Shown here in pieces: positions 1 to 64,000 of a stretch of 64,000 nucleotides of DNA; positions within the stretch are counted from its first letter, which is position 1, and every line of letters begins with the position of its first letter. Made by a program: the position numbers and the translations under genes. The stretch lies in assembly GCA_947034895.1 (NCBI GenBank), contig OX344764.1, forward strand, positions 310,001-374,000, in the 5' to 3' direction. The stretch is from Rhytidiadelphus loreus. Its lineage: Eukaryota; Streptophyta; Bryopsida; Hypnales; Hylocomiaceae. A model generated the notes under the pieces. The model had not been told where the DNA came from. It saw nothing but the letters and a program-made list of their open reading frames with translations, and ran no database searches.

Positions 1-59
1 ATCATTTAAAGGACATAATGACATAAAATCTACTCAACCTAAACCGGGCTGCATCTCAC

Positions 60-3000
60 CTCTTGAGCCGGAACAGCACTGTTCACTACATATTCCTGAT
101 TAATGGCATAACCACCATAATTGTGCGTAGCAGGAGCATACTGGTGACTGTACGTATGAGTAGCAGTCTGTCCTGTTCCTGTTTGTTCAAGCATACCCAC
201 CACAGCAACAAAAAAGCCGATGAAATCGATAAAAGCATCCACCAAAGTATTCGAACACCACCAAAAGAGATGAACTGAGGAAATATAAAGCAAAACAGCT
301 GGTCTCAAGAACAAGGGACCTGGAGAACATCAAATGGAATCTTATCTTGGCCGCTGCATAGCATATAAAACTATTGAGTTGAAGTGTAATGTTCAAATCG
401 GGACAATATAGATATACCTTGACAATAAAGACCTAGCAAATAGAGATGGAATGTAGGGAAACAAGATCTAACCAGCTGTTACTCCGACAGTGGACTGAGG
501 AGCTGCGTCATATATTGAATATGGAGTTCCTCCTTGACCTGGTCCACCAACCATAGAAATCGGCATGGTAGCCTGTTGTGCATGCACATGCTGCGTTTGA
601 ATATGTTGCGTCTGAGCATGCTGAGTTGGAGCATGTTGGGTCTGAACCTGCTGTGTAGGGATATGTTGCACGGATACATGTTGTGAGGGCAAATGCTGCG
701 AGGGCACATGTTGAACAGAAAGATGCTGTGTAGGCATCTGCGGTCCCTGGCCAATATTATGAGGCACAGGTAACCCTTGTGATTGTTGTCCATATGCATT
801 ATACTGGGGCTGTTCTTGTGGGCGAACAACGGGTGCCCTATTTCACAAAGAATACACTATCAGACATACTCATCTACTCTACAGTATGACGGTACAAAGT
901 CGATGCTGAAAGTTACTGTCGATTTAAACGGAACTTAACTAATCATAATGATATGATTTGCAACTACGCTATTGCGCAATCAACACAATCAATAACATAA
1001 AAAAATCACTAAAGCGAACCTGGATGCGTCAGTGTACATAGGCAGCTGAACAATTGCGGCCCTTTATTTAATCATGAAACAACAATACCAAAGGTTCATG
1101 CTTTACGTCAACGTCCACATAATAGTTTTTTGGTAACGGTAGAAAGTAAAATCTACCAGTAATCAGAATTCGAAACACAATAAAACTACTCAAAATAGAA
1201 AACATTCAATCAGAAGGTAAGATCGGTATAAGTTCGTTCTTGTACATTTTACTTATATCACGTTTGGCATCAGCATTCAGTAATCCATGGCCTGGGGAAG
1301 CAAAATTTACAACTAACCTGGCTGCATCTGAAAACATGGACTGTCCGCCATAGCCCTGCACCCCCGCGCTCTGCTGAATAGGAACGGGTTCCAGAGAGTC
1401 CAAGCGCTGTCGGGGAAGGCCTCTTGGGGCATCCAGATAACGAGCATCTTCATCCTGCTTACTCAAACAAGATCAGCATAAATCTTCGGAATCCATATAT
1501 TTTTGAGACCGAAGTCAAAACTACAACGCGAATTCAGAATCAAGATCATGGCATCTATGGGAACAACAGGTAACCAGGTAGATGGAGAGGCAGTACCATA
1601 GTAGCAAAAGGTCGCTTGATTCCGGCTCCCTCATATTCGCGACTTGGTACACCATATCCTCCAACAGGATGTAACTCACGACCACCATAACCAAGAGCAG
1701 CAGTAAGTTCCCTACCACCGTACCCAATTCCACCCACATCCCGAACACCATAGCTATTACCAACTCCAACTCCTACTCCCCCCAAATACTCCCGTCCACC
1801 ATAGCCACTACCTCCATAACCCCTGCCACCTTGAATTCTATCATAACGCTCAGCATAAGTTTCTGAATGACTTGGATTCCCACCACGCCCTCCCCGTAGC
1901 GACACATTATAGCCTGTTCCACCTCGTCCAGCATATCTATCTATATAACTACTACGGCTACCTGCACGAGGAAAGTCGTTCCTGTAGCCAGTGATAGGTA
2001 TTGCATTCGGATTACTGGGATAACTGCCTCCGCCTCCACCTCCACCACCGCCTCCACCTCCGCCTCCCATATACAAATTGTTCGCATCAGGTCGTCGACT
2101 TCGTCCCCCACCTACTCCACCAAGTCTTGGAGCTCCAGGTACATTAGTGCTAGTCAGCGTAGGCCTCCAATCATTATTCGGTCGTTCGCGTGGATTACGA
2201 TACCCACTGCTTCCACCCCCACCAACACCAACACCTCTGCCACTACCAACACTGCCACCAGGGTTCCCTCCACCACCACCCTTTCCTTTCCGGCCTGGAC
2301 GATCCCGATCACTAAAACGTTGTCTCGACTGACCAGGTTTTGTGAACTCAAACTCTGGAACCTTCTCCATGATTTTCTCGAGAGCATCAGCAGCTGCCAT
2401 TTGCTTAGCTCGGGCTTTGTTACGACCCGCACCAAACCCCTTGGTAGGAGGACCTGTAGTTCCACCAGCAGCTCCCCCAATAATTGCAATAACTTCAAAC
2501 GGACCATTAGTTTCAGCTTTTGTCTCGTAGTTCACTTCACAGTGGTTACGTGAAGCATACTCATGCAGGAGCGAAAGAGGTGTCTTGTTATGTAGCTTCT
2601 GGTCCTTGCGTAGCTCTTCAATAACTCTATGTACCTTTGTTTTCTTATGTGCCTCATAATCATCAGGAGCGTCTGAACCAAACCCACACATTGCACACTC
2701 AAATTTGTCAAGAGTAGGCTTTATAACTATCTCTCCAACCGTAGAAGATGGTTTTTCGATTTCTGCTGAAATACCAGCACCTCTGACTCCTGGTACGCCA
2801 TCAGTTTGCTCTAGGTCTATGCTCGTTTTGTCCTCCTCGGGTTCCAACAGAAACCTATCTACAGCTGCTGGATCCTGCATAGATTCCAAAACCTGGCAAT
2901 TGGAATCCATTTCATCATAAATACGTTTCTCCTTTGTAATCTTGTTATCTGCTTCAATCTCTCTTACTGCGCCCAATGTTCCTTGGTTTTCACAACGACC

Positions 3001-6000
3001 AATGTTGCTCCAGGATGGAGCTGCAGAAAACCAAAAAACCGGTGATAAGTATCCTTGTTGATACAGGGTTAGAACTACATCCTTTTGCATTCTGATAATG
3101 AATATATCAAAAGAGAATATGCATAAGACGTGAGGAGCTGACTCCCATTTGACATAGCCGAAAATCTTACGATCACTACCTGAATAGCATGTACTATCAT
3201 TGAGTCCTGTTCCCACCCCACTGCTGCATCCCCTTCCAGCACGGCCTGGACTTGTTCCCACCCGATGGTCTCCTCGGAACCCTACAGGATATCCTCCCCT
3301 TATCCCCTTTCCAAACTTGCTTTTGACCTGTGGCTTCGCAAGCACCACCTTCACCTTCAGCTGCAGAATATGACGCCAGTCAGAGACAGAACGCAGGATG
3401 ATCGATCTAGAACTCGAAATTGAAAATTTAATCGACTAAGAACGCAAAAATGAAGTACCTTGACATCTCCATCGATCATTTCAGTATTGTTTAAAGCGTC
3501 GATACACACCAACGCAGCATCCCGTTCCACATAATTCACAAAGCCGAAGTCCTTTCGCTTGGCAGATAACATATTGCGGGCTAATACAATACGCTCTATC
3601 TCGCCAAACTTTCCAAAATGCTCCCTAATCTTCTCTTCTTCCCAAGTAGAAGGTATTCCATCCACAAATACGGATTTTACCTGCCACGTTTTATTTGATT
3701 TCAACAAGAACCTGAAAATATGAATCTGCAGAGAAGACCCCATACTAAATGAAGGCCCAACAAAAGCAGGTAAAATAAAGATCATAAATGAATCATGTAT
3801 AATACTTACTTGAGACATCGTGTCTTCGTCCGGCTCATAAAGAGGTTGTGCCCATCTCACTTTCGCTGAGCGATCAGTTCCGAAGATCGCATCTGGCTGC
3901 TGCAATTTTCTAAAAGCCTCCAAAGCATCCTTGTGCGTGCCAAACTCGATAAAAGCAAAGCCACGGTTGACACCCTCCACCTGTGCGTCGTCCATCAAAG
4001 TCAATTCCTCTAGATTCTCGATATTCAAGCTCTTCAAGGTCTCCAATACCTGAAATCAAGATCCGCGCAAGGTCAATGCTCACATCAATCCATAAATAAA
4101 GTTTTCTACAAGACCCCAGGCATCAAGCTCTTCTCCCAAACTTTCTTGTGAGTGCACAGCGCCACAATTTTACACAGCACCGTGACAAACACTAGTTCTT
4201 TACATACAATTCATGCATCAATGCTTACACTCACCATCTCTTTTTTCCACGACTTGTTGATATTGCCAAGATGTAAGGTATCATTTTCCTCGCTAGGTTT
4301 AGCAGTGCATTCTCGTCCCCGAATCTGTGCACAAGAACAGATTATAAGCCATATTAGGACATGATAATGCAAGAGAAGTTCGAGATGCTACTAATTCAAC
4401 ATCACCAAGTAGTCATATACTAACCAGTTCATAAGCAGGTAAAACTACTCGCTATTCTTCACAGGATTTCAGTCTTCAACATCTGACTTCGGTAAATTGG
4501 ACAGAAAAAATACACACAAGCCCAGCAACAAGTATATGACTTCATACGTCAGTTGCATTCATATGTCAACCCAGGCATCTTGCAGCCTTGCTGCTGATAA
4601 ATATTTCTCGTGACGATATACGGACCTCAATAATTCCCAACTCTTCTGCAGCACGCTTAGCCATGGCAGCAGAGGCGTAGCGAATAAACGCATAGCCTTT
4701 GTTTTTGCCAGTTTGAGAGTTTCTCATCAGTCGAACCTGAACCACCTTCCCAGCTTTCTCAAACAAGGACTTCAGCTCTTCTTCAGTTGTATCCTTGTCA
4801 AGTCCACCGACATAGACCTCCAGTCTTTTGTGCTGCCGTCTCTCTGATAACGGTACCGACTGCTGTGCCTCAGAGTCATATTCAGCCCCTTCCCCACTCA
4901 ACTCCTTGGAATCCTCAAAGTCTCCGTCCCTGTCTTCATCTTGCTCCAGATACTTCTTCTCAATACCATCTGTCATGTAAGTCATTCGGCTACTTTCAGT
5001 CATTCGGGCACTCAGGGGTTGATATTAAATGGATCTCAGACTCGCTGAAAACACATAGCATCCCTGAAGAGAATAGCAAAAGTTATGCAGTACGCCTCCC
5101 GATGCCTCCCTGACAATAACGTGATACTTCCTAGACTTTCTAAAAAGTCAGATAAACAATGGAGCCACAATAGGGTGGCTCACCTTATATGGGATTGAGA
5201 AATCTATCAGGATTTATATGTGTGTTGGAAGCAATTTGGAAGATTGGATGGATGTAGATCAAGGTGTACCATAGACCTTGACTTCCTTACACTTTAGAAT
5301 GTTTACGCAGACATTACGATTATCAAGATTAGGACATCGAGAAAACACGGAGAAACGTCCACTTCTTTAACAATAAAATACCAACCGCAATCGTCAAAGC
5401 AACCGAGATAAATACAGAAAGAAATACGTAGAACACGGACTTGGAGAAACTAAGGAAAAATTGATGAGACTCGTTTAGTTTCTTGACATGACCCTAAAAG
5501 ACCTTTCGAGCGTACACCCTTAATCTGAGATGTTGCTTGCCCCACGTGACAATGAAGCACATCTTTTAGATTGTTCGATAATTGCACAATATCGAAACCG
5601 AAGGAAGTCAAACAAAGTGTTTCTGAGCATATTGAGAGAAGCAATGCAAAATAAAACCCATCAAAACTAGGTCGGACAAGTCTTCATGCATCTACTCACC
5701 TAGTGTATAATCCGTTTCCCATTCCAAAGTCTTTTCGACTTGGTCCCGGGCACTTCCAGCATTCTCCAGCGTAGCTTCTTTACCTCCGTTCAACCTGTCA
5801 ACTGAAAACTTGATGTTCATTTTCTCATCTTCTACTTCCAATTTCACAGATCCTACATCCGCAGATGCATGATTTTCGTTCTGTATGTAGGTTTCAGAGT
5901 CCAATTCTACAACGCCCGCTTCCAACTTCGCAGGGTTCTCCTCCATGACAGCCTTAACATCAAAAATATTTGTAGAAATGGGCTCCACAACTGAAGGCCC

Positions 6001-6783
6001 TGTCGATGATCTTCCAAACGTACTTATCATACGTGTTGTTGAAAGCAACTGCGATCCAGACGCATTAGAGACCACTTCTGCTTGCTCCTTATCCATAGTT
6101 TCAAGTACAGCACTCACATTTTCCTCCTGTTTGAGAGGCTCAAGATCTTTCACTATGACGTGTGGTAACACGAGAGGAATTTTCTGGAGAGAGTTACCAA
6201 GAGAGGTTTCAATCGCCGAGAGGTTCACATAGGAAGGAGCCTCAATCGCCTCTTGCGAAACATTAACTTTAGATTCTACAGTTTCTAAGACAATTCCAAC
6301 ATCATGGGCCATTTTCTCGTCGCCGTTAGCAGAAGCAGTCATCCCTGTCTCAGCTGGTACCTTCTCCAATTCCTCGAGAAAAGCAACAGAGAACTCCATA
6401 CGTGCACCAGTACCATTTCCAGCAACATTACCAGAAGTAGCACCCAATCCTATAAATTCACCACCCTGCGGCTCCTCTATAGACCTCATCTCGGAAACGA
6501 AATGCCGCTCACTAATCACTTCCACACTTGGCTCCGGTTCAATAACCGTCCCGTCCACCGCTTCGGTTGTCTCCATTAAAACCAAAGTTTCGGTCTCACT
6601 AACGGGCAAAAGATTGGAAGGGCTAGTGGCTTTCACAGGCGTGGAAAGTGGTGAGTCTTGCTCCGACACTTGCTCTTGCGCTTCAAGCTCCACTTCAGTA
6701 ACAGCAGCAGCAACTGACGTAGCTCCTCGTCCACGACCTCTACCCCGAAACCTTCCTCTTCCTCTGCTAGGACCCCGACCCAT
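60..6783 (-). CDS. RNA-binding protein: 3 RRMs, U1-type zinc finger, dsRBM, Gly-rich and Q/H-rich tail (hnRNP Q/R-like), ten exons
   Basis: Exons read on the minus strand: 6783-5700, 4969-4626, 4324-4235, 4049-3810, 3680-3459, 3360-3180, 3020-1597, 1454-1318, 837-473, 178-60. All junctions are GT-AG and all phases agree, giving exactly 1402 codons. Exon 1 is a Met-Gly-Arg-rich RG start plus a long acidic region. RRM1 (RNP2 VYVGGL, RNP1 KGYAFIRY) is in exon 2, RRM2 (RNP1 RGFAFIEF) spans exons 3-4, and RRM3 (SVFVDGIP, KDFGFVNY) spans exons 5-6. Exon 7 has a C-x2-C-x12-H-x5-H finger, then a canonical dsRNA-binding motif ending in a GAGRNKARAKQMAA helix, then Gly/RGG-rich sequence. Exon 9 encodes short QH repeats. 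Known: RRM1-3 resemble the SYNCRIP/hnRNP Q-R group, nuclear RNA processing factors. Inference: it binds both single- and double-stranded RNA. The last exon ends at CAAGAG followed by GTGAGA, a strong donor, so the gene probably continues beyond position 1; otherwise a stop follows at 39. Least certain: the acceptor before 4969 and the GTCCGT and GTACTG donors. Confidence 0.88.
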
Positions 6784-7330
6784 CTCGCTAACCTCCGAGA
6801 ACGGTCGTGCTCACCTTCCACAAGAGTTAGACTGCAAACCTTCTCTTCAAAACCTAAGGCTCGCAGAGCCACAAAAAGAATCAAATACCTTAAAAGTTTG
6901 AATGACACATGAGAAAGAATTGTTCGTTTTTTCAAAAAAAGAGAAAAGAAAACAGCTCATCTGCACAGCCGCAACAACGCGAAAAGCGCACCTGAGGATC
7001 GATCTTAGAGGATCATCCGATACGAACCTACTTCTCGGAGGCCGAGACGCGCGAAAGCAGACGCTGGACTGTTAATATGATCCCACGGCAACAGGGGACT
7101 ACTGTCCTAAGAGTGAATGTGAAGGGACAAGGATCTAGCCTACGTGGAAACCAACAAAAGGTGAGAAAGGAGCAAACCAACATCCCCGTCGTGATCAGAA
7201 ATGCTGCGCTATTCTGGTATCCTACAATGAGCATCAAAGAAGTGCAGCGCAGCAGAGGTGAAAAAAGAGCGCTAGGGTTTGACGACGCTCGCTGGTGTCA
7301 GTGACATGGGATAATATACCGGGGGGTCGG
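6784..7330 (-). promoter_or_regulatory. 5' leader and likely promoter region of the RNA-binding protein gene
   Basis: The stretch upstream of the start codon at 6783 is richer in G/C than the neighbouring DNA down to about 7300, where AT-rich repeat-like sequence begins. A TATA-like GGTATATTAT lies on the minus strand at about 7308-7318, which would place the transcription start near 7280 and give a leader of about 500 bases. No other open frame here looks like a gene. The TSS is not proven and a leader intron cannot be excluded. Confidence 0.35.
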
Positions 7331-8925
7331 GTTCGTAACGAGACTACTACTCTGGACCGGTACCCTTTTGCCTGTTCCAGTTTGAAATGAACCAGTTTAA
7401 AAAATGGATAATTTCAACCATTGAAATGGTTGGCGTAAATGAAGAGTTCAGAGAGAGAAATAAATCCAGCCGTATTATGTTGGCATAAATTAAGAATCTA
7501 TTATACCTGGCTATCAAGGTTGACAAAAAAATAATTCTAAAAGGTTAATATGCCAAAATATCATGGGCATTATTTTTTATTTTTTTTAAATTGTATCAAG
7601 AAAATACAAAATTTGAGAGAATACATATATATATCATTTGCCAAATATAATTTGAATGCTTTAATTAAATATTCACCATGAAGTGCCAATCCTTTTAGCT
7701 AGGTATGGTATTCATCTAGGATTCCACATCAGTTTTCAAAAGAAAAGATGAGAGACACCAAGACTACATATCCTCATTAGAAGGGGGACTCTATACTACT
7801 TACAAAAAGAACTTGAAAAAAAGTGTTGAAGATGAAAATTAATAGTGAGAAGTGGATAAAAAGATTGAATAAGGAGGGATGTTGGTGTGTAAAGTTTGAT
7901 TATTTTCAAGTCTTCTTTTTTTGGAAAGACCCGGGGGGCTGCACTCCCATTTGGGGGAGGGGGATTTACGTGCAATCAAATGAAGGGATATTATAATTAC
8001 CTTGGTCCTAAAATTTTGAAAAGGTTTTGAAGTAAAATAGCATCTCTAGAATGGTAAAAATAAACTTAGAAAGAATAAAGGATAGAAAAAAATACTGAAA
8101 TATGGATTTTTTTTTCTACAATAGCATTGCCAAAAAAAAATCTAAAAATTAGTAAATGTATCATAGGTGTCTTAGAAGGATCCCAAGTGCAATTTATGAT
8201 CAAACTTTACGAATAGGTGGTTTTGGATGCAGTAGGGAATTCTAAACATGCACTTCTAGGACCAATCTATACCTAGACAATTTCTGACTAAGTAGTTTAG
8301 GGTGAGGACTTTTCCTTCCACTTAGTAAACAAATTTTGGTTTACGGATTTAACCCTTTTTGAAATAAATCTAGAATTCTATATCTGCTTCTTGATTCTTA
8401 CAATTGAAGGTTTTTTCCAAGATCTTTGAACACATTGCAAAGTTCACTTGAATTGGTTTATGTCACCTATGTTTTGCTCTAGGTTGCTATATATTGGAGG
8501 GAGAAATAAGGTAGGGTTCACATGTATTTCTTTGAATGTGGTCTAATTGTTGCGCGTTTTAGTTTAGAATTTAGAAAAGTTAGCAATTTGTGGGATTGTG
8601 GGGTTATTGGATTTTGGGATTCGAGTGATTGTGGGATTGTCTTATGTTTTGGGTGTGGTAGTAGGGTTTTACAATATTTGAGAATGCTCAAAGGGGTTTG
8701 TATTGTTTGGCCTAACCCTTATATGAACTCATTAGGGTTTAGGGCAAATTTGAACTTCTCTTAGGTTTTTGGTATTGTCCCAATTCACATTCCACAACAT
8801 AGAGGGCTTAGGGGGTGTTTAGATAGTATGACTCTTATTACTTCCAATAGAATCACGTTGTGGATATTGGAAGAGAGGGTGTAGACCTAGAATACTTTAG
8901 CAAAATTGACATTGGAGGTGCTTTG
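7331..8925. other. AT-rich spacer without a recognisable gene
   Basis: Long A/T tracts, a short G-rich hairpin-like stretch near 7929-7970, and GT-rich sequence at 8560-8680. The open frames are short and have no domain signature. I see no tRNA, promoter or terminal repeat that I can support. Confidence 0.6.
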
Positions 8926-9245
8926 ACACTAGAGGCAATTCAAATTATGTTAGAAACCAATGACATTTTGGAGTGGGCTTTTGATTTCTAGGATGTTGAA
9001 AATCAGCAGTGCATCAGGAAGAAGTTGGAGCACCTCAATTCCATCTATCTAAAGGTTCATATCCAAATTCATATCATTTGGCTCGAGGAAGGAGAGAATG
9101 ATTCAAACAAACGTCATTAACTTCAAAATGGGCTAGTTTTGCCAACCAACATGGAGGTTGTCCTTATTGTGGAAAACATTGTCTAAGTTCAAATCCAAAT
9201 AGAAAATCTATCAATTCCAATCATTGGCTCGTTTAAGATGAGTGA
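8926..9245 (+). pseudogene. Degenerate LINE-type fragment (tentative)
   Basis: One frame reads through a TAG into Lys- and Glu-rich sequence containing KVHIQIHIIWLEEGEND near 9052-9110. Non-LTR retrotransposon proteins carry a similar K-x-R-x3-WL-x-EGD-x-N stretch just upstream of the reverse transcriptase. Stops are frequent and no catalytic YADD is present, so this can only be a short relic. The assignment rests on a single motif and may be wrong. Confidence 0.25.
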
Positions 9246-10638
9246 CAATGGAGATTCAAGTAAGGTTAATGAAATCCCTTTCAAATCAATTTTTGTGCCC
9301 AACAATGTCGTGATTCGATACTTGGAGTATGCAAAGAAACTCATAGTCGAGCTAAAGAGGATCACCATGTGTGAGCCCCAAATTCGTCACTTGGGACTCA
9401 TTGTTTTCTTTTTTTTCAAGTTTTGTAATTTATAACACAAATATTGACAAAAAGCTCTAAAAAGAGTATAGAACCAAAATAGGTATGTTACATGCCAATG
9501 TAGTATTAAGTCATAGATGTACTTTTATACGTAGAATGATCCTATAACCCATTGGTAAATAAGTTAGAACTAGAGAAGTACTGGGATTTGGAAGGGTTGA
9601 AGGTTCTTACTCAAAATAGCCTAAAACCTCAATGCATGTGACCTAGCTAGCTAAATTAGATGTAAGTAGAGTCTGGGTAGAACCCGTAGAGAGATTTTTT
9701 AGAAAGATTTCAGTTTCCCCATTTCATCAACAAAATAGTAGAAACCCCAATTTGTTAACATGTAGGTGGCACTTCCTCAAGATCGGCAACGAAGGTATCT
9801 ACAACCACCGGATTGTGATCTTGGATCGAAACCATGCCAAGAACTTAGAAGCGAAATCCATTCACCAAGATTCCTTCGTGTGCAGAAGATTTCCTGACTG
9901 TCGGTAAATTAATGGATCAAGCGTCTAATGTCGTCCATACAGACAATGCGAATGCCATCACGGACTTACAGGTCTCTTAGGGGATTCCATGAGAGGTTCC
10001 TTGAAAAGTCTCGATTTTTACTAATCATTCCAAGATCTTTTTCCGAGCAGTCAACTACCTAAATTCAAAATAAGAAATTTGCGATAATTATCCAAGTGGC
10101 GGTAAAATCTCACTAAAAATTAGAGTAGCATCTTTTATGCTAATAACACGCCCCGACAAGTTTCATGAGATTTTGATAGCGGAAAGTCCCCGAATCCGCA
10201 ACGTTCTCCCCAAATTATCCACGTGGCGGGATTTACGGAGAATTGATTGGCGTCCTAAGAACGCACGAAGTCAGAACGAAGTCAACTAAGAATCTTTTTT
10301 TACTCCCAAGAACATTCCGGACAACCCTGATTAGTTCCCTTTGGCAAAAAAGGTAACCTCCAAAAGTTAGATTTTTAACCTATTACTAATCAAGGTTGGC
10401 ATCAGCTTAGGGGAGGATTCTTGCAATATTAGCAGGGAGTGGGGGATCCCATAGACTAAAAATGGCATTTTGGAGCTATTGGCACAATTGGTTTCCAATT
10501 CGAAGTTGATCTCCAATAGTTAGAACTTGTAACCAACGTAAAACCTAAAATTAGGTGAAAATCTCAAAAGATAAGGATAAAAATTCGGAAAAATGAGGTT
10601 ACTAGTAGTAAGTTTAGGGGGGGGGCCCTGGAAAACCT

Positions 10639-10651
10639 ATATAAGGGCTCT
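10639..10651 (+). promoter_or_regulatory. TATA box of unit C1
   Basis: CCTATATAAGGGC lies at the position where C2 (31990-32000, minus) has CCTATAAAAGG and C3 (about 18560, minus) has GTATATAAGG. Conservation of an otherwise AT-poor spot among the three copies supports a real core promoter. Confidence 0.55.
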
Positions 10652-11129
10652 ATTTTCCCTTCCAAAACACCTTCTTCAATCAAAGTTAGGTCCATTCTGT
10701 CCATTCTATGTTGGGTTCCTTGGCATTGTAGCCAAACAACCTTATAACGGTGTTTTTGGAGCTTTTTTTGGACTCTCTTGTTGTTCATTCTCGTGGTTGG
10801 TCTTTTGGTTGTGGCTAGTTGAAATAGCCAAACCTTGTTACTTGGGTCCCACTTTTGCGGGTAGTGTTTTTACACTACAACAAAAGCAGTGTTTTATGAC
10901 TGCAAAAAACGACTGCAGTCAATTGTAAAATCAAAAAATATGACTGGCGCAGAAATCACTGTAGATGACTCAGAATATGACTGCGGCAGTCGTTTAAAAG
11001 CAGTCGCTTCAGACATCAGTCATATTGGCAGTCATATAAGTTGAAGGGTATAAATATCCATAATTAGCCATAGTATGCCAACAAGGCGTATATTTTGACT
11101 TTCTTTGACTTTTTCTTGAGTTGCCCGGG

Positions 11130-11345
11130 TAAATGAAAAAATTCTACGTGGAATGTGACTGCGTTGAGTCATATTTTTTGATGACGTGGAATATGACTGC
11201 GGTGAGTCATATTTTGCAGTAAAGTGGAATATGACTGCGGTGAATCATATTTTGCAGTAAAGTGGAATATGACTGCGGTGAGTCATATTTTGCAGTAAAG
11301 TGGAATATAACTGCGGTGAGTCATATTTTTTGATGATTTGTAAAA
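11130..11345. repeat. Subterminal tandem repeats of CACTA element E1
   Basis: About five copies of a roughly 38-bp unit. Each contains ATGACTGCGGTGAGTCAT, an interrupted palindrome (ATGACT...AGTCAT), followed by TTTTGCAGTAAAGTGG. The same GACTGC/GTCAT words recur at both element ends. They are probably transposase-binding sites, as in other CACTA elements; that role is inferred. Confidence 0.75.
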
Positions 11346-12119
11346 CAACTCTTCTCAGTCATATTTTTCAGTCATATTGAGAACACCTAGTAATTTTTTG
11401 GAAATTATTATAATCATTTTTTGACTACAAGTAGTCATTTTTTTATTGATATGTATTTTGAACTATGAATTGAACAAATCATACAACGGTTGTAGGATAC
11501 CTAAGCATATTTGCAATCATACATTAAAATGATTTAACAATTGAATAAAAGATTTCATGTAGTTAAAAACAAGTACATATGATTTTAAAGATATACAAAA
11601 AACAATTATATTCAAGAGGGAATATTTAAGAAGGAATTTGACTCCTTTCAATGACATTTATAATTTATTAGTCACAAATACAAAATATGTATATCACAAT
11701 GAATTATTTATACAAGTCAATAGAGACTATATTTCTTACAATAATATGAAGTGAGTTGCAAGTAGCCTCCAACAACTTTGTTCCAATTTTGTTGCCTACA
11801 TATACAATTAAAGAAATAGGAGGTTAATTTTTAATGAACATACAACAAAGCTCAATCTTCAAAAGTTTACAACAATAGAAAATATGTAATACAAATTTAG
11901 GGTAAGATGAAAAACAATGGTGATGCAAGGAACAAGAAGAAAAAAGGCAACAAGTGCTAAAAGATAACAACAAATACAAGTTAAAATGCACAAGAAACAA
12001 TAAGGAGCAATTACTAAGAGGTAACAATAAACAACAAAAAAGAATTAAGATGCAACAAAAAGAAACAAGAAACAAAAAGAGAGAACAAAAAGTAAGAAAA
12101 AAGAAATAAGAAGAAAAAA

Positions 12120-12980
12120 GAATTAAGATGCAAAAAGAAAAAGTGAAGATGCAACAAAAGACAACAATTCTAAGAAGTAAAAGTAACTCAAGATGCAACA
12201 AAAGACAACAACTAAGAAACAAGAGTGAATTAAAGATGCAACAAAACACAACAACTAAGAACCAAGAGTGACCTCAAGATGCCACAAAACACAACAACTA
12301 AGAACCAAGAGTGACCTCAAGATGCCACAAAACACAACAACTAAGAACCAAGAGTGACCTCAAGATGCCACAAAAGACAACAACTCTAAGAAGTAAAAGT
12401 AACTGAAGATGCAACAAAACACAACAAATAAGAACTAAGAGTGACCTCAAGATGCCACAAAAGACAACAACTCTAAGAAGTAAAAGTAACTGAAGATGCA
12501 ACAAAACACAACAAATAAGAACCAAGAGTGACCTCAAGATGCCACAAAACACAACAACTCTAAGAAGTAAAAGTAACTGAAGATGCAACAAAACACAACA
12601 AATAAGAACCAAGAGTGACCTCAAGATGCAACAAAACACAACAACTAAGAAACCAAAAATGACCTCAAGATGCCACAAAACACAACAACTCTAAGAAGTA
12701 AAAGTAACTCAAGATGCAACAAAAGACAACAACTAAGAAGCAAGAGTGACCTCAAGATGCCACAAAACATAACAACTAAGAACCAAGAGTGACCTCAAGA
12801 TGCAACAAAACACAACAATTAAGAACCAAGAGTGACCTCAAGATGCAACAAAACACAACAACTAAGAACCAAGAGTGACCTCAAGATGCAACAAAACACA
12901 ACAACTAAAAAACAAGAGTGACCTCAAGATGCAACAAAACACAACAACTAAAAAGCAAGAGTGAACTCAAAGAGACAAGA
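12120..12980. repeat. 43-44 bp minisatellite inside CACTA element E1
   Basis: Imperfect tandem copies of a unit containing GATGCAACAAAACACAACAA, followed by AAGAACCAAGAGTGACCTCA. A second unit type of 44 bp (GACAACAACTCTAAGAAGT...) alternates with the first around 12370-12720. The repeat is open on the minus strand and gives a repetitive Leu/Val/Cys polypeptide, which I regard as spurious. Confidence 0.85.
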
Positions 12981-13017
12981 GACAACAAAAGGTAAGGAAG
13001 AAGAGCCAAAAGAAGTA

Positions 13018-13165
13018 GCGGCTAGGATTTCAAAACCCTAAAAAAATGACAGCTAGGGTTTCAAAATCCTAAAAAGTGGTGGCTAGGGTTTCAAAACCCT
13101 TAAAAAATGACGGCTAAGGTTTCAAAATCCTTAAAAAGTGGTGATTAGGTTTCAAAATTTTAAAC
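13018..13165. repeat. Short tandem hairpin repeats at the right side of element E1
   Basis: Four or five copies of a roughly 31-bp unit with the core GGCTAGGGTTTCAAAACCCT. GGGTTT and AAACCC can pair as a small hairpin in each copy. The resemblance to plant telomere repeat (TTTAGGG) is only local. Confidence 0.65.
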
Positions 13166-13878
13166 AATGGCTTGTCTATATTTTTTTTGATTGCCCATGT
13201 TTTTTTTAGGTTGCCTAAAAACAAAAAAATGTTACTACCATGAAAATATGACTAATAATATAATTCAATGTTCTCAAACGAGTTCCCTACCGTTCCCTAT
13301 GAAATACTTTGGTGTTCCCAATGGACGTATAATATACGCTCGTGAAGTACAAGACCCAAAAACGACTGGCAATCATATTTTGCAGTCATATTTCTCTCCA
13401 AGGTATTGACCTCCCAGAATATGACTGCGAGTAGTCGCCAGTCATCCTCAGTCATATTTTTGCAGTCATAAAACACTACTGTTGTTGTAGTGTTACCTCC
13501 ATTGTGGTGATGGTGGTTGGGGTTTTCTCTTCGTGTAGGCTTCTTGAAAAGGTTGTACTAACCCTAGAGACACCTTCTACCGTACTTTGGCGATGCCGCT
13601 TTGGAGGGCTACTAGTGCTTAAAGTTGAGTGGGTGATTTCTTCTTTGGGGTTGTGGCTAGTTAAAATAGCCAAACCTTGGTGTTTTGAGTTCCACCTTCG
13701 TGGAGTAGCCTTTTTACCCCCATTGTGGTGATGGTGTTGGGAGTTTGAGGTTTTTAGAAGAGAGATTGTACTAACCCTGGAGATACCTCCCACTATACCT
13801 TGGCGATGCCATTATAGAGGGCCTCTAGTACTTGAGTGAGTGGAGTTTTGTCTTTTGAAGTTGTGGCTAGTTGGAGTA

Positions 13879-14095
13879 CACTATAAAAGAATCATGTTTT
13901 AGGTGACGTTTTGTAATTTTTTTAATCGGATTTTAGGTGATATCTAATGCAACATATCCATGTTTTTATGTCAACAATATTTCCAACATAATATCAATTT
14001 TGACATAAAAATATGGGTATGTTGCATTAGATATCACCAAAAATCCGTTTAAAAAAATTACAGAACACCAACTAAAATATAGATTTCTTCTAGTG
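13879..14095. mobile_element. CACTA-type MITE (217 bp)
   Basis: It begins CACTATAAAAGAATC and ends inverted as CACTAGAAGAAATC. The target duplication GTA is at 13876-13878 and 14096-14098. The two halves are long imperfect inverted repeats sharing ATATCTAATGCAACATA-like blocks, so the element can fold almost end to end. Removing it with one GTA joins TTGTGGCTAGTTGGAGTAGCC, which matches the other GTGGCTAGTT...TAGCC copies nearby (10812, 13643). It inserted into unit C1. Confidence 0.9.
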
Positions 14096-15199
14096 GTAGC
14101 CAAATCTTGGTCCTTCATTGAGGGTTGATGGGCATTTTCCCCCTTAATGGCGAAGCTTTGAACCTTGTTGTGCTTGAGTCTCAAGTCTATGTGGTTAATC
14201 TTGTCGTTGTCTCCTTACTTTAGTCCCAACTCTATCTTGCATTAGTCCTAAATTCACCCCCTTTTCTTGTCAACGATTACGTAAACTAGCTGGCGGGGCC
14301 GAAGCCTACTAGGGGATAGAGCTCCTTAGAGTAAAAGTCAAGTCAAAAGTAGCTCCAAAATCTTAGAGTAAGGATGAGAGGATTCCAAAAACATAAAGAA
14401 CGTTCCATTTGGATAGGAATTGAGAAAGTTAGGAAATGATGAAGTTACCATTGAAGAACGGATGAACTCCTAGGTTTTTCATCCCTCCAAGCCCGAACTT
14501 GGATGTTAGGGTTTTTTCTCACTTTAGACACTTGCCCAAAGTTTGAGAATAGTTTGGAGGTAGGAAATGGTAGAATTTAGTAAATGAAAGATAGGTAGTT
14601 AGATTAGAAGTTAAAATTCAAACAACCATCATTTTTGATAGAAGTGACCAATTTCTGTGAATCTTACCTTTATGGAAATGGTGTCATTTGATCTTGCACC
14701 TTAGATAGGTTAAACATATTGGGAACAAAATCAAGTAGATTCTACAGCGGCCTTGGCTGACCCTCTACTGAGAACTCTTAAAATAATTGTAGAACACAAA
14801 GTAGATTAGTAACATAAGATTAGGACATTAGAAAAAATCCATTGCTTGAAAGGCACAATGGATTGATGCTTAAGCACCTTCTAGAATAGAAATCTACCAT
14901 AGGACTAGAACCTAGTTGTGTTCGCCTATTTACCAAGGGTAGGTAAATAAGCGCTCACAAAATGGTGCGTCTGCTAGAAGTGAGGATTTAAAAGCTTGCC
15001 TTTTAGATTTTCTCACGATAGAAATTAGATTAGAATATTGCTTAAAGTGTCTAGTCGAAGTTTGATAGTAGTGGTAGAAGTTAGTTAATAGTAAAAGTTA
15101 GTTAGAAGTAGTATCTTAGAAATAGTTATGGTAAAAGTCGACATTAGTTCTTGTGAATTCTCAAAGTCTTGAGATGACGATCTAGTTGGTCCTAGTGCG

Positions 15200-18100
15200 G
15201 CTTAGAGTGTTTCTAACTCCACCCTTAAGTTAAAAAGTTGCATACAAGTTCTAGCAACATAAGTTAGTATTTCGTATGGGTGAATTGTAAACTTAGTGTT
15301 CTTTGGCCTTCCAAGCAATGGACACTTTGTTTGTGATGATGATAATCTAATTTTAATTGCTTTAAAATAATCTAAACGTAATATGGTTCAAGACCTTCAT
15401 GAGTAAGTAAACCTATTCTAATGTGAAAATCTATCTAAGCTAAATTGTAGAATATAATTTTCCCTTTCCAAAATGGTAAAACAAGTTGGATTCTGATATT
15501 CCTAGTCAAAGTTATTCGCAGATGAAATTTGGCCCTAATTCTATCTTAAAAACTTCATCCGTCAACTAAAAATAATAAATAAATAATAAATAAATCTAAA
15601 TTTTAGGGTTTAAATGTTAATTAAGTTAACTAATGGATTTTTGAGAGAAAACCTAATTTTGATTTATTTTAAGAACTTTCATCCAGAATTAAGCCAAACT
15701 TCATCCATACTTTACCTCTTAGAATTAAAGTAATTTTTAAAGTAAAAGGTGGTTATGGAATCTTCAAAAGATTCTCTAAAAGATTATAGTCTCAAAAGAT
15801 TTTTTAATTGTTTCTTAAGAATATTCCTAATTGTTCTTTTATTGATCCTAATTCTAAGTTATTATTCTAAATTTAGTGAAATTTTAGGGTTTTAGGGTTT
15901 TTATGAGGAAAGTAAGAAATTACCCTTCTATTAAGGTAAAAGTAAGAATTTTTTACCTCTAAGTAAAAACTTATGGATGAATGAAAATTCCCCTTAGTTG
16001 GATGGAAATCTTTATTCAATAAGTTTTATGTAGAATAAAGGGATAAATTAGGTTTTAACTTCTTCAATTATTCTAATATTTCCTAGATTCTTAATTCAAG
16101 TTAGATCCCCTTTTTAAATTCTAAATGTTCCTAATTAAATTTGATGTTCTTTAATTGTTAATTTTATGCTAAATTTCCTAGGGTTTTTTTTTCAAGCAAA
16201 CAATTTTTTAAAATTAAAAAGCAAAAGATGGTGTTATTTTAACGTACCTCACTGGTGAACAAATCAATGGTGCCGTCCTCAAGAATCACCAAGTGTATTG
16301 TCTCGTAATAACCCTCCCTTTCTTCATCCATCTTGCTAATCCATCGCAAATTCGAAATTAATAGTTGTTTGTTTGTTGTATTTTTTGTTCTAATTCTAAT
16401 TTCTTACAAATGGTTACGGGATTTTAATTGAATTTAGAGGTATTTTGAATAATTTACAAATTAATTCAAAACTATTTTAAATACCAAAAGACAATTAAAT
16501 CCACTAAATCAAATCAAATCAAATTAGAAGCTTCTACAATCCTAATTGTTGATCATTTTTCTAATTGTTTTGGAATTATTAGTTGGCTTTTTGTTTTATC
16601 TTCTTGGCTTATTAGGCCTAATAAAACAAAACTTAATAAAATCCAAACCACTAAATCCAAAAGAATAATAAAAAAAATGAATAAAGAACAACTTGCTTCA
16701 ATAGTAAAAAGAATAAAATCAAATAAATGGCCCTACCTATTAAATACAATTATTCTTTCAAACCTTTTATGTTTTGTCTTCCTTTCTTCCAAGTTTTGGA
16801 CTCTTAATTTCCAACCACTTCAATGCTCCTCACACTCCTTCAACCTCCAACCGGTGTATTCATTTCTTCCTTCTCTCCTACCTTTCAATTGTGCTTGATG
16901 TATGCCAAGAGTTAGTATGAAAATGGTGATAGATTAGCAAGTTTAAAACTCCAAATTTGAACCGTAAACATTCAATAGCCTTCAAGGAAGTACAAACCAC
17001 AGAGTGTAGACTTTGGAGATTACAAAGTGACAGATCATGTTTTGTCTGAGTGACCAGAGCTTGTCACAATTCACAACACGTGTCCCCAAGAACCAATACC
17101 AAGCCAAAGACTTGTCTGAGTTCAGATTGAATTGATCTCACAAATTGCTTGCAAAAAATAGGATCTCACCTTAAGGCCTTGAGACCTCACCGGGATCTTG
17201 GGACCTCGTTTGAGACCTATTGCTTCTTTGGTTGGAACTATTGGCTGGTCCAGAACTCCAGTATGAACATGCGATCGTAATTTCAATGGAATGAGCAAAT
17301 TTTCACAGAAAGTTTACTAATTGTGAACTAAGAAAGATATTTAACTAATTGCTATTTTAATTTTTATTAGAGTTTTGGGGATTTTTGTAAGGCTCAAAAA
17401 TACAAATAAATAAATCTAATCAATTTTGGGGAATTTAAGAAGTAAGAAAAAAATTAAAACTATTGCTAAAAATCTAACTAAAGACTAATTTTTATGGGAT
17501 TTTTGAAGTAAGGAAAGTAAGAAAAATAATGGAAAGAAAGCAATAAATGGCACAATTCAAAAGCAAAGGCACCCCAATACAAAAGAGAGAATTTGATGGA
17601 ATTTGAGGGCATTATATAAGCCATAAAAGAGTATCTTTTTCAAATTTCAAATCTAATAGGGTTCAAGCTTCGCTGTACGAGGACAACCCTAGGTGATAAT
17701 TAAGAAATAGAAACTTTTAAACTTCCAAATACCCGTTTCCAAGATTTAAACAATTTAAGCTTCGCCGTGTGGAGGCTACCTCAGGCAACACTAAAGAATT
17801 AAGAAACTAGAACTTTTAAAATATCCGTTTCCAGAAATTTTTAAGTCAAAGCTTCGTCGTGCGAGAGCAACCCTAGGAAATAATGAACAAATTAAAGTTT
17901 CAAGTACCCATTTCCAGGTTTCAAAAGTCAAAGCTCTGCCGTGCGGGAGCAACCCCAGGAATAAACGGTATCCACGGACCCAAACTAGTATTTTAAAAGC
18001 TTAATTTTTAAAGGAGGTACACATGACAATGTTTAACCGAACATTAGCAATTAATCAAACCAAACACCCGTTATACAACGAATTTTGGCACGTGATAATG

Positions 18101-19953
18101 CACAAAACCTTTTGGCAAAGTCTAGCCTTGCCGCTTTTAAGTTTTGAATTCACAAGCTGTTATCAATTTGCACAAATTGTTGGTTAGTATCCAAAAAAAC
18201 AAAAAAATCAATTAGAGTTTGGGAACTATCTCCACAACCCTCTTAATACCAAAGTTTTGGGGCTTAAAACCTCCAAATTCAAGAAAGAAATTTAGTAACT
18301 GAAACAATAATAGAATTAGAGGATTTTCTCCTCCTAAACTCTTGGAAATTAAAGTTTGGGGGCTTGAAGCCTCCAAATTCAAACAAGAAAAGAAAAGAAA
18401 TCTTTGAAGGGGCCCTCCGGACCTTTAAAGTACAAGAGAAAAGAAAGAAATAGCCAAATCTTGGCTTAAAAGTGCTCTGACAAGTGTCGATAGCACAACA
18501 AGAACAACAACAAGAAATGAGTAAGAGAATGAGGGCCACAAACAACCACGAGGAAGAGCCTTATATACTCGCTCCTGGCCCCCCCTCGATAAGTTGTTCG
18601 TAAATTTGTTTTTATTACTTATTTAGATATTTTGTTAAACTAACCTAAGATATTTTCAAAATAATCTTTGTTTAATGGGAAGGAAGGTCCTCAAGCAAGT
18701 TCCTTTGAGGCTCTAAATGGCCTTGAAATCTTGCCTAAATCAAATCTAAGATTTCCCCAAAGATATTTTGAAATTCAACCTAATTAACCGAGATATTTTG
18801 CAATTTAATTTAAGTTTAGTTCCAAATTGTCTTTCTTTAGTTCAAAAGATGACTTTTTACGCAAGACAAGTATCTTGAGCAAATCCAATCTTTGATTTTC
18901 CAAAAGATATTTGCAAAATCACCCTAGATTAATCACAAATTACTATAAAAAAGTCAAACTAAGGGCTGACCCTCTCTATCTTTTGAGGGACAACTTGAAA
19001 CCAAAAACAAATTGCGCCATTGCGTTCAGAAGACCCCAATTAGTCTAAAGGACCCTTAACCCCTACCTCCTCAGTTGTTTTTTAGCGCAAAATTGAGTCA
19101 TGGTAACTCTGAATAAAAGTCAAAATTCTAACTTTTGGAGTTTGCGCTTTTTGATGAAACTGTCCAGCTAAGGTAGTTTAGAATATTCATAGGAGTAAGA
19201 ATTGACCCTTGAAATGCTCCATTCAAACACCGTTAGCTCTTGGTATGCCGGTCAACTTACCGCCAAGTTGTAAATTCTTGTAAAATTCGATGTCAGTTCT
19301 AATTCTGGTACTTGGGAATGTTGGAATGTCTTCAAACTTGACAAGGTGCTTTATTGTCACACAAAACACTATCCTAATTTTTAGTGAGATTTTGCCGCAA
19401 CATTGATAATTTCTAGGAATTTACGAATGCAATTTTAAGCGATTGACTTCCCATGGAGTCATCATGGAGTTTTGTAAAATCCCAAAACTTTTGGCCATTC
19501 TTCTACAAGTTGTCCATCAACTAAGAGCAAAACCAAACCTTCAATAAAGATGTTATTTTTAGCAGTTCTTTAATAATTTCCACCGAGGGGGAAATTATTC
19601 TTGATACCCGAGGAATCTTGGTTGATCGAATCTTGATTTATCGAATCTCGATTTGACCTCTTAGCATGCTTTGACCTAGAAAAGCACCTCTTTGTATGTT
19701 CCAATCACCTTTTCCTCCATCTTGGACTGTAAATGGTATGAGTTCTCAAAATTACCTGCAAATAACAAATCCAACTCTTTCGAATTGGAATTTGACTGAC
19801 TTTGACTGGACTCTATTATTTAGCTAGGTTGTCACATGCATATTTATAGGTGTTAGTTTGCATGAACAAGACACTAGGACTGGCTAACACTCATATATCT
19901 TTTCTTCACTCAGAATTATTAATTATCAATCTAAACTTACCAATAAGACTTAG
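15200..19953 (-). mobile_element. LTR-like unit C3 (minus orientation)
   Basis: It carries the same ordered blocks as C2 in the same orientation: CCTTCCAAGCAATGGA near 15307 (29362 in C2), GCTTCGCCGT repeats at 17660-17950 (31230-31560 in C2), a TATA box near 18560 on the minus strand, GTGAGATTTTGCCGC at 19384 (32513 in C2), and CACATG at 19837 (32985 in C2). The outer TGTGAGCCCC end is missing, apparently cut by or joined to element B1. No coding domain is visible. It faces C1, so the two form a large imperfect inverted arrangement. Limits are approximate. Confidence 0.5.
17655..17965. repeat. AAGCTTCGCCGT tandem repeats in unit C3
   Basis: Four copies spaced about 85-100 bp of a block around CAAGCTTCGCCGTGCGAG-AACCCTAGG, at about 17666, 17757, 17849 and 17930. 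Each is followed by AAATACCCATTTCCAG-like sequence. The matching array in C2 is at 31230-31560. Confidence 0.7.
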
Positions 19954-22900
19954 TGTCGTAGCACAAGAAAGTAAAATCCCTCCCGTAGACATTGAAACAT
20001 GTTTAAAACGTCTTTAGGATGACTTGTGTATCGTTTCCACAGAGATCTAATTGTACTTCTAATAGTGATGACCGGAACATGATGTAGAAGTTACCACAAC
20101 CACAAGTGAACCGGATTCTAGGACGGAAAGCTTTGAACTATCTAATTTTTTGCGTCTCATTCAGTTGGGCTATTTCCCGTAATCCCAATTCGTACACCAA
20201 CAAACAGGAAATGTCTAAATACTATGGCATTCCCTTTCCCACTAATTAATGTTATGATCCTAGGATACAGAACCGGAACTGGAAGGAGTGTCGCTATTCT
20301 ATTCCTCTTCTTGATTCAGCTTCTGGATCCTCAAACTAGTAACCGGATAGAAGTTTAGCCTCTATAACAGAGGGATCCGCGAATTGCCATTAAGGAAGGC
20401 TGCGTGAATTTCTACCCTTTAAGTTTTATAATGACAGAAGTTCCACTTTTAAAGAAGAAAATAACAAAAAGACATGGAAGAATGGGACTTCAGTTTCTCC
20501 TCACAACTAATCCAGAAACTAATCCAGACATAAAAGGTCACTCAGGAAACCCCTACAATCCCCACATTACTACAACGACAGATTCTCCCGACCCAAGTTC
20601 CTAGATAGAAATGCTACTCCCGGAAACTGGATACAGGAAACATCCGGGGACAACTCATCTTCCTCAAAACCTACAAACACAGCTACCCATACGAAGTAAT
20701 GGTTCTAGCATTACCGGCATACCAACCTAGTGTCAAGACTTCTCAAACCAACACTTGGGAAATGGAAATCAGAATACTTTGCAATGGAATATGAAAAATA
20801 TAAGTCTAAAACTGTCTAGGTTTGAATCTAACTTCAACCCCTTAAATAACACATCCATGGGCATCCAAAAGGTCCCAAGGGAATCCTAAACTACGGACCA
20901 GAGAATGACACGCGTCATTCTCCCAATTCCAAAATCTCAGCGTTGATTTCCTAACAGCGGGCCTTTCCTACAAAAAGCGGATCTCAGATCCCAAAAATCT
21001 GGATTCGGTTGACCAGGTTCATCCGACTGGAAAGTAACTTGAAAGTTGTTTCCTACCTACCAAAAACTTGAGTTTTCGCTAACTCCTAAATCTGATCCTA
21101 CAAATCATCTACCTACTTCTTCTTTTGCCACTTGGATGGTGTTGGTGCGGTCTTGGCCACACCTTTTCTTGTTGGCTGTTGTCTACTGCCAGAGGACTTA
21201 ACCCCTTCAGTAACTTTCCCCTTTGAAGGAGTGGAAGTTTTACCTTTTCTCCTTGTAGGCACAAGTTCCGGTTCCAGTTCCTCCTCTTCTTTTTCCTCGG
21301 ACTCTTCTTCTGAGCTAGGCTGACTTTCCTCCTTTTCTGAGGGCTCTGGTGACTCATCCTCCTCAGATACTAGATCAGGTGGTGGTGATGCCTCCCTGCT
21401 CCTCTTTGATGTTGATTTCCGTTTGGTTAAGGCTGGCTTTGGGGACAGACCGAAAAGTGTACTCTATGGAGTATCCAAATCCGGTTCCAACACCTTACTT
21501 TGACTGTGGGTCTGGGATCCGGGTGACAACCCTTTTCCGGTCTCCATATCAAGCCTCAATTTGGAGTGGTTGGCGGGTGTGGTCTTCTCTTCCTTCAACT
21601 TCCGGTCAGCTGAACTCTTGGACAGCGTGGCCTTGTTAGGGGTCTCCTTTACCTTACTCTTGATCTTTTCCGGTTCCGGTTCCAAAGGAAAACCGGCACC
21701 TTCTAGGAGTTCCCTTAACCCAAACAAAGTAGTTTCCATCTTCTCATGATAGGATACTAAGATTGAAACTAGTTTGGGCTCCATCTGAGATCCCTCCTTG
21801 AGTACCTCAGCCTCAAAAAGTTTAGCTTTGTTGATTACCTCGCCTGGATTCCCAATAAACTTTCGGATCCGCTTAAGGGTGTCCACGGATTCATCCAGAG
21901 TTGTCTACCCTCACTCTCTGACTTCTTCCCTAGTTCCTTTTTTAGATCCTTTATTTGACCGATTAGGCTAGCTACCCGGTTTTCTAACTTTCGGATCATT
22001 TCCTTATCACTCATCATTTTCCCTTGAATGCCCTTTAGTTCATTTATGACCAACCCAAGAGGGTCAACTGACTTTGCCCAAACCGGATCCTTACTAGTTC
22101 CCTCTCTAGCCTACCTCTTTGCCTTTCTTTTGGGGAACCTCATGTTCCTCTTCCGGTTCTGATTCATCTACTAACACTTCTATCCTCTCTTCCGGTTCCA
22201 GTCCCGGACTAATGTCAAACTGCAGCATCACATCCGCGGATTTGTACATTGTCACCTCCTTTCCTCTCAATAAATCATTATGCTCATAGAGGTGGAAGAG
22301 AAAGGGAGAAAGACCAAAGGGTTTGGACTTGCCTACCACTGTGACCATCTTGGCCACTACTTCTTTCAGCACTAAACCCCAACTCACTTTCCTCTTTCCG
22401 ATCAGGGCACCAAAAATCGTGTTTGCTAAAGTAATTGTGACCTGGGTAGGACGCTTCGGACACTAGTAGAAAATAGGGTCAAATGTGACCAGTGAAGAAA
22501 TGACTGGTGATTGAAAGGCTATTAAAAAATGACTTCCAGTCATTGAAATGGCACCAAAGCTGACGTGTCGAAGGCCACAGTCATGTAGAAGTCACTTCCT
22601 ACAGTACTGGATGGACTTCTAGATGAAATCGACGACCAAAATTAGTATTATCTATAGTTAAGTCTGTATTCTGTGGCCTTGTTGCTGATGTAGTTTTGGT
22701 TGAGTCATATTTGAGTTGTGCTGTCATAAAATGAGCCCAATATATGACTACAATAGAATGGAGGAATGACTATTAACCCCTCACCGCTGAAGGGGACGAA
22801 AAGTGTCCTCACATAGTCTAGTAGTCCAATTCAAAGTGCTGTAACTTTTGCATCCAATGTTCAAATTCAATAAAACTTGTTGGAAAAGTTGCGCATACTA

Positions 22901-24419
22901 GTCTAGTCTCTGTGGTAAAATTTTCAGATCAATCCAAGATTTACAGACTTTTGGGAAGCCAATCGAAGTTCACAGGTTCAATTTGAGTTTACCAAATTGC
23001 ATTTTGATGGCTGCAACTTCGGGGGCTTGTATCTTCTTCATCCAATGTAAGTTTTCTATAAAATTTGTTGGGTTATGTTCTAATTAAAGTCTAGTTATTG
23101 TGGTAAAACTTTCATGTCAATCCAAGTTGTTTTGAATGTTTGGGAGCAATTCAAAGTTCAAAATCCAGACATTTTTGGAATACAGTGAACTTCAGCGGCT
23201 TATTTCTTCTTCATACAGTGTCCGATTCCAATAATTGTTTTTGGAAAAATTGCGCATACTAGTCTTTTTTTGTGTGGTTAAAATTTCATATCAATCCAAA
23301 AATTTATGATTGACTAAGAAGCATTTTAGCAGAGGGAGGTTCAGGCATAGATGTGTTTTCTGCAACTTTTTTTTTTTCTTATTTGACATTTCAAAACAAT
23401 TTTGCAGATACAAAGAGTCAATTGAATGATATTCTCTTTCACCAATGTGTTTGTTTTCTGGTTTTGAGTCACTTTTTAGTTTAAAGTTTTTTCATTTGAG
23501 TAGATTTAGAAGTTGAAATTCACCTCCAAATGTGTTTCTAGGAAAATTTCAGCATCTTTTTTCAACACTAAAACATTATAATCTTGCAATCTATACAGTC
23601 AAATAACTTTAAATTCGGTTGACATCATCTTCAACACACACACTACAAGATTGTATGGTTGAGATTTTCATACCTCAATGACATTTAGACTTATAGCACT
23701 TGTAAAGCAAGGAAGCTTTTAGACATGTTTGGGCTTTGGCAATGAGGGGTTAATGGGACACTATGAAAATTGAACTTAAATTTATTGTTTGCTTCTCTAT
23801 AAAGGTCTACTTGCATTGTAATCATTTTTAAGTCACAAACTGTAAGTGCACTCCAACCAGATGGATGGCTTGGATGGATGGATCAGAGAGAAAATTCAGA
23901 TGGACAATTCAGATGGTCAAATCAGATTGCTTCTTTTTTGAGCGATTTAGATGGATGGGTGAAAATTGCATTTTGGGGACAAATTAATGGACGGGTCAGA
24001 TTATATTTGGACAATAAATAGACCGCTCAAATTGTATCTCTACAACTAGTGGATGGCTCAGATTTTAGGTCAGTTGCCTTTCTACTTCTATAGTGGCTGA
24101 CATGTGGTATGTTGTAATTGCATTTCATTTTTTAGTCATTGATTAGTAATTGATTAGGGCAGTTATAGAGTAGTCATTGATTAGTCATTGTTTAGGCATT
24201 ATTTAGTTTAATAATACATTGGGACATGGCATCTGTAGATTGCAGCTATAGTTGCTAAAGATGAACGATGGAGATTTCATCTCTCTCATTTACAGTTAGG
24301 GTTAGATTAGTTGCCGCCTACTTAAGTGCATCTTCTTCTTCTTCTTCCTCCTTGTTGATGAACACCTTCTCATTTTCTCTTCTTGTTTTTACTCCAATTT
24401 TTCTAAGTAAGTCTTTAGT

Positions 24420-24660
24420 TACAATCTTCTTTTTGTTGTATTGTTGTGTTGTTTTGTTGTATTGTTTTGTGTTATTGTTTTGTATTGTTATTGTTCTTAT
24501 GTTGTGTTGTTGTTCTTGTGTAAGTTGAGTTGTTGTTTTGTTGTTTTGTTGTTTGCTGTTGTGTTGTTTTATTATTTTGTTGCTTTAATTGTTGTTGTGC
24601 TGATTTGTTCATTTTCTATTTTGGTGTTTTGCTGATTTGTGGTTTTGTTGTTGAATGTTT
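24420..24660 (+). repeat. T/G-rich low-complexity stretch (TTGTTGT/TTGTATTG)
   Basis: Irregular runs of TTGTT, TTGTG and TTGTATTG over about 240 bases within E2. The open frames across it encode only Val/Leu/Cys/Phe strings and are not credible genes. Confidence 0.6.
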
Positions 24661-24714
24661 TTAGTTGGAAGTGGGCTGCAATTTTCAATGGACCAAAAAT
24701 GTCAAAACAATGAC

Positions 24715-24920
24715 TAGCACATCATCACCAGTGACTATCATATGACTCATATATGATTGACACAACTCAAAAACAACTATCATATGACTCATATATGACT
24801 AGCACAACTCAAAAATGACTATCATATGATTCATATATGATTGACGTAACTCAAAAACGACTATCGTATGACTCATATATGACTGATGCAACTCAAAAAT
24901 GACTAAAGTTTGATAGTTTC
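24715..24920. repeat. Subterminal tandem repeats of CACTA element E2
   Basis: About five copies of a roughly 40-bp unit with the core CATATGACTCATATATGACT followed by (A/G)CACAACTCAAAAA(C/T)GACTAT. ATGACTCAT is close to the ATGACT...AGTCAT words of element E1, which suggests related transposases. Confidence 0.75.
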
Positions 24921-26108
24921 AGCCAAAACCATTACTACAAAATGACTAACATGATCTGAAATCTTCCATGTTAATTAAATGGGTCATTCATGAATCAGCC
25001 AATAATAAACCTCCACGTATACAAACCACATCAACTGTCCCATATTATCACATCCGAATGAAGTTCCACATCAGCAAGGATGGAAAAGAATGAGCCAGTC
25101 CTAAATGACTATTTGGTCCGTAATCACTCGTCCTCTATGACTCTAAGCCCAAAATCTACTTTCAGTCATATTGTTGTCATAAGTGTCCGAAATGACTAGT
25201 TATGCAGTCATAGACAACAATCATTGATAGTCCCTTTTCTACTAGTGGGATTCAAGATCGGAACCAAAAACTCCAGAATTCTCCTATGCCTTAGGTTTGA
25301 GCAATCAATCACTACATATCCGTCCTTAGGGTTGATAGGATTGCAAAATATACCATTAGAAAACTTCTCTGATCGTCCAACCATTCCTTCCCCTTCATTC
25401 GGACAATTGTACACCTCTCCCCACATTTCCGGAGTCCATCCACTTGGTTGCGCTCGGATTGTCTTCTGCCACTTACTTGATTGGTCTGCGAGAAGCTCCC
25501 CAACCATCGCCTTGTTCTTCAAGCTCCAGGGCTTCCTCATAAAGCCATCACATCCAAGACCCACCAAATCCTCCCGCAAGAGCGTCTTCTCCTTCATGTT
25601 TTTGGGTAGTCCCGGCGTTACTAACCGGAGTGTGATTGAAAGTGGCTCCTCACTTTCTTCAACCTTCACCATGGCTCTCAAACTACTCAGAATGGCTTTA
25701 ACAACTTCTCAACTCCTTCTTCTAAACAATTGCTTCACACTTCTACTCTTACGAAATAGGCAGTCTGCCATCCGTTCAACATGAACCGGAAAAGAATTTA
25801 CACTCTTCCTAGCTCCAGCGCCATACTTACTTGAAAAACACTCACTCACAAGTAGAGAATACCAAGGTGAGAAGATGGAATGAAGAGGCTGTTACAAAAC
25901 CTTTTTTTCCCTTTTTTCCATCCGATTTCCCTACTGTTAAAAATGACCGTTTTGTCTTTGCCAGAAAATAGTTTCTATTTTATTGGCTCTCCTATTTTCC
26001 CAGTAGTTACCGTTAGCTCCCGGTTTCTACTTCCGATATCGATTTGACAATTCTCAGATACCTAAGAGTCCTGCCAATAAAGATCTGGCTTAACCATTTG
26101 TCGCAGCA

Positions 26109-29100
26109 CAGGGTAAGTAAATTCCCTATTATGCTCACAAAAACCACTTTAAAGCATAACAAAGTGACTCTAAAGATCGAACCCACGAGATTTTGTGAAG
26201 TGTTTAAACTCTATTAGGAATTTAGAGGTTAATAGTCGGTTCCTTCAAGAATTTCCCTAATCGGATGTAGGATTTCTCGATCCGGAAATCCTTCCTACAT
26301 TAGTATAGCGTATCCGGAATCTATGTCCCACTATTACTGACTACAATCCGGATACCTTTGAATCAACAACCAACAAACCCACCCAGACTTCCTGAATACT
26401 TCCGGGTTTACTTCTGTGAGACCGGACTCCCTCCTTTACTGGTGTCCGTCTTCTTTAATAATTTCCGGTTTAATTTAACCTTTGTTGACTCATCAGAGGG
26501 ATCCGCCAATTTGATTTAGTAGAGTGGTCGGCTAGCCACACCTTCCGGACTATTAAAGTGATGGAAGAGTTCACTCTAATCTACTCAATCTCCTATCTAA
26601 CTAGAGTCCGGTTTGGTTTCTCACAATGACCGGAAAATGAATCTGGTCAGAGGTCACACAAACCCCCCCCATACGACCCTTATCATACTACAACGACTTT
26701 GACTTTCTTTCAACTTGTATGGAGCTAAGGTGACTACAAGTGTATCCGCTCGTGCCAGTAGAATCCGGTATCTCTTCCGTTTACTTTCTAAGTTGATGAG
26801 ACCTCTCAAGGATCAGACGCGAACCAGACCTTCCACCCAGTCGCTCTAGTGCAGTCAGGAAATCCCTCCCTAATTGCCTAGCTTAACAATGGTTATCTCA
26901 TCCGGAATACAAGATCTAGATCCTACTGAGGTGCAATGACTCACTCCCAGCACTTAAAACCTTTGCACACAACTATAGGTAAAAGAACACCAAAGGGAAG
27001 AAGAATTCTTTCCAAGTCCGCTCACTAGCAATCAATTCCTTATTCACTCATCTGGCCAAAGCATGGGAAGACAAGGGAATGACAGAAAAATGCACAGTAC
27101 ACAAAACCATTTGGTGGAAATTCGCTTCCCTGTCTCCATTGAGAGACGGGTTTATATACAAAGTTAAGTTCATACAAAATGGGGGGAAAAATCCTAAGAA
27201 ACCGGCACTGTTTCCGGCCGAGATTGTAGGATCTGATCCTCCCGGATTTCTCGCTACAAAATTGTTCCTAACAAAATGGTCCTAAAAATATACATTCTAT
27301 CCTTTGAAAAAAATTCTCAAGGCCCACCACTATCTGGTGTAATCTGCTCAGTAATTTTACTGATGCTGCCTTCCTTCTCTCCCCCTTCCGGAATACGTTC
27401 CGGAACTGGAGTAGAAGGTTCTCCATCTTCTGTTGGTGGTGCGGGTGCAGGAACCTTGTGATTGGATCCTGGAGATCCGGGCTTCAGTACCTCCTTCACA
27501 TCCGAATCCCCACATAGACTCGGAAAGGAAATTCCGGACAAGGAAACTGGATGATGTAGATGAAGCCTTTTATTGCTGTCATCTATCACCTTGGCTGCCT
27601 TCCGGAATTCCTCCAACGAAGACTCCATTTGACCGGCAAACTCTGCAAGTATCCGTGCTATTCTCCCACCGGAGATTTTCTTCTCCCTGTGCACGCCTTT
27701 GTCAAACAGTTTGGCCTTGGCCATCGCGTCTCCGGATGCTGCCACCACGGAAGTCATCGCGCTGATGGCCTTCCGGGTGTCCTCCTGCAGGTTCCGGGCA
27801 GCTCTCACTTCCTCCATGCTGACTTCCCGGTCCCTCTTCAAGAGTTGGATCTCGCCTCTCAACTTGATCATCAACTCATCCATTTCCTGGAGGGTGATGG
27901 TCTGCTTTAGAAACCTCTCTTCCTTCTCCCGGTCCTCATCCGGATTGTTGATACAATTCGCTACCGTTTCTGGAAGAGAACTATCAATCTTTCCTCCTAC
28001 CAGACCGGCTATTGAAGAAATTGCAATATGCCTGATAACACATCGGGCCTGGATTTCCCCCAAAACATGAATCAACTTACCAAAAAGTGGATTCATTTCG
28101 GTGTCGTTGGATCCGGAAGCTTCAGCTTTTCCCTTGTCCACTTCCCGAGGTCCATTTTTGGGTGTTCCGGTTTTAATCGGAAGAGCCCCTCCTTCCGGAC
28201 TAGTCTTGGTCCGGGTGGCCATCCCCTTCCCATCCGGTTGAGATGGCTTTCCTGCCTGCTGACCTCCCAACTTCTTGTCAGCCGGAGACCCTCAATTCCC
28301 CACCGTCGTCTTCAGGCATTTCCGGTGGATGAGCGGTACTCCATCGTCCTCCTCATCTTCCTCCTGCGAGTTCCGCATATTCTCTTTAGGCGTTCCGGCT
28401 GGCGGAGTACTGTCGTGTTCGGTGTCGGAACTCTCATCGTCCGACACTCCGAACTTGGCGAGAGCCATCTAGGCCCTCCATTCACTTTCCTTGGTTATCG
28501 TGAGGAGTCCCTGTATCCGATAGAGGTGGAAAAGGTAGGGGCAGAGTGGGGTTCCTCTGCTCTTCTTGGTATTGGCGCAAAGTCCGGCCACCAGCAGGCA
28601 CATGTACTTCGCCCAATCCACTCGCATCTCCCCGCTCAAAGCTCCGAAAATAGTATTGCCCACCGAGTGGGTCAATATCGTCGGTTTTTCCGGATAAAGG
28701 ATGGGGAGCAAAAACTCCAGTAGACACCGATGCCACGAGTTTATGCAGTCCGCCACAGCGAATCCGTCCTTGGAATCCGCTCCTTGGGCAAACAGCCCCT
28801 TCACATAGTTGTCCCGGGATTTGGCCTTTGACGTCCCTCCTTCCCGGAAATTATACACTTCCCTCCAGATCTCTTCGGTCCACTTATCCGGCGCTGCCTG
28901 GATGGTTTTCGCAAACTGATTTGGAGCTCCTAATTGCAGCTCCCGGATGACCTCCTCGTTTTTGAACCCCCAGGGCTTCCCGTAAAGTCCCTCACAGCCC
29001 ATGGCCGTCAGGTCATCAATTAGCTCCGCCAGCTCCCGATCCGTCTTGGGTTCTACCAGCGCCACCCCTCTCAACTTTACTTCTCCTTGAGGCGCATTTG

Positions 29101-29301
29101 GTTTAGTGGCGGCGCCACTACGTTTAGGCATCCGTCTTCACTTCTATCTCTACCTCACGTTCTCTCTTTTAGCCACACGTCTCGTATCCCACCCAAAACC
29201 CAATCTAAAGTCTTGCGCCTACCGATCAACCCGCGCGCCCTTCTACTGCCAAGCGCCTCCTGTGGGCGCTTAATTACCCACCCTTGGTAATTAATCGGAC
29301 A
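26109..29301 (-). mobile_element. Mobile element B2 (minus strand)
   Basis: The left end TGTCGCAGCACAGGGTAAG matches the B1 and B3 starts, followed by the shared ATCGAACCCACGAG, CAGAGGGATCC and ACAACGACTTT blocks, and then the minus-strand ORF. The right end may be the ATCGGACA at 29294-29301, comparable with the CCGACA end of B3, but I find no matching target duplication, so that boundary is tentative. CCGGA/TCCGG words are frequent throughout. Confidence 0.55.
27317..29131 (-). pseudogene. B-family element protein, copy B2 (two in-frame stops)
   Basis: One reading frame of about 605 codons, from the ATG at 29131 to 27317, interrupted by TAG at 28469-28471 and TGA at 28292-28294. Residues about 25-215 are the conserved block: DDLTAMGCEGLYGKPWGFKN, PDKWTEEIWREVYNF, then HRCLLEFLLPILYPEKP, NTIFGAL and PYLFHLYR. 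An acidic linker follows, then a basic region, a coiled coil (about 400-500) and a Pro/Ser-rich tail. No reverse transcriptase, integrase, protease or DDE signature is visible, so this is probably a structural or accessory protein of a non-autonomous element. It resembles the putative plant transposon protein family only in general pattern. Confidence 0.7.
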
Positions 29302-29399
29302 CAACCAGGTTCTAGGGGTTAACTAAATTCTAACCTAATGGGTGACTAAACGTCGGTCCATTGTGCCTTCCAAGCAATGGATCTTCTTTTCTAAGTTCC

Positions 29400-30250
29400 T
29401 ATTTTCCGCGGGTGACAATGGAGTTGTCCCCAATTGGCGAGGGAATAGTTCGGGATAACCGTCCCCGAACGGCAACCTATGCGAACTACCACCGAATCTA
29501 TCCTAATCTATGGGAATCTGAGGCTAATTGACCTCCCCTAGGACTAAGGAGGGATTATCTAAGTCCCTTCCATGGTTTCCTGAGTTGATTGGGTCTCTTC
29601 CTAATCTAAGTTATCTTTTTCCCTATTTTAATTTTTCTAATTTAATTTATCTAAATGACTTCCTAATTTACTCTTCTAATTTAATTTATCTAATTTATCT
29701 TCTAATTTTAAATTATCTAATTTATCCTCTAATTTAAATGATCTAATTTATCTTCTAATTTAAATGATCTAATTTACCTTCTAATTTAAATTATCTAACT
29801 TATCATCTAATTTAAATGATCTAATTTATCTTCTAATTTAAATGATCTAATTTATCTTCTAATTTAAATGATCTAATTTATCTTCTAATTTATTTTCTAA
29901 TCTAATTTATCTTTTTTCCTAATTTAATTTCTAATCTAATTTATCTTTTTTCCTAATTTAATTTCCTAAGGCAAGGTCCGTTTTGCTAAATTAACCCAAG
30001 CTCCTAATTGGATTATTTTGTCTTAATCTAGTGTTCGCTTCTTGGTTGAGTGCTAACCTTAACGGTTACTAATTCCTAGTCCTATCCTACCCTACTCTAA
30101 TTTGGTTACTCTGATGGTTAACTTCTATGTGTGAGATGGGTTGGATACTTCTATCGATAACCTTCTATGCCTAAACTTAAGGCCTATCCCTAATCCCTCT
30201 TTGTAAATCAAAATTATTCACTATCTAACAGAGTCTAACGTAAATTAGAA
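29400..30250 (-). other. Internal part of unit C2 without a gene; includes AT-rich tandem repeat
   Basis: Begins near CCTTCCAAGCAATGGATC (29362), which has counterparts in C1 (14838) and C3 (15307). The open frames are short. Its main feature is the repeat listed separately at 29635-29960. Confidence 0.5.
29635..29960. repeat. AT-rich minisatellite, about 26-bp unit
   Basis: Tandem copies of TCTAATTTAAATGATCTAATTTA with TCT/TCC spacers. At least ten copies, some truncated to 13 bp. Confidence 0.8.
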
Positions 30251-30289
30251 GGGAAAAAAAAGACACCGGGGATCTGTTTAATGACTCAC

Positions 30290-30352
30290 CTGATTGTCGT
30301 TAGCATGTGCGGCATTCTCCTCCATACCTCCAGCCGCGTGCTCGTATTCCAT
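30290..30352 (-). CDS. Possible first coding exon of unit C2 (21 codons, then GTGAGT)
   Basis: ATG at 30352 opens 21 codons, Glu/Ala/His-rich, ending at CAG before GTGAGTC, a strong plant splice donor. It lies about 1.6 kb downstream of the C2 TATA box, so a spliced transcript is conceivable. The next exon was not identified. C3 has related but diverged sequence near 16245-16310. No function can be assigned. Confidence 0.25.
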
Positions 30353-30904
30353 TGTCGACAAGTATTTTGACGTAGTAAAATGCCAACGGCTTAGTCCTCG
30401 GTGAAGTGGTACACCTTAAAGACCTTTAATGGTTCCTTCCTTCCTCCTTGCCTCTTCTTCTTTTCTTTCAACACTATTCCTACCAACCCTTTAAATGAGA
30501 CCTTACACCATATGACGCTAATCTAATGGAAGAATCACCTATTCCCTTACGTCGTCATTTTGGTGTCATCATAATCTCCTTCCCAATGGTTGTAAGAAGC
30601 TTGTGAGATTTCCTACCTAATCCTATGACGCAATACTATTTATCGTCTCTCCCTTCTTCCTCTCCTATAACTACCCCCTTCCTAATTTTGTCATCATTGT
30701 GTGAAGTGGCTTGTTGGTGAGGGACTTTGAGAGGTTGTGCAGGTTTGGACCCGTGGGATGGCGACTTCTCTTCCCCCCTTCTTCCTTTATCTTTGAGTTG
30801 GTCTTTCGTTAGTTTTTCACTAGACCCCGGGTTTCAATCTTAGTGTGATAACCCCCCCCAAAAAAGGTGTGGTGGGGCCCCGCAGGGCATCGTCCCGTAG
30901 TGCT

Positions 30905-31140
30905 GAATTTAGTTAAGGTAAGGATTTCTCCCTTCCCCCCCCCCTTAGACTCCCAACTCCTTGGCCCTCCCGAACTGGCCCTCCCCCGACTGGCTCCCTG
31001 AACTGGCTCCCCCCCGACTGGCTTCCCCCCCCCCGAACTGGCTCCCCGATACCCGGCCCCCCCTTACGGCTGGCTGACTGCTCCCTTATGGCTGGCTGAC
31101 TGCTTCCTTACGGGCTGGCTGGCTGCTCCTTTACGGGCCT
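30905..31140. repeat. C-rich and GGCTGGCTGACTG tandem repeats in C2
   Basis: At 30940-31060 GAACTGGC(T/C)CCCC-like units recur with long C runs. At 31066-31140 three copies of about 28 bp share GGCTGGCTGACTGCTCC. Such C runs may make polymerase slippage or assembly errors likely here. Confidence 0.65.
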
Positions 31141-31227
31141 CCCCTTGGGGCTGGTCCCAAGTATTTTTACTACAATCCTTCTTCTCCGGGTTCCCGTATG
31201 GGAACCCACTACACAACTTAAAATTGG

Positions 31228-31565
31228 ATAGGTCAAGGTCAAAGCTTCGCCGTCTAGGGAAAATAGACAACAAGTTTTAACAACTAACAAAACAACGGCC
31301 TAGTGGCGGGGTTTCTCCTATACTTGTCTACCACCTAGGGCACTCTTGGGGGCTAAACTTTGGCTTTTCCCAAGAAGATCTTGGGAACTAAACTTTGGAA
31401 CCAAAAAGTATAGGAGGTTCAAAGCTTCGCCGTCGAATTGGTTTTGACACCAACTCTAAGACTGGTGACGCCCCCTGGGTCCAAAGCTTCGCCGTCTAAG
31501 GCCTGTTTTTGACACACACTCTAAGACTAGGGTAGGTTACAAGTTCAAAGCTTCGCCGCCTCAAG
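31228..31565. repeat. AAAGCTTCGCCG tandem repeats in C2
   Basis: Copies of CAAAGCTTCGCCGTC at about 31240, 31420, 31482 and 31545, with TTTTGACACNNACTCTAAGACT between some of them. They correspond to the array in C3 at 17655-17965. Confidence 0.7.
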
Positions 31566-33257
31566 GGCGGTGGGGTCCACTCGTAAACAACACGGCAAGG
31601 GTGACTATGGTTAGGACTTACACAAGAGGCAACCGAATCCCCAAGGTAAACATAAACAAGGCAATACTCATGTACTAAAGGCCCCCCAAAGCGGCATCGC
31701 CAAGGTACGGTGGGGGGTGACTTTAGGATTAGTACAAGACACCCAAAAAGATACATGGAAAACACACGCAAGTAGATGGAAACCGCTTGACTCACACACG
31801 TACAAGGTAAGGTAGAAGGACCTCAAGGACTTCAAAGAGCTTGCAATAAAACGACAATGGGAGCCAAAAGTGCTCCGAAAACACCGTAGAGGTTTCTTGG
31901 CTTGAAACGCCAAAAAATTCCAAGATAACTTGGATCCACGGACCCAAAACAAGTATTGGGGGTGTTTTGGGAGAGAGAAGGGCCCCCTTTTATAGGTTTC
32001 CAAGGGCCCACTCCCCCCCTCGACGAGTAACCTCATCCATCTGGATTTTCATCCAACTTTGAGATTTTCACCTAATCTTGGGTTTTATACTGGTCCTAGT
32101 TTCTAACTTTTGGAGTTTAGCTCGGAATTGCAAATGGATTGCGCCAATGGCTTCAGAATGCCATTTTTAGCTTGAAGGACCTCCCACCCCCTATTTCTAT
32201 CACCAAAAATCCATCGGAAACTAGTGCCAACTGGAGCCAATTAAAAGGGTAAAAACCTAACTTTTGGGGTTTAACTCTTTTGGCTTGGGTAACTAGCTAG
32301 GGTTGTTGGGGAGGCTCTAGGGAGTAAGAAAAGGCTCCTTGATGTCTTCGTTCCAACTTCGTACACTCCCGGGACGCCGGTCAACCCCGCAAAGATCCTG
32401 CCGTAAATATTAATTGGGGGGATGTTGTCAGCTTCGGCTGCTTCCCGCTATCGGAACTCCATGAATTTTGTCGGGGCGCGTTATTAACATAAAAGATGCT
32501 AGTCTAATTTTTAGTGAGATTTTACCGCGGCCTGGGTATTTTCCATGAATTTCCCAACGTGGCCTTTGGCGGTTGACCGCTCGGAAAAAGATCCTTTGGA
32601 GATCAGAAAAAACCGAGACTTTTTGGGGAACCTCTCATGGAGTCCCCCAAGCCACGTGCCAAGTCTTAGGCTATTCTGGCACACAGTTGGTGGCGTGGTG
32701 AAAACTGACTTCGGTTGAATCACCGGCAGTCAGGGAATCTTTCACATGTGAGGGAATCTTGGCGAATGGGCTTTGCCGTGGATGTCCCGACATGTTCCAG
32801 ATCCAAGAACACTATCCGGCGGCTGTGGATTCCTCCATGCGGCCTGTCTAGGACAAGTGACACCTGCAAGCTAACAAATTGGATTCCTAATGTTTCGTCG
32901 GTGGAATGGGGAAACTAGAACCTATCTTAGGAGATTTACGTGGGGACCTCCCTTACTCTCCTAAGACTTAATTTAGCCTATCATGGTCACATGCACTAGG
33001 GTTTTGGGCTATTTTGGGTAAGTTCCTAGTAGCCCTATTGTTTCCCCCTAATTACGGGTTCTAACCTATATACAAGTGGGTTTTATGGGTAATCTATGGG
33101 TAAAAGGCTATTTATGACCAAATGCTATACTAGTACGTGACATACCTATTTTGGTTCTACACTCTTTTTTGGGCTTTTTGTACTACTTTATGCCTTAATT
33201 TGTAATAAACTAAAAAAAAGAAAACAATGAGTCCCAAGTGACGAATTTGGGGCTCAC

Positions 33258-33960
33258 ACCTCCTCAAATCACACAGCGCCTAAGTGGAAACGAGCTCCAA
33301 CACCACACACAAAGGGAAACAAACACAACTAAGAACTGGAGAGAGTCTGAGAGAGAGAGAGAGCTGAGGCGTCAAAGTGAGAATGAGCTCTCAAACCCTA
33401 AGTCAGGGTTTATATACCCCGAAAACTTAGTCCGGATTTCCCTTCCGGTTTCCGGCCTTCTAATCTTCCGATCCTCCGGTTCTCCATTCCGGGCCAACAG
33501 TTTATTTCACTTCCCTAATTGTCCTAAATCTAAACCATGTTCTAAACTTTAAGCCCTTCCGGTTTAGTTCCTCTTGATTTAAAACCTAAATTCTTGATTA
33601 CTAAAAAAAAATTGAAAATTCCGGTTGCGACACCATTTTATCTCTTTTAAGAGATGTTATGGTTACTAATCCTAATATATGATAACTATTCGACTTTTAC
33701 CCTAAAACCAACAAAAAAAATAGGTAAATAAAATGTCTTTAACCTAATTCTAAATATTACAAAGTAATAGAATTTGGTATTCTGGTTTCCCACACTTAGA
33801 ATTCGTGAAAATATAAGGTTTTACGTGTTTCACGGTTCTAAAGCCATTCTTCACTACTTTGGTTGGGACTTCTACCAAAACGCTCAATAATTCTTTTTTT
33901 ATGTATTTTTTTATATTTTTAATCTAAAAACTAACTAGTAATCGAAAAAAATATATTCAG
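33258..33960. other. Spacer with (GA)n and TCCGG-rich stretch, possible B-element remnant
   Basis: GAGAGAGAGAGAG near 33351-33365 is followed by GTTTATATACC and CCTTCCGG/TTCCGG words at 33430-33500 like those of the B elements. AT-rich sequence follows to 33960. No credible ORF. The link to the B family rests on word use only. Confidence 0.3.
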
Positions 33961-33989
33961 AGTTCTAAGTGCCAACTTGAGGGCTTACA

Positions 33990-34160
33990 CCCACCAGCGT
34001 TCCCATCCAAACCTAACGCGTCTCCGCCCAACCCTAACACGTCCCTGCCTTGCCCGACAGTGTTCTCGCCCAACCCTAAACACGTCCCCACCCGACCACA
34101 ATGCGTCGCCGCCCATCCGTCTGCGCCCCTACGAGTTGCTTGTGCGCCTACTTGGTATAT
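33990..34160. promoter_or_regulatory. Diverged G/C-rich motif array and TATA box upstream of D1
   Basis: Repeated CGCCCAACCCTAA(A)CACGTC-like units and GTCGCCGCCC words, then GGTATATAAACCC at about 34154. This is the same place occupied by the GGGCGACNNCGGGT arrays upstream of the other cargo ORFs, but the motif has diverged. The start codon of D1 is about 145 bp downstream. Confidence 0.5.
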
Positions 34161-34302
34161 AAACCCATCCCCGCCGCTCACAACCCACCTCACAAGTTCC
34201 CTAGTCCTCCACTTCTTTTGAGCTAGTTGCCCGGGCATTTTTGTGAAGTCCTTTTTATCAAACACATTTTTCAGCGCTTCACTAGCAATGTTGACACCAT
34301 GA

Positions 34303-34926
34303 ATGCTTAGGAAGGAACAGAGAGACAAGACCCGTATCCGTGCGGGTTTAAAACATCGAAAACGATTGCATATTCTACGAAATTCAGCAAAGCTTGCCTT
34401 CAGGGGTTGGGAGGCAGAATCTGATCCATGGTCTATAGACACGTGTGCACAATACATAGAATGGTGCCACGTGGACAAAGCCTTTCCCGAAGAATGACAC
34501 AACTTCCATCGCCGCTTCCACAAAGCAAATTTGAAGCACTGCACCGACGAAGCATTCAAGGAACGTTGCATTGAGGTCTACCAAGAAGTGTACGATGAAA
34601 CCATAGTCAAATGCAACGAAATTCCACTTTTCATTGCACGTGGCGTCCATGCCAAATTGAAGTTGAGGAATCGAGTGGATTGGTCCACTATAAAAGAGAG
34701 AGGCGAAAAAATTCGTATACAAAATCCAGCAAACGGCTTCATCGTAATAGGGCATCGGAAATATCCGGAGGAGGGAATAAACATTCGTAGGACCAGGGTT
34801 GTCTACCCGGACAACTCGACAACTCGACAAACTCGACGTCAAAGACGTCTAGTAGAGGGTCCCGTCCGTCTAATAGAGTCAACTTTACCCTTTGACTTTT
34901 CTGGAATTTACCCCCCATTTACCTAG
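34303..34926 (+). pseudogene. D-family protein (Trp-Cys-His domain), copy D1, truncated
   Basis: Intronless frame with one TGA at 34495-34497. The homologues have Arg near this place, so CGA to TGA is likely. It starts with a basic segment (HRKRLHIL), then the family domain: F-x-GW-x3-(E/S)-PW-S-x2-TC-x2-YIEWCH, an AN/KANLK-x-C block, RCIEVY, and a K-x-VDWSTIK end. It then stops soon after an Arg-rich stretch, and lacks the acidic and coiled-coil parts of D3 and D4. I do not recognise the domain. Its conserved Trp, Cys and His suggest a folded, perhaps metal-binding module; that is inference. Confidence 0.7.
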
Positions 34927-34959
34927 GCTTACCTGGCTGCCATGTGGCAGCTGCGTGGC

Positions 34960-35300
34960 AAATGTAGGGCGACTTCGGGTAGGGGGCGACTTCGGGTGGG
35001 GGCGACTTCGGGTGGGAGGCGACTTCGGGTAGGGGGCGACTGCGGGTAGGGGTGACTGCGGGTATGGGGCGACTACAGGTCTTAGGCGAACACGGGTACT
35101 AGGTCGCGGTCGCCTCTACCCACACCCGTGGGCGCACTTGCCCTCATCCAAGACCCACACTCGCCCTTCGTCACTTGCACGCCCCCCCCAGGACCTACGG
35201 TCGCCCCTCCAGAACCTGCGGTCGCCCCCCCAGGACCGCTGGTCACCTACGTGACCCGCACGCGTCCATTTTGCATCCACACCCGGGTTCGCCTATATAT
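34960..35300. repeat. GGGCGACNNCGGGT array A1 (between D1 and D2), inverted halves
   Basis: The first half (34965-35085) reads GGGCGAC(TT/TG)CGGGT about every 17-19 bp. The second half (35140-35290) reads the reverse, ACC(C/T)(A/G)CGGTCGCCCC, and ends with GACCCGCACGCG. The first part fits a 3'-end array of D1 and the second the 5' array of D2. The sequence is far more G/C-rich than its surroundings. Confidence 0.85.
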
Positions 35301-35303
35301 GAA
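35285..35303 (+). promoter_or_regulatory. TATA box upstream of D2
   Basis: GGTTCGCCTATATATGAAG directly follows array A1 and lies about 195 bp before the D2 start codon at 35493. The position suggests that the array is the proximal promoter of D2. Confidence 0.5.
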
Positions 35304-35492
35304 GTTGCCGAATCTTCATTCTCCCATGTTCATCACTAAGGCTTCTTGGCTTGTATCCCTTTCTGGCTACATGCATAAGCATTTGGTGTTGAAAATTTAC
35401 TATTGACTACTTTCATCCAAGGTTCTTTTTCTAGTGGTTTGATTTCAACAATCCCTCTACATTTTTTAGGACCTTCATTTCAACAATCCACC

Positions 35493-37973
35493 ATGGCTAG
35501 TGGAGACAATACCACTAGAGAATTTCTTGCTGAAGCCCCTCCATCGGTTCCACGTCCACATCGTGGTTTGGGATTGCGAAAGATTCAAAAAGACAAGGAA
35601 CGGAAGCGTAGGGGTACTTGTCACCGAAAGCGATTGCATGTGTTGAATAGTGCTGACCACATTGCTTTCAAGGGGTGGAACGAGGAGCCTGAGCCATGGT
35701 CAATACAAACTTGCGAAGATTACATTGAGTGGTGCCACATCAGCAAGTTCTTTCCAACATGGCGTCATCATCATCATCGAGACACCAACAAGGCAAACTT
35801 GAAGTTCTGTGAGAATGAAATATTCGTGAACAGGTGCATTGAATTGTAGCAAGCTCTCTACAATACGGCCTCTGTAGAAAGGAATGAGGCCCCTCTTTTC
35901 CTTGCCAGAGGAGCCTATGCTGAAGTGGCATTGAAGAAAGAAGTCGATTGGAGCACGATCAAATCCAGTCCTCACGTAAAACGTCCAGAGGACGGGTGCA
36001 TACCAAAAGGAATTCTCCTTTTTCCATAGGGTGGATTGGGTCCTTTTCGAAGTGTTCTTAGGAATCAGGCCCAGGTTGAAATTGACACAGAATCACCAGA
36101 AGAGGATGACAATTCAGATGGTACGCGGGTGCTTCGGGTAGAACGAGCCATGGAACTACCTATCAGCCTCCCCCCAAATCAAAATGAAATTGTCCACGGC
36201 GTCGGAACATCACTGGGACGTAAATCGGGACAATCGTCAAGAGTGCGACGTTCCACTACACGAATTGGACCACAAAGGGCTTCTCCATCAGCTTCAAATC
36301 CACCATTGCCTGCAGAGAACCCAAGTGATGTCTTCGAATTCAGTTGCAACGATGAAGGGCCCAGTGAAACAATTGTTGGTGCACCAGCTCTTCAATCCCG
36401 AGTGGATGTAGGTCACAACACTCTGACCCTAGCAAAGGCTCGAAACCTCATACAAATCAAAGACAACAAGATTGCTTCATTGGAAAGTGACTTGAAGAAA
36501 TTGCAAGGATAGTGCCAACTGAAAGATGCTCTCATTGCACGACAATCTACCGAGCTTCAGGCCCTACGAGAAAATCAGGTTGGCGCTTTCACTTTGTCAG
36601 ATATGGATGAGGCTTTTGTTGACCATGATCCACATCATCTAGACAAAGTTGTGGGGGACTTTACCGACGATGTTCCTTGCCATCCACTGCCTTCCAAGCG
36701 TGCTAAGGTTTTGCAAAATAATCGAAGTGCGTTCCTCACTACGATTGGCGGAGACACGACCACTGACACGAACGATATTCATGGGACCCAAGATTCACTC
36801 TCATTTCCAACAGTTCAACAATCAAGGCAGAGTGACAAAGAAAGAGACCTTGAAAAGCAGAACGAAAAACTTCAACGACGGTTGGATCAATTGGTTGCCA
36901 CGTACTGCCATTGGAAGGTGGCGTGCATTCTCTCCGTGGACAGATCGCAGCAAATAGCCAAGGAATTAGATAAGGTTTCAAAGAATTTTGTTGCAGCTTT
37001 ACCTAAACGTGAGAATGGACTCACATCCTGGGCACTCTTAGATGACATGTTTCATGAAAACATGCCGATGTTGGCAGACACAAATATTATAGATTGGGCA
37101 CAACAGGGTTGGGACCATGCAAAGCAAATGTCTAGTCACATGGAGGTGAAGGACCAAAAGCTACTATGGCCACAACCTGCAGCTTTCATACTCGACCATA
37201 CAAAATGCCCCATTTGTCAAGAGCAATTTGGCCCTAAAGGTGGTTGGGCTCTCGGGTCATGTGCACATGTGTACCATCGTCAATGCCTCCTTATAGGATG
37301 CCTCATTAGACGACGTTGTGTACTTTGTTCAGCACCATTCCATGATCGCTTGTATGCCATGTTCAACTTGATGACGTACATGCCACCTTCTTGGGAACAT
37401 AGCGTTGAAACGATGACTAATACGACACTATGGGGTCGTGACCTCGTTTGGAGCTGGCGTCAAGGGCTACATGATGATGAAAAGGCACCTAGTAGCTCTC
37501 AATTGAACTAGGAAACTGACCCGGCGGAGATTGTCAAAGTGGCACCGAAGTTGATGGGAAAAGGTCCACACAATGAAGGGAGAAGGGCATTCTTCTACCA
37601 ATGCCTTGGTGGATACTTCGAGAAGAGCTCGAGAGAATTCAAATGGGATCCTCATCCGGAAGGACACCGTTGGGATAATGAAGGTAAAAAGGGACCCGAT
37701 CGCAATCAATTTGCCTCTCTTGAAGACATGACTAACATGGCTTGCATGGACTCTACGTATGGACCTTATTACCAAAGTCAAGCATTGGACTATCTTTTGG
37801 AAGCACATTCTCCACAAACCACAAGGACCCTACAAGCTCTCCAAGATTCCAACGTCCTGGAATTCATTTTGAATGCGGAAGGGCCAGCTTCACGAACTCG
37901 TGCAAAGAAGAAGATAGTCCTTCAAGAGGCACTTCAACCTTCACATGGTGAAGCAAGTTCTTCTAAGAAGTAA
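35493..37973 (+). pseudogene. D-family protein fused to a RING-H2 finger, copy D2 (four in-frame TAG)
   Basis: A single frame of about 827 codons broken only by TAG at 35847, 36027, 36510 and 37509. Order: basic N-terminus (HRKRLHVL); D domain (FKGW ... EPEPWSIQTCEDYIEWCH, about residues 60-165); a Ser/Arg-rich linker; a coiled coil (about 450-500); a RING-type finger at about 572-613 (CPIC ... SCAHVYHRQC ... CVLC, a C3H2C3 set); and a Trp/Tyr-rich C-terminus. Known: RING-H2 fingers are usually E3 ubiquitin ligases. The combination with the D domain is unfamiliar. The first TAG stands near a conserved Trp/Tyr of the family, so TGG to TAG is likely. Intronless, next to array A1. Confidence 0.75.
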
Positions 37974-39934
37974 AAACAATCCAAATGGATTTGACGTCTG
38001 AGAATTTAATGATGGACTTCATTTCTCCTTTGGTTACTTGGTTTACGTCCAAAGATATATAATGTCAAACCCCTAGTATATAGAAGCGTATTATATATGG
38101 TAGAAGCGTGTAGCTCTCAGTGTTTTTGTTTTGTTCCACATAGGCCAACTTCGAGCCTTCTATGATTGTATGCTACACATTTGTATTGCAATATTACCGA
38201 GAATATTACAGTGCCTTCATTTTTGAAACATATTCTACATTATTTTCTACTCCAAAGACTTCACTATCTTCAAACAAAATCAAATATGTGGTACAACTGA
38301 TTGTATGAAGCTTATTATCAAAGAGCTATTAAAGTTGAAGTTCATTTTGACATTGTCATTTGCATTGACATTTAAGCTTCTAAAATTAATTCAACTGTAA
38401 ACTTTAAATTTTATTACTTAGAATTCAAAATTGTATATCATTGTAAGCAATCTCATTATCTCAATTCATTTCATGGAAGATTGTAATTGTTATCATTTTA
38501 GTTCCATAAATAGAAAAAGTGAACATGATGAACCCCTTAAGTCCCATTGTCCCCTCTAGAGACAATTTGGAATTTGGGCAAGTTTCTATGGGTTGAAATT
38601 GTACCCTAATTTTTTGAATTTTTTTGTGAAAAGAGAAAATTTGATAAGCTTTGAGGGAATATAATTTTTATTTCAATTGGTGTCCGGAAGCAAAAGTTAC
38701 GCCACAAAATACATAGAACTAAACTCGGCAGGCAATACAAAAAACATTGCAAAAATTCAAAATAGATTTAATTTTGTTCATGTTTTTGCTAACATTATGT
38801 TTTTGTCTACATAAAAAGATTTGATTCATTCCATTTTCATTAGTGATGTGCAAGTTAAGAACCCTGTTCTTTTTAAGGCAATGTAAACAAATATTTCAAA
38901 AAATAACTTATAGAATTCATTTGAAAATGCAATTTTTAAATTTTCTCTAATTAGTTTATTTTAAAGGAGAAGTTTGCTTCCTACAACAATCTCACCGTTG
39001 GGACTAACGGATTATTGTGTTCCAATCCCATGTAAGAGCTATTATCAATTTAGTTTTTCTTTCAACCTTGGATCTACTTCTACTTGACAATTTTTTGAAG
39101 TATGAAAAGGAAGTTATTATTTTTTGAATTTTTTTTCCTACACTCCCAACTCAATTCTTCAACACAATAAATTTTAAATTCAAATTCCATAGTGCACATT
39201 TTTGGAAGAAATAGCAATCAAAGTCGTTTGAAAGTGTAGTCCAGTGTTGCAAAAAAATTGCTTCTTCAACTTTGAATGCTCATATCTCTAAATCTGTACA
39301 GTCAAACATCGTACAATTTTAACCACAAAATCTTAAACAAGTGAAGTTCAAGATCCTCAGCTTCAGTTCTACAAAAGTTTAGTTTTTTCTTTGGACAAAC
39401 ACAATAGAATTATAGAAATGACAGTTTTGATTTTTTCTTCACCTAAAAATGGCCTTCGGACTTTATGGGTTTAGAAAAACACTGAAAATGGAAAAAACCT
39501 ATTGGAATCATTTGAAAATTCACCAAGCCATGTAAGTAGCGATGGAAATTAGCTAGAAAAAGAAGCAATTGGTTATTTAACTGTATAGAGTTAGGTCTTT
39601 AGGGCTATGTTTTCACCCAATAAATATCAAGATAAACATTTCTAGTACAAATCCAGAATAAAATGACATAACAAAACTGATTTGAGCAACATTAGGTCTT
39701 TTGTTCTTGTACTACATTGGTTTCAAAAGTTGTGACAAAATATTTTGCGAATACACTAAGTTCAGAAATCTGCAATACACATTACAAAGTGTACAATAAT
39801 TATTAAAAAACCACGTGAACTTTGAATGCCAAAAAAATTGTAGCATATTCTTTACTAAATCACGAGAGAGCCGCAATATCCAAAATTGGGTCTTACTTAC
39901 AAATTTACAATATTGTTCACCAAAATGCAGTACA
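37974..39934. other. AT-rich 3' regions of D2 and D3
   Basis: No credible ORF. The stretch 38510-38710, and more loosely up to about 39800, is an inverted relative of the DNA downstream of D4 (51900-53045). Both share AACCCCTTAA/TTAGGGGTTAA, a CATTGTCCC-x-GAGACAA block and TTGGGCAAGTT. It therefore looks like the common 3' end of D3- and D4-type elements. Confidence 0.5.
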
Positions 39935-41432
39935 CTACTTTCTAAAAACCTCTTTTTGGTTTAGGAAGTCACTCATATTAGGAGGAGGACCCACTTTCTC
40001 GTATTCTTCACCTCTCTTTCCCATTGTATCCTTCATCCACTTCATCCATTGCGTATAATACTTGCTTTTGGCTCTCAGATCCACAAACTCGTCTTCCAAC
40101 ACTTGTACTCTAGTCTCATGGAACTTCAACAAATTCCGAAGCATTTCTAACTCCTCTGGAAGATTACCGTATGTCGAGGCCGTTGCCAAAACGTCCACCT
40201 CCTTGACATGTTTTTGGGCCGCTTTGTAATATTTCTTTTCCTCTTCAATTGGTAATTTGCACACACAGTGCTCACTGCTCATTCTCTGCTTTCCTACATC
40301 TGCGTTGCAGGGTTTCTAATTTTGATTCCCACAGTAAACAATGGTCAGCTTGCGACAATTTCCCGGTGCTCTGCTTAGTTAAATACCGGTCTCCATTCTT
40401 CTTAAAAGCAACAAAATCGTCATCTCTCTCTTTGAGTATTTGGTTGAGAGACTTCAATTGTTGCTTCAAATAAGCTTCAGTGGAAGAAGACACTTTGCGT
40501 TCTTTCAAATTCTTCAGTTCCTCACTCTGTGTACTCAACGATAAACGTGCACTCTCGATTTTGGCAATCAAGGTCTCCTCATTGTCTGATGAATCACTAT
40601 CACCTTCTAGCATCGCATGCTCCTTTGTGGAAAAGTCCTCCACTTCCATGGAGTCAACTTTTTCCAAGACTTCTTCATGGCTAGTTGAGGTAATGGGCTC
40701 TTTTCCACGATCTTTCTTCTTTTGAAGGCCCACATCCAAAGACTTCTTGGACTCAGTGACCAAAACATCTTCATCATCGCTAAAGAAGGAATATCCGTTG
40801 TACTCATGGGTGTGCTCGTCCGAGGAAGAAGTGGAAGACCAAACTACTTCTTCATCAACAACAAATGATGCTCCACGCTTAATCAGTGTCATCATCTTGC
40901 TTATATCAAGAGGATACTTTGCCCACAAGTTGGAGGCTTCCTCCCACTCTTTTTGGTCCGGACGGACCGCAATAGGCATTTCTGGGAGTGTTGTCTAATT
41001 CACTACCTTCTTCAAAACAACTTCGGCATACACCATTCGTACAAGAAAGAAACTGAAATTATCGTTTTTGTAGACCTTGGTCTCCAAATATAGAAGGGTC
41101 CATACTTCGCAGCATCTACGCATGAACCTTGTGTCCGTAGCATACGCAAGGTTAACCTTTTGGTTTTGAACATGCAAAGGGTGACGACAAAACGGAAATA
41201 AGTTGCTGATGTGGCACCAATCCACATACTTCGCAACAGTCCGGTAACTCCAAGGCTCTGGTTCATCCCTCCAACCCTTAAAAGCCTTAATCTTCGGATG
41301 AAGTAATATGGCCACGCGCTTCTTGTGCTTCTTGCCTGACCGTTTTCGACCCTTGTCCTTCATCGCCCTTTTCTCTTGTGAAGTCAATGGAGTAGGTATG
41401 GTAGAAGGAGATGGCGAGGTCGTACGCTCCAT
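39935..41432 (-). pseudogene. D-family protein, copy D3, with acidic and coiled-coil C-terminus
   Basis: ATG at 41432. Basic N-terminus (KRSGKKHKKR), D domain (FKGWRDEPEPWSYRTVAKYVDWCHIS ... LVRMVYAEVVLKKVV), then TAG at 40995-40997, where relatives have the Trp of VDWSTIK. The frame continues from 40979: an acidic Ser/Asp-rich segment (SSTSSSDE, FFSDDED), a long Glu/Lys/Leu coiled coil, then a frameshift near 40280 into the last coiled-coil piece (40282-39935). A disabled single gene of about 490 codons. The acidic STSSSD and coiled-coil layout is repeated in D4. Array A2 lies upstream. Confidence 0.72.
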
Positions 41433-41668
41433 GTTTTAACAACGTATGTATAACTAAACAATATATACTATATAAAAGTCTCGATGCCAAAATACTTACT
41501 CTAACTAAGTGAAACTAGTAATCATACGTGTGACACATTTACAAATATGGAAGTAAAAGTAGATGATCAAGGTTCAAAGATCGTAGCGGATAGGGTCAAG
41601 TTTACGAAACACCGCGGTTTAGACATGCATGGAATGAGAAGAATGAAATTCCTTCATTCCCCAATCCC

Positions 41669-41735
41669 TGCCTCACGCACATGTAGTTAGCCACTTCAAA
41701 GTGGATGACAGCCTTTGCACAGAAGCAGGGGGACT
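41669..41735 (-). promoter_or_regulatory. Conserved leader block upstream of D3
   Basis: Read on the minus strand it contains GGCTGTCATCCACTTTGAAG then TGGCTAAC, and ends in GGGATTGGGG. The same block with small changes precedes K1 (43829-43900) and K2 (62330-62402 minus), and more weakly D4. Shared leaders before unrelated proteins indicate a common element backbone. Confidence 0.6.
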
Positions 41736-41995
41736 GACGACCGCAAGTCCACCCCACCCCATTTGTACTGGGACTAGCGGTCGCGGGAGGGCGAGTGCGG
41801 ATCCTCCAATTAGGGTGAGTGCGGGTCCCCCGACCACACAAGGGCGACTGCGGGTACTCAGGCAACCACGGGTCCACAAGGCGACCGCGAGTGCAGATCC
41901 CTGGGCGACTTCAGGTGCGGGTCCCTAGGCGACCGCGGGTGCGGATCCCTGGGCGACCTCGGGTGCGGGTCCCTGGGCGACTTCGGGTGATTTTT
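41730..41995. repeat. GGGCGACNNCGGGT array A2 upstream of D3
   Basis: About eight motif copies, GGGCGAC(TT/CT/CG/TG)C(G/A)GGT, every 20-40 bp on the plus strand. On the coding (minus) strand of D3 they read ACCCGNNGTCGCCC, with CCCGCACCCG spacers. Near D3 the motif turns round (GACGACCGCAAG, GCGGTCGCGG). Confidence 0.85.
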
Positions 41996-41999
41996 CAGA

Positions 42000-43490
42000 C
42001 AAAGACAAATAAAAGAGGAATCTAACACAAGTGGTTTCATATTTTTGGAAGTATTTTATAATTACTTATAAATTTCCAAAGGACTTGTGTCATAGGTCCC
42101 TATTTATGCCCCTAGGTCTTCCGCAAAATGTTCACTTGCAACTTCTAAATATAAATGGGAAAGTAAAGATAATGGATTGGCTCTTACAATTCATAATTTT
42201 TTTTTCTCAAATCATTTAATGATTATGGAGGTCAATTTATGAACTACAGATTGTCCATTTTGAAGCCACTTAAACGGTCCATTTTTAATGCCTGCTCCAT
42301 TTCAAAGCCTTCTACCTTATCTTTACTTTCACATCCAAACAAATGGAGAGAGGAACCTTCTTTAAAATCCAATGGACATCGGATTGGGGGAAACTCCCCA
42401 AGTAAAAAAATATGTATGATAGTGTTTCCTTGAGTGTCAAATGCTTCAATGCACACCCTTGCCTGAGCAAAAGAATTTATGTATCAATGAATAGGTGGTA
42501 GTGAAATCGTGGGCCACTAGAATTAAAAATATTCCCAACCTATAATGAGTTTAATAGCTATTCAAGTGATATTAAGTTTTGGAAGAGAACATTTTAGTGT
42601 GCCAATATAATTTGTAGTTCTTCATTTCACCTTCAATCCCAATTTTCTTTTATAAGCAATACAATCAATAAAGAAAATGAAAATTTTCTTGGTTATCATC
42701 TCACAACTCTTATCCAATTTTGCACTCAAAGGAAACATGCATACTAATACACAAGCTAATTAAACATTCATACGGTTAGATTTTCGGATTATAAAACTTG
42801 CTTCAATGGCAACTACTATAAGTCCATGCTCAATTTTCATAGGAAAAATACAAGAGGGAAAGGCTTAAGGCACTTAGGACTTTATTAGTAATGCACTCTA
42901 ATTGTTAAGTTAAACTTATCTTTTGACCCTACATAGATTAAGCAAACACCCATCTTGTAAAATCAAATTTCATTCACAAGTATTTATTCGTCATTGTCCA
43001 TAATGACGAACAAATCTAATTAAATAAAGATTTAGCACAATTGAATTCTAAAATACTCTATATCATTACAAATTAGTTACTTTAAAGTTTCAAAAAATCC
43101 CGTGAAGACCTCGGTATAGGCCACGTGACGTGCTTCGAGGATTGAACCAAGGGGCACTTCGAATTTTGCACTGAAATGTTTTTCATCTCAGTGCGCAATT
43201 CAAAGTGCCCCTTGACCGAACCCGTAAGACCCAACTATAACCTCCTACATCATGCATACGGAGTTGGGAATCGAACTGCAGACCTCCCAGACTCCACTTG
43301 AGTTCGAAGAAGTTGACCCTTGTGTGAGAATCCCTTTCACTACTTCACCTTCCCGTTGGTCACATCGGGAATCACCTTTGATGCACCACTCCTTGTCCAT
43401 CCCATTTTTATTCTTTTTTTTCTTTGATTCTATGGGGCTTCAAAATACCATCAGCTGCCCAACACAAAATAGTCTTGCAGTCGCCCCACG
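42000..43490 (-). repeat. Duplicated unit U3, inverted copy of 48467-49860
   Basis: GACTTGTGTCATAGGTCCCTA at 42084 matches the inverse of TAGGGACCTATGACACAAGTC at 49715, and the similarity runs on to the CCATAGAATCAAAGAAAAAAA end (43413-43440; 48490-48515). Parts also match 46380-47960. No gene is visible. It contains the SINE-like segment at 43240-43360. Confidence 0.7.
43240..43360 (-). repeat. tRNA-derived SINE-like segment, copy 1
   Basis: On the minus strand it has a box-A-like GGTGAAGTAGTG (43338-43350) and a box-B-like AGTTCGATTCC (43267-43277), with the wide spacing of a long-variable-arm (Leu/Ser-type) tRNA. It also occurs at 47150-47240 and 48578-48668. It is embedded in a larger duplicated unit, so independent insertion is not shown. 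Confidence 0.45.
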
Positions 43491-43815
43491 GCTCCATAGC
43501 CCCACCTGAAGTCGCCCCATCCGAAGTCGCCCAATCCTCCAAAGAGGATTACAAATGCGTGAATTTTCCACGACTTCTGGACCCGCAATCGCCCCACTCG
43601 ATGTCGCCCACCCGAAGTCGCCTACCCGATGTCGCCCCAGTCGAGGTCGCCCCAACACCACAAAAGTTGGAAGTCCCAAGTTCCAGGGCGACCTCGGGTG
43701 TAAGGGGCGACCTCGGGTTCATTGTTTCAGGACCGCTTTGGTACCTGCGGTCGCCCTTATCCGCACGCGCCCCTATGGCGACCGCGGGTACTTAAGCGGT
43801 CACCCCACCCGCATT
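43475..43815. repeat. GGGCGACNNCGGGT array A3 upstream of K1
   Basis: Most copies read CCCGA(A/T)GTCGCCC on the coding strand (43502-43655). Two in the middle are turned (43684-43720). The end is ATCCGCACGCGCCCC followed by GGCGACCGCGGGTACTTAAG. K2 has the same ending, GGCGACTTCGGGTACTTAAG, on its coding strand at 62450. Confidence 0.85.
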
Positions 43816-43821
43816 TGCCAG

Positions 43822-43905
43822 CCTTGGTCTTGTGCTACGGCTTTCATCCACCTTGTAGTGGCTGAATGCGAGCTTGTGGGCCAAGGCGGTGATTGGAGGG
43901 TGGAC
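43822..43905 (+). promoter_or_regulatory. Conserved leader block upstream of K1
   Basis: Contains CTACGGCTTTCATCCACC, then GTAGTGGCTGAATGCGAG, and ends GGCGGTGATTGGAGGG. Its counterpart before K2 has GGTGGCTAGATGCGTGCC and ends ATTGGAGGGGG. D3 has a clear counterpart too. It lies 70-150 bp before the K1 ATG at 43973, so it is probably the 5' untranslated region. Confidence 0.6.
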
Positions 43906-43972
43906 TTGTTGCCCTTTTTTTCCACGACTCTATTTATTCATCGATTGTGGGTAACTTTGTGAAGGAAGAGCT

Positions 43973-45613
43973 ATGTCTAATCCAGGGGAAGGGAGTAGTA
44001 CAATGCGTCCATCTCTATGAGATATTAACCACGATGACCCCCGGGAATGGGAGAATGCTACAAGGAAATATGTAAGGGGCACCGACCTTGACAATCCCGC
44101 GGAGTTCCAAGTGACTATTGACTCGTACGAGTCAACGGGTGGAGAGTCATCATCAAAGTCGAAGAAGTCAAAGATGGCACATGATAAGGACCCAACTTAT
44201 CCTCCACGTGATTATTCAATATTTGCACAGCGAGTGTGTTTCGAATGGTACGAGGGACGCACTGTGGAATTCCTAGAGTCTACATACTTGAGGCATAAAG
44301 AATCAGGCATCATTAAGTTGAAGAGAGATTTGAGCACTTTTATTCTGAAAAAGTGTAAAGAATCCCCGAAATATGCTGACGTGGATGAAACGTACTTTGG
44401 CAACTATGAGAAGTGGATGGAGAACGTGCTCATGGAAATCATTTTCAATACCAAAAAAATCATTGTAGAGCACCGACCTATAGTCCCTGGGTGTGAAAAT
44501 AAAGAGACCATCGAATTCCATGCAAAAATGGCATGGTGGCAGAAAGCGGCGTCTAGACTATCGAAGACTGTATCTAGGGCGATGGGGTGGCAGTTGGACG
44601 CATTGACGGTTGCTCTTTCTCAAAACAGTGGATCATCTCTCATGTGGATCAATTCTAGTGCAAAAGTGGTTCCGCTTAGTGGATATGACCAACAAGGGGG
44701 GTATGGAAAGGTGCATAAGGTATTCATTGATGGCATGTCTACAATACCCAAGCATGTACATTTTGCGGGGAAGGTGTCAAAGCAAACGAACACGCGTGAA
44801 GCGAGATATGAACGATCCATTGAGGCCTTGGTGTGTCCTTTAAATCACCCAGCCATTGTAAAATTTGTGGCTATCCACGCCAATACAATGGAGGCCTACA
44901 CGTTGTGGTGGAATGGTGGTAATTTGAACAAACTTGTTCGCTTGAATGAGAAGGTCGTGCCACATGCCGATTGGCACGAAATCAAGTTGGTGAAGGAACT
45001 TCAAGAAGAGCAGGTGAAGCAAATTAGCCTCTTTCGAAGGCACAAGGGGAAGTTGGCATGGGCCCTTGTTTATGTGACAAGTCTTGTACACAATGAAGGT
45101 GTTCTACACAACAATTTGTCTCCCAACAACATATTAATCCATTATCCGCCGTACTCGGATGATGTTATAAACATTGGGATTTGCGATTGGGGAATTGCCA
45201 GTCGTATACAAGAGGGAGCTCCCTCACATTTTGGATACAAAACCATGAAAGAGAGGGATGACATGTTGAAAGGCAGATGGTGGGTGGCTCCAAAGTTGTT
45301 CTATGTGTTTGGGCCAAAGGGTTCAGAAACGAGCCTTGACAAGATGCAAGCCATGTACAAATATACGGTTAAGTCTGATTCGTTTTCTATTGGTAAATTG
45401 ATGTGGAACATGAAAATTGGTTATATGGGTGAATATGACAGGGAACTATTCAAAAACCCTGAGTCGGGAAAGTTCTTTACAATGAAGTTACGTGCGCTTA
45501 TGGATCTTGACTTACAGACGAGACTCACATGCTCTGAGGTGGTAGCTTCACTCATGCTTCCACCCTGGAATATGAAGCCTCCAGAATTAGTTTTTCGGGA
45601 CTCCGTGTTGTAG
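43973..45613 (+). pseudogene. Kinase-like protein K1 with altered catalytic residues (one early TGA)
   Basis: An intronless frame of 546 codons from the ATG at 43973, with TGA at 44018-44020, where K2 has Trp; a later start (in-frame GTG at 44111) would avoid it. The N-terminal 200 residues are family-specific (AHDKDPTYPP, W/Y-rich). The kinase fold follows: Gly loop GGYGKV (about 241-246), beta-3 Lys in FAGK (about 267), hinge LWWNGGNLNKL, catalytic loop VLHNNLSPNNIL (about 376-387) with Asn where active kinases have Asp, DWG (about 405) instead of DFG, APK instead of APE, and a SDSFSIGKLMWNM helix. Known: loss of the HRD Asp usually gives a pseudokinase. It has long intact sequence and no frameshift, so it may be recently active. 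Confidence 0.75.
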
Positions 45614-46828
45614 TGTGATAGAAGAATACCATAGTATCATTTTGGAGTAGTACTTCTAGTACATGTAATCAAATTTTAATATGAAGTGCCATTTTCCCCA
45701 AATTGGCAATATTGTGGATCTATTCTTCATGGTATGTTGTATTGAATCTCTCATATCAATGTTTGTATTTTGCTGCAATGAATGAATTAAATAGGCTCAA
45801 TGTTCTAGTAAGATATCCTACAGTAAGATGTATAGCCTTGGAATAATAGAGCCCATTTTCCTTCTAAAAAGCATTGACAATCGGCACTTGTATTGGTTCA
45901 TCCGGCAAAAAAGGATGACTTTCTTGTAATCTTAATAGGTTTTTGGCAATAAAAACAACATTTCTCAATTGGTTTCAGGTTTGAATGGGCCAGAAAAAAT
46001 GGGAACATAAGGGTTAAATGCAATATACCATTTTTAGGTGAAATTAATTTCACCTTTATATGTAGAAATTACGTTTTCTCTCAACAAAACCATTTTGGTC
46101 TACAAATTAAAAATTAAATTTTGAATTTGCCTTTTAATGTTTCACAAAACGTTTTTACAAAGAGTACCTTGAAGGCTTCTTCCAGGTTCATTACTTTTGA
46201 ATACATGGTCAAAAAATTCTTGCAAGATCTATATGTTTGAGCCATGATCGAAAACTAATAAAAGTTTCTTTAGATGTGAATTTAACCCCTGAAGTTCGAA
46301 GGCCATTATAGGGTCAGAACCACTAAAAACCGTCACTTTGGCTACTTTCAGAAAAAATCTTGAAGTGCATTACAATAAGAGTGCATTACTTATTAAGCTC
46401 TATGCCCCTATGTGCCTAAGCCTTTCCCTTTTGTATTTTTCCTATGAAAAAAAAGCATGGACTTACAGTAATTCCTATTGAAGCAAGTTTCCTATTTATT
46501 TTTTAATCTAACCGTATGAATGTTTAAACAACTTGCTTGTTAGTAGGCACATATAATGTTGACTTCTTGTACAATTTAAAGCAAATTCATAAAACATCCT
46601 AAAATGCATTGGGCATTTGAGGGTTACGGTTTAGATTCTAGGGTTCTAGTTTGCGAGGGCTTTGTAGGGTTTGGAGTTTATGATTGTAGGGCTTGAGGAT
46701 ATTGAAGCCTTGTTAGGGACCATTTAATAAAATGATCATGTGATATAATTGTAAGCTATGTAGAAAATATTCTATATTCTCACCTACCATGACAACAATA
46801 TTCTCTAAGTGACTCTTTCAAATACTGA
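45614..46828. other. AT-rich 3' region of K1 and left part of duplicated unit U1
   Basis: No ORF of note. GGGAACATAAGGGTTAAAT near 46001 resembles the end block found after D3 and D4. From about 46420 it is nearly identical to 47630-48225 (GCCTAAGCCTTTCCC through TTCAAATACTGATGTAGGGGCG). Confidence 0.5.
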
Positions 46829-47015
46829 TGTAGGGGCGACCGCGGGTCCAGAGAAGGGGGAAATTGGGGACTTCCTTCTGTGGTGCTAGGGCGACCTCGG
46901 GTGGGGCGACTTCGGGTGGGGCGACCGCGGGTCCAGAGAGGAGGGAAAAACTCACGCATTTGAAATTCCCTCTTTTCTGGGACTTGGGCAACTTTGGGTG
47001 GGGCGACTTCGGGTC
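46829..47015. repeat. GGGCGACNNCGGGT array A4
   Basis: TAGGGGCGACCGCGGGTCC opens the array. Further copies are at about 46888, 46902, 46918, 46986 and 47001, all in the forward direction. It lies 1.2 kb beyond the K1 stop, in the orientation expected for a 3'-end array. The A5 array after U2 is its duplicate. Confidence 0.85.
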
Positions 47016-47059
47016 CAAAACTGGGAGATTAATTTGTGTTGGGCGGCTGATGGTATTTT

Positions 47060-47410
47060 GAAGCCCCGTAGAATCAAAGAAAAAAAAAGAATAAAGATGG
47101 GATGGACAAGGAGTGGTGCATCAAAGGTGATTCCCGATGTGACCAACGAGAAGGTGAAGTAGTGGAAGGGATTGCCACACAAGGGTCGACTTCTTCAAAC
47201 TCAAGTGGAGTCTAGGAGGTCTGCGGTTCGATTCCCAACTCCGTGTGCATGATAAAGGAGGATCTGGTTGAATCTTATGGGTTCGGTCAAGGTCCACTTT
47301 GAGTTCAGATCTGAGATGAAAAACACATTTCATTTCTGTATTCAAAGTGGTCCTTGGCCCAATCCTCGAAGCATGTCGCATGGCCTATATCGAGGTCTTC
47401 ACGGGATTTT
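47060..47410 (+). repeat. tRNA-derived SINE-like segment, copy 2
   Basis: Box A GGTGAAGTAGTGG at 47153-47165 and box B GGTTCGATTCC at 47225-47235, followed by about 170 bp ending TTCACGGGATTTTTT. The box pair fits a polymerase III internal promoter from a type-II tRNA. Near-identical sequence is found at 48490-48835 and, inverted, at 43090-43430. Confidence 0.45.
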
Positions 47411-47629
47411 TTGAAACTTTAAAGTAACTAATTTGTAATGATATAGAATATTTTAGAATTCAATTGTGCTAAATCTTTATTTAATTAGAATTGTTCGTCA
47501 TTATAGACAATGACGAATAAATACTTGAAAATGAAATTTGATTTTACAAGAGGGGTATTTGCATAATCTATTTAGTGTCAAAAGATAAATTTAACTTAAC
47601 TACTAGAGTGGATTACTAATTAAGCCCTA

Positions 47630-49060
47630 CGTGCCTAAGCCTTTCCCTCTTGTATTTTTCCTATGAAAAAAAAACATGGACTTATAATAATTCCCATTGC
47701 AGCAAGTTTCCTATTTATTTTTGAATTTAACCGTATGAATGTTTAAACAACTTGCTTGTTAGTATGCACATTAATTTTGAGTGCAAAATTGCATAAGTGT
47801 TGTAAGATTATAACAAGAGAATAAGAGAAATGTACATTTTTTACTTCAAGTGTATTACCCCCCTCCACAACAATTTGATAATTTGCACAAATAAAGTTTT
47901 TTGGGATTGGAGGAAAAATGAGAAGTACAAAGAAATTGATTCTATAATTCAAAATGTTGGCTTCTTGTTGAAGTTAAAGCAAATTCATAAAACATCCTAA
48001 AATGGGTTGGGCATTCAAGGGTTTAGGTTTGGGTATGGGTTCTAGTTTGCGAGGGCTTTGTAGGGTTTGGAGTTTATGATTGTAGGGCTTGAGGATATTG
48101 AAGCCTTGTTAGGGACCATTTAATAAAATGATCATGTGATATAATTGTAAGCTATGTAGAAAATATTCTATGATTTCACCTACCATGACAACAATGTTCT
48201 CTAAGTGACTCTTTCAAATACTGATGTAGGGGCGACCGGGGGTCTAGAGAAGGGGGAAATTAGGGACTTCTTTCTGCGGTACTGGGGCGACTTCAGGTGG
48301 GGCGACTTCGGGTGGGGCGTCTTCGGATAGGGCGACTTCGGGTGAGGCGACCACGGGTCCAGAAAGGAGTGCAAAAATCATGCATTTGAAATTCTCTCAT
48401 TTCTGGGACTTGGGCGACTTCGGGTGGGGCTATGGAGCCGTGGGGTGCCTTCGAATTGATTTTATGTTGGGCAGCTGATGGTATTTTGAAGCCCCATAGA
48501 ATCAAAGAAAAAAAAGAATAAAGATGGGATGGACAAGGAGTGGTGCATTGAAGGTGATTCCCGATGTGACCAACGAGAAGGTGAAGTAGTGGAAGGGATT
48601 CTCACACAAGGGTCGACTTCTTCGAATTCAAGTGGAGTCTGGGAGGTCTACGGTTCGATTCCCAACCCGGTGTACATGATGTACGAGGTTCTGATTTGGG
48701 CTTATAGGTTTGGTCAAGGACCTCTTCGACCTCCATAGTGAGATAGAAAACATCTCACTGTAGAGGTCCAGGAGGTCTTTGGTCATACCTTCGAAGCACA
48801 ACACCTGGCCTATACTCAAGTCTTTACGGGATTTTTTGAAACTTTAAAGTAACTAATTTGTAATGATATAGAGTATTTTAGAATTCAATTGTGCTAAATC
48901 ATTATTTAATTAGAATTGTTCGTCATTATGGACAATGACGAAGATGTACTTGTGAATGAAATTTGATTTTAAAAGAGGGGTGTTTGCATAATCTATTTAG
49001 AGTCAAAAGATAAGTTTAGCTTAACAATTAGAGTGCATTACTAATGAACCCCTAAGTGCC
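47630..49060 (+). repeat. Tandem duplication, unit U2
   Basis: Second copy of U1, with the same order of blocks, its own array (48226-48440) and SINE-like segment (48578-48668). It contains an extra insertion near 47780-47940 relative to U1. No gene is visible. Confidence 0.75.
48226..48440. repeat. GGGCGACNNCGGGT array A5
   Basis: Starts TAGGGGCGACCGGGGGTC. Forward copies follow at about 48286, 48300, 48330 and 48411, with variants such as GGCGTCTTCGGA and GGCGACCACGGGT. A decayed duplicate of A4. Confidence 0.85.
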
Positions 49061-49868
49061 TATGCCTTTCCAACTGTATTTTTCCTTTATGAAAAGAGCC
49101 TGGACTTATAGTTATTTCCATTGAAGCAAGTTTTATGAAACAAGAACCTAACCATAGGAATGTTTAATTAGCTTGTGTATTTAGTATGCACGTTTCCTGA
49201 AGGTGCAATATTGGATAAGAGTTGTGAGATGATAACCTACCAAATTTACTTTTTCATGGTTGAGTGTATTGCTTATAAAAATAAATTTGGGATTGGAGTT
49301 GAAATGAAGAACTACAAATTATATTGGCACACTAAAATGTTCTCTTCCAAAACTTAATATCACTTGAAAAAGCTAATAAACTCATTACAGGTTGGGAATA
49401 TTTTTAATTGCGGTGGCCCACGATTTTACTACCACCTATTCATTGATACATAAATTGTACTTCCTCTCTCCATTTGTGAGGATGTGAAAGTAAAGATAAG
49501 GTAGAAGGCTCTAAAATGGAGTGGGCATTAAAAATGGACTCTATAAGTGGCTTTGAAATGGACAAACTGTAGTTCATAAATTGACCTCCATAATCATTAA
49601 ATGATTCGAGAAAAAAAAATTATCAATTCTAAAAGCCAATCCATTCTCTTTACTTCCCCATTTTTCTTTAGAAGTTGCAAGTGAACGTTTTACGGGAGAC
49701 CTAGGGGCATAAGTAGGGACCTATGACACAAGTCCTTTGGAAATTTACATGTAATTAAAAAATACTTTAAAAAAATGAAATCACTTGTGTTAAATTCCTC
49801 TTTTATTTTTCTTTGTCTGAAAAATGATCTAAAAATATTTTCATTGAAGTAAATACATGAAAAAGGGA
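48467..49868 (+). repeat. Unit inverted relative to U3 (42000-43490)
   Basis: The right end GGGAGACCTAGGGGCATAAG (49693) is the reverse of CCCCTAGGTCTTCCGC (42109). With U3 it forms a long imperfect inverted pair around K1 and U1/U2. The left part overlaps the U2 copy. Confidence 0.65.
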
Positions 49869-50138
49869 GATCAGTCTTGAGATGAGCCATTTGTGAGGGC
49901 TAGGGTGAATTGACTCCCTCATTGTCCATTGAGGGCTTGCCCTGGAATTTTTTATTTGCACTGCTAAATTTTTTTGGGAATTCTGAAATCATATTTGCAA
50001 TCAGAGGCCCCAAATTACTTCTAGGAGATGCAAGAATTACCAAAAAATTGGCAGAATATAGGGGGCTTTTTTTTCAAACCTAAGTTGATGGGGGCAATGA
50101 GGGGGTCAATTCTCCCTGCGCATTTCCTGAGTCTGCTA
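49869..50138. other. Short spacer before the D4 array
   Basis: AT-rich and without a motif array or credible ORF. Confidence 0.5.
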
Positions 50139-50139
50139 C

Positions 50140-50264
50140 CTTTCCCTGGACCCGCGGTCGCCCTGAAGCCGCACGCGCCCTTCCAAGACCCGCGGTCGCC
50201 CCACTTAACGCATTTGCCCCCCTACCCTGATCCCGCACGCGCCCAGGGCGACTTCGGGTACAAA
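50140..50264. repeat. GGGCGACNNCGGGT array A6 upstream of D4
   Basis: Two ACCCGCGGTCGCCC copies (50151, 50187), CCGCACGCGCCC at 50169 and 50233, and a final inverted GGGCGACTTCGGGTACAAATG at 50246. The CCGCACGCG then inverted-motif ending matches A3 before K1 and A9 before K2. Confidence 0.85.
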
Positions 50265-50284
50265 TGCAGCCGCCACGGATGCGA

Positions 50285-51839
50285 GCTGCCACTTTCTTTT
50301 CTAGTGCTGTGCATCGGCTTCCATATGCTTTCAAGCGTCTGGATGCGTGTTCGTGCACTGGAATCTTGTGTCTAGGACACTTTTTGTACTGTCGTCGATT
50401 GTGGAAGACCATACTTTCTGAGCATTTGGAGGATACCAACACATCCTATATTCACCATGGCCCCCCCTTTAAGAAGGCAAAGAAGAAAGGAGAGCGCCAT
50501 AGTCGGAATGTATCAGCCAAAACAATGCTAATCTTCACTACTACAGAGATGATGCATTTGTGCAACGGTGCATTTAAGTTTACCGGACATTATATCAAAA
50601 ACCAACAGTGAAGGGGAGTCAAGTTTCATTGGGTATATGCCAAATGATCTATGCAGAGCTACAATTGCGACGAACTGTGGATTGGAGGACCATTAAGAAA
50701 AACCCCAATAGCATAGTTCCTACTACTAAAGACATTCCAAGGGCGGATCCATCAAATAATCCGAGGGATGGATTAGGGCCCAAAAAACATTTCAAAGAAG
50801 TATCGGTGAAGTCTACGATTGGGGCCAGTCGTCCACCTCCACCGACTCGGATGAAGAAGACATTGTAGACCCCATGCCCCCAAATGAAGATCCAATACTT
50901 GAAGAAAATATGGCAGCGGTGGTACCTTTTGTTGGAGACTCAGAAGGGGTAGTAGTATTGCATGTCGCGCCTCTTAGATCGTTGGAGCCAATGCACTTCC
51001 GTCATCTTGAGGAAGACGAAGTTCTTCAATATGTATATGCACGCATGCGAGAAATGGAGGAAGACAAGGAGGATGGCGAGATCGGGTTGCAACGAGATGC
51101 TGAACAAGCATTGGTGATTTTTGATTCATGTGAAGAACTACCTCTTCAAGAAGCAGGAAGGGAAGTATTATATCTTGAAGACACGAGGAGGCAAGGAAAA
51201 GAAGCTTATAAAGCCCAGTTGAAGGCTATTCTTGGTAGACTGGTAGAAATAGGAATGGAATGTGAAAGGCAGCATGAACGCACTGGTGGTGACATTGAGG
51301 CCAACGATGAGCACACCCTTGAAGCACTAATCATAAGCGGGAAAGTTCGTTTGTCAGTTCAACAAAAGGAAATGGACAAGGTGGAGCAATTTTATTTGAA
51401 ATTCAATAAAGATGGAGGCTCCACCTCAAATTCCACCCTGTTCTTGGATAAACGAATGGCCAAAATAATGGAAGAGTGTTTGGCAGAAGAAAACCGATTG
51501 AATACCGAAAGAAAAGCTGTGGAAGAGGCGCAGTCAAGGTTGAATGACCTAAAAGAAACCACGGTTGTAGGCCCCATTGACCTTCCAATGGCTTTGGATG
51601 CATTATTAGTAGATGAAGAGCATTGTGTGCTAACATCAGAGGTAGCTTCTTTGAAGCAGAAGTTAGTTTCTTTGAAGAAGCTTGAACACCAGTTTCAGAA
51701 GCACATAGATTTCCGGACTGCACACATTGGTTTTGCGAGAATGTTCAAGAATTTTTGGATCAAAAACAAGATGTGGAACCATGACCTACCCCTTTTGAAG
51801 AGTGCTTATAGAATTGCGCCCATGAGCTTGAAGTCATGA
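50285..51839 (+). pseudogene. D-family protein, copy D4 (heavily decayed N-terminus, long coiled-coil C-terminus)
   Basis: A leader similar to that of K1 and D3 starts at about 50285 (CTAGTGCTGTGCATCGGC). The D domain survives only from NANLHYYRDDAFVQRCI, then TAA at 50575-50577, then AELQLRRTVDWRTIKKNP in the same frame. The first half of the domain appears deleted. A one-base shift in the A-run near 50782 leads into an acidic STSTDSDEED segment and the 321-codon open frame 50874-51839, which is Glu/Leu/Lys-rich with heptad-like coiled coils. The layout parallels D3. No catalytic motif is visible. Confidence 0.65.
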
Positions 51840-53055
51840 AGAAGAAAAGGGAAGAGGAGGCCAATATGGATGTTGCATGATTTTGGGCTAGAGGTAGTCT
51901 TCTAGTAAATAATAGACTAATAGGTAGTTGTTTTTCTAAACTTGTGTGTATCGGAAGGGTTGCTTTGACCTTTAGAACCACCTCATGTTGTACAATGGGG
52001 TCCATGTTTTGTTTCTTCAATAAAGATATATAAATATTCCTATATGAATTAGCCTTTATGTGTTTTGAAGATCTAATTCTTGATGATTAGACACATGTCA
52101 AATACATTTATTGCATGTGTTGTAGGTCAGTTTTCTACGTAGACTTTTGTGCTTTCATTTACACAAAATACCAACAATGTAATAATACCATTGTCTTTTT
52201 AAGAAATTCATACCGAACATCCAAACAATTATTTATATTTGAACAACTTCATACAATTTCTAGTTTGCCATGTACATCAATTGCAAGATCTTCCTACGAT
52301 GTGAAAATAAATAAAGTTTACTATAGATTTGAAGATATTCCTAAATCCTAAACCCGTAAGGAGTGAAATAGTTTGTTTTGGCATCATAGTGATATTTAGA
52401 AGGGAAACATGAATAGAATTTGTAGTATCTCTTTTGGCACAACATTTTTTAAAGGATTAAATTCGAAGCCTACCAAATTTTAGAACTTCTCACTACATGG
52501 TTCAAATGTTTTTGTATGATAAGTAGTTTTCAATACTTAGCATTCAATTGGTCCCTCGAAAAATTAATGATATTCTTCACAAATGACAAGGCATTTCCAA
52601 AAACAAAATTGATATTGAAATTGGTTCTTAATTTCTTATGATTTATATCTATGTAAAAAACTTTGAATCATTTCATTTTGATTGCTTGCCAAACAATATT
52701 GTTCATAACTTTCACATTACTAATTCAAATGGAATGAATCAAAGCTACACATGTAGACAAAAATATGACCTTTAAGAAGAAAAAAATTAAAAAATTAATT
52801 TCAAATTCTTGTAGATTTCTTTTTCTGCTCTAAGACGTTCCTTACAAATTATGTTAAAGATGCCATAACTTTTGTTCCCGGAATCCCGGGTACCAATTGC
52901 AACAAAATTTATATTCCCATAAAGGTAATAAGCTCTTGTATATTATGAGATAGTTTCCAAAAAATTCATTAAAAATTGAGATCATAGGAACTTGCCCAAA
53001 ATTCATTTTGTCCCTTGAGGAGACAATGGTCCTTTAGGGGTTAAGTTAATCTTTA
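51840..53055. other. AT-rich 3' region of D4
   Basis: No gene. The far end (52860-53045: GCCATAACTTTTGTTCC ... GACAATGGTCCTTTAGGGGTTAA) is the inverse of 38510-38710 downstream of D3, so it is probably a shared element end. Confidence 0.5.
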
Positions 53056-53059
53056 TGCA

Positions 53060-53365
53060 CATGAAGTCGCCCTTCTTTCCCCCAAGGTCACCCATGGCAC
53101 TCGAAGTCTCCCATGAAACCCGAAGTTGCCCATCTGGAACCCGAAGTCGCCCATCTGGAACCCGAAGTTGCCCATCTGAGACCTGAAGTCGCCCATCCGG
53201 GACCTGAAGTCGCCCTCCCTGGACCCGCGTTCGCCCTATTTCGAACCAGAAGTCGCCTGCCGGACCCACGTTCGCACCATGTGACCCGAAGTCGACTACT
53301 GCAAAGGTGCGCGCCTCCATATGCCTGGAGGTGGACCAATAGTCGGGTAGGGCGACCTCGGGTGT
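53060..53365. repeat. GGGCGACNNCGGGT array A7 upstream of the hAT transposase
   Basis: About ten copies of ACCCGAAGT(C/T)GCCC every 19-22 bp on the coding strand, with TGGA or GGGA spacers (CATCTGGA). One turned copy, GGGCGACCTCGGGTGTAATAC, at 53349 closes the array, as in A3, A6 and A9. Confidence 0.85.
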
Positions 53366-53425
53366 AATACAATTTGGTAGTAGCGACCTAAAACCATCCT
53401 TGGAGCATGTGGAGGGAAGACCGAA

Positions 53426-53440
53426 AGCACTATAAATTTA
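53426..53440 (+). promoter_or_regulatory. TATA-like box upstream of the hAT transposase
   Basis: GCACTATAAATTTAG lies about 60 bp after array A7 and about 230 bp before the ATG at 53658. It may be the core promoter. Confidence 0.4.
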
Positions 53441-56400
53441 GAGGAACAACATTGGATTTTCATTGCTCTGTTGATGAACATATGGCTTGGATCTTCTCAA
53501 GAGGCTTCATGCAATGTTATATTCTTCAGAGGGAAACAACCTTGCTTTAAGTGGTTAGAAAACTACTCGAAGCGGTGGCTTTGTCATAACTTTTTTTTCC
53601 GAAACACTTGGGTACATATACGTTTCGGTTTGGAATAACGCATATCAGATAAACAATATGGCAAACCGAGGTGCGGGGAGGAGGACGAACATAAATGATA
53701 CTCGAAGAGCCACAAAGGAGTGGGATCCATGGTTGGTTATTGAAACAAACCCCGCTCGTTCTGCAAATACGAGGACTTGTATTTTTTGTGGTTGGAACAA
53801 AGTTTTCGTGCGGAAGCGAGCATTTGGTCACTTTGGTTACCCCCGTACATCAACAGTGGAACGTTGTAAACGTATTCCATCCGTAGTCCTTGAATTATTC
53901 AGGAACTGTGAAGGGATTGTACCAAAAGAAATGAATTTGGAGGAGATGCATGGAGCAGATCCTGAGGTTGATGTTGTTGCTGAGTCCATTGTAGGGTATA
54001 CTGTGGATGCATCAGTCGAAGGGTCTGGGACCCAAGCGACAGGATAGAAGCACCTAATGCACCGCCTCGTAATCCAGATTCAACGAATTCTACTTCTGTG
54101 ACGGTGAGAAGGATGCGCTCAACCTCGATTTCTCGTCAACAAAGCATGGATGAATCATTCTAGGTCAATGAAAGACAAAACTTGGACAGACTATGGGCTT
54201 CTTTCTTTTATGAGGCTAACATTGCATTCAATGTGATGCGACACCCAGCCTTTGTGAATGCTGTGAAAGCAACTTCGACATGTGGATTTCCATATTCCCC
54301 GCCATCGTACAATGCGGTGCGCACTAAACTACTTGATGTGAAGAAGGAGGTTGTTATGAAAATGGTCAGTAGTCGAATAAAGAGTTCTATTACCCAATAT
54401 GGAGCCACTATTTGTTCAGATGGATGGTCAGATACGAATCACCGTCCCTTGTTGAATATGATGCTCGTTTGCCCTGCGGGTGATGTCTTCCTGGGATCGG
54501 TTGATACCACAAGAGAGAAGAAAGACATGGCGTATACGGTGAATACAATGGCTACCTACATAGAGCAGGTGAGACTAGGAAATATTGTCCAATTGTGTAC
54601 AGACAATGCTTCTGTAATGACAGGGTCAATGCGCGAGTTGCAAGCAAGGTATCCCCACATGTATACGCAAGGATGTGCCGCACATATATTGGACTTACTT
54701 TTGGAAGACTGGGGAAAGGAAAAAAGGATCAAAGATCTAGTGGATAAGGCCAGGGCAATTGTGAAGTTTATAAAGAAGTACCACTTGACTTTGGGTCTCT
54801 TCCGTAAGTACTTGCCGAAGAAGTCATTGAGACTTTCCGCGGCCACACGCTTCGCAGTGCATTTTCTCATGATAGACCGTTTGGTAGAGTGCAAACAAGC
54901 GTTTCAATTCGTGGTGGGGGACGAGACGTATATGCCATTTGAGAATAGTTTGGTCAGCAGAACAAACGGACTCATTACAAGAGAGCGGGCCCGTAAAGCG
55001 CGAGAGGACATAGTTTCAGAAGTGTTTTGGGTGGAATGTGGTAATTTCCAGCACATGGTTCTTCCAGTGATTCTTGCTCTGCGCCAGTTCGATGGCAAAA
55101 TACCGGCGATGCCGAAAGCTTGGATAATAATGAGTAGCCTTCGTCAACACGTGTGCACTTTAAAGGAGGCTCCGTTCTTTCTTGATGAGCAGACCGCGAC
55201 GAAGTTCCTAAAACAATTTGATGCTCGTTGGAAGTTGATGCGTACAGACCTCCATTGTGCAGGGGCATTGTTGAACCCGTATTTGACAGATGTGGAAGAG
55301 CTTCATGACAACAGAGAGGCAAAGCGGGCATTGAATCGAGACATCAGAAAATTGAGCGGACCATTGAATGTGGATGAAGATGAAGCAATTGCTGAGTTGA
55401 CGGAATTTGAAGAGAAGTCGGGTTCCTTTGATCCATTACAAGAGGCTCCAGATGTTACTCGATGTAATTTGTTGCCTCATCAATGGTGGAATCGTGTGGG
55501 TGGGAACGCTCTTCCAAAAATAGCAAGGAGAGTTTTGTCTTTGACATGCTCAGCATCATCTTGTGAAAGAAATTGGAGCATGTATTCGTTTGTACACGAT
55601 AAAGTGCGTAATCGCCTAGCCACAAAGAAGGCTGAGATGTTGGTGTATATCTACACCAACAGCAAATTGGAACGTGAAAAACAAGGACACAATCCAGCAC
55701 TATTCTATGAAAAGTACCTTGTAGATGGAGATACAGATGAAGAGAATGAGGAACCATATTCTTCGGGGGACGAAGATGAAGTTAGGTTTAGAGATTTGAG
55801 AGAAGAACAGAGATGTGTAGTAGTAGAAGAACGTCTCCGTGGAAATAGGTGGGCTGGTATGGTGCCCCGTGTAGGTAGTCCTCTACGAGGACGATACCAC
55901 AACACTTTCGTGGGTGATGATGATGGACTGAGCTCTCCAGAGGCGTCACACCACCGCAGAGACGAAGCCCCTCATGTGTCGGCTTGAAATGCATTTCCGG
56001 TAATCAATGCAGACCCAACAAGGGAAAGAACTCCTAATGACAACAATGACGGTGTAGATATTCCAGTGGCAGATGAAGTGGAGCTTGTAAGGTCTCCAAT
56101 TGCCACATGTCTGCCGCCTAGTATGCCAATGAACCTCCGAAGTGGTGTACGAGTTAATGTACAAGGTGAAAGGCAAGAAGAGGTGTCGCATATTGAAGAG
56201 GTACCTGCAGTTCGTCCAAGTTTAGCACCGTCCAAGTTTAGCACCGTCCAACAACACTGCAACAGAAACTAGGTGTACGATTCAGATGCGCCATTGCAAG
56301 TGGTATTCAACGAGACCCGTACCCGTGGGTCCAATCGCCCTGCAAGTGTAGATACTGCCACAACATCGAGGATAGTACCAACTCCTCTAACAAGGTCGCC

Positions 56401-57517
56401 GACACATAATGATCTTGTCGTACGCGTAATACTGTAGTAAGCGCTCTTAACCACAACAATATGGTAAGATGACACGGAATATCGTCCCAGGGAACCCCAG
56501 AGGGTGTTCTAAATTCCTTATTTATCCGGTTAATGTGATTACATGAAACTATCACTCCCCAACCCGGATTCTATCTCTATCCGGACTCTCTACCGAATCC
56601 GGATTATCACAAACACCAGATCCGTAACTTAACACACGGTTTTCGATACCTCTGTTTTACCTTCAGAGGGTCTTTACTGACTTTTTCGGAGGGGTAAGGA
56701 CAACACCACTCCTTGTATTTCACTAACTCTAACTTCCTAATGATACGTATCCAAAGATCTTTCCGTCACAAACAAGGAACAGACTGGCTGACTCTCACAA
56801 CTTCGGATTTCTCCAGAAGCAGGTCACTCAGAATACAACCCGACTCCCCTTGCTACAACGACAAATACAAGATTTACTCGGAAACTGAGACGGGGTCCGG
56901 TACTAGCACTCCAACTTGTGTTTGCAGATTGATGGAACTTTCCGGGTGAGCGGGGGTTTTCCACAGACGGTTGCTTATCTCCGCACGGAACCCTCCCTAG
57001 CCTTCCGGACTCGCACCCACACCACCAACGCCGGACTCCGCACAACTTCCTATACACGCTAAAACCGCTTCCCTGGACAACACACAGTTCACAGACCCGG
57101 GAAACCCTGAATCCGGACTCTTTCTTACCACCTCTCTACTCTTTAGCCACAACCTTCAAGCAAGCGCCCAAACAACCTTAAAACTCCCAAAGAAAAGGAA
57201 ACCAAGAACCCACAAAGAAAACTAAGGCAATGAGTAAAAAGACAATAAAAATGCAAACATATATTTACTACTCAAAAATAAGGAATAGCAAGAAAAGGAA
57301 TCCAGGACCACAAGCGGTCCCTTCCTTTTATAAGCAAAACAACATGCCGTAAAACCCGCGGAAAGTGCCACTAAACACCATCCTAAACTGCCCTAAAAGT
57401 CCAGGCGGATAAGTTTAACTAAAACTTACCCCTGAAAAACCGGAATCCGGGTTCTGACTAAGACCCGGAACTCCTAGTCTAACTAAAAGATAACTGAAAA
57501 ACTATTAGTCTAACTAC

Positions 57518-59367
57518 CTACTTTCCCTTCCGCTGTTTCTTCGAACTACTGTCAAATCCTAACTGTCCTCGGGTGCTGTTCTTGCCTTGGGGTGTACGGA
57601 GGGACGCCCGGGTGATGATCGACGTCTTCCGGATAAGGGGACTATCAGAATCTGTCTCGTCCGTATGGACTAAAGACCATTCCGCCTCCTCCAACGACTT
57701 CAGATCCTCCTCCACTTCTGCCTCTTCCGATATCTCAATGGGATCCGGTGTAGGCATAGGCATCGGTGGAGGTGGTTCGATATCCTCGAACTGCTCCGGA
57801 TGCGTCTGCGCCGGATTCTGGACAAGGTCGATCCGAGCATCTAAACTGCTCCGGACCGGCATATCCTGTCCCAAAAATCCGGAAGAGTGCCCCCCTTGAG
57901 TGATGATGTTGATCAGTGACCCAAACTGACTTGTCCGTTTGATGGGCGAGATGGGAGGTTGTGTTGCCGGAGTTGCGATGACATCCGGAACTTCCGGAAA
58001 TCCCCCGAAGTCGAGAGGCTTGTTCGGATCCATGTCCGCCATCATGGACCGGAACTCCTTCAACGATGCCTCCATTCTGCCCAACATCTCCACCATTACC
58101 CGGACTATCTTCGTGTTGGTGAGGGCCGCGGACGTCTTCTGCATCTCATCGTAAAGTGCCGCCTTGTGATAGAGGTCCGCCGGACTGACCATCCATTTTT
58201 GGAAGGTCTGGAACGCTTGATATGCCTTCTGCGTCGCCCCTTGAGACTAGTGCAGCTCTCCTTCCGTCCAAGTCAGCTTCCCCTTGAGCGCGTCCCGTTC
58301 CGTCTTCAAGTTCCGGATTTCCGTCCTCATCTCGTTCCATTCCGACTCGGCCGGTAACGCCTTCAGCGCGTCCATCAGATTTTCCGGTTCGCACTTCACG
58401 ACTTCCACGGACCTGAGTACAATCTCCATAAGCCTGTCGTGGTAATCCTTCGCAGTCCGGATCCACTCTTCTCCGCACTCGAAGAAGCGTGGTCCTTCCA
58501 ATCCTGTTTATTCTGGGTGAGAAAGGGACCCGGGAATTTACCTCTGGCTGCCGGAATCGTAGACTTCCGTCTTTTGCTTCCCGATGCTTGCTCCCATTCC
58601 TCCTTCTCCCTCTGTGTGTGCTTCGGTTCCGGATCCGGCTTCTCTTCCTTGACTTCCGGCTTGGCTTCCTCCTCCTCCTCCTCAGACTCTTGCGTCTCTT
58701 GCTCCTCCTCATCAGAGCAGTTGCATTGGAGCATGATGAGCCTGGTCTCATAATCCGTCGCCTCGTCTTCCGTCAGCAGTTCCCAGTGTTGGTACAAGTG
58801 GAGGAGGTATGTATTGAGTAGGTTCGGCTTGTTCTTCGCCAAGTTTCCGGTGCAGCGTCCCACTACGCTCGCCACGATCCGGCCCCAGTTTACGACCCGG
58901 TCCTGAAACGCCCCAAAGATCGTGTTGGCCATGGTTACCGTAACCCAGGAACTCTTGTCCGGGTATAGAATCGGAAGCAGGAACCGGAGCAATCGCCTGT
59001 GCCTCTCGTCCCGGCAATCCTTGATCGCGTAGCCCTCCTTCGCGTGTGGTGGGTTCACGAACTTGTGTTGGTGGTACTAGTCCGTCCGGGCAGCGAATCC
59101 GCTTCCGGTTTGGGAGAACCCGTACACCTCCGCCCACAACTCCTCCGTCCACTGGTCCGGATGCCCACGTACGGTTTGGTCGTACTGGTTCGGAGCACCT
59201 GCCGCCAACTCCCGGAGGACCTGGTCACTCTGGACGTTCCAGGGTTTCTTCAGTAGACCTGCACACCCTAAGACAATCAAGTCGTCTTCTAACTGCCGCA
59301 AGTGCAGCGGATATACCGGACTAATCTTCCGGGCCGGTACTATATACCATGTACTAACCCCTACCAT
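57518..59367 (-). pseudogene. B-family element protein, copy B3
   Basis: Conserved block: LIVLGCAGLLKKPWNVQSD, PDQWTEELWAEVYGF, then TAG at 59077-59079, HRRLLRFLLPILYPDKS, ANTIFGAF, and a V-NWGRIVASVVGRC helix. An acidic Glu-rich stretch follows. A frameshift near 58450-58500 leads to coiled-coil and TAG at 58247-58249, then a Pro/Glu-rich tail ending Lys-rich at 57518. Layout and length match B2. Both in-frame stops are TAG. No polymerase or integrase motif was found. Confidence 0.7.
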
Positions 59368-59467
59368 CCGTCTCACCTCTCCTATCGCCGTAACCCTAAC
59401 TCACCACACTTTCTCTCACTATCAACCAGATCCGGAGCAACTGAAAGAGGGCGAGAAATGAGGAGGA

Positions 59468-59484
59468 GCTAGGTTTATATAGAA
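59468..59484 (-). promoter_or_regulatory. TATA box of element B3
   Basis: TTCTATATAAACC on the minus strand lies about 100 bp upstream of the B3 ATG at 59367. A GTTTATATACCC word stands in a similar G/C context in the B-like remnant near 33410. Confidence 0.45.
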
Positions 59485-60345
59485 TTCCTGCGCCCAACGT
59501 TCACTGTAACGGGAACGCAGGCTACGAAACGCCGTAATGTATCCCTAGTCTACTGCCGCAAGCTACTGAATTTAATGCCTGCGTTCCGGTTTCCTGCGTT
59601 CCGGCTCATGAATCCGTCCACCCGGATGTCAAGTTCCGTCATGCTTCCGTACTGGTTCCGGAACGAAGTCTAAACTAATTCTAAGTGTTTATTTGTTTCC
59701 GCTAGTCTATGCCTAAACTAATTTTTTTCAATTTTGATCTATTTTAATTTTTCTTAGTCTATTAAGGTCCGTACTAAGCTATTACGGATTCCGACAGATC
59801 TACAACAAATCGTTGATGAAGGAGTGCATGGCTCAGTTCCACAACCTACTCCGGCCTCGTTGATGTCAGGCCCTGGAGAATCATCCAAGCGATCGCGTGA
59901 ACACTCCAAATCAGAAAATAAACGAACCCGCAAGACGCAAGACAGATTGACACGGAACCTCAAGCGTCAAAACCATGCGATCCATCCATTTGTCATTGGA
60001 GAACGAAATTCCACTCGTAATCCTTGGCCATCAAGCGCAGCAGCGAGAGCAGAGCGTCAACATGTTGGGCAGTAGGTACTAGAGCGACCGACTGGCCCTA
60101 TTATCAATGGAACCACTGATGCATCGAGGCTAACAAAGCGATTAGTGCTAGCCGAAGTTGTTGGTGGTTTAGAAACGCAAGTGCGAAATTTGAACTCTGA
60201 GGTGGAACGTGAGGTGATCCTTCAACCTAGAAGTAGAGAAGATGATGAAAACGAGGTCTCAGGAGCTAGTGACAATAGTGGGCCACATGAAGACACCGAC
60301 CCCAATATAGATGAAGCGGAAAGCGATTCTACCTTCACAATGTAA

Positions 60346-60865
60346 TGTGTTGCATTATAGATGTGAAGGCCTTCAAATAGTACTATAAGGATTTAACATC
60401 AATGCCTTGTAGTGAAGATTTGTTGCCAAAGCTTGTAATGAAATAGGTAGATTTTGAATTTTGTGTAGTCCATCACTTGGCTTCACAAAGTCAGGAAGAT
60501 TGTAAAAGGTACTTTGGTGTTGACGATGATGATTAATGAAGGTATTCGTATTTTTTGCAAATAAGTGTGCAATTTCAAATAGGAGTGGTCTTTGTACTCA
60601 ATTGTGAAGATCATCCCTATGTATGTACGCAGTTCCATTTAAATTAATATGATTATTGCGTTTGTTTTTATAATTATTATGTTTAGACTTATGAATTGAT
60701 TGTTCCATGATATATCATTACATAATGCATATTCATTTGCTTTGGTACGTACCGAGCATATAATTCAATGCTTATATATTGCCGATTTGCCGTGGAATGT
60801 GTTGGTTGAAGAATAAATATTGGAAATAAAATGTTGTGGAGGCCCCAAACTTGTAGCCCATGAAG
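60346..60865. other. AT-rich 3' region of the hAT gene
   Basis: No ORF. Ordinary AT-rich sequence between the transposase stop and array A8. A polyadenylation-like AATAAA-type word occurs (GAATAAATAT at 60811), but I would not assign it firmly. Confidence 0.45.
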
Positions 60866-61125
60866 TAGGACCCGCGGTTGCCCTGGATTTCGGACCCGCA
60901 GTCGCCCTAGATTTCGGACCCACGGTCGCCCTAGATTCGGACCCACAGTCGCCCAGGATTTTGGACCCGAGGTCGCCCTACCCGTGGTCGCCCCCTACCC
61001 GTGGTCGCCCCCTACCCGTGGTCGCCCCCCTACCCGCGGTCGCCCCCTACCCGTGGTCCCCCCTACCCGCGATCGCCCCTACCCGTGGTCGCCCCTACCC
61101 GCGGTCGCCCCTCAAGAAGCACGCC
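60866..61125. repeat. GGGCGACNNCGGGT array A8 (between hAT and K2)
   Basis: About twelve copies of ACCCG(C/T)GGTCGCCC on the plus strand. Spacing is 22-24 bp at the left, then 17-20 bp where they run almost head to tail (60965-61110). It could be the 3' array of K2, read on the minus strand as GGGCGACCGCGGGT, as after D1. Confidence 0.85.
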
Positions 61126-61216
61126 ACGTCATAGCCACGTAGGACAGTCCGTTTTACCAAGGGGTAAATAAATTTGAAATCCAAAATCCGTACACGATAA
61201 CAAAAAACGCCCTTAC

Positions 61217-62260
61217 TCAACAACTCGACAATTCGACATGTGACATGCGACGTCTATTAGACACAAAAACTCGAAATTCTATCAGACAAGACAATCCTGT
61301 TTCATGCCAGTCAATGGTTGGTGATACAGAACGATCTAAATGCCTCAACTCATTCAAATGGCCCCCATTCCACCACAAAGTGTACGCTTCATTCGTGCGA
61401 GAATGAATGGCAAAAAACTTAATGATGCCAGGGTGGTTCAAGGGGCATGCAAGGGCCTCCATGGACCGTTGCGCTCTCCCTTCGCACGGGTTTATTGCCT
61501 TGGATACTTTCCCAACAAAAGCGATGTAGCTTGGAATTGTATCCATTCCTTCAATGCGTACCTTACGCACTTTTGCATACCCCCCTTCACGTTCAAAAGC
61601 ACTAAGGGGCACCACTTTCGCCGTATCGGGGATCCACGTGATACACAATCCACCATCTCGTGCAAATGCTGCCTGCACCGCTGCATTTTTCCACTTAAAA
61701 CCCCTTGCCGAGCTTCTTGCCAATTTCTTCACTGCGTTGGACCTCCACTCCATTTTTTGGCGGAATGCCTTGATGTCTTCTGATTCCTCTACTATTGGAA
61801 GTAACGGTCGATGTTCCTCCATCAATTTCTTGGTATTGAACATCACCGCTTTCAATGTGTTATCAAGCCATTCAAATAGTCTCGAAGAATATGTCAAGTC
61901 AATGTCTGCGAAATCATCGGATCCCTTTAGCTTGGTTAAAATCCGTGCCTATAAATCGTTTGGCAAGGCCATACTACCAGTTGTAGGACACCTCAAATAG
62001 CTTGCCTCCAAGAATTGTACACTTTTCCGTATGTACCACTGGAGACACGCTTCGTATGCATATCGGGTATAACTCGAGGGAGGATAGTTGGAGTCCTTGT
62101 CATGTGCTGACTTCTGCTTCTTGCCCTTCCGTCGCTCTTGACTCCCTCCTTCTTCGTTTTCATTTACAGCTATCGGAACCTTGAAAAAAATTGGATCATC
62201 GAGGTCCAGATCCCATAAAGACTTTCTCCTTGTAGTATTGCCTTCATGTGGAAAAGCCAT
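61217..62260 (-). pseudogene. Kinase-like protein K2, truncated copy with in-frame TAG
   Basis: ATG at 62258-62260. The N-terminus AHDKDSNYPPSSYTRYAYEACLQWY is homologous to K1. TAG at 61949-61951, then the frame continues: MFNTKKLMEEHRPLLP, the GGYAKV loop (Gly to Ala at the third Gly), FVGK, a NHPGIIKFFAIH block, and LWWNGGHLNEL hinge. Homology to K1 stops at DWHETG (about 61310), just before the catalytic loop. The remaining 30 codons are unrelated and run into sequence with CAACTCGAC repeats. It therefore lacks all catalytic motifs. Confidence 0.75.
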
Positions 62261-62329
62261 GTTGTACTTAAAAACAATTCAAAACCGTAGTTCAAAATTC
62301 GTAGATTGAAAGGGCAAAAATTCCCCCTC

Positions 62330-62402
62330 CAATTGAAACCCCAGCCTACGGGCACGCATCTAGCCACCTGAAGGTAGGTGAAAGATAATGCGCAAGGCTA
62401 AA
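62330..62402 (-). promoter_or_regulatory. Conserved leader block upstream of K2
   Basis: On the minus strand: CCTTGCGCATTATCTTTCAC, then CAGGTGGCTAGATGCGTGCC, ending TTCAATTGGAGGGGG, directly after array A9. It aligns with the leaders of K1 and D3. Confidence 0.55.
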
Positions 62403-62437
62403 GTAAGGTGAGAATCGGAATTGGGGCTAACGCTTAA

Positions 62438-62660
62438 GTACCCGAAGTCGCCTCTAGACGCGTGCGTTTGGGTGATTGCGGGTCAGGAGGGGGTGACTGC
62501 GGGTCAGAAGAGGGGCGACTGCGAGTCTGAAGAGAGGCGACTACGGGTCTGAAGACAGCGGAAATGGGCGACTGCGCGTTTTTGGAGCGCGGAAATGGGC
62601 GACTGCGCATCAAGGGCGACTGTAGATCGTGGGCGACCGCGGGTACCAACTAAACCACCC
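62438..62660. repeat. GGGCGACNNCGGGT array A9 upstream of K2
   Basis: On the K2 coding (minus) strand: several ACCCG(C/T)AGTC(G/A)CCC copies, then ACGCACGCG and a final inverted GGCGACTTCGGGTACTTAAGCG at 62440-62460. The ending is the same as A3 before K1. Confidence 0.85.
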
Positions 62661-62694
62661 CGAAACTTGCACACGCGGTCACCCACAAAGAAGT

Positions 62695-62960
62695 CTCCTT
62701 GACCCGCAGTTGCCCCCTACGCGCAGTCGCCCCATTGGAGATTGAGTTTGCATTTTCCAAAACATTAGTCTCCCTCCTTGACCCGCAGTCGTCCCCTACG
62801 CGCAGTCGCCCTACTAGAGATTGAGTTTGCTTTTTCCAAAAAATTAGTCTCCCTCCTTGACCCGTAGTCGCCCCCTACGCACAGTCGCCCTGATTCAAAT
62901 GTGTTTCTCGCTTTGTCGATGACCTGCGGTCGCCCCTGACCCAAGGTCGCCCTAAACCAA
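62695..62960. repeat. Array A10 with alternating GACCCGCAGTCGCCC / CTACGCGCAGTCGCC
   Basis: Pairs of motifs, CTTGACCCGCAGT(C/T)GCCCC followed by CTACGCGCAGTCGCCC, are repeated with about 60-80 bp of GAGATTGAGTTTGC(A/T)TTTTCC sequence between them. A higher-order repeat of the basic motif. Confidence 0.8.
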
Positions 62961-63235
62961 CAACCATCCTGACCCAACACTAATTAGCATCTGCAGCATA
63001 TTCTAATTGATTTTTCCTTATCTCACATACTAAATTGGTAATAAATGTTAGGCGTTAGTTCATATCAAAGACATGGCAAGGCAATGGAAGAATTATTCTC
63101 ACAATGTGAAGGGGTTCCCAAACCCTAGACCCTAGACTTTGGAAAACAATAATAAAACTTTTATCTAGAATCAAATCCTTAAACCTACATAAAATACTTA
63201 CACATCCTACACGAGATGTAGTGTTTTAGACCTAA
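62961..63235. other. Short AT-rich spacer
   Basis: I see no gene, motif array or tandem repeat in this stretch. Confidence 0.5.
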
Positions 63236-63590
63236 AATAGAATCATGTCTTTTTTGTCTTGTTGAATTTGTAAAGAAAATGGAGGAAGTAACATATGATT
63301 AAAGGGAATTAGAAACAATAAAGGAGAGGTCCCAAAAAAAACACCATCTCGTGAAACATGCCCAAATAAATCTAATTACACCTCCCTACTATTAGAATGT
63401 ACATAAAACTTTCATTTGGAACTTCTTGCCAAAGGAGTGTTGGAGAGCTAATGCAAAACCTAGGATTTGTTTGTCTTGTTGAATTTGTAAAGAAAATGGA
63501 GGAAGTAACATATGATTAAAGGGAATTAGAAACAATAAGGGAGAGGGATCCCAAAAAAAAAGAAATCTCGTGAAACATGCCCATACCCGC
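63236..63590. repeat. Direct duplication of about 115 bp
   Basis: TTGTTGAATTTGTAAAGAAAATGG ... CTCGTGAAACATGCCC occurs at about 63260-63363 and again at about 63477-63583, with few differences. No coding potential. Confidence 0.8.
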
Positions 63591-64000
63591 AGTCGCCCAA
63601 AGCATAGTCGCCCTAGAACCCCAGGTCTAATTTTGGAAGTGATCTGGGGACCCGCAGTCGCCCCCTACGCACAGTCGCCCTAATGGAAGGGGGGAGATTG
63701 CATTTTCAAAATTTTTGGTGTCTCCCACCTTGACCCACAGTCGCCCCCTACGTGCAGTCGCCCTGATTGAGGGCAGAAAATTATTTGGTGTCTCCCTCCC
63801 CCTCCATATGGGCGACTGTGCGTAGGGGGCGACTGTGGGTCAAGGAGTTTGCATTTTCTCCTTGACCCGTAGTCGCCCTCTACGCGCAGTCGCCCTCATT
63901 GAGGGCGGAAAATTATTTGGTGTCTCCCTCCCCCTCCATATAGGCAACTACGCGTAGGGGGCGACTGCGGGTCAAGGAGTTTGCATTTTCTCCTTGACCC
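63580..64000. repeat. Array A11, inverted GACCCGCAGTCGCCC / GGGCGACTGCGGGTC units, runs off the window
   Basis: The same composite unit as A10. From 63780 on, the motif occurs in both directions: GGGCGACTGTGCGTAGGGGGCGACTG (63808-63833) faces CCTTGACCCGTAGTCGCCC (63860-63885), and a second such pair follows. These can form strong hairpins of about 35 bp arms. The window ends inside the array. Confidence 0.8.

What the first reader, a model, noticed from the sequence alone, without database searches (positions are those of the whole stretch)
33990..64000. A family of array-flanked intronless elements carrying unrelated cargo genes
Across 30 kb, seven ORFs of three unrelated kinds (Trp-Cys-His-domain proteins D1-D4, kinase-like K1 and K2, hAT transposase) stand 0.1-0.5 kb downstream of a G/C-rich array, made of GGGCGACNNCGGGT in all but D1, whose array has diverged. 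They are intronless, unlike the host gene at the left. I know of no plant element described with this combination. Inference: one mobile backbone that has captured or exchanged genes, or a set of sister transposons sharing a promoter.
Basis: partly seen in the sequence, partly recalled or inferred. Interest (0 to 1): 0.88.

Follow-up and report, generated by a model that had tools for sequence, protein, structure and literature searches.

The report
Giant five-gene hAT jumping gene
What looked like seven separate mobile genes in a moss-like plant genome is mainly one 26,000-base jumping element that carries five genes, including a protein kinase, and moves as a single unit, far larger than ordinary elements of its type.

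Summary
The arrays and ORFs are real, but they are not separate elements with captured cargo. Window 34794-61299 is one 26.5-kb transposon with hAT-type ends (CAGGGTTGT), inverted terminal arrays and five genes in fixed order: D2(+), D3(-), kinase K1(+), D4(+), hAT transposase(+). D1 and K2 lie outside it, as pieces of other copies. In the same 407-Mb genome I read eight two-ended elements: six carry the five genes in this order, two are internal-deletion derivatives. Five of eight have perfect 8-bp target duplications; the window copy and two others have none. An exact 19-base 3' tip occurs 604 times (reversed control 0), the exact array core 26,743 times (control 389). Of the first 100 listed cores on contig C1, 97 lie inside these elements. 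Two families share all five proteins at 40-70% identity with dN/dS 0.12-0.33, so the extra genes look like maintained parts of the element. The kinase segment is inverted between families. In one complete copy (E3) all five genes have an array plus a GGCTNNATGCG-like promoter motif; in the window five of seven ORFs do. It is a hAT by TIR, TSD and transposase; I found no such multi-gene hAT in the papers searchable here. All window copies are decayed.

The parts
34794..61299 (+). E1: giant hAT element, 26,506 bp, family A
   Evidence: TIR tips at both ends; main blocks 90-96% identical to E2 and E6; no TSD
34794..34804 (+). 5' TIR tip CAGGGTTGTCT
   Evidence: fits [T/C]AGNGNNG of PMC6027215
34967..35097 (+). 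5' terminal array, 8 sites in + orientation
35124..35294 (-). D2 promoter array, 6 sites in - orientation
35365..35375 (+). core promoter motif GGCTACATGCA of D2
35493..37973 (+). D2 gene: WCH domain, then a weak RING match; broken by in-frame stops
   Evidence: ORFs of 740 and 768 aa in E2 and E3
38531..38900 (-). 3' region of D3, alike to 52662-53042 behind D4
39938..41432 (-). D3 gene: WCH plus predicted coiled coil, about 490-500 aa; broken by a stop and a frameshift
   Evidence: one 498-aa ORF in E2
41789..41988 (+). D3 promoter array (9 sites)
41990..43684 (.). left copy of the long inverted repeat beside K (family A)
43473..43820 (.). K1 promoter array (14 sites at 3 mismatches or fewer)
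43860..43870 (+). core promoter motif GGCTGAATGCG of K1
43973..45613 (+). K1 protein kinase gene; in-frame stop 15 codons after the ATG; catalytic HND changed to HNN
46834..47014 (+). array in first right copy of the repeat
48230..48425 (+). array in second right copy of the repeat
48255..49825 (.). right copy of the long inverted repeat (85-91% identity to the left)
50150..50259 (.). D4 promoter array (5 sites at 3 mismatches or fewer)
50337..50347 (+). core promoter motif GTCTGGATGCG of D4
50457..51880 (+). D4 gene, decayed; one ORF of 552-556 aa in E3, E4, E5 and E6
53059..53363 (.). hAT promoter array (12 sites -, 1 site +)
53503..53513 (+). core promoter motif GGCTTCATGCA of hAT
53658..60345 (+). 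hAT transposase gene (DUF659, Dimer_Tnp_hAT, long C-terminal extension), broken and interrupted
56416..59796 (-). later insertion of about 3.4 kb in the hAT gene, with ORFs I read as gag-like; no LTR pair found
60870..61110 (-). 3' terminal array, 13 sites in - orientation (inverted to the 5' array)
61289..61299 (-). 3' TIR tip CAGGATTGTCT (one base off the pattern)
34303..34698 (+). D1: truncated D2-type gene of another copy (probably a third family), outside E1
61300..62260 (-). K2: truncated kinase of E7, a family B copy ending at C4:384770, outside E1
62440..62952 (.). K2 promoter array (belongs to E7)

Best explanation
The feature is a giant autonomous-type hAT transposon with five genes. 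Shown: it has hAT TIR tips, 8-bp target duplications in five of eight two-ended copies, its own hAT transposase gene, inverted terminal arrays, and four further genes in fixed order. Those four are three WCH-domain proteins (one with a weak RING match) and a protein kinase. Also shown: arrays stand before the genes, often with a common core promoter motif, and all five proteins were conserved between two deeply diverged families. Inferred: the transposase recognises the TIR and the GGGCGACNNCGGGT sites at both ends and moves the whole 22-26 kb unit by cut and paste. The same sites double as promoter control. The D proteins are the best candidates for array-binding or regulatory proteins. The kinase and RING protein adjust transposition or host silencing. 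Deletion derivatives such as E5 and E8 were moved in trans.
For: 8 two-ended elements; 5 of 8 with perfect 8-bp TSD. Six of 8 carry all five genes in one order. E3 and E4 are 98.75% identical over 22.4 kb at two loci with different TSDs. Family A-B dN/dS by gene: D2 0.17-0.20, D3 0.26-0.30, K 0.14-0.19 (one pair with infinite dS left out), D4 0.16-0.33, hAT 0.12-0.19. 604 exact 3' tips against 0 in the reversed control. 97 of 100 listed array cores on C1 lie inside these elements. The core promoter motif lies below an array at five of five genes of E3 and five of seven ORFs in the window. 14 of 16 element ends fit the TIR pattern [T/C]AGNGNNG.
Against: 3 of 8 two-ended elements (E1, E6, E9) have no TSD, including the window copy. 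dS between families is 1.2-2.9, near saturation, so dN/dS is rough, and broken genes were included. The core promoter motif is patchy in family A: 3 of 7 matches in E2 and 4 of 5 in E6 lie below an array, and D3 of E1, E2 and E6 has none at one mismatch; its total count in the window (7) does not exceed chance (5.5), only its placement does. No Pfam BED finger was found in the transposase. Binding to the arrays, expression and actual transposition are untested. The role of K and D is unknown; the D fold predictions were poor (pTM 0.27 and 0.43; no PDB match at E 0.001). Each of the six five-gene copies has at least one gene in pieces.
Confidence: 0.9

Rival explanations
1. A set of separate sister transposons, or one backbone that captures and exchanges host genes.
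For: Shared arrays and promoters with different genes; E5 carries only D4 and hAT, E8 no gene; long inverted repeats flank K1 alone.
Against: Fixed gene order in 6 of 8 two-ended elements; TIR and TSD found only at the outer tips; strong constraint on all five genes between families; E5 and E8 are essentially deletions of an E3-like element.
Confidence: 0.05
2. Remains of an endogenous DNA virus that uses a hAT transposase (Teratorn-like).
For: Several genes with a common promoter, kinase and RING-like proteins.
Against: None of the five genes resembles a capsid, polymerase or packaging gene in Pfam; no relative of K, D or hAT confirmed by tblastn in viral contigs; no match of K relative P0004 in phages; the 22-kb copies held no further gene that I recognised.
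Confidence: 0.03
3. The arrays are only an old tandem satellite or CpG-rich promoter type of host genes, and the clusters arose by segmental duplication.
For: Arrays are CpG-rich and lie upstream of genes.
Against: 97 of 100 listed sites are inside TIR-bounded elements; 5 of 8 have perfect TSDs; spacing varies from 14 to 85 bp and orientation flips, while the 14-base core is kept.
Confidence: 0.01

Closest known systems
hAT superfamily, Ac/Ds of maize (PMC3260210, abstract and passages)
   Same: Short TIRs, 8-bp TSD, repeated short motif near both ends that the transposase binds in Ac, deletion derivatives.
   Different: Ac is 4.6 kb with one gene; this is 22-26 kb with five genes, and its motif is a 14-base G+C-rich site in arrays that also stand before internal genes.
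Plant hAT consensus set, longest Gulliver 7,144 bp (PMC6027215, passages)
   Same: 14 of 16 element ends fit its TIR pattern [T/C]AGNGNNG.
   Different: About three times longer than the longest in that set; that paper found no hAT in the moss Physcomitrella.
Pack-TYPE elements including Pack-hAT (PMC8903248, start of abstract and passages)
   Same: DNA transposon carrying coding sequence.
   Different: Pack-TYPEs are non-autonomous and capture host coding DNA; here a conserved gene set stands with its own transposase gene.
Teratorn (PMC10175614, search listing only; herpesvirus part recalled)
   Same: Many genes on an element with a cut-and-paste transposase.
   Different: Teratorn is 180 kb and joined to a virus; no viral core gene was recognised here.
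BORG elements of the moss Ceratodon (recalled from Carey et al. 2021; paper not held)
   Same: From memory: abundant cut-and-paste DNA elements in a moss.
   Different: From memory they were called a new superfamily; not compared, so identity with this element cannot be excluded.

Membership tests
hAT superfamily | 8-bp target site duplication | tested here: met
   5 of 8 two-ended elements match 8 of 8 bases; E1, E6, E9 do not
hAT superfamily | TIR of the type [T/C]AGNGNNG | tested here: met
   14 of 16 ends of the eight two-ended elements; the 3' ends of E1 and E4 (CAGGATTG) miss by one base
hAT superfamily | hAT transposase with C-terminal dimerisation region | tested here: met
   PF04937 and PF05699 above cut-off in the window copy and E2; in E6 only PF04937 was found
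hAT superfamily | N-terminal BED-type zinc finger | tested here: inconclusive
   CxxC...H-like stretch seen by eye; no Pfam BED hit at E 0.01
hAT superfamily | catalytic acidic triad of the transposase | not tested
   no alignment to solved hAT transposases was made
hAT superfamily | repeated subterminal motif bound by transposase | not testable with these tools
   arrays present near both ends; binding needs an experiment
Pack-TYPE elements | non-autonomous, with captured host gene fragments | tested here: not met
   a hAT gene (whole or broken) is present in 7 of 8 two-ended elements, all but E8; the gene set is conserved. Whether the genes once came from the host was not tested
BORG elements (Ceratodon) | sequence similarity to published BORGs | not testable with these tools
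   paper not held; no BORG sequence at hand

The most novel reading that the evidence does not exclude
A new class of giant multi-gene cut-and-paste transposon in which a hAT transposase, three paralogous WCH-domain proteins (at least one binding the arrays) and a protein kinase form one co-regulated transposition programme. The kinase cassette is an invertible module that has switched orientation between families.
Probability: 0.4. Interest if true: 0.88.

Novelty: new variant of a known kind. Interest (0 to 1): 0.76.

Why it matters
Plant hAT elements are thought of as small, one-gene parasites. A 22-26 kb hAT with five genes kept under constraint, in a genome holding 604 exact copies of its 3' tip, suggests that this superfamily can carry a regulatory gene set of its own. 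It raises testable questions: what a transposon does with a kinase, and whether one 14-base site serves both as transposition signal and promoter.

Tried and rejected
Separate array-flanked single-gene elements: I first assigned a 5' and 3' array to each gene and looked for TIRs at the K1 inverted repeats (41990, 49825). I saw no TSD there, and the repeats lie inside E1.

Search for the missing outer half of the K1 repeat beyond D3: none.

3'-region comparisons between genes: D3-D4 clearly alike. D3-K1 looked alike at first, but 3 of 200 shuffles reached its score on repeat, so I do not use it.

Promoter comparisons: K1-K2 and K1-D3 beat 200 of 200 shuffles, D3-K2 did not (24 of 200 reached it).

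Relatives in viral contigs and phages: none. The array pattern in prokaryote genomes gave 31 stretches, mostly in G+C-rich bacteria by their names; I take them as chance.

D fold: low confidence, no PDB match at E 0.001, no credible Pfam hit for D3; the function of D stays open. A recombinase-like domain crossed my mind from the look of the sequence; nothing supports it.

Ongoing inversion of the kinase: not supported, because orientation follows family in 7 of 7 copies read.

Papers: ten searches listed no multi-gene giant hAT. I saw the listings, and passages of PMC8989524, PMC8504770, PMC6027215, PMC3260210 and PMC8903248. The library lacks most subscription papers, so this is weak evidence of novelty.
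Full report
1. The observation. The motif GGGCGACNNCGGGT with up to two mismatches occurs 101 times in the window against 1.2 expected, the first at 34967. Allowing three mismatches, 115 sites fall in clusters beyond 34 kb; spacing runs from 14 to 85 bp and orientation changes within some arrays, while the core is kept. Of the 49 mismatches at the four CpG positions, 43 are C-to-T or G-to-A, against 35 transitions among 82 mismatches elsewhere. This fits decay of methylated CpG and hence silenced DNA (inference). The ORFs are as described: K1 is a protein kinase by Pfam (E 7.6e-12) and the hAT ORF has DUF659 and the hAT dimerisation region. D1-D4 are one family by profile; D3 and its relatives have no credible Pfam name, and D2 has a RING match below Pfam's cut-off.

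2. Relatives of the proteins. K1 has 51 relatives at E 0.001 in the protein database, D3 has 11, and the hAT search gave 200 with capped candidates, 120 of them listed. The best listed hAT relative with a plant name is from the moss Ceratodon purpureus (41% identity). With the long contigs this suggests a moss or moss-like plant (inference). The five longest D relatives are single ORFs of 487-499 aa.

3. What the genome shows. The window lies in a 407-Mb assembly at C4:310001-374000. There the exact motif occurs 26,743 times against 389 for the reversed control. I fetched the places around the listed hits on C1, plus both sides of the window, and one more element chosen from the tip list; so all but that one were picked through the array motif. 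The same gene order appeared again and again: D2(+), D3(-), K, D4(+), hAT(+). Of the five 10-kb stretches fetched beside the window, L055 and L056 hold the rest of E7, and L057-L059 showed no array and none of these genes.

4. Ends. Aligning the outer sides of ten terminal arrays gave a sharp common tip, CAGGGTTGT, about 150-190 bp outside the arrays. Eight elements have both ends: E1 (window, 26,506 bp), E2 (C1:98984-143468), E3 (C1:353575-376107), E4 (C1:400951-423360), E5 (C1:502647-513571), E6 (C1:1428174-1453492), E8 (C1:972142-977624) and E9 (C1:29326233-29348780). Perfect 8-bp target duplications flank five of the eight: GGTGTACC (E2), TTGAGGAG (E3), GAGGTGCC (E4), GTCCAACC (E5), GTTCAAAG (E8). 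E1, E6 and E9 have none, with 2, 2 and 3 matching bases of 8; the E6 end in that script was two bases short, and with the right end its flanks ACTGCACC and GCCATATG still do not match. The exact 19-base 3' tip occurs 604 times in the genome and its reversal never. The five exact tips expected from the elements read up to 1.45 Mb of C1 (E2, E3, E5, E6, E8) are the first five in that list; the 3' tip of E4 differs by substitutions and is not.

5. One element, not seven. Six of the eight two-ended elements (E1, E2, E3, E4, E6, E9) carry all five genes in the same order. E5 (10.9 kb) is essentially E3 with bases 584-12091 deleted. E8 (5.5 kb) keeps both ends and pieces from about 10.6-14.6 kb of E3 but no gene. 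E3 and E4 are 98.75% identical over 22.4 kb yet sit at different loci with different TSDs, so the whole unit moved. In the window, D1 lies outside the 5' tip and K2 outside the 3' tip. K2 belongs to a truncated family B copy (E7) that ends at C4:384770 and is 94-96% identical to E3 in its two longest blocks. D1 is 53-58% identical to D2 of family A and 51-63% to D2 of family B over pieces of 16-67 aa, so it probably comes from a third family. E1 therefore sits between remains of other copies, which fits its lack of a TSD.

6. Two families, five conserved proteins. Family A (E1, E2, E6) and family B (E3, E4, E5, E7, E8, E9) share all five proteins at 40-70% identity (E8 has no gene, and E8 and E9 were not in this calculation). 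Pairwise dN/dS between families is 0.17-0.20 (D2), 0.26-0.30 (D3), 0.14-0.19 (K, with the one pair of infinite dS left out), 0.16-0.33 (D4) and 0.12-0.19 (hAT); dS is 1.2-2.9, so the values are rough. Within families the ratio scatters from 0.06 to 0.97 on few changes, as expected for copies decaying after insertion. The kinase keeps HND and APE motifs in E2, E3, E4 and E6, while the window copy has HNN and APK. So the extra genes look as if kept for the element's own sake over a long time (inference).

7. Promoters. Between array and ATG a de novo search found GGCTNNATGC, scoring above 12 shuffled controls at each setting tried. GGCTNNATGCG with at most one mismatch occurs seven times in the whole window, no more than the 5.5 expected by chance; but five of the seven lie between an array and the ATG of D2, K1, D4, hAT and K2. 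In E3, six of six matches lie below an array: one at each of the five genes, and one at element position 12324 that has no convincing ORF after it. In E4 it is six of seven and in E5 three of four. Family A is patchier: three of seven in E2 (K, D4, hAT) and four of five in E6 (D2, K, D4, hAT). K1 shares a longer stretch there with K2 and with D3 (0 of 200 shuffles each), while D3 and K2 compared directly do not stand out (24 of 200).

8. The kinase segment. In family A, K points the same way as hAT (E1, E2, E6); in family B it points the other way (E3, E4, E9 and the truncated E7): 3 of 3 and 4 of 4. Long inverted repeats flank K in family A (85-91% identity in the window; more copies in E2) but not in E3 or E4, where only stretches of about 200-270 bp match. 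An inversion between such repeats explains the difference (inference); there is no sign that it is still switching.

9. How common. Of the first 100 listed + strand motif hits on C1, 97 lie inside E2, E3, E4, E5, E6 or E8; the other three are in an array at 228.7 kb without a recognised tip. These six elements cover 109,963 of the first 1,432,300 bases of C1, nested insertions included. That stretch has about twice the genome's density of the motif (100 + strand hits in 1.43 Mb against 13,269 in 407 Mb), so this is no genome estimate. I did not get genome counts for the proteins or the 5' tips.

10. Mechanism. Shown: TIR, TSD, transposase gene, inverted terminal arrays, five-gene order, constraint, a promoter motif shared by many of the genes, deletion derivatives with their own TSDs. 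Inferred: arrays bind the transposase, as the AAACGG hexamers do in Ac (PMC3260210, abstract and passages); the internal arrays put the genes under the same control; D proteins are regulators or array binders; kinase and RING act on transposition or host defence. Which of these the D proteins do cannot be told from fold prediction here.

11. Place among known elements. By TIR, TSD and transposase this is a hAT. The longest plant hAT consensus in one survey of 276 sequences was 7,144 bp (PMC6027215, passages). My ten paper searches listed no multi-gene giant hAT; the library is incomplete, and the Ceratodon paper on BORG elements, which I recall, was not held.

Noticed in passing
E3 element position 12324 (C1 about 363784): A sixth array plus GGCTGAATGTG followed by about 3 kb of A+T-rich DNA without a convincing ORF; much of the region is kept in both deletion derivatives E5 and E8, so it may make a non-coding RNA or act in cis.
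   Followed up: partly
window 47152-47248 and around 48652: tRNA-Ser-like sequence (ARAGORN) and a Pol III B box (GGTTCGANTCC) in the long repeats beside K; exact B boxes in E1, E2 and E6 but none in E3, E4, E5, E7 or E8.
   Followed up: partly
window 56416-59796: 3.4-kb insertion in the hAT gene with ORFs that look to me like those at 25.2-29.1 kb; I read them as gag-like but no LTR pair was found.
   Followed up: partly
L044 (C1:224001-234000), arrays at 228659-228834 and 233764-233989: Two inverted arrays 5 kb apart without recognised tips or D, K or hAT genes; ORFs between them look like the gag-like ones of the window.
   Followed up: partly
window 12146-12970: A 43-bp minisatellite with about 19 copies.
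   Followed up: no
window 1-7000: By my reading of the ORFs, RNA-binding-protein-like host gene pieces; no array at two mismatches before 34967.
   Followed up: no
P0034 and P0069: Database entries named as Bacilli bacterium MAG are relatives of this kinase (30%) and transposase (62% identity), which suggests plant DNA in those bacterial assemblies.
   Followed up: no
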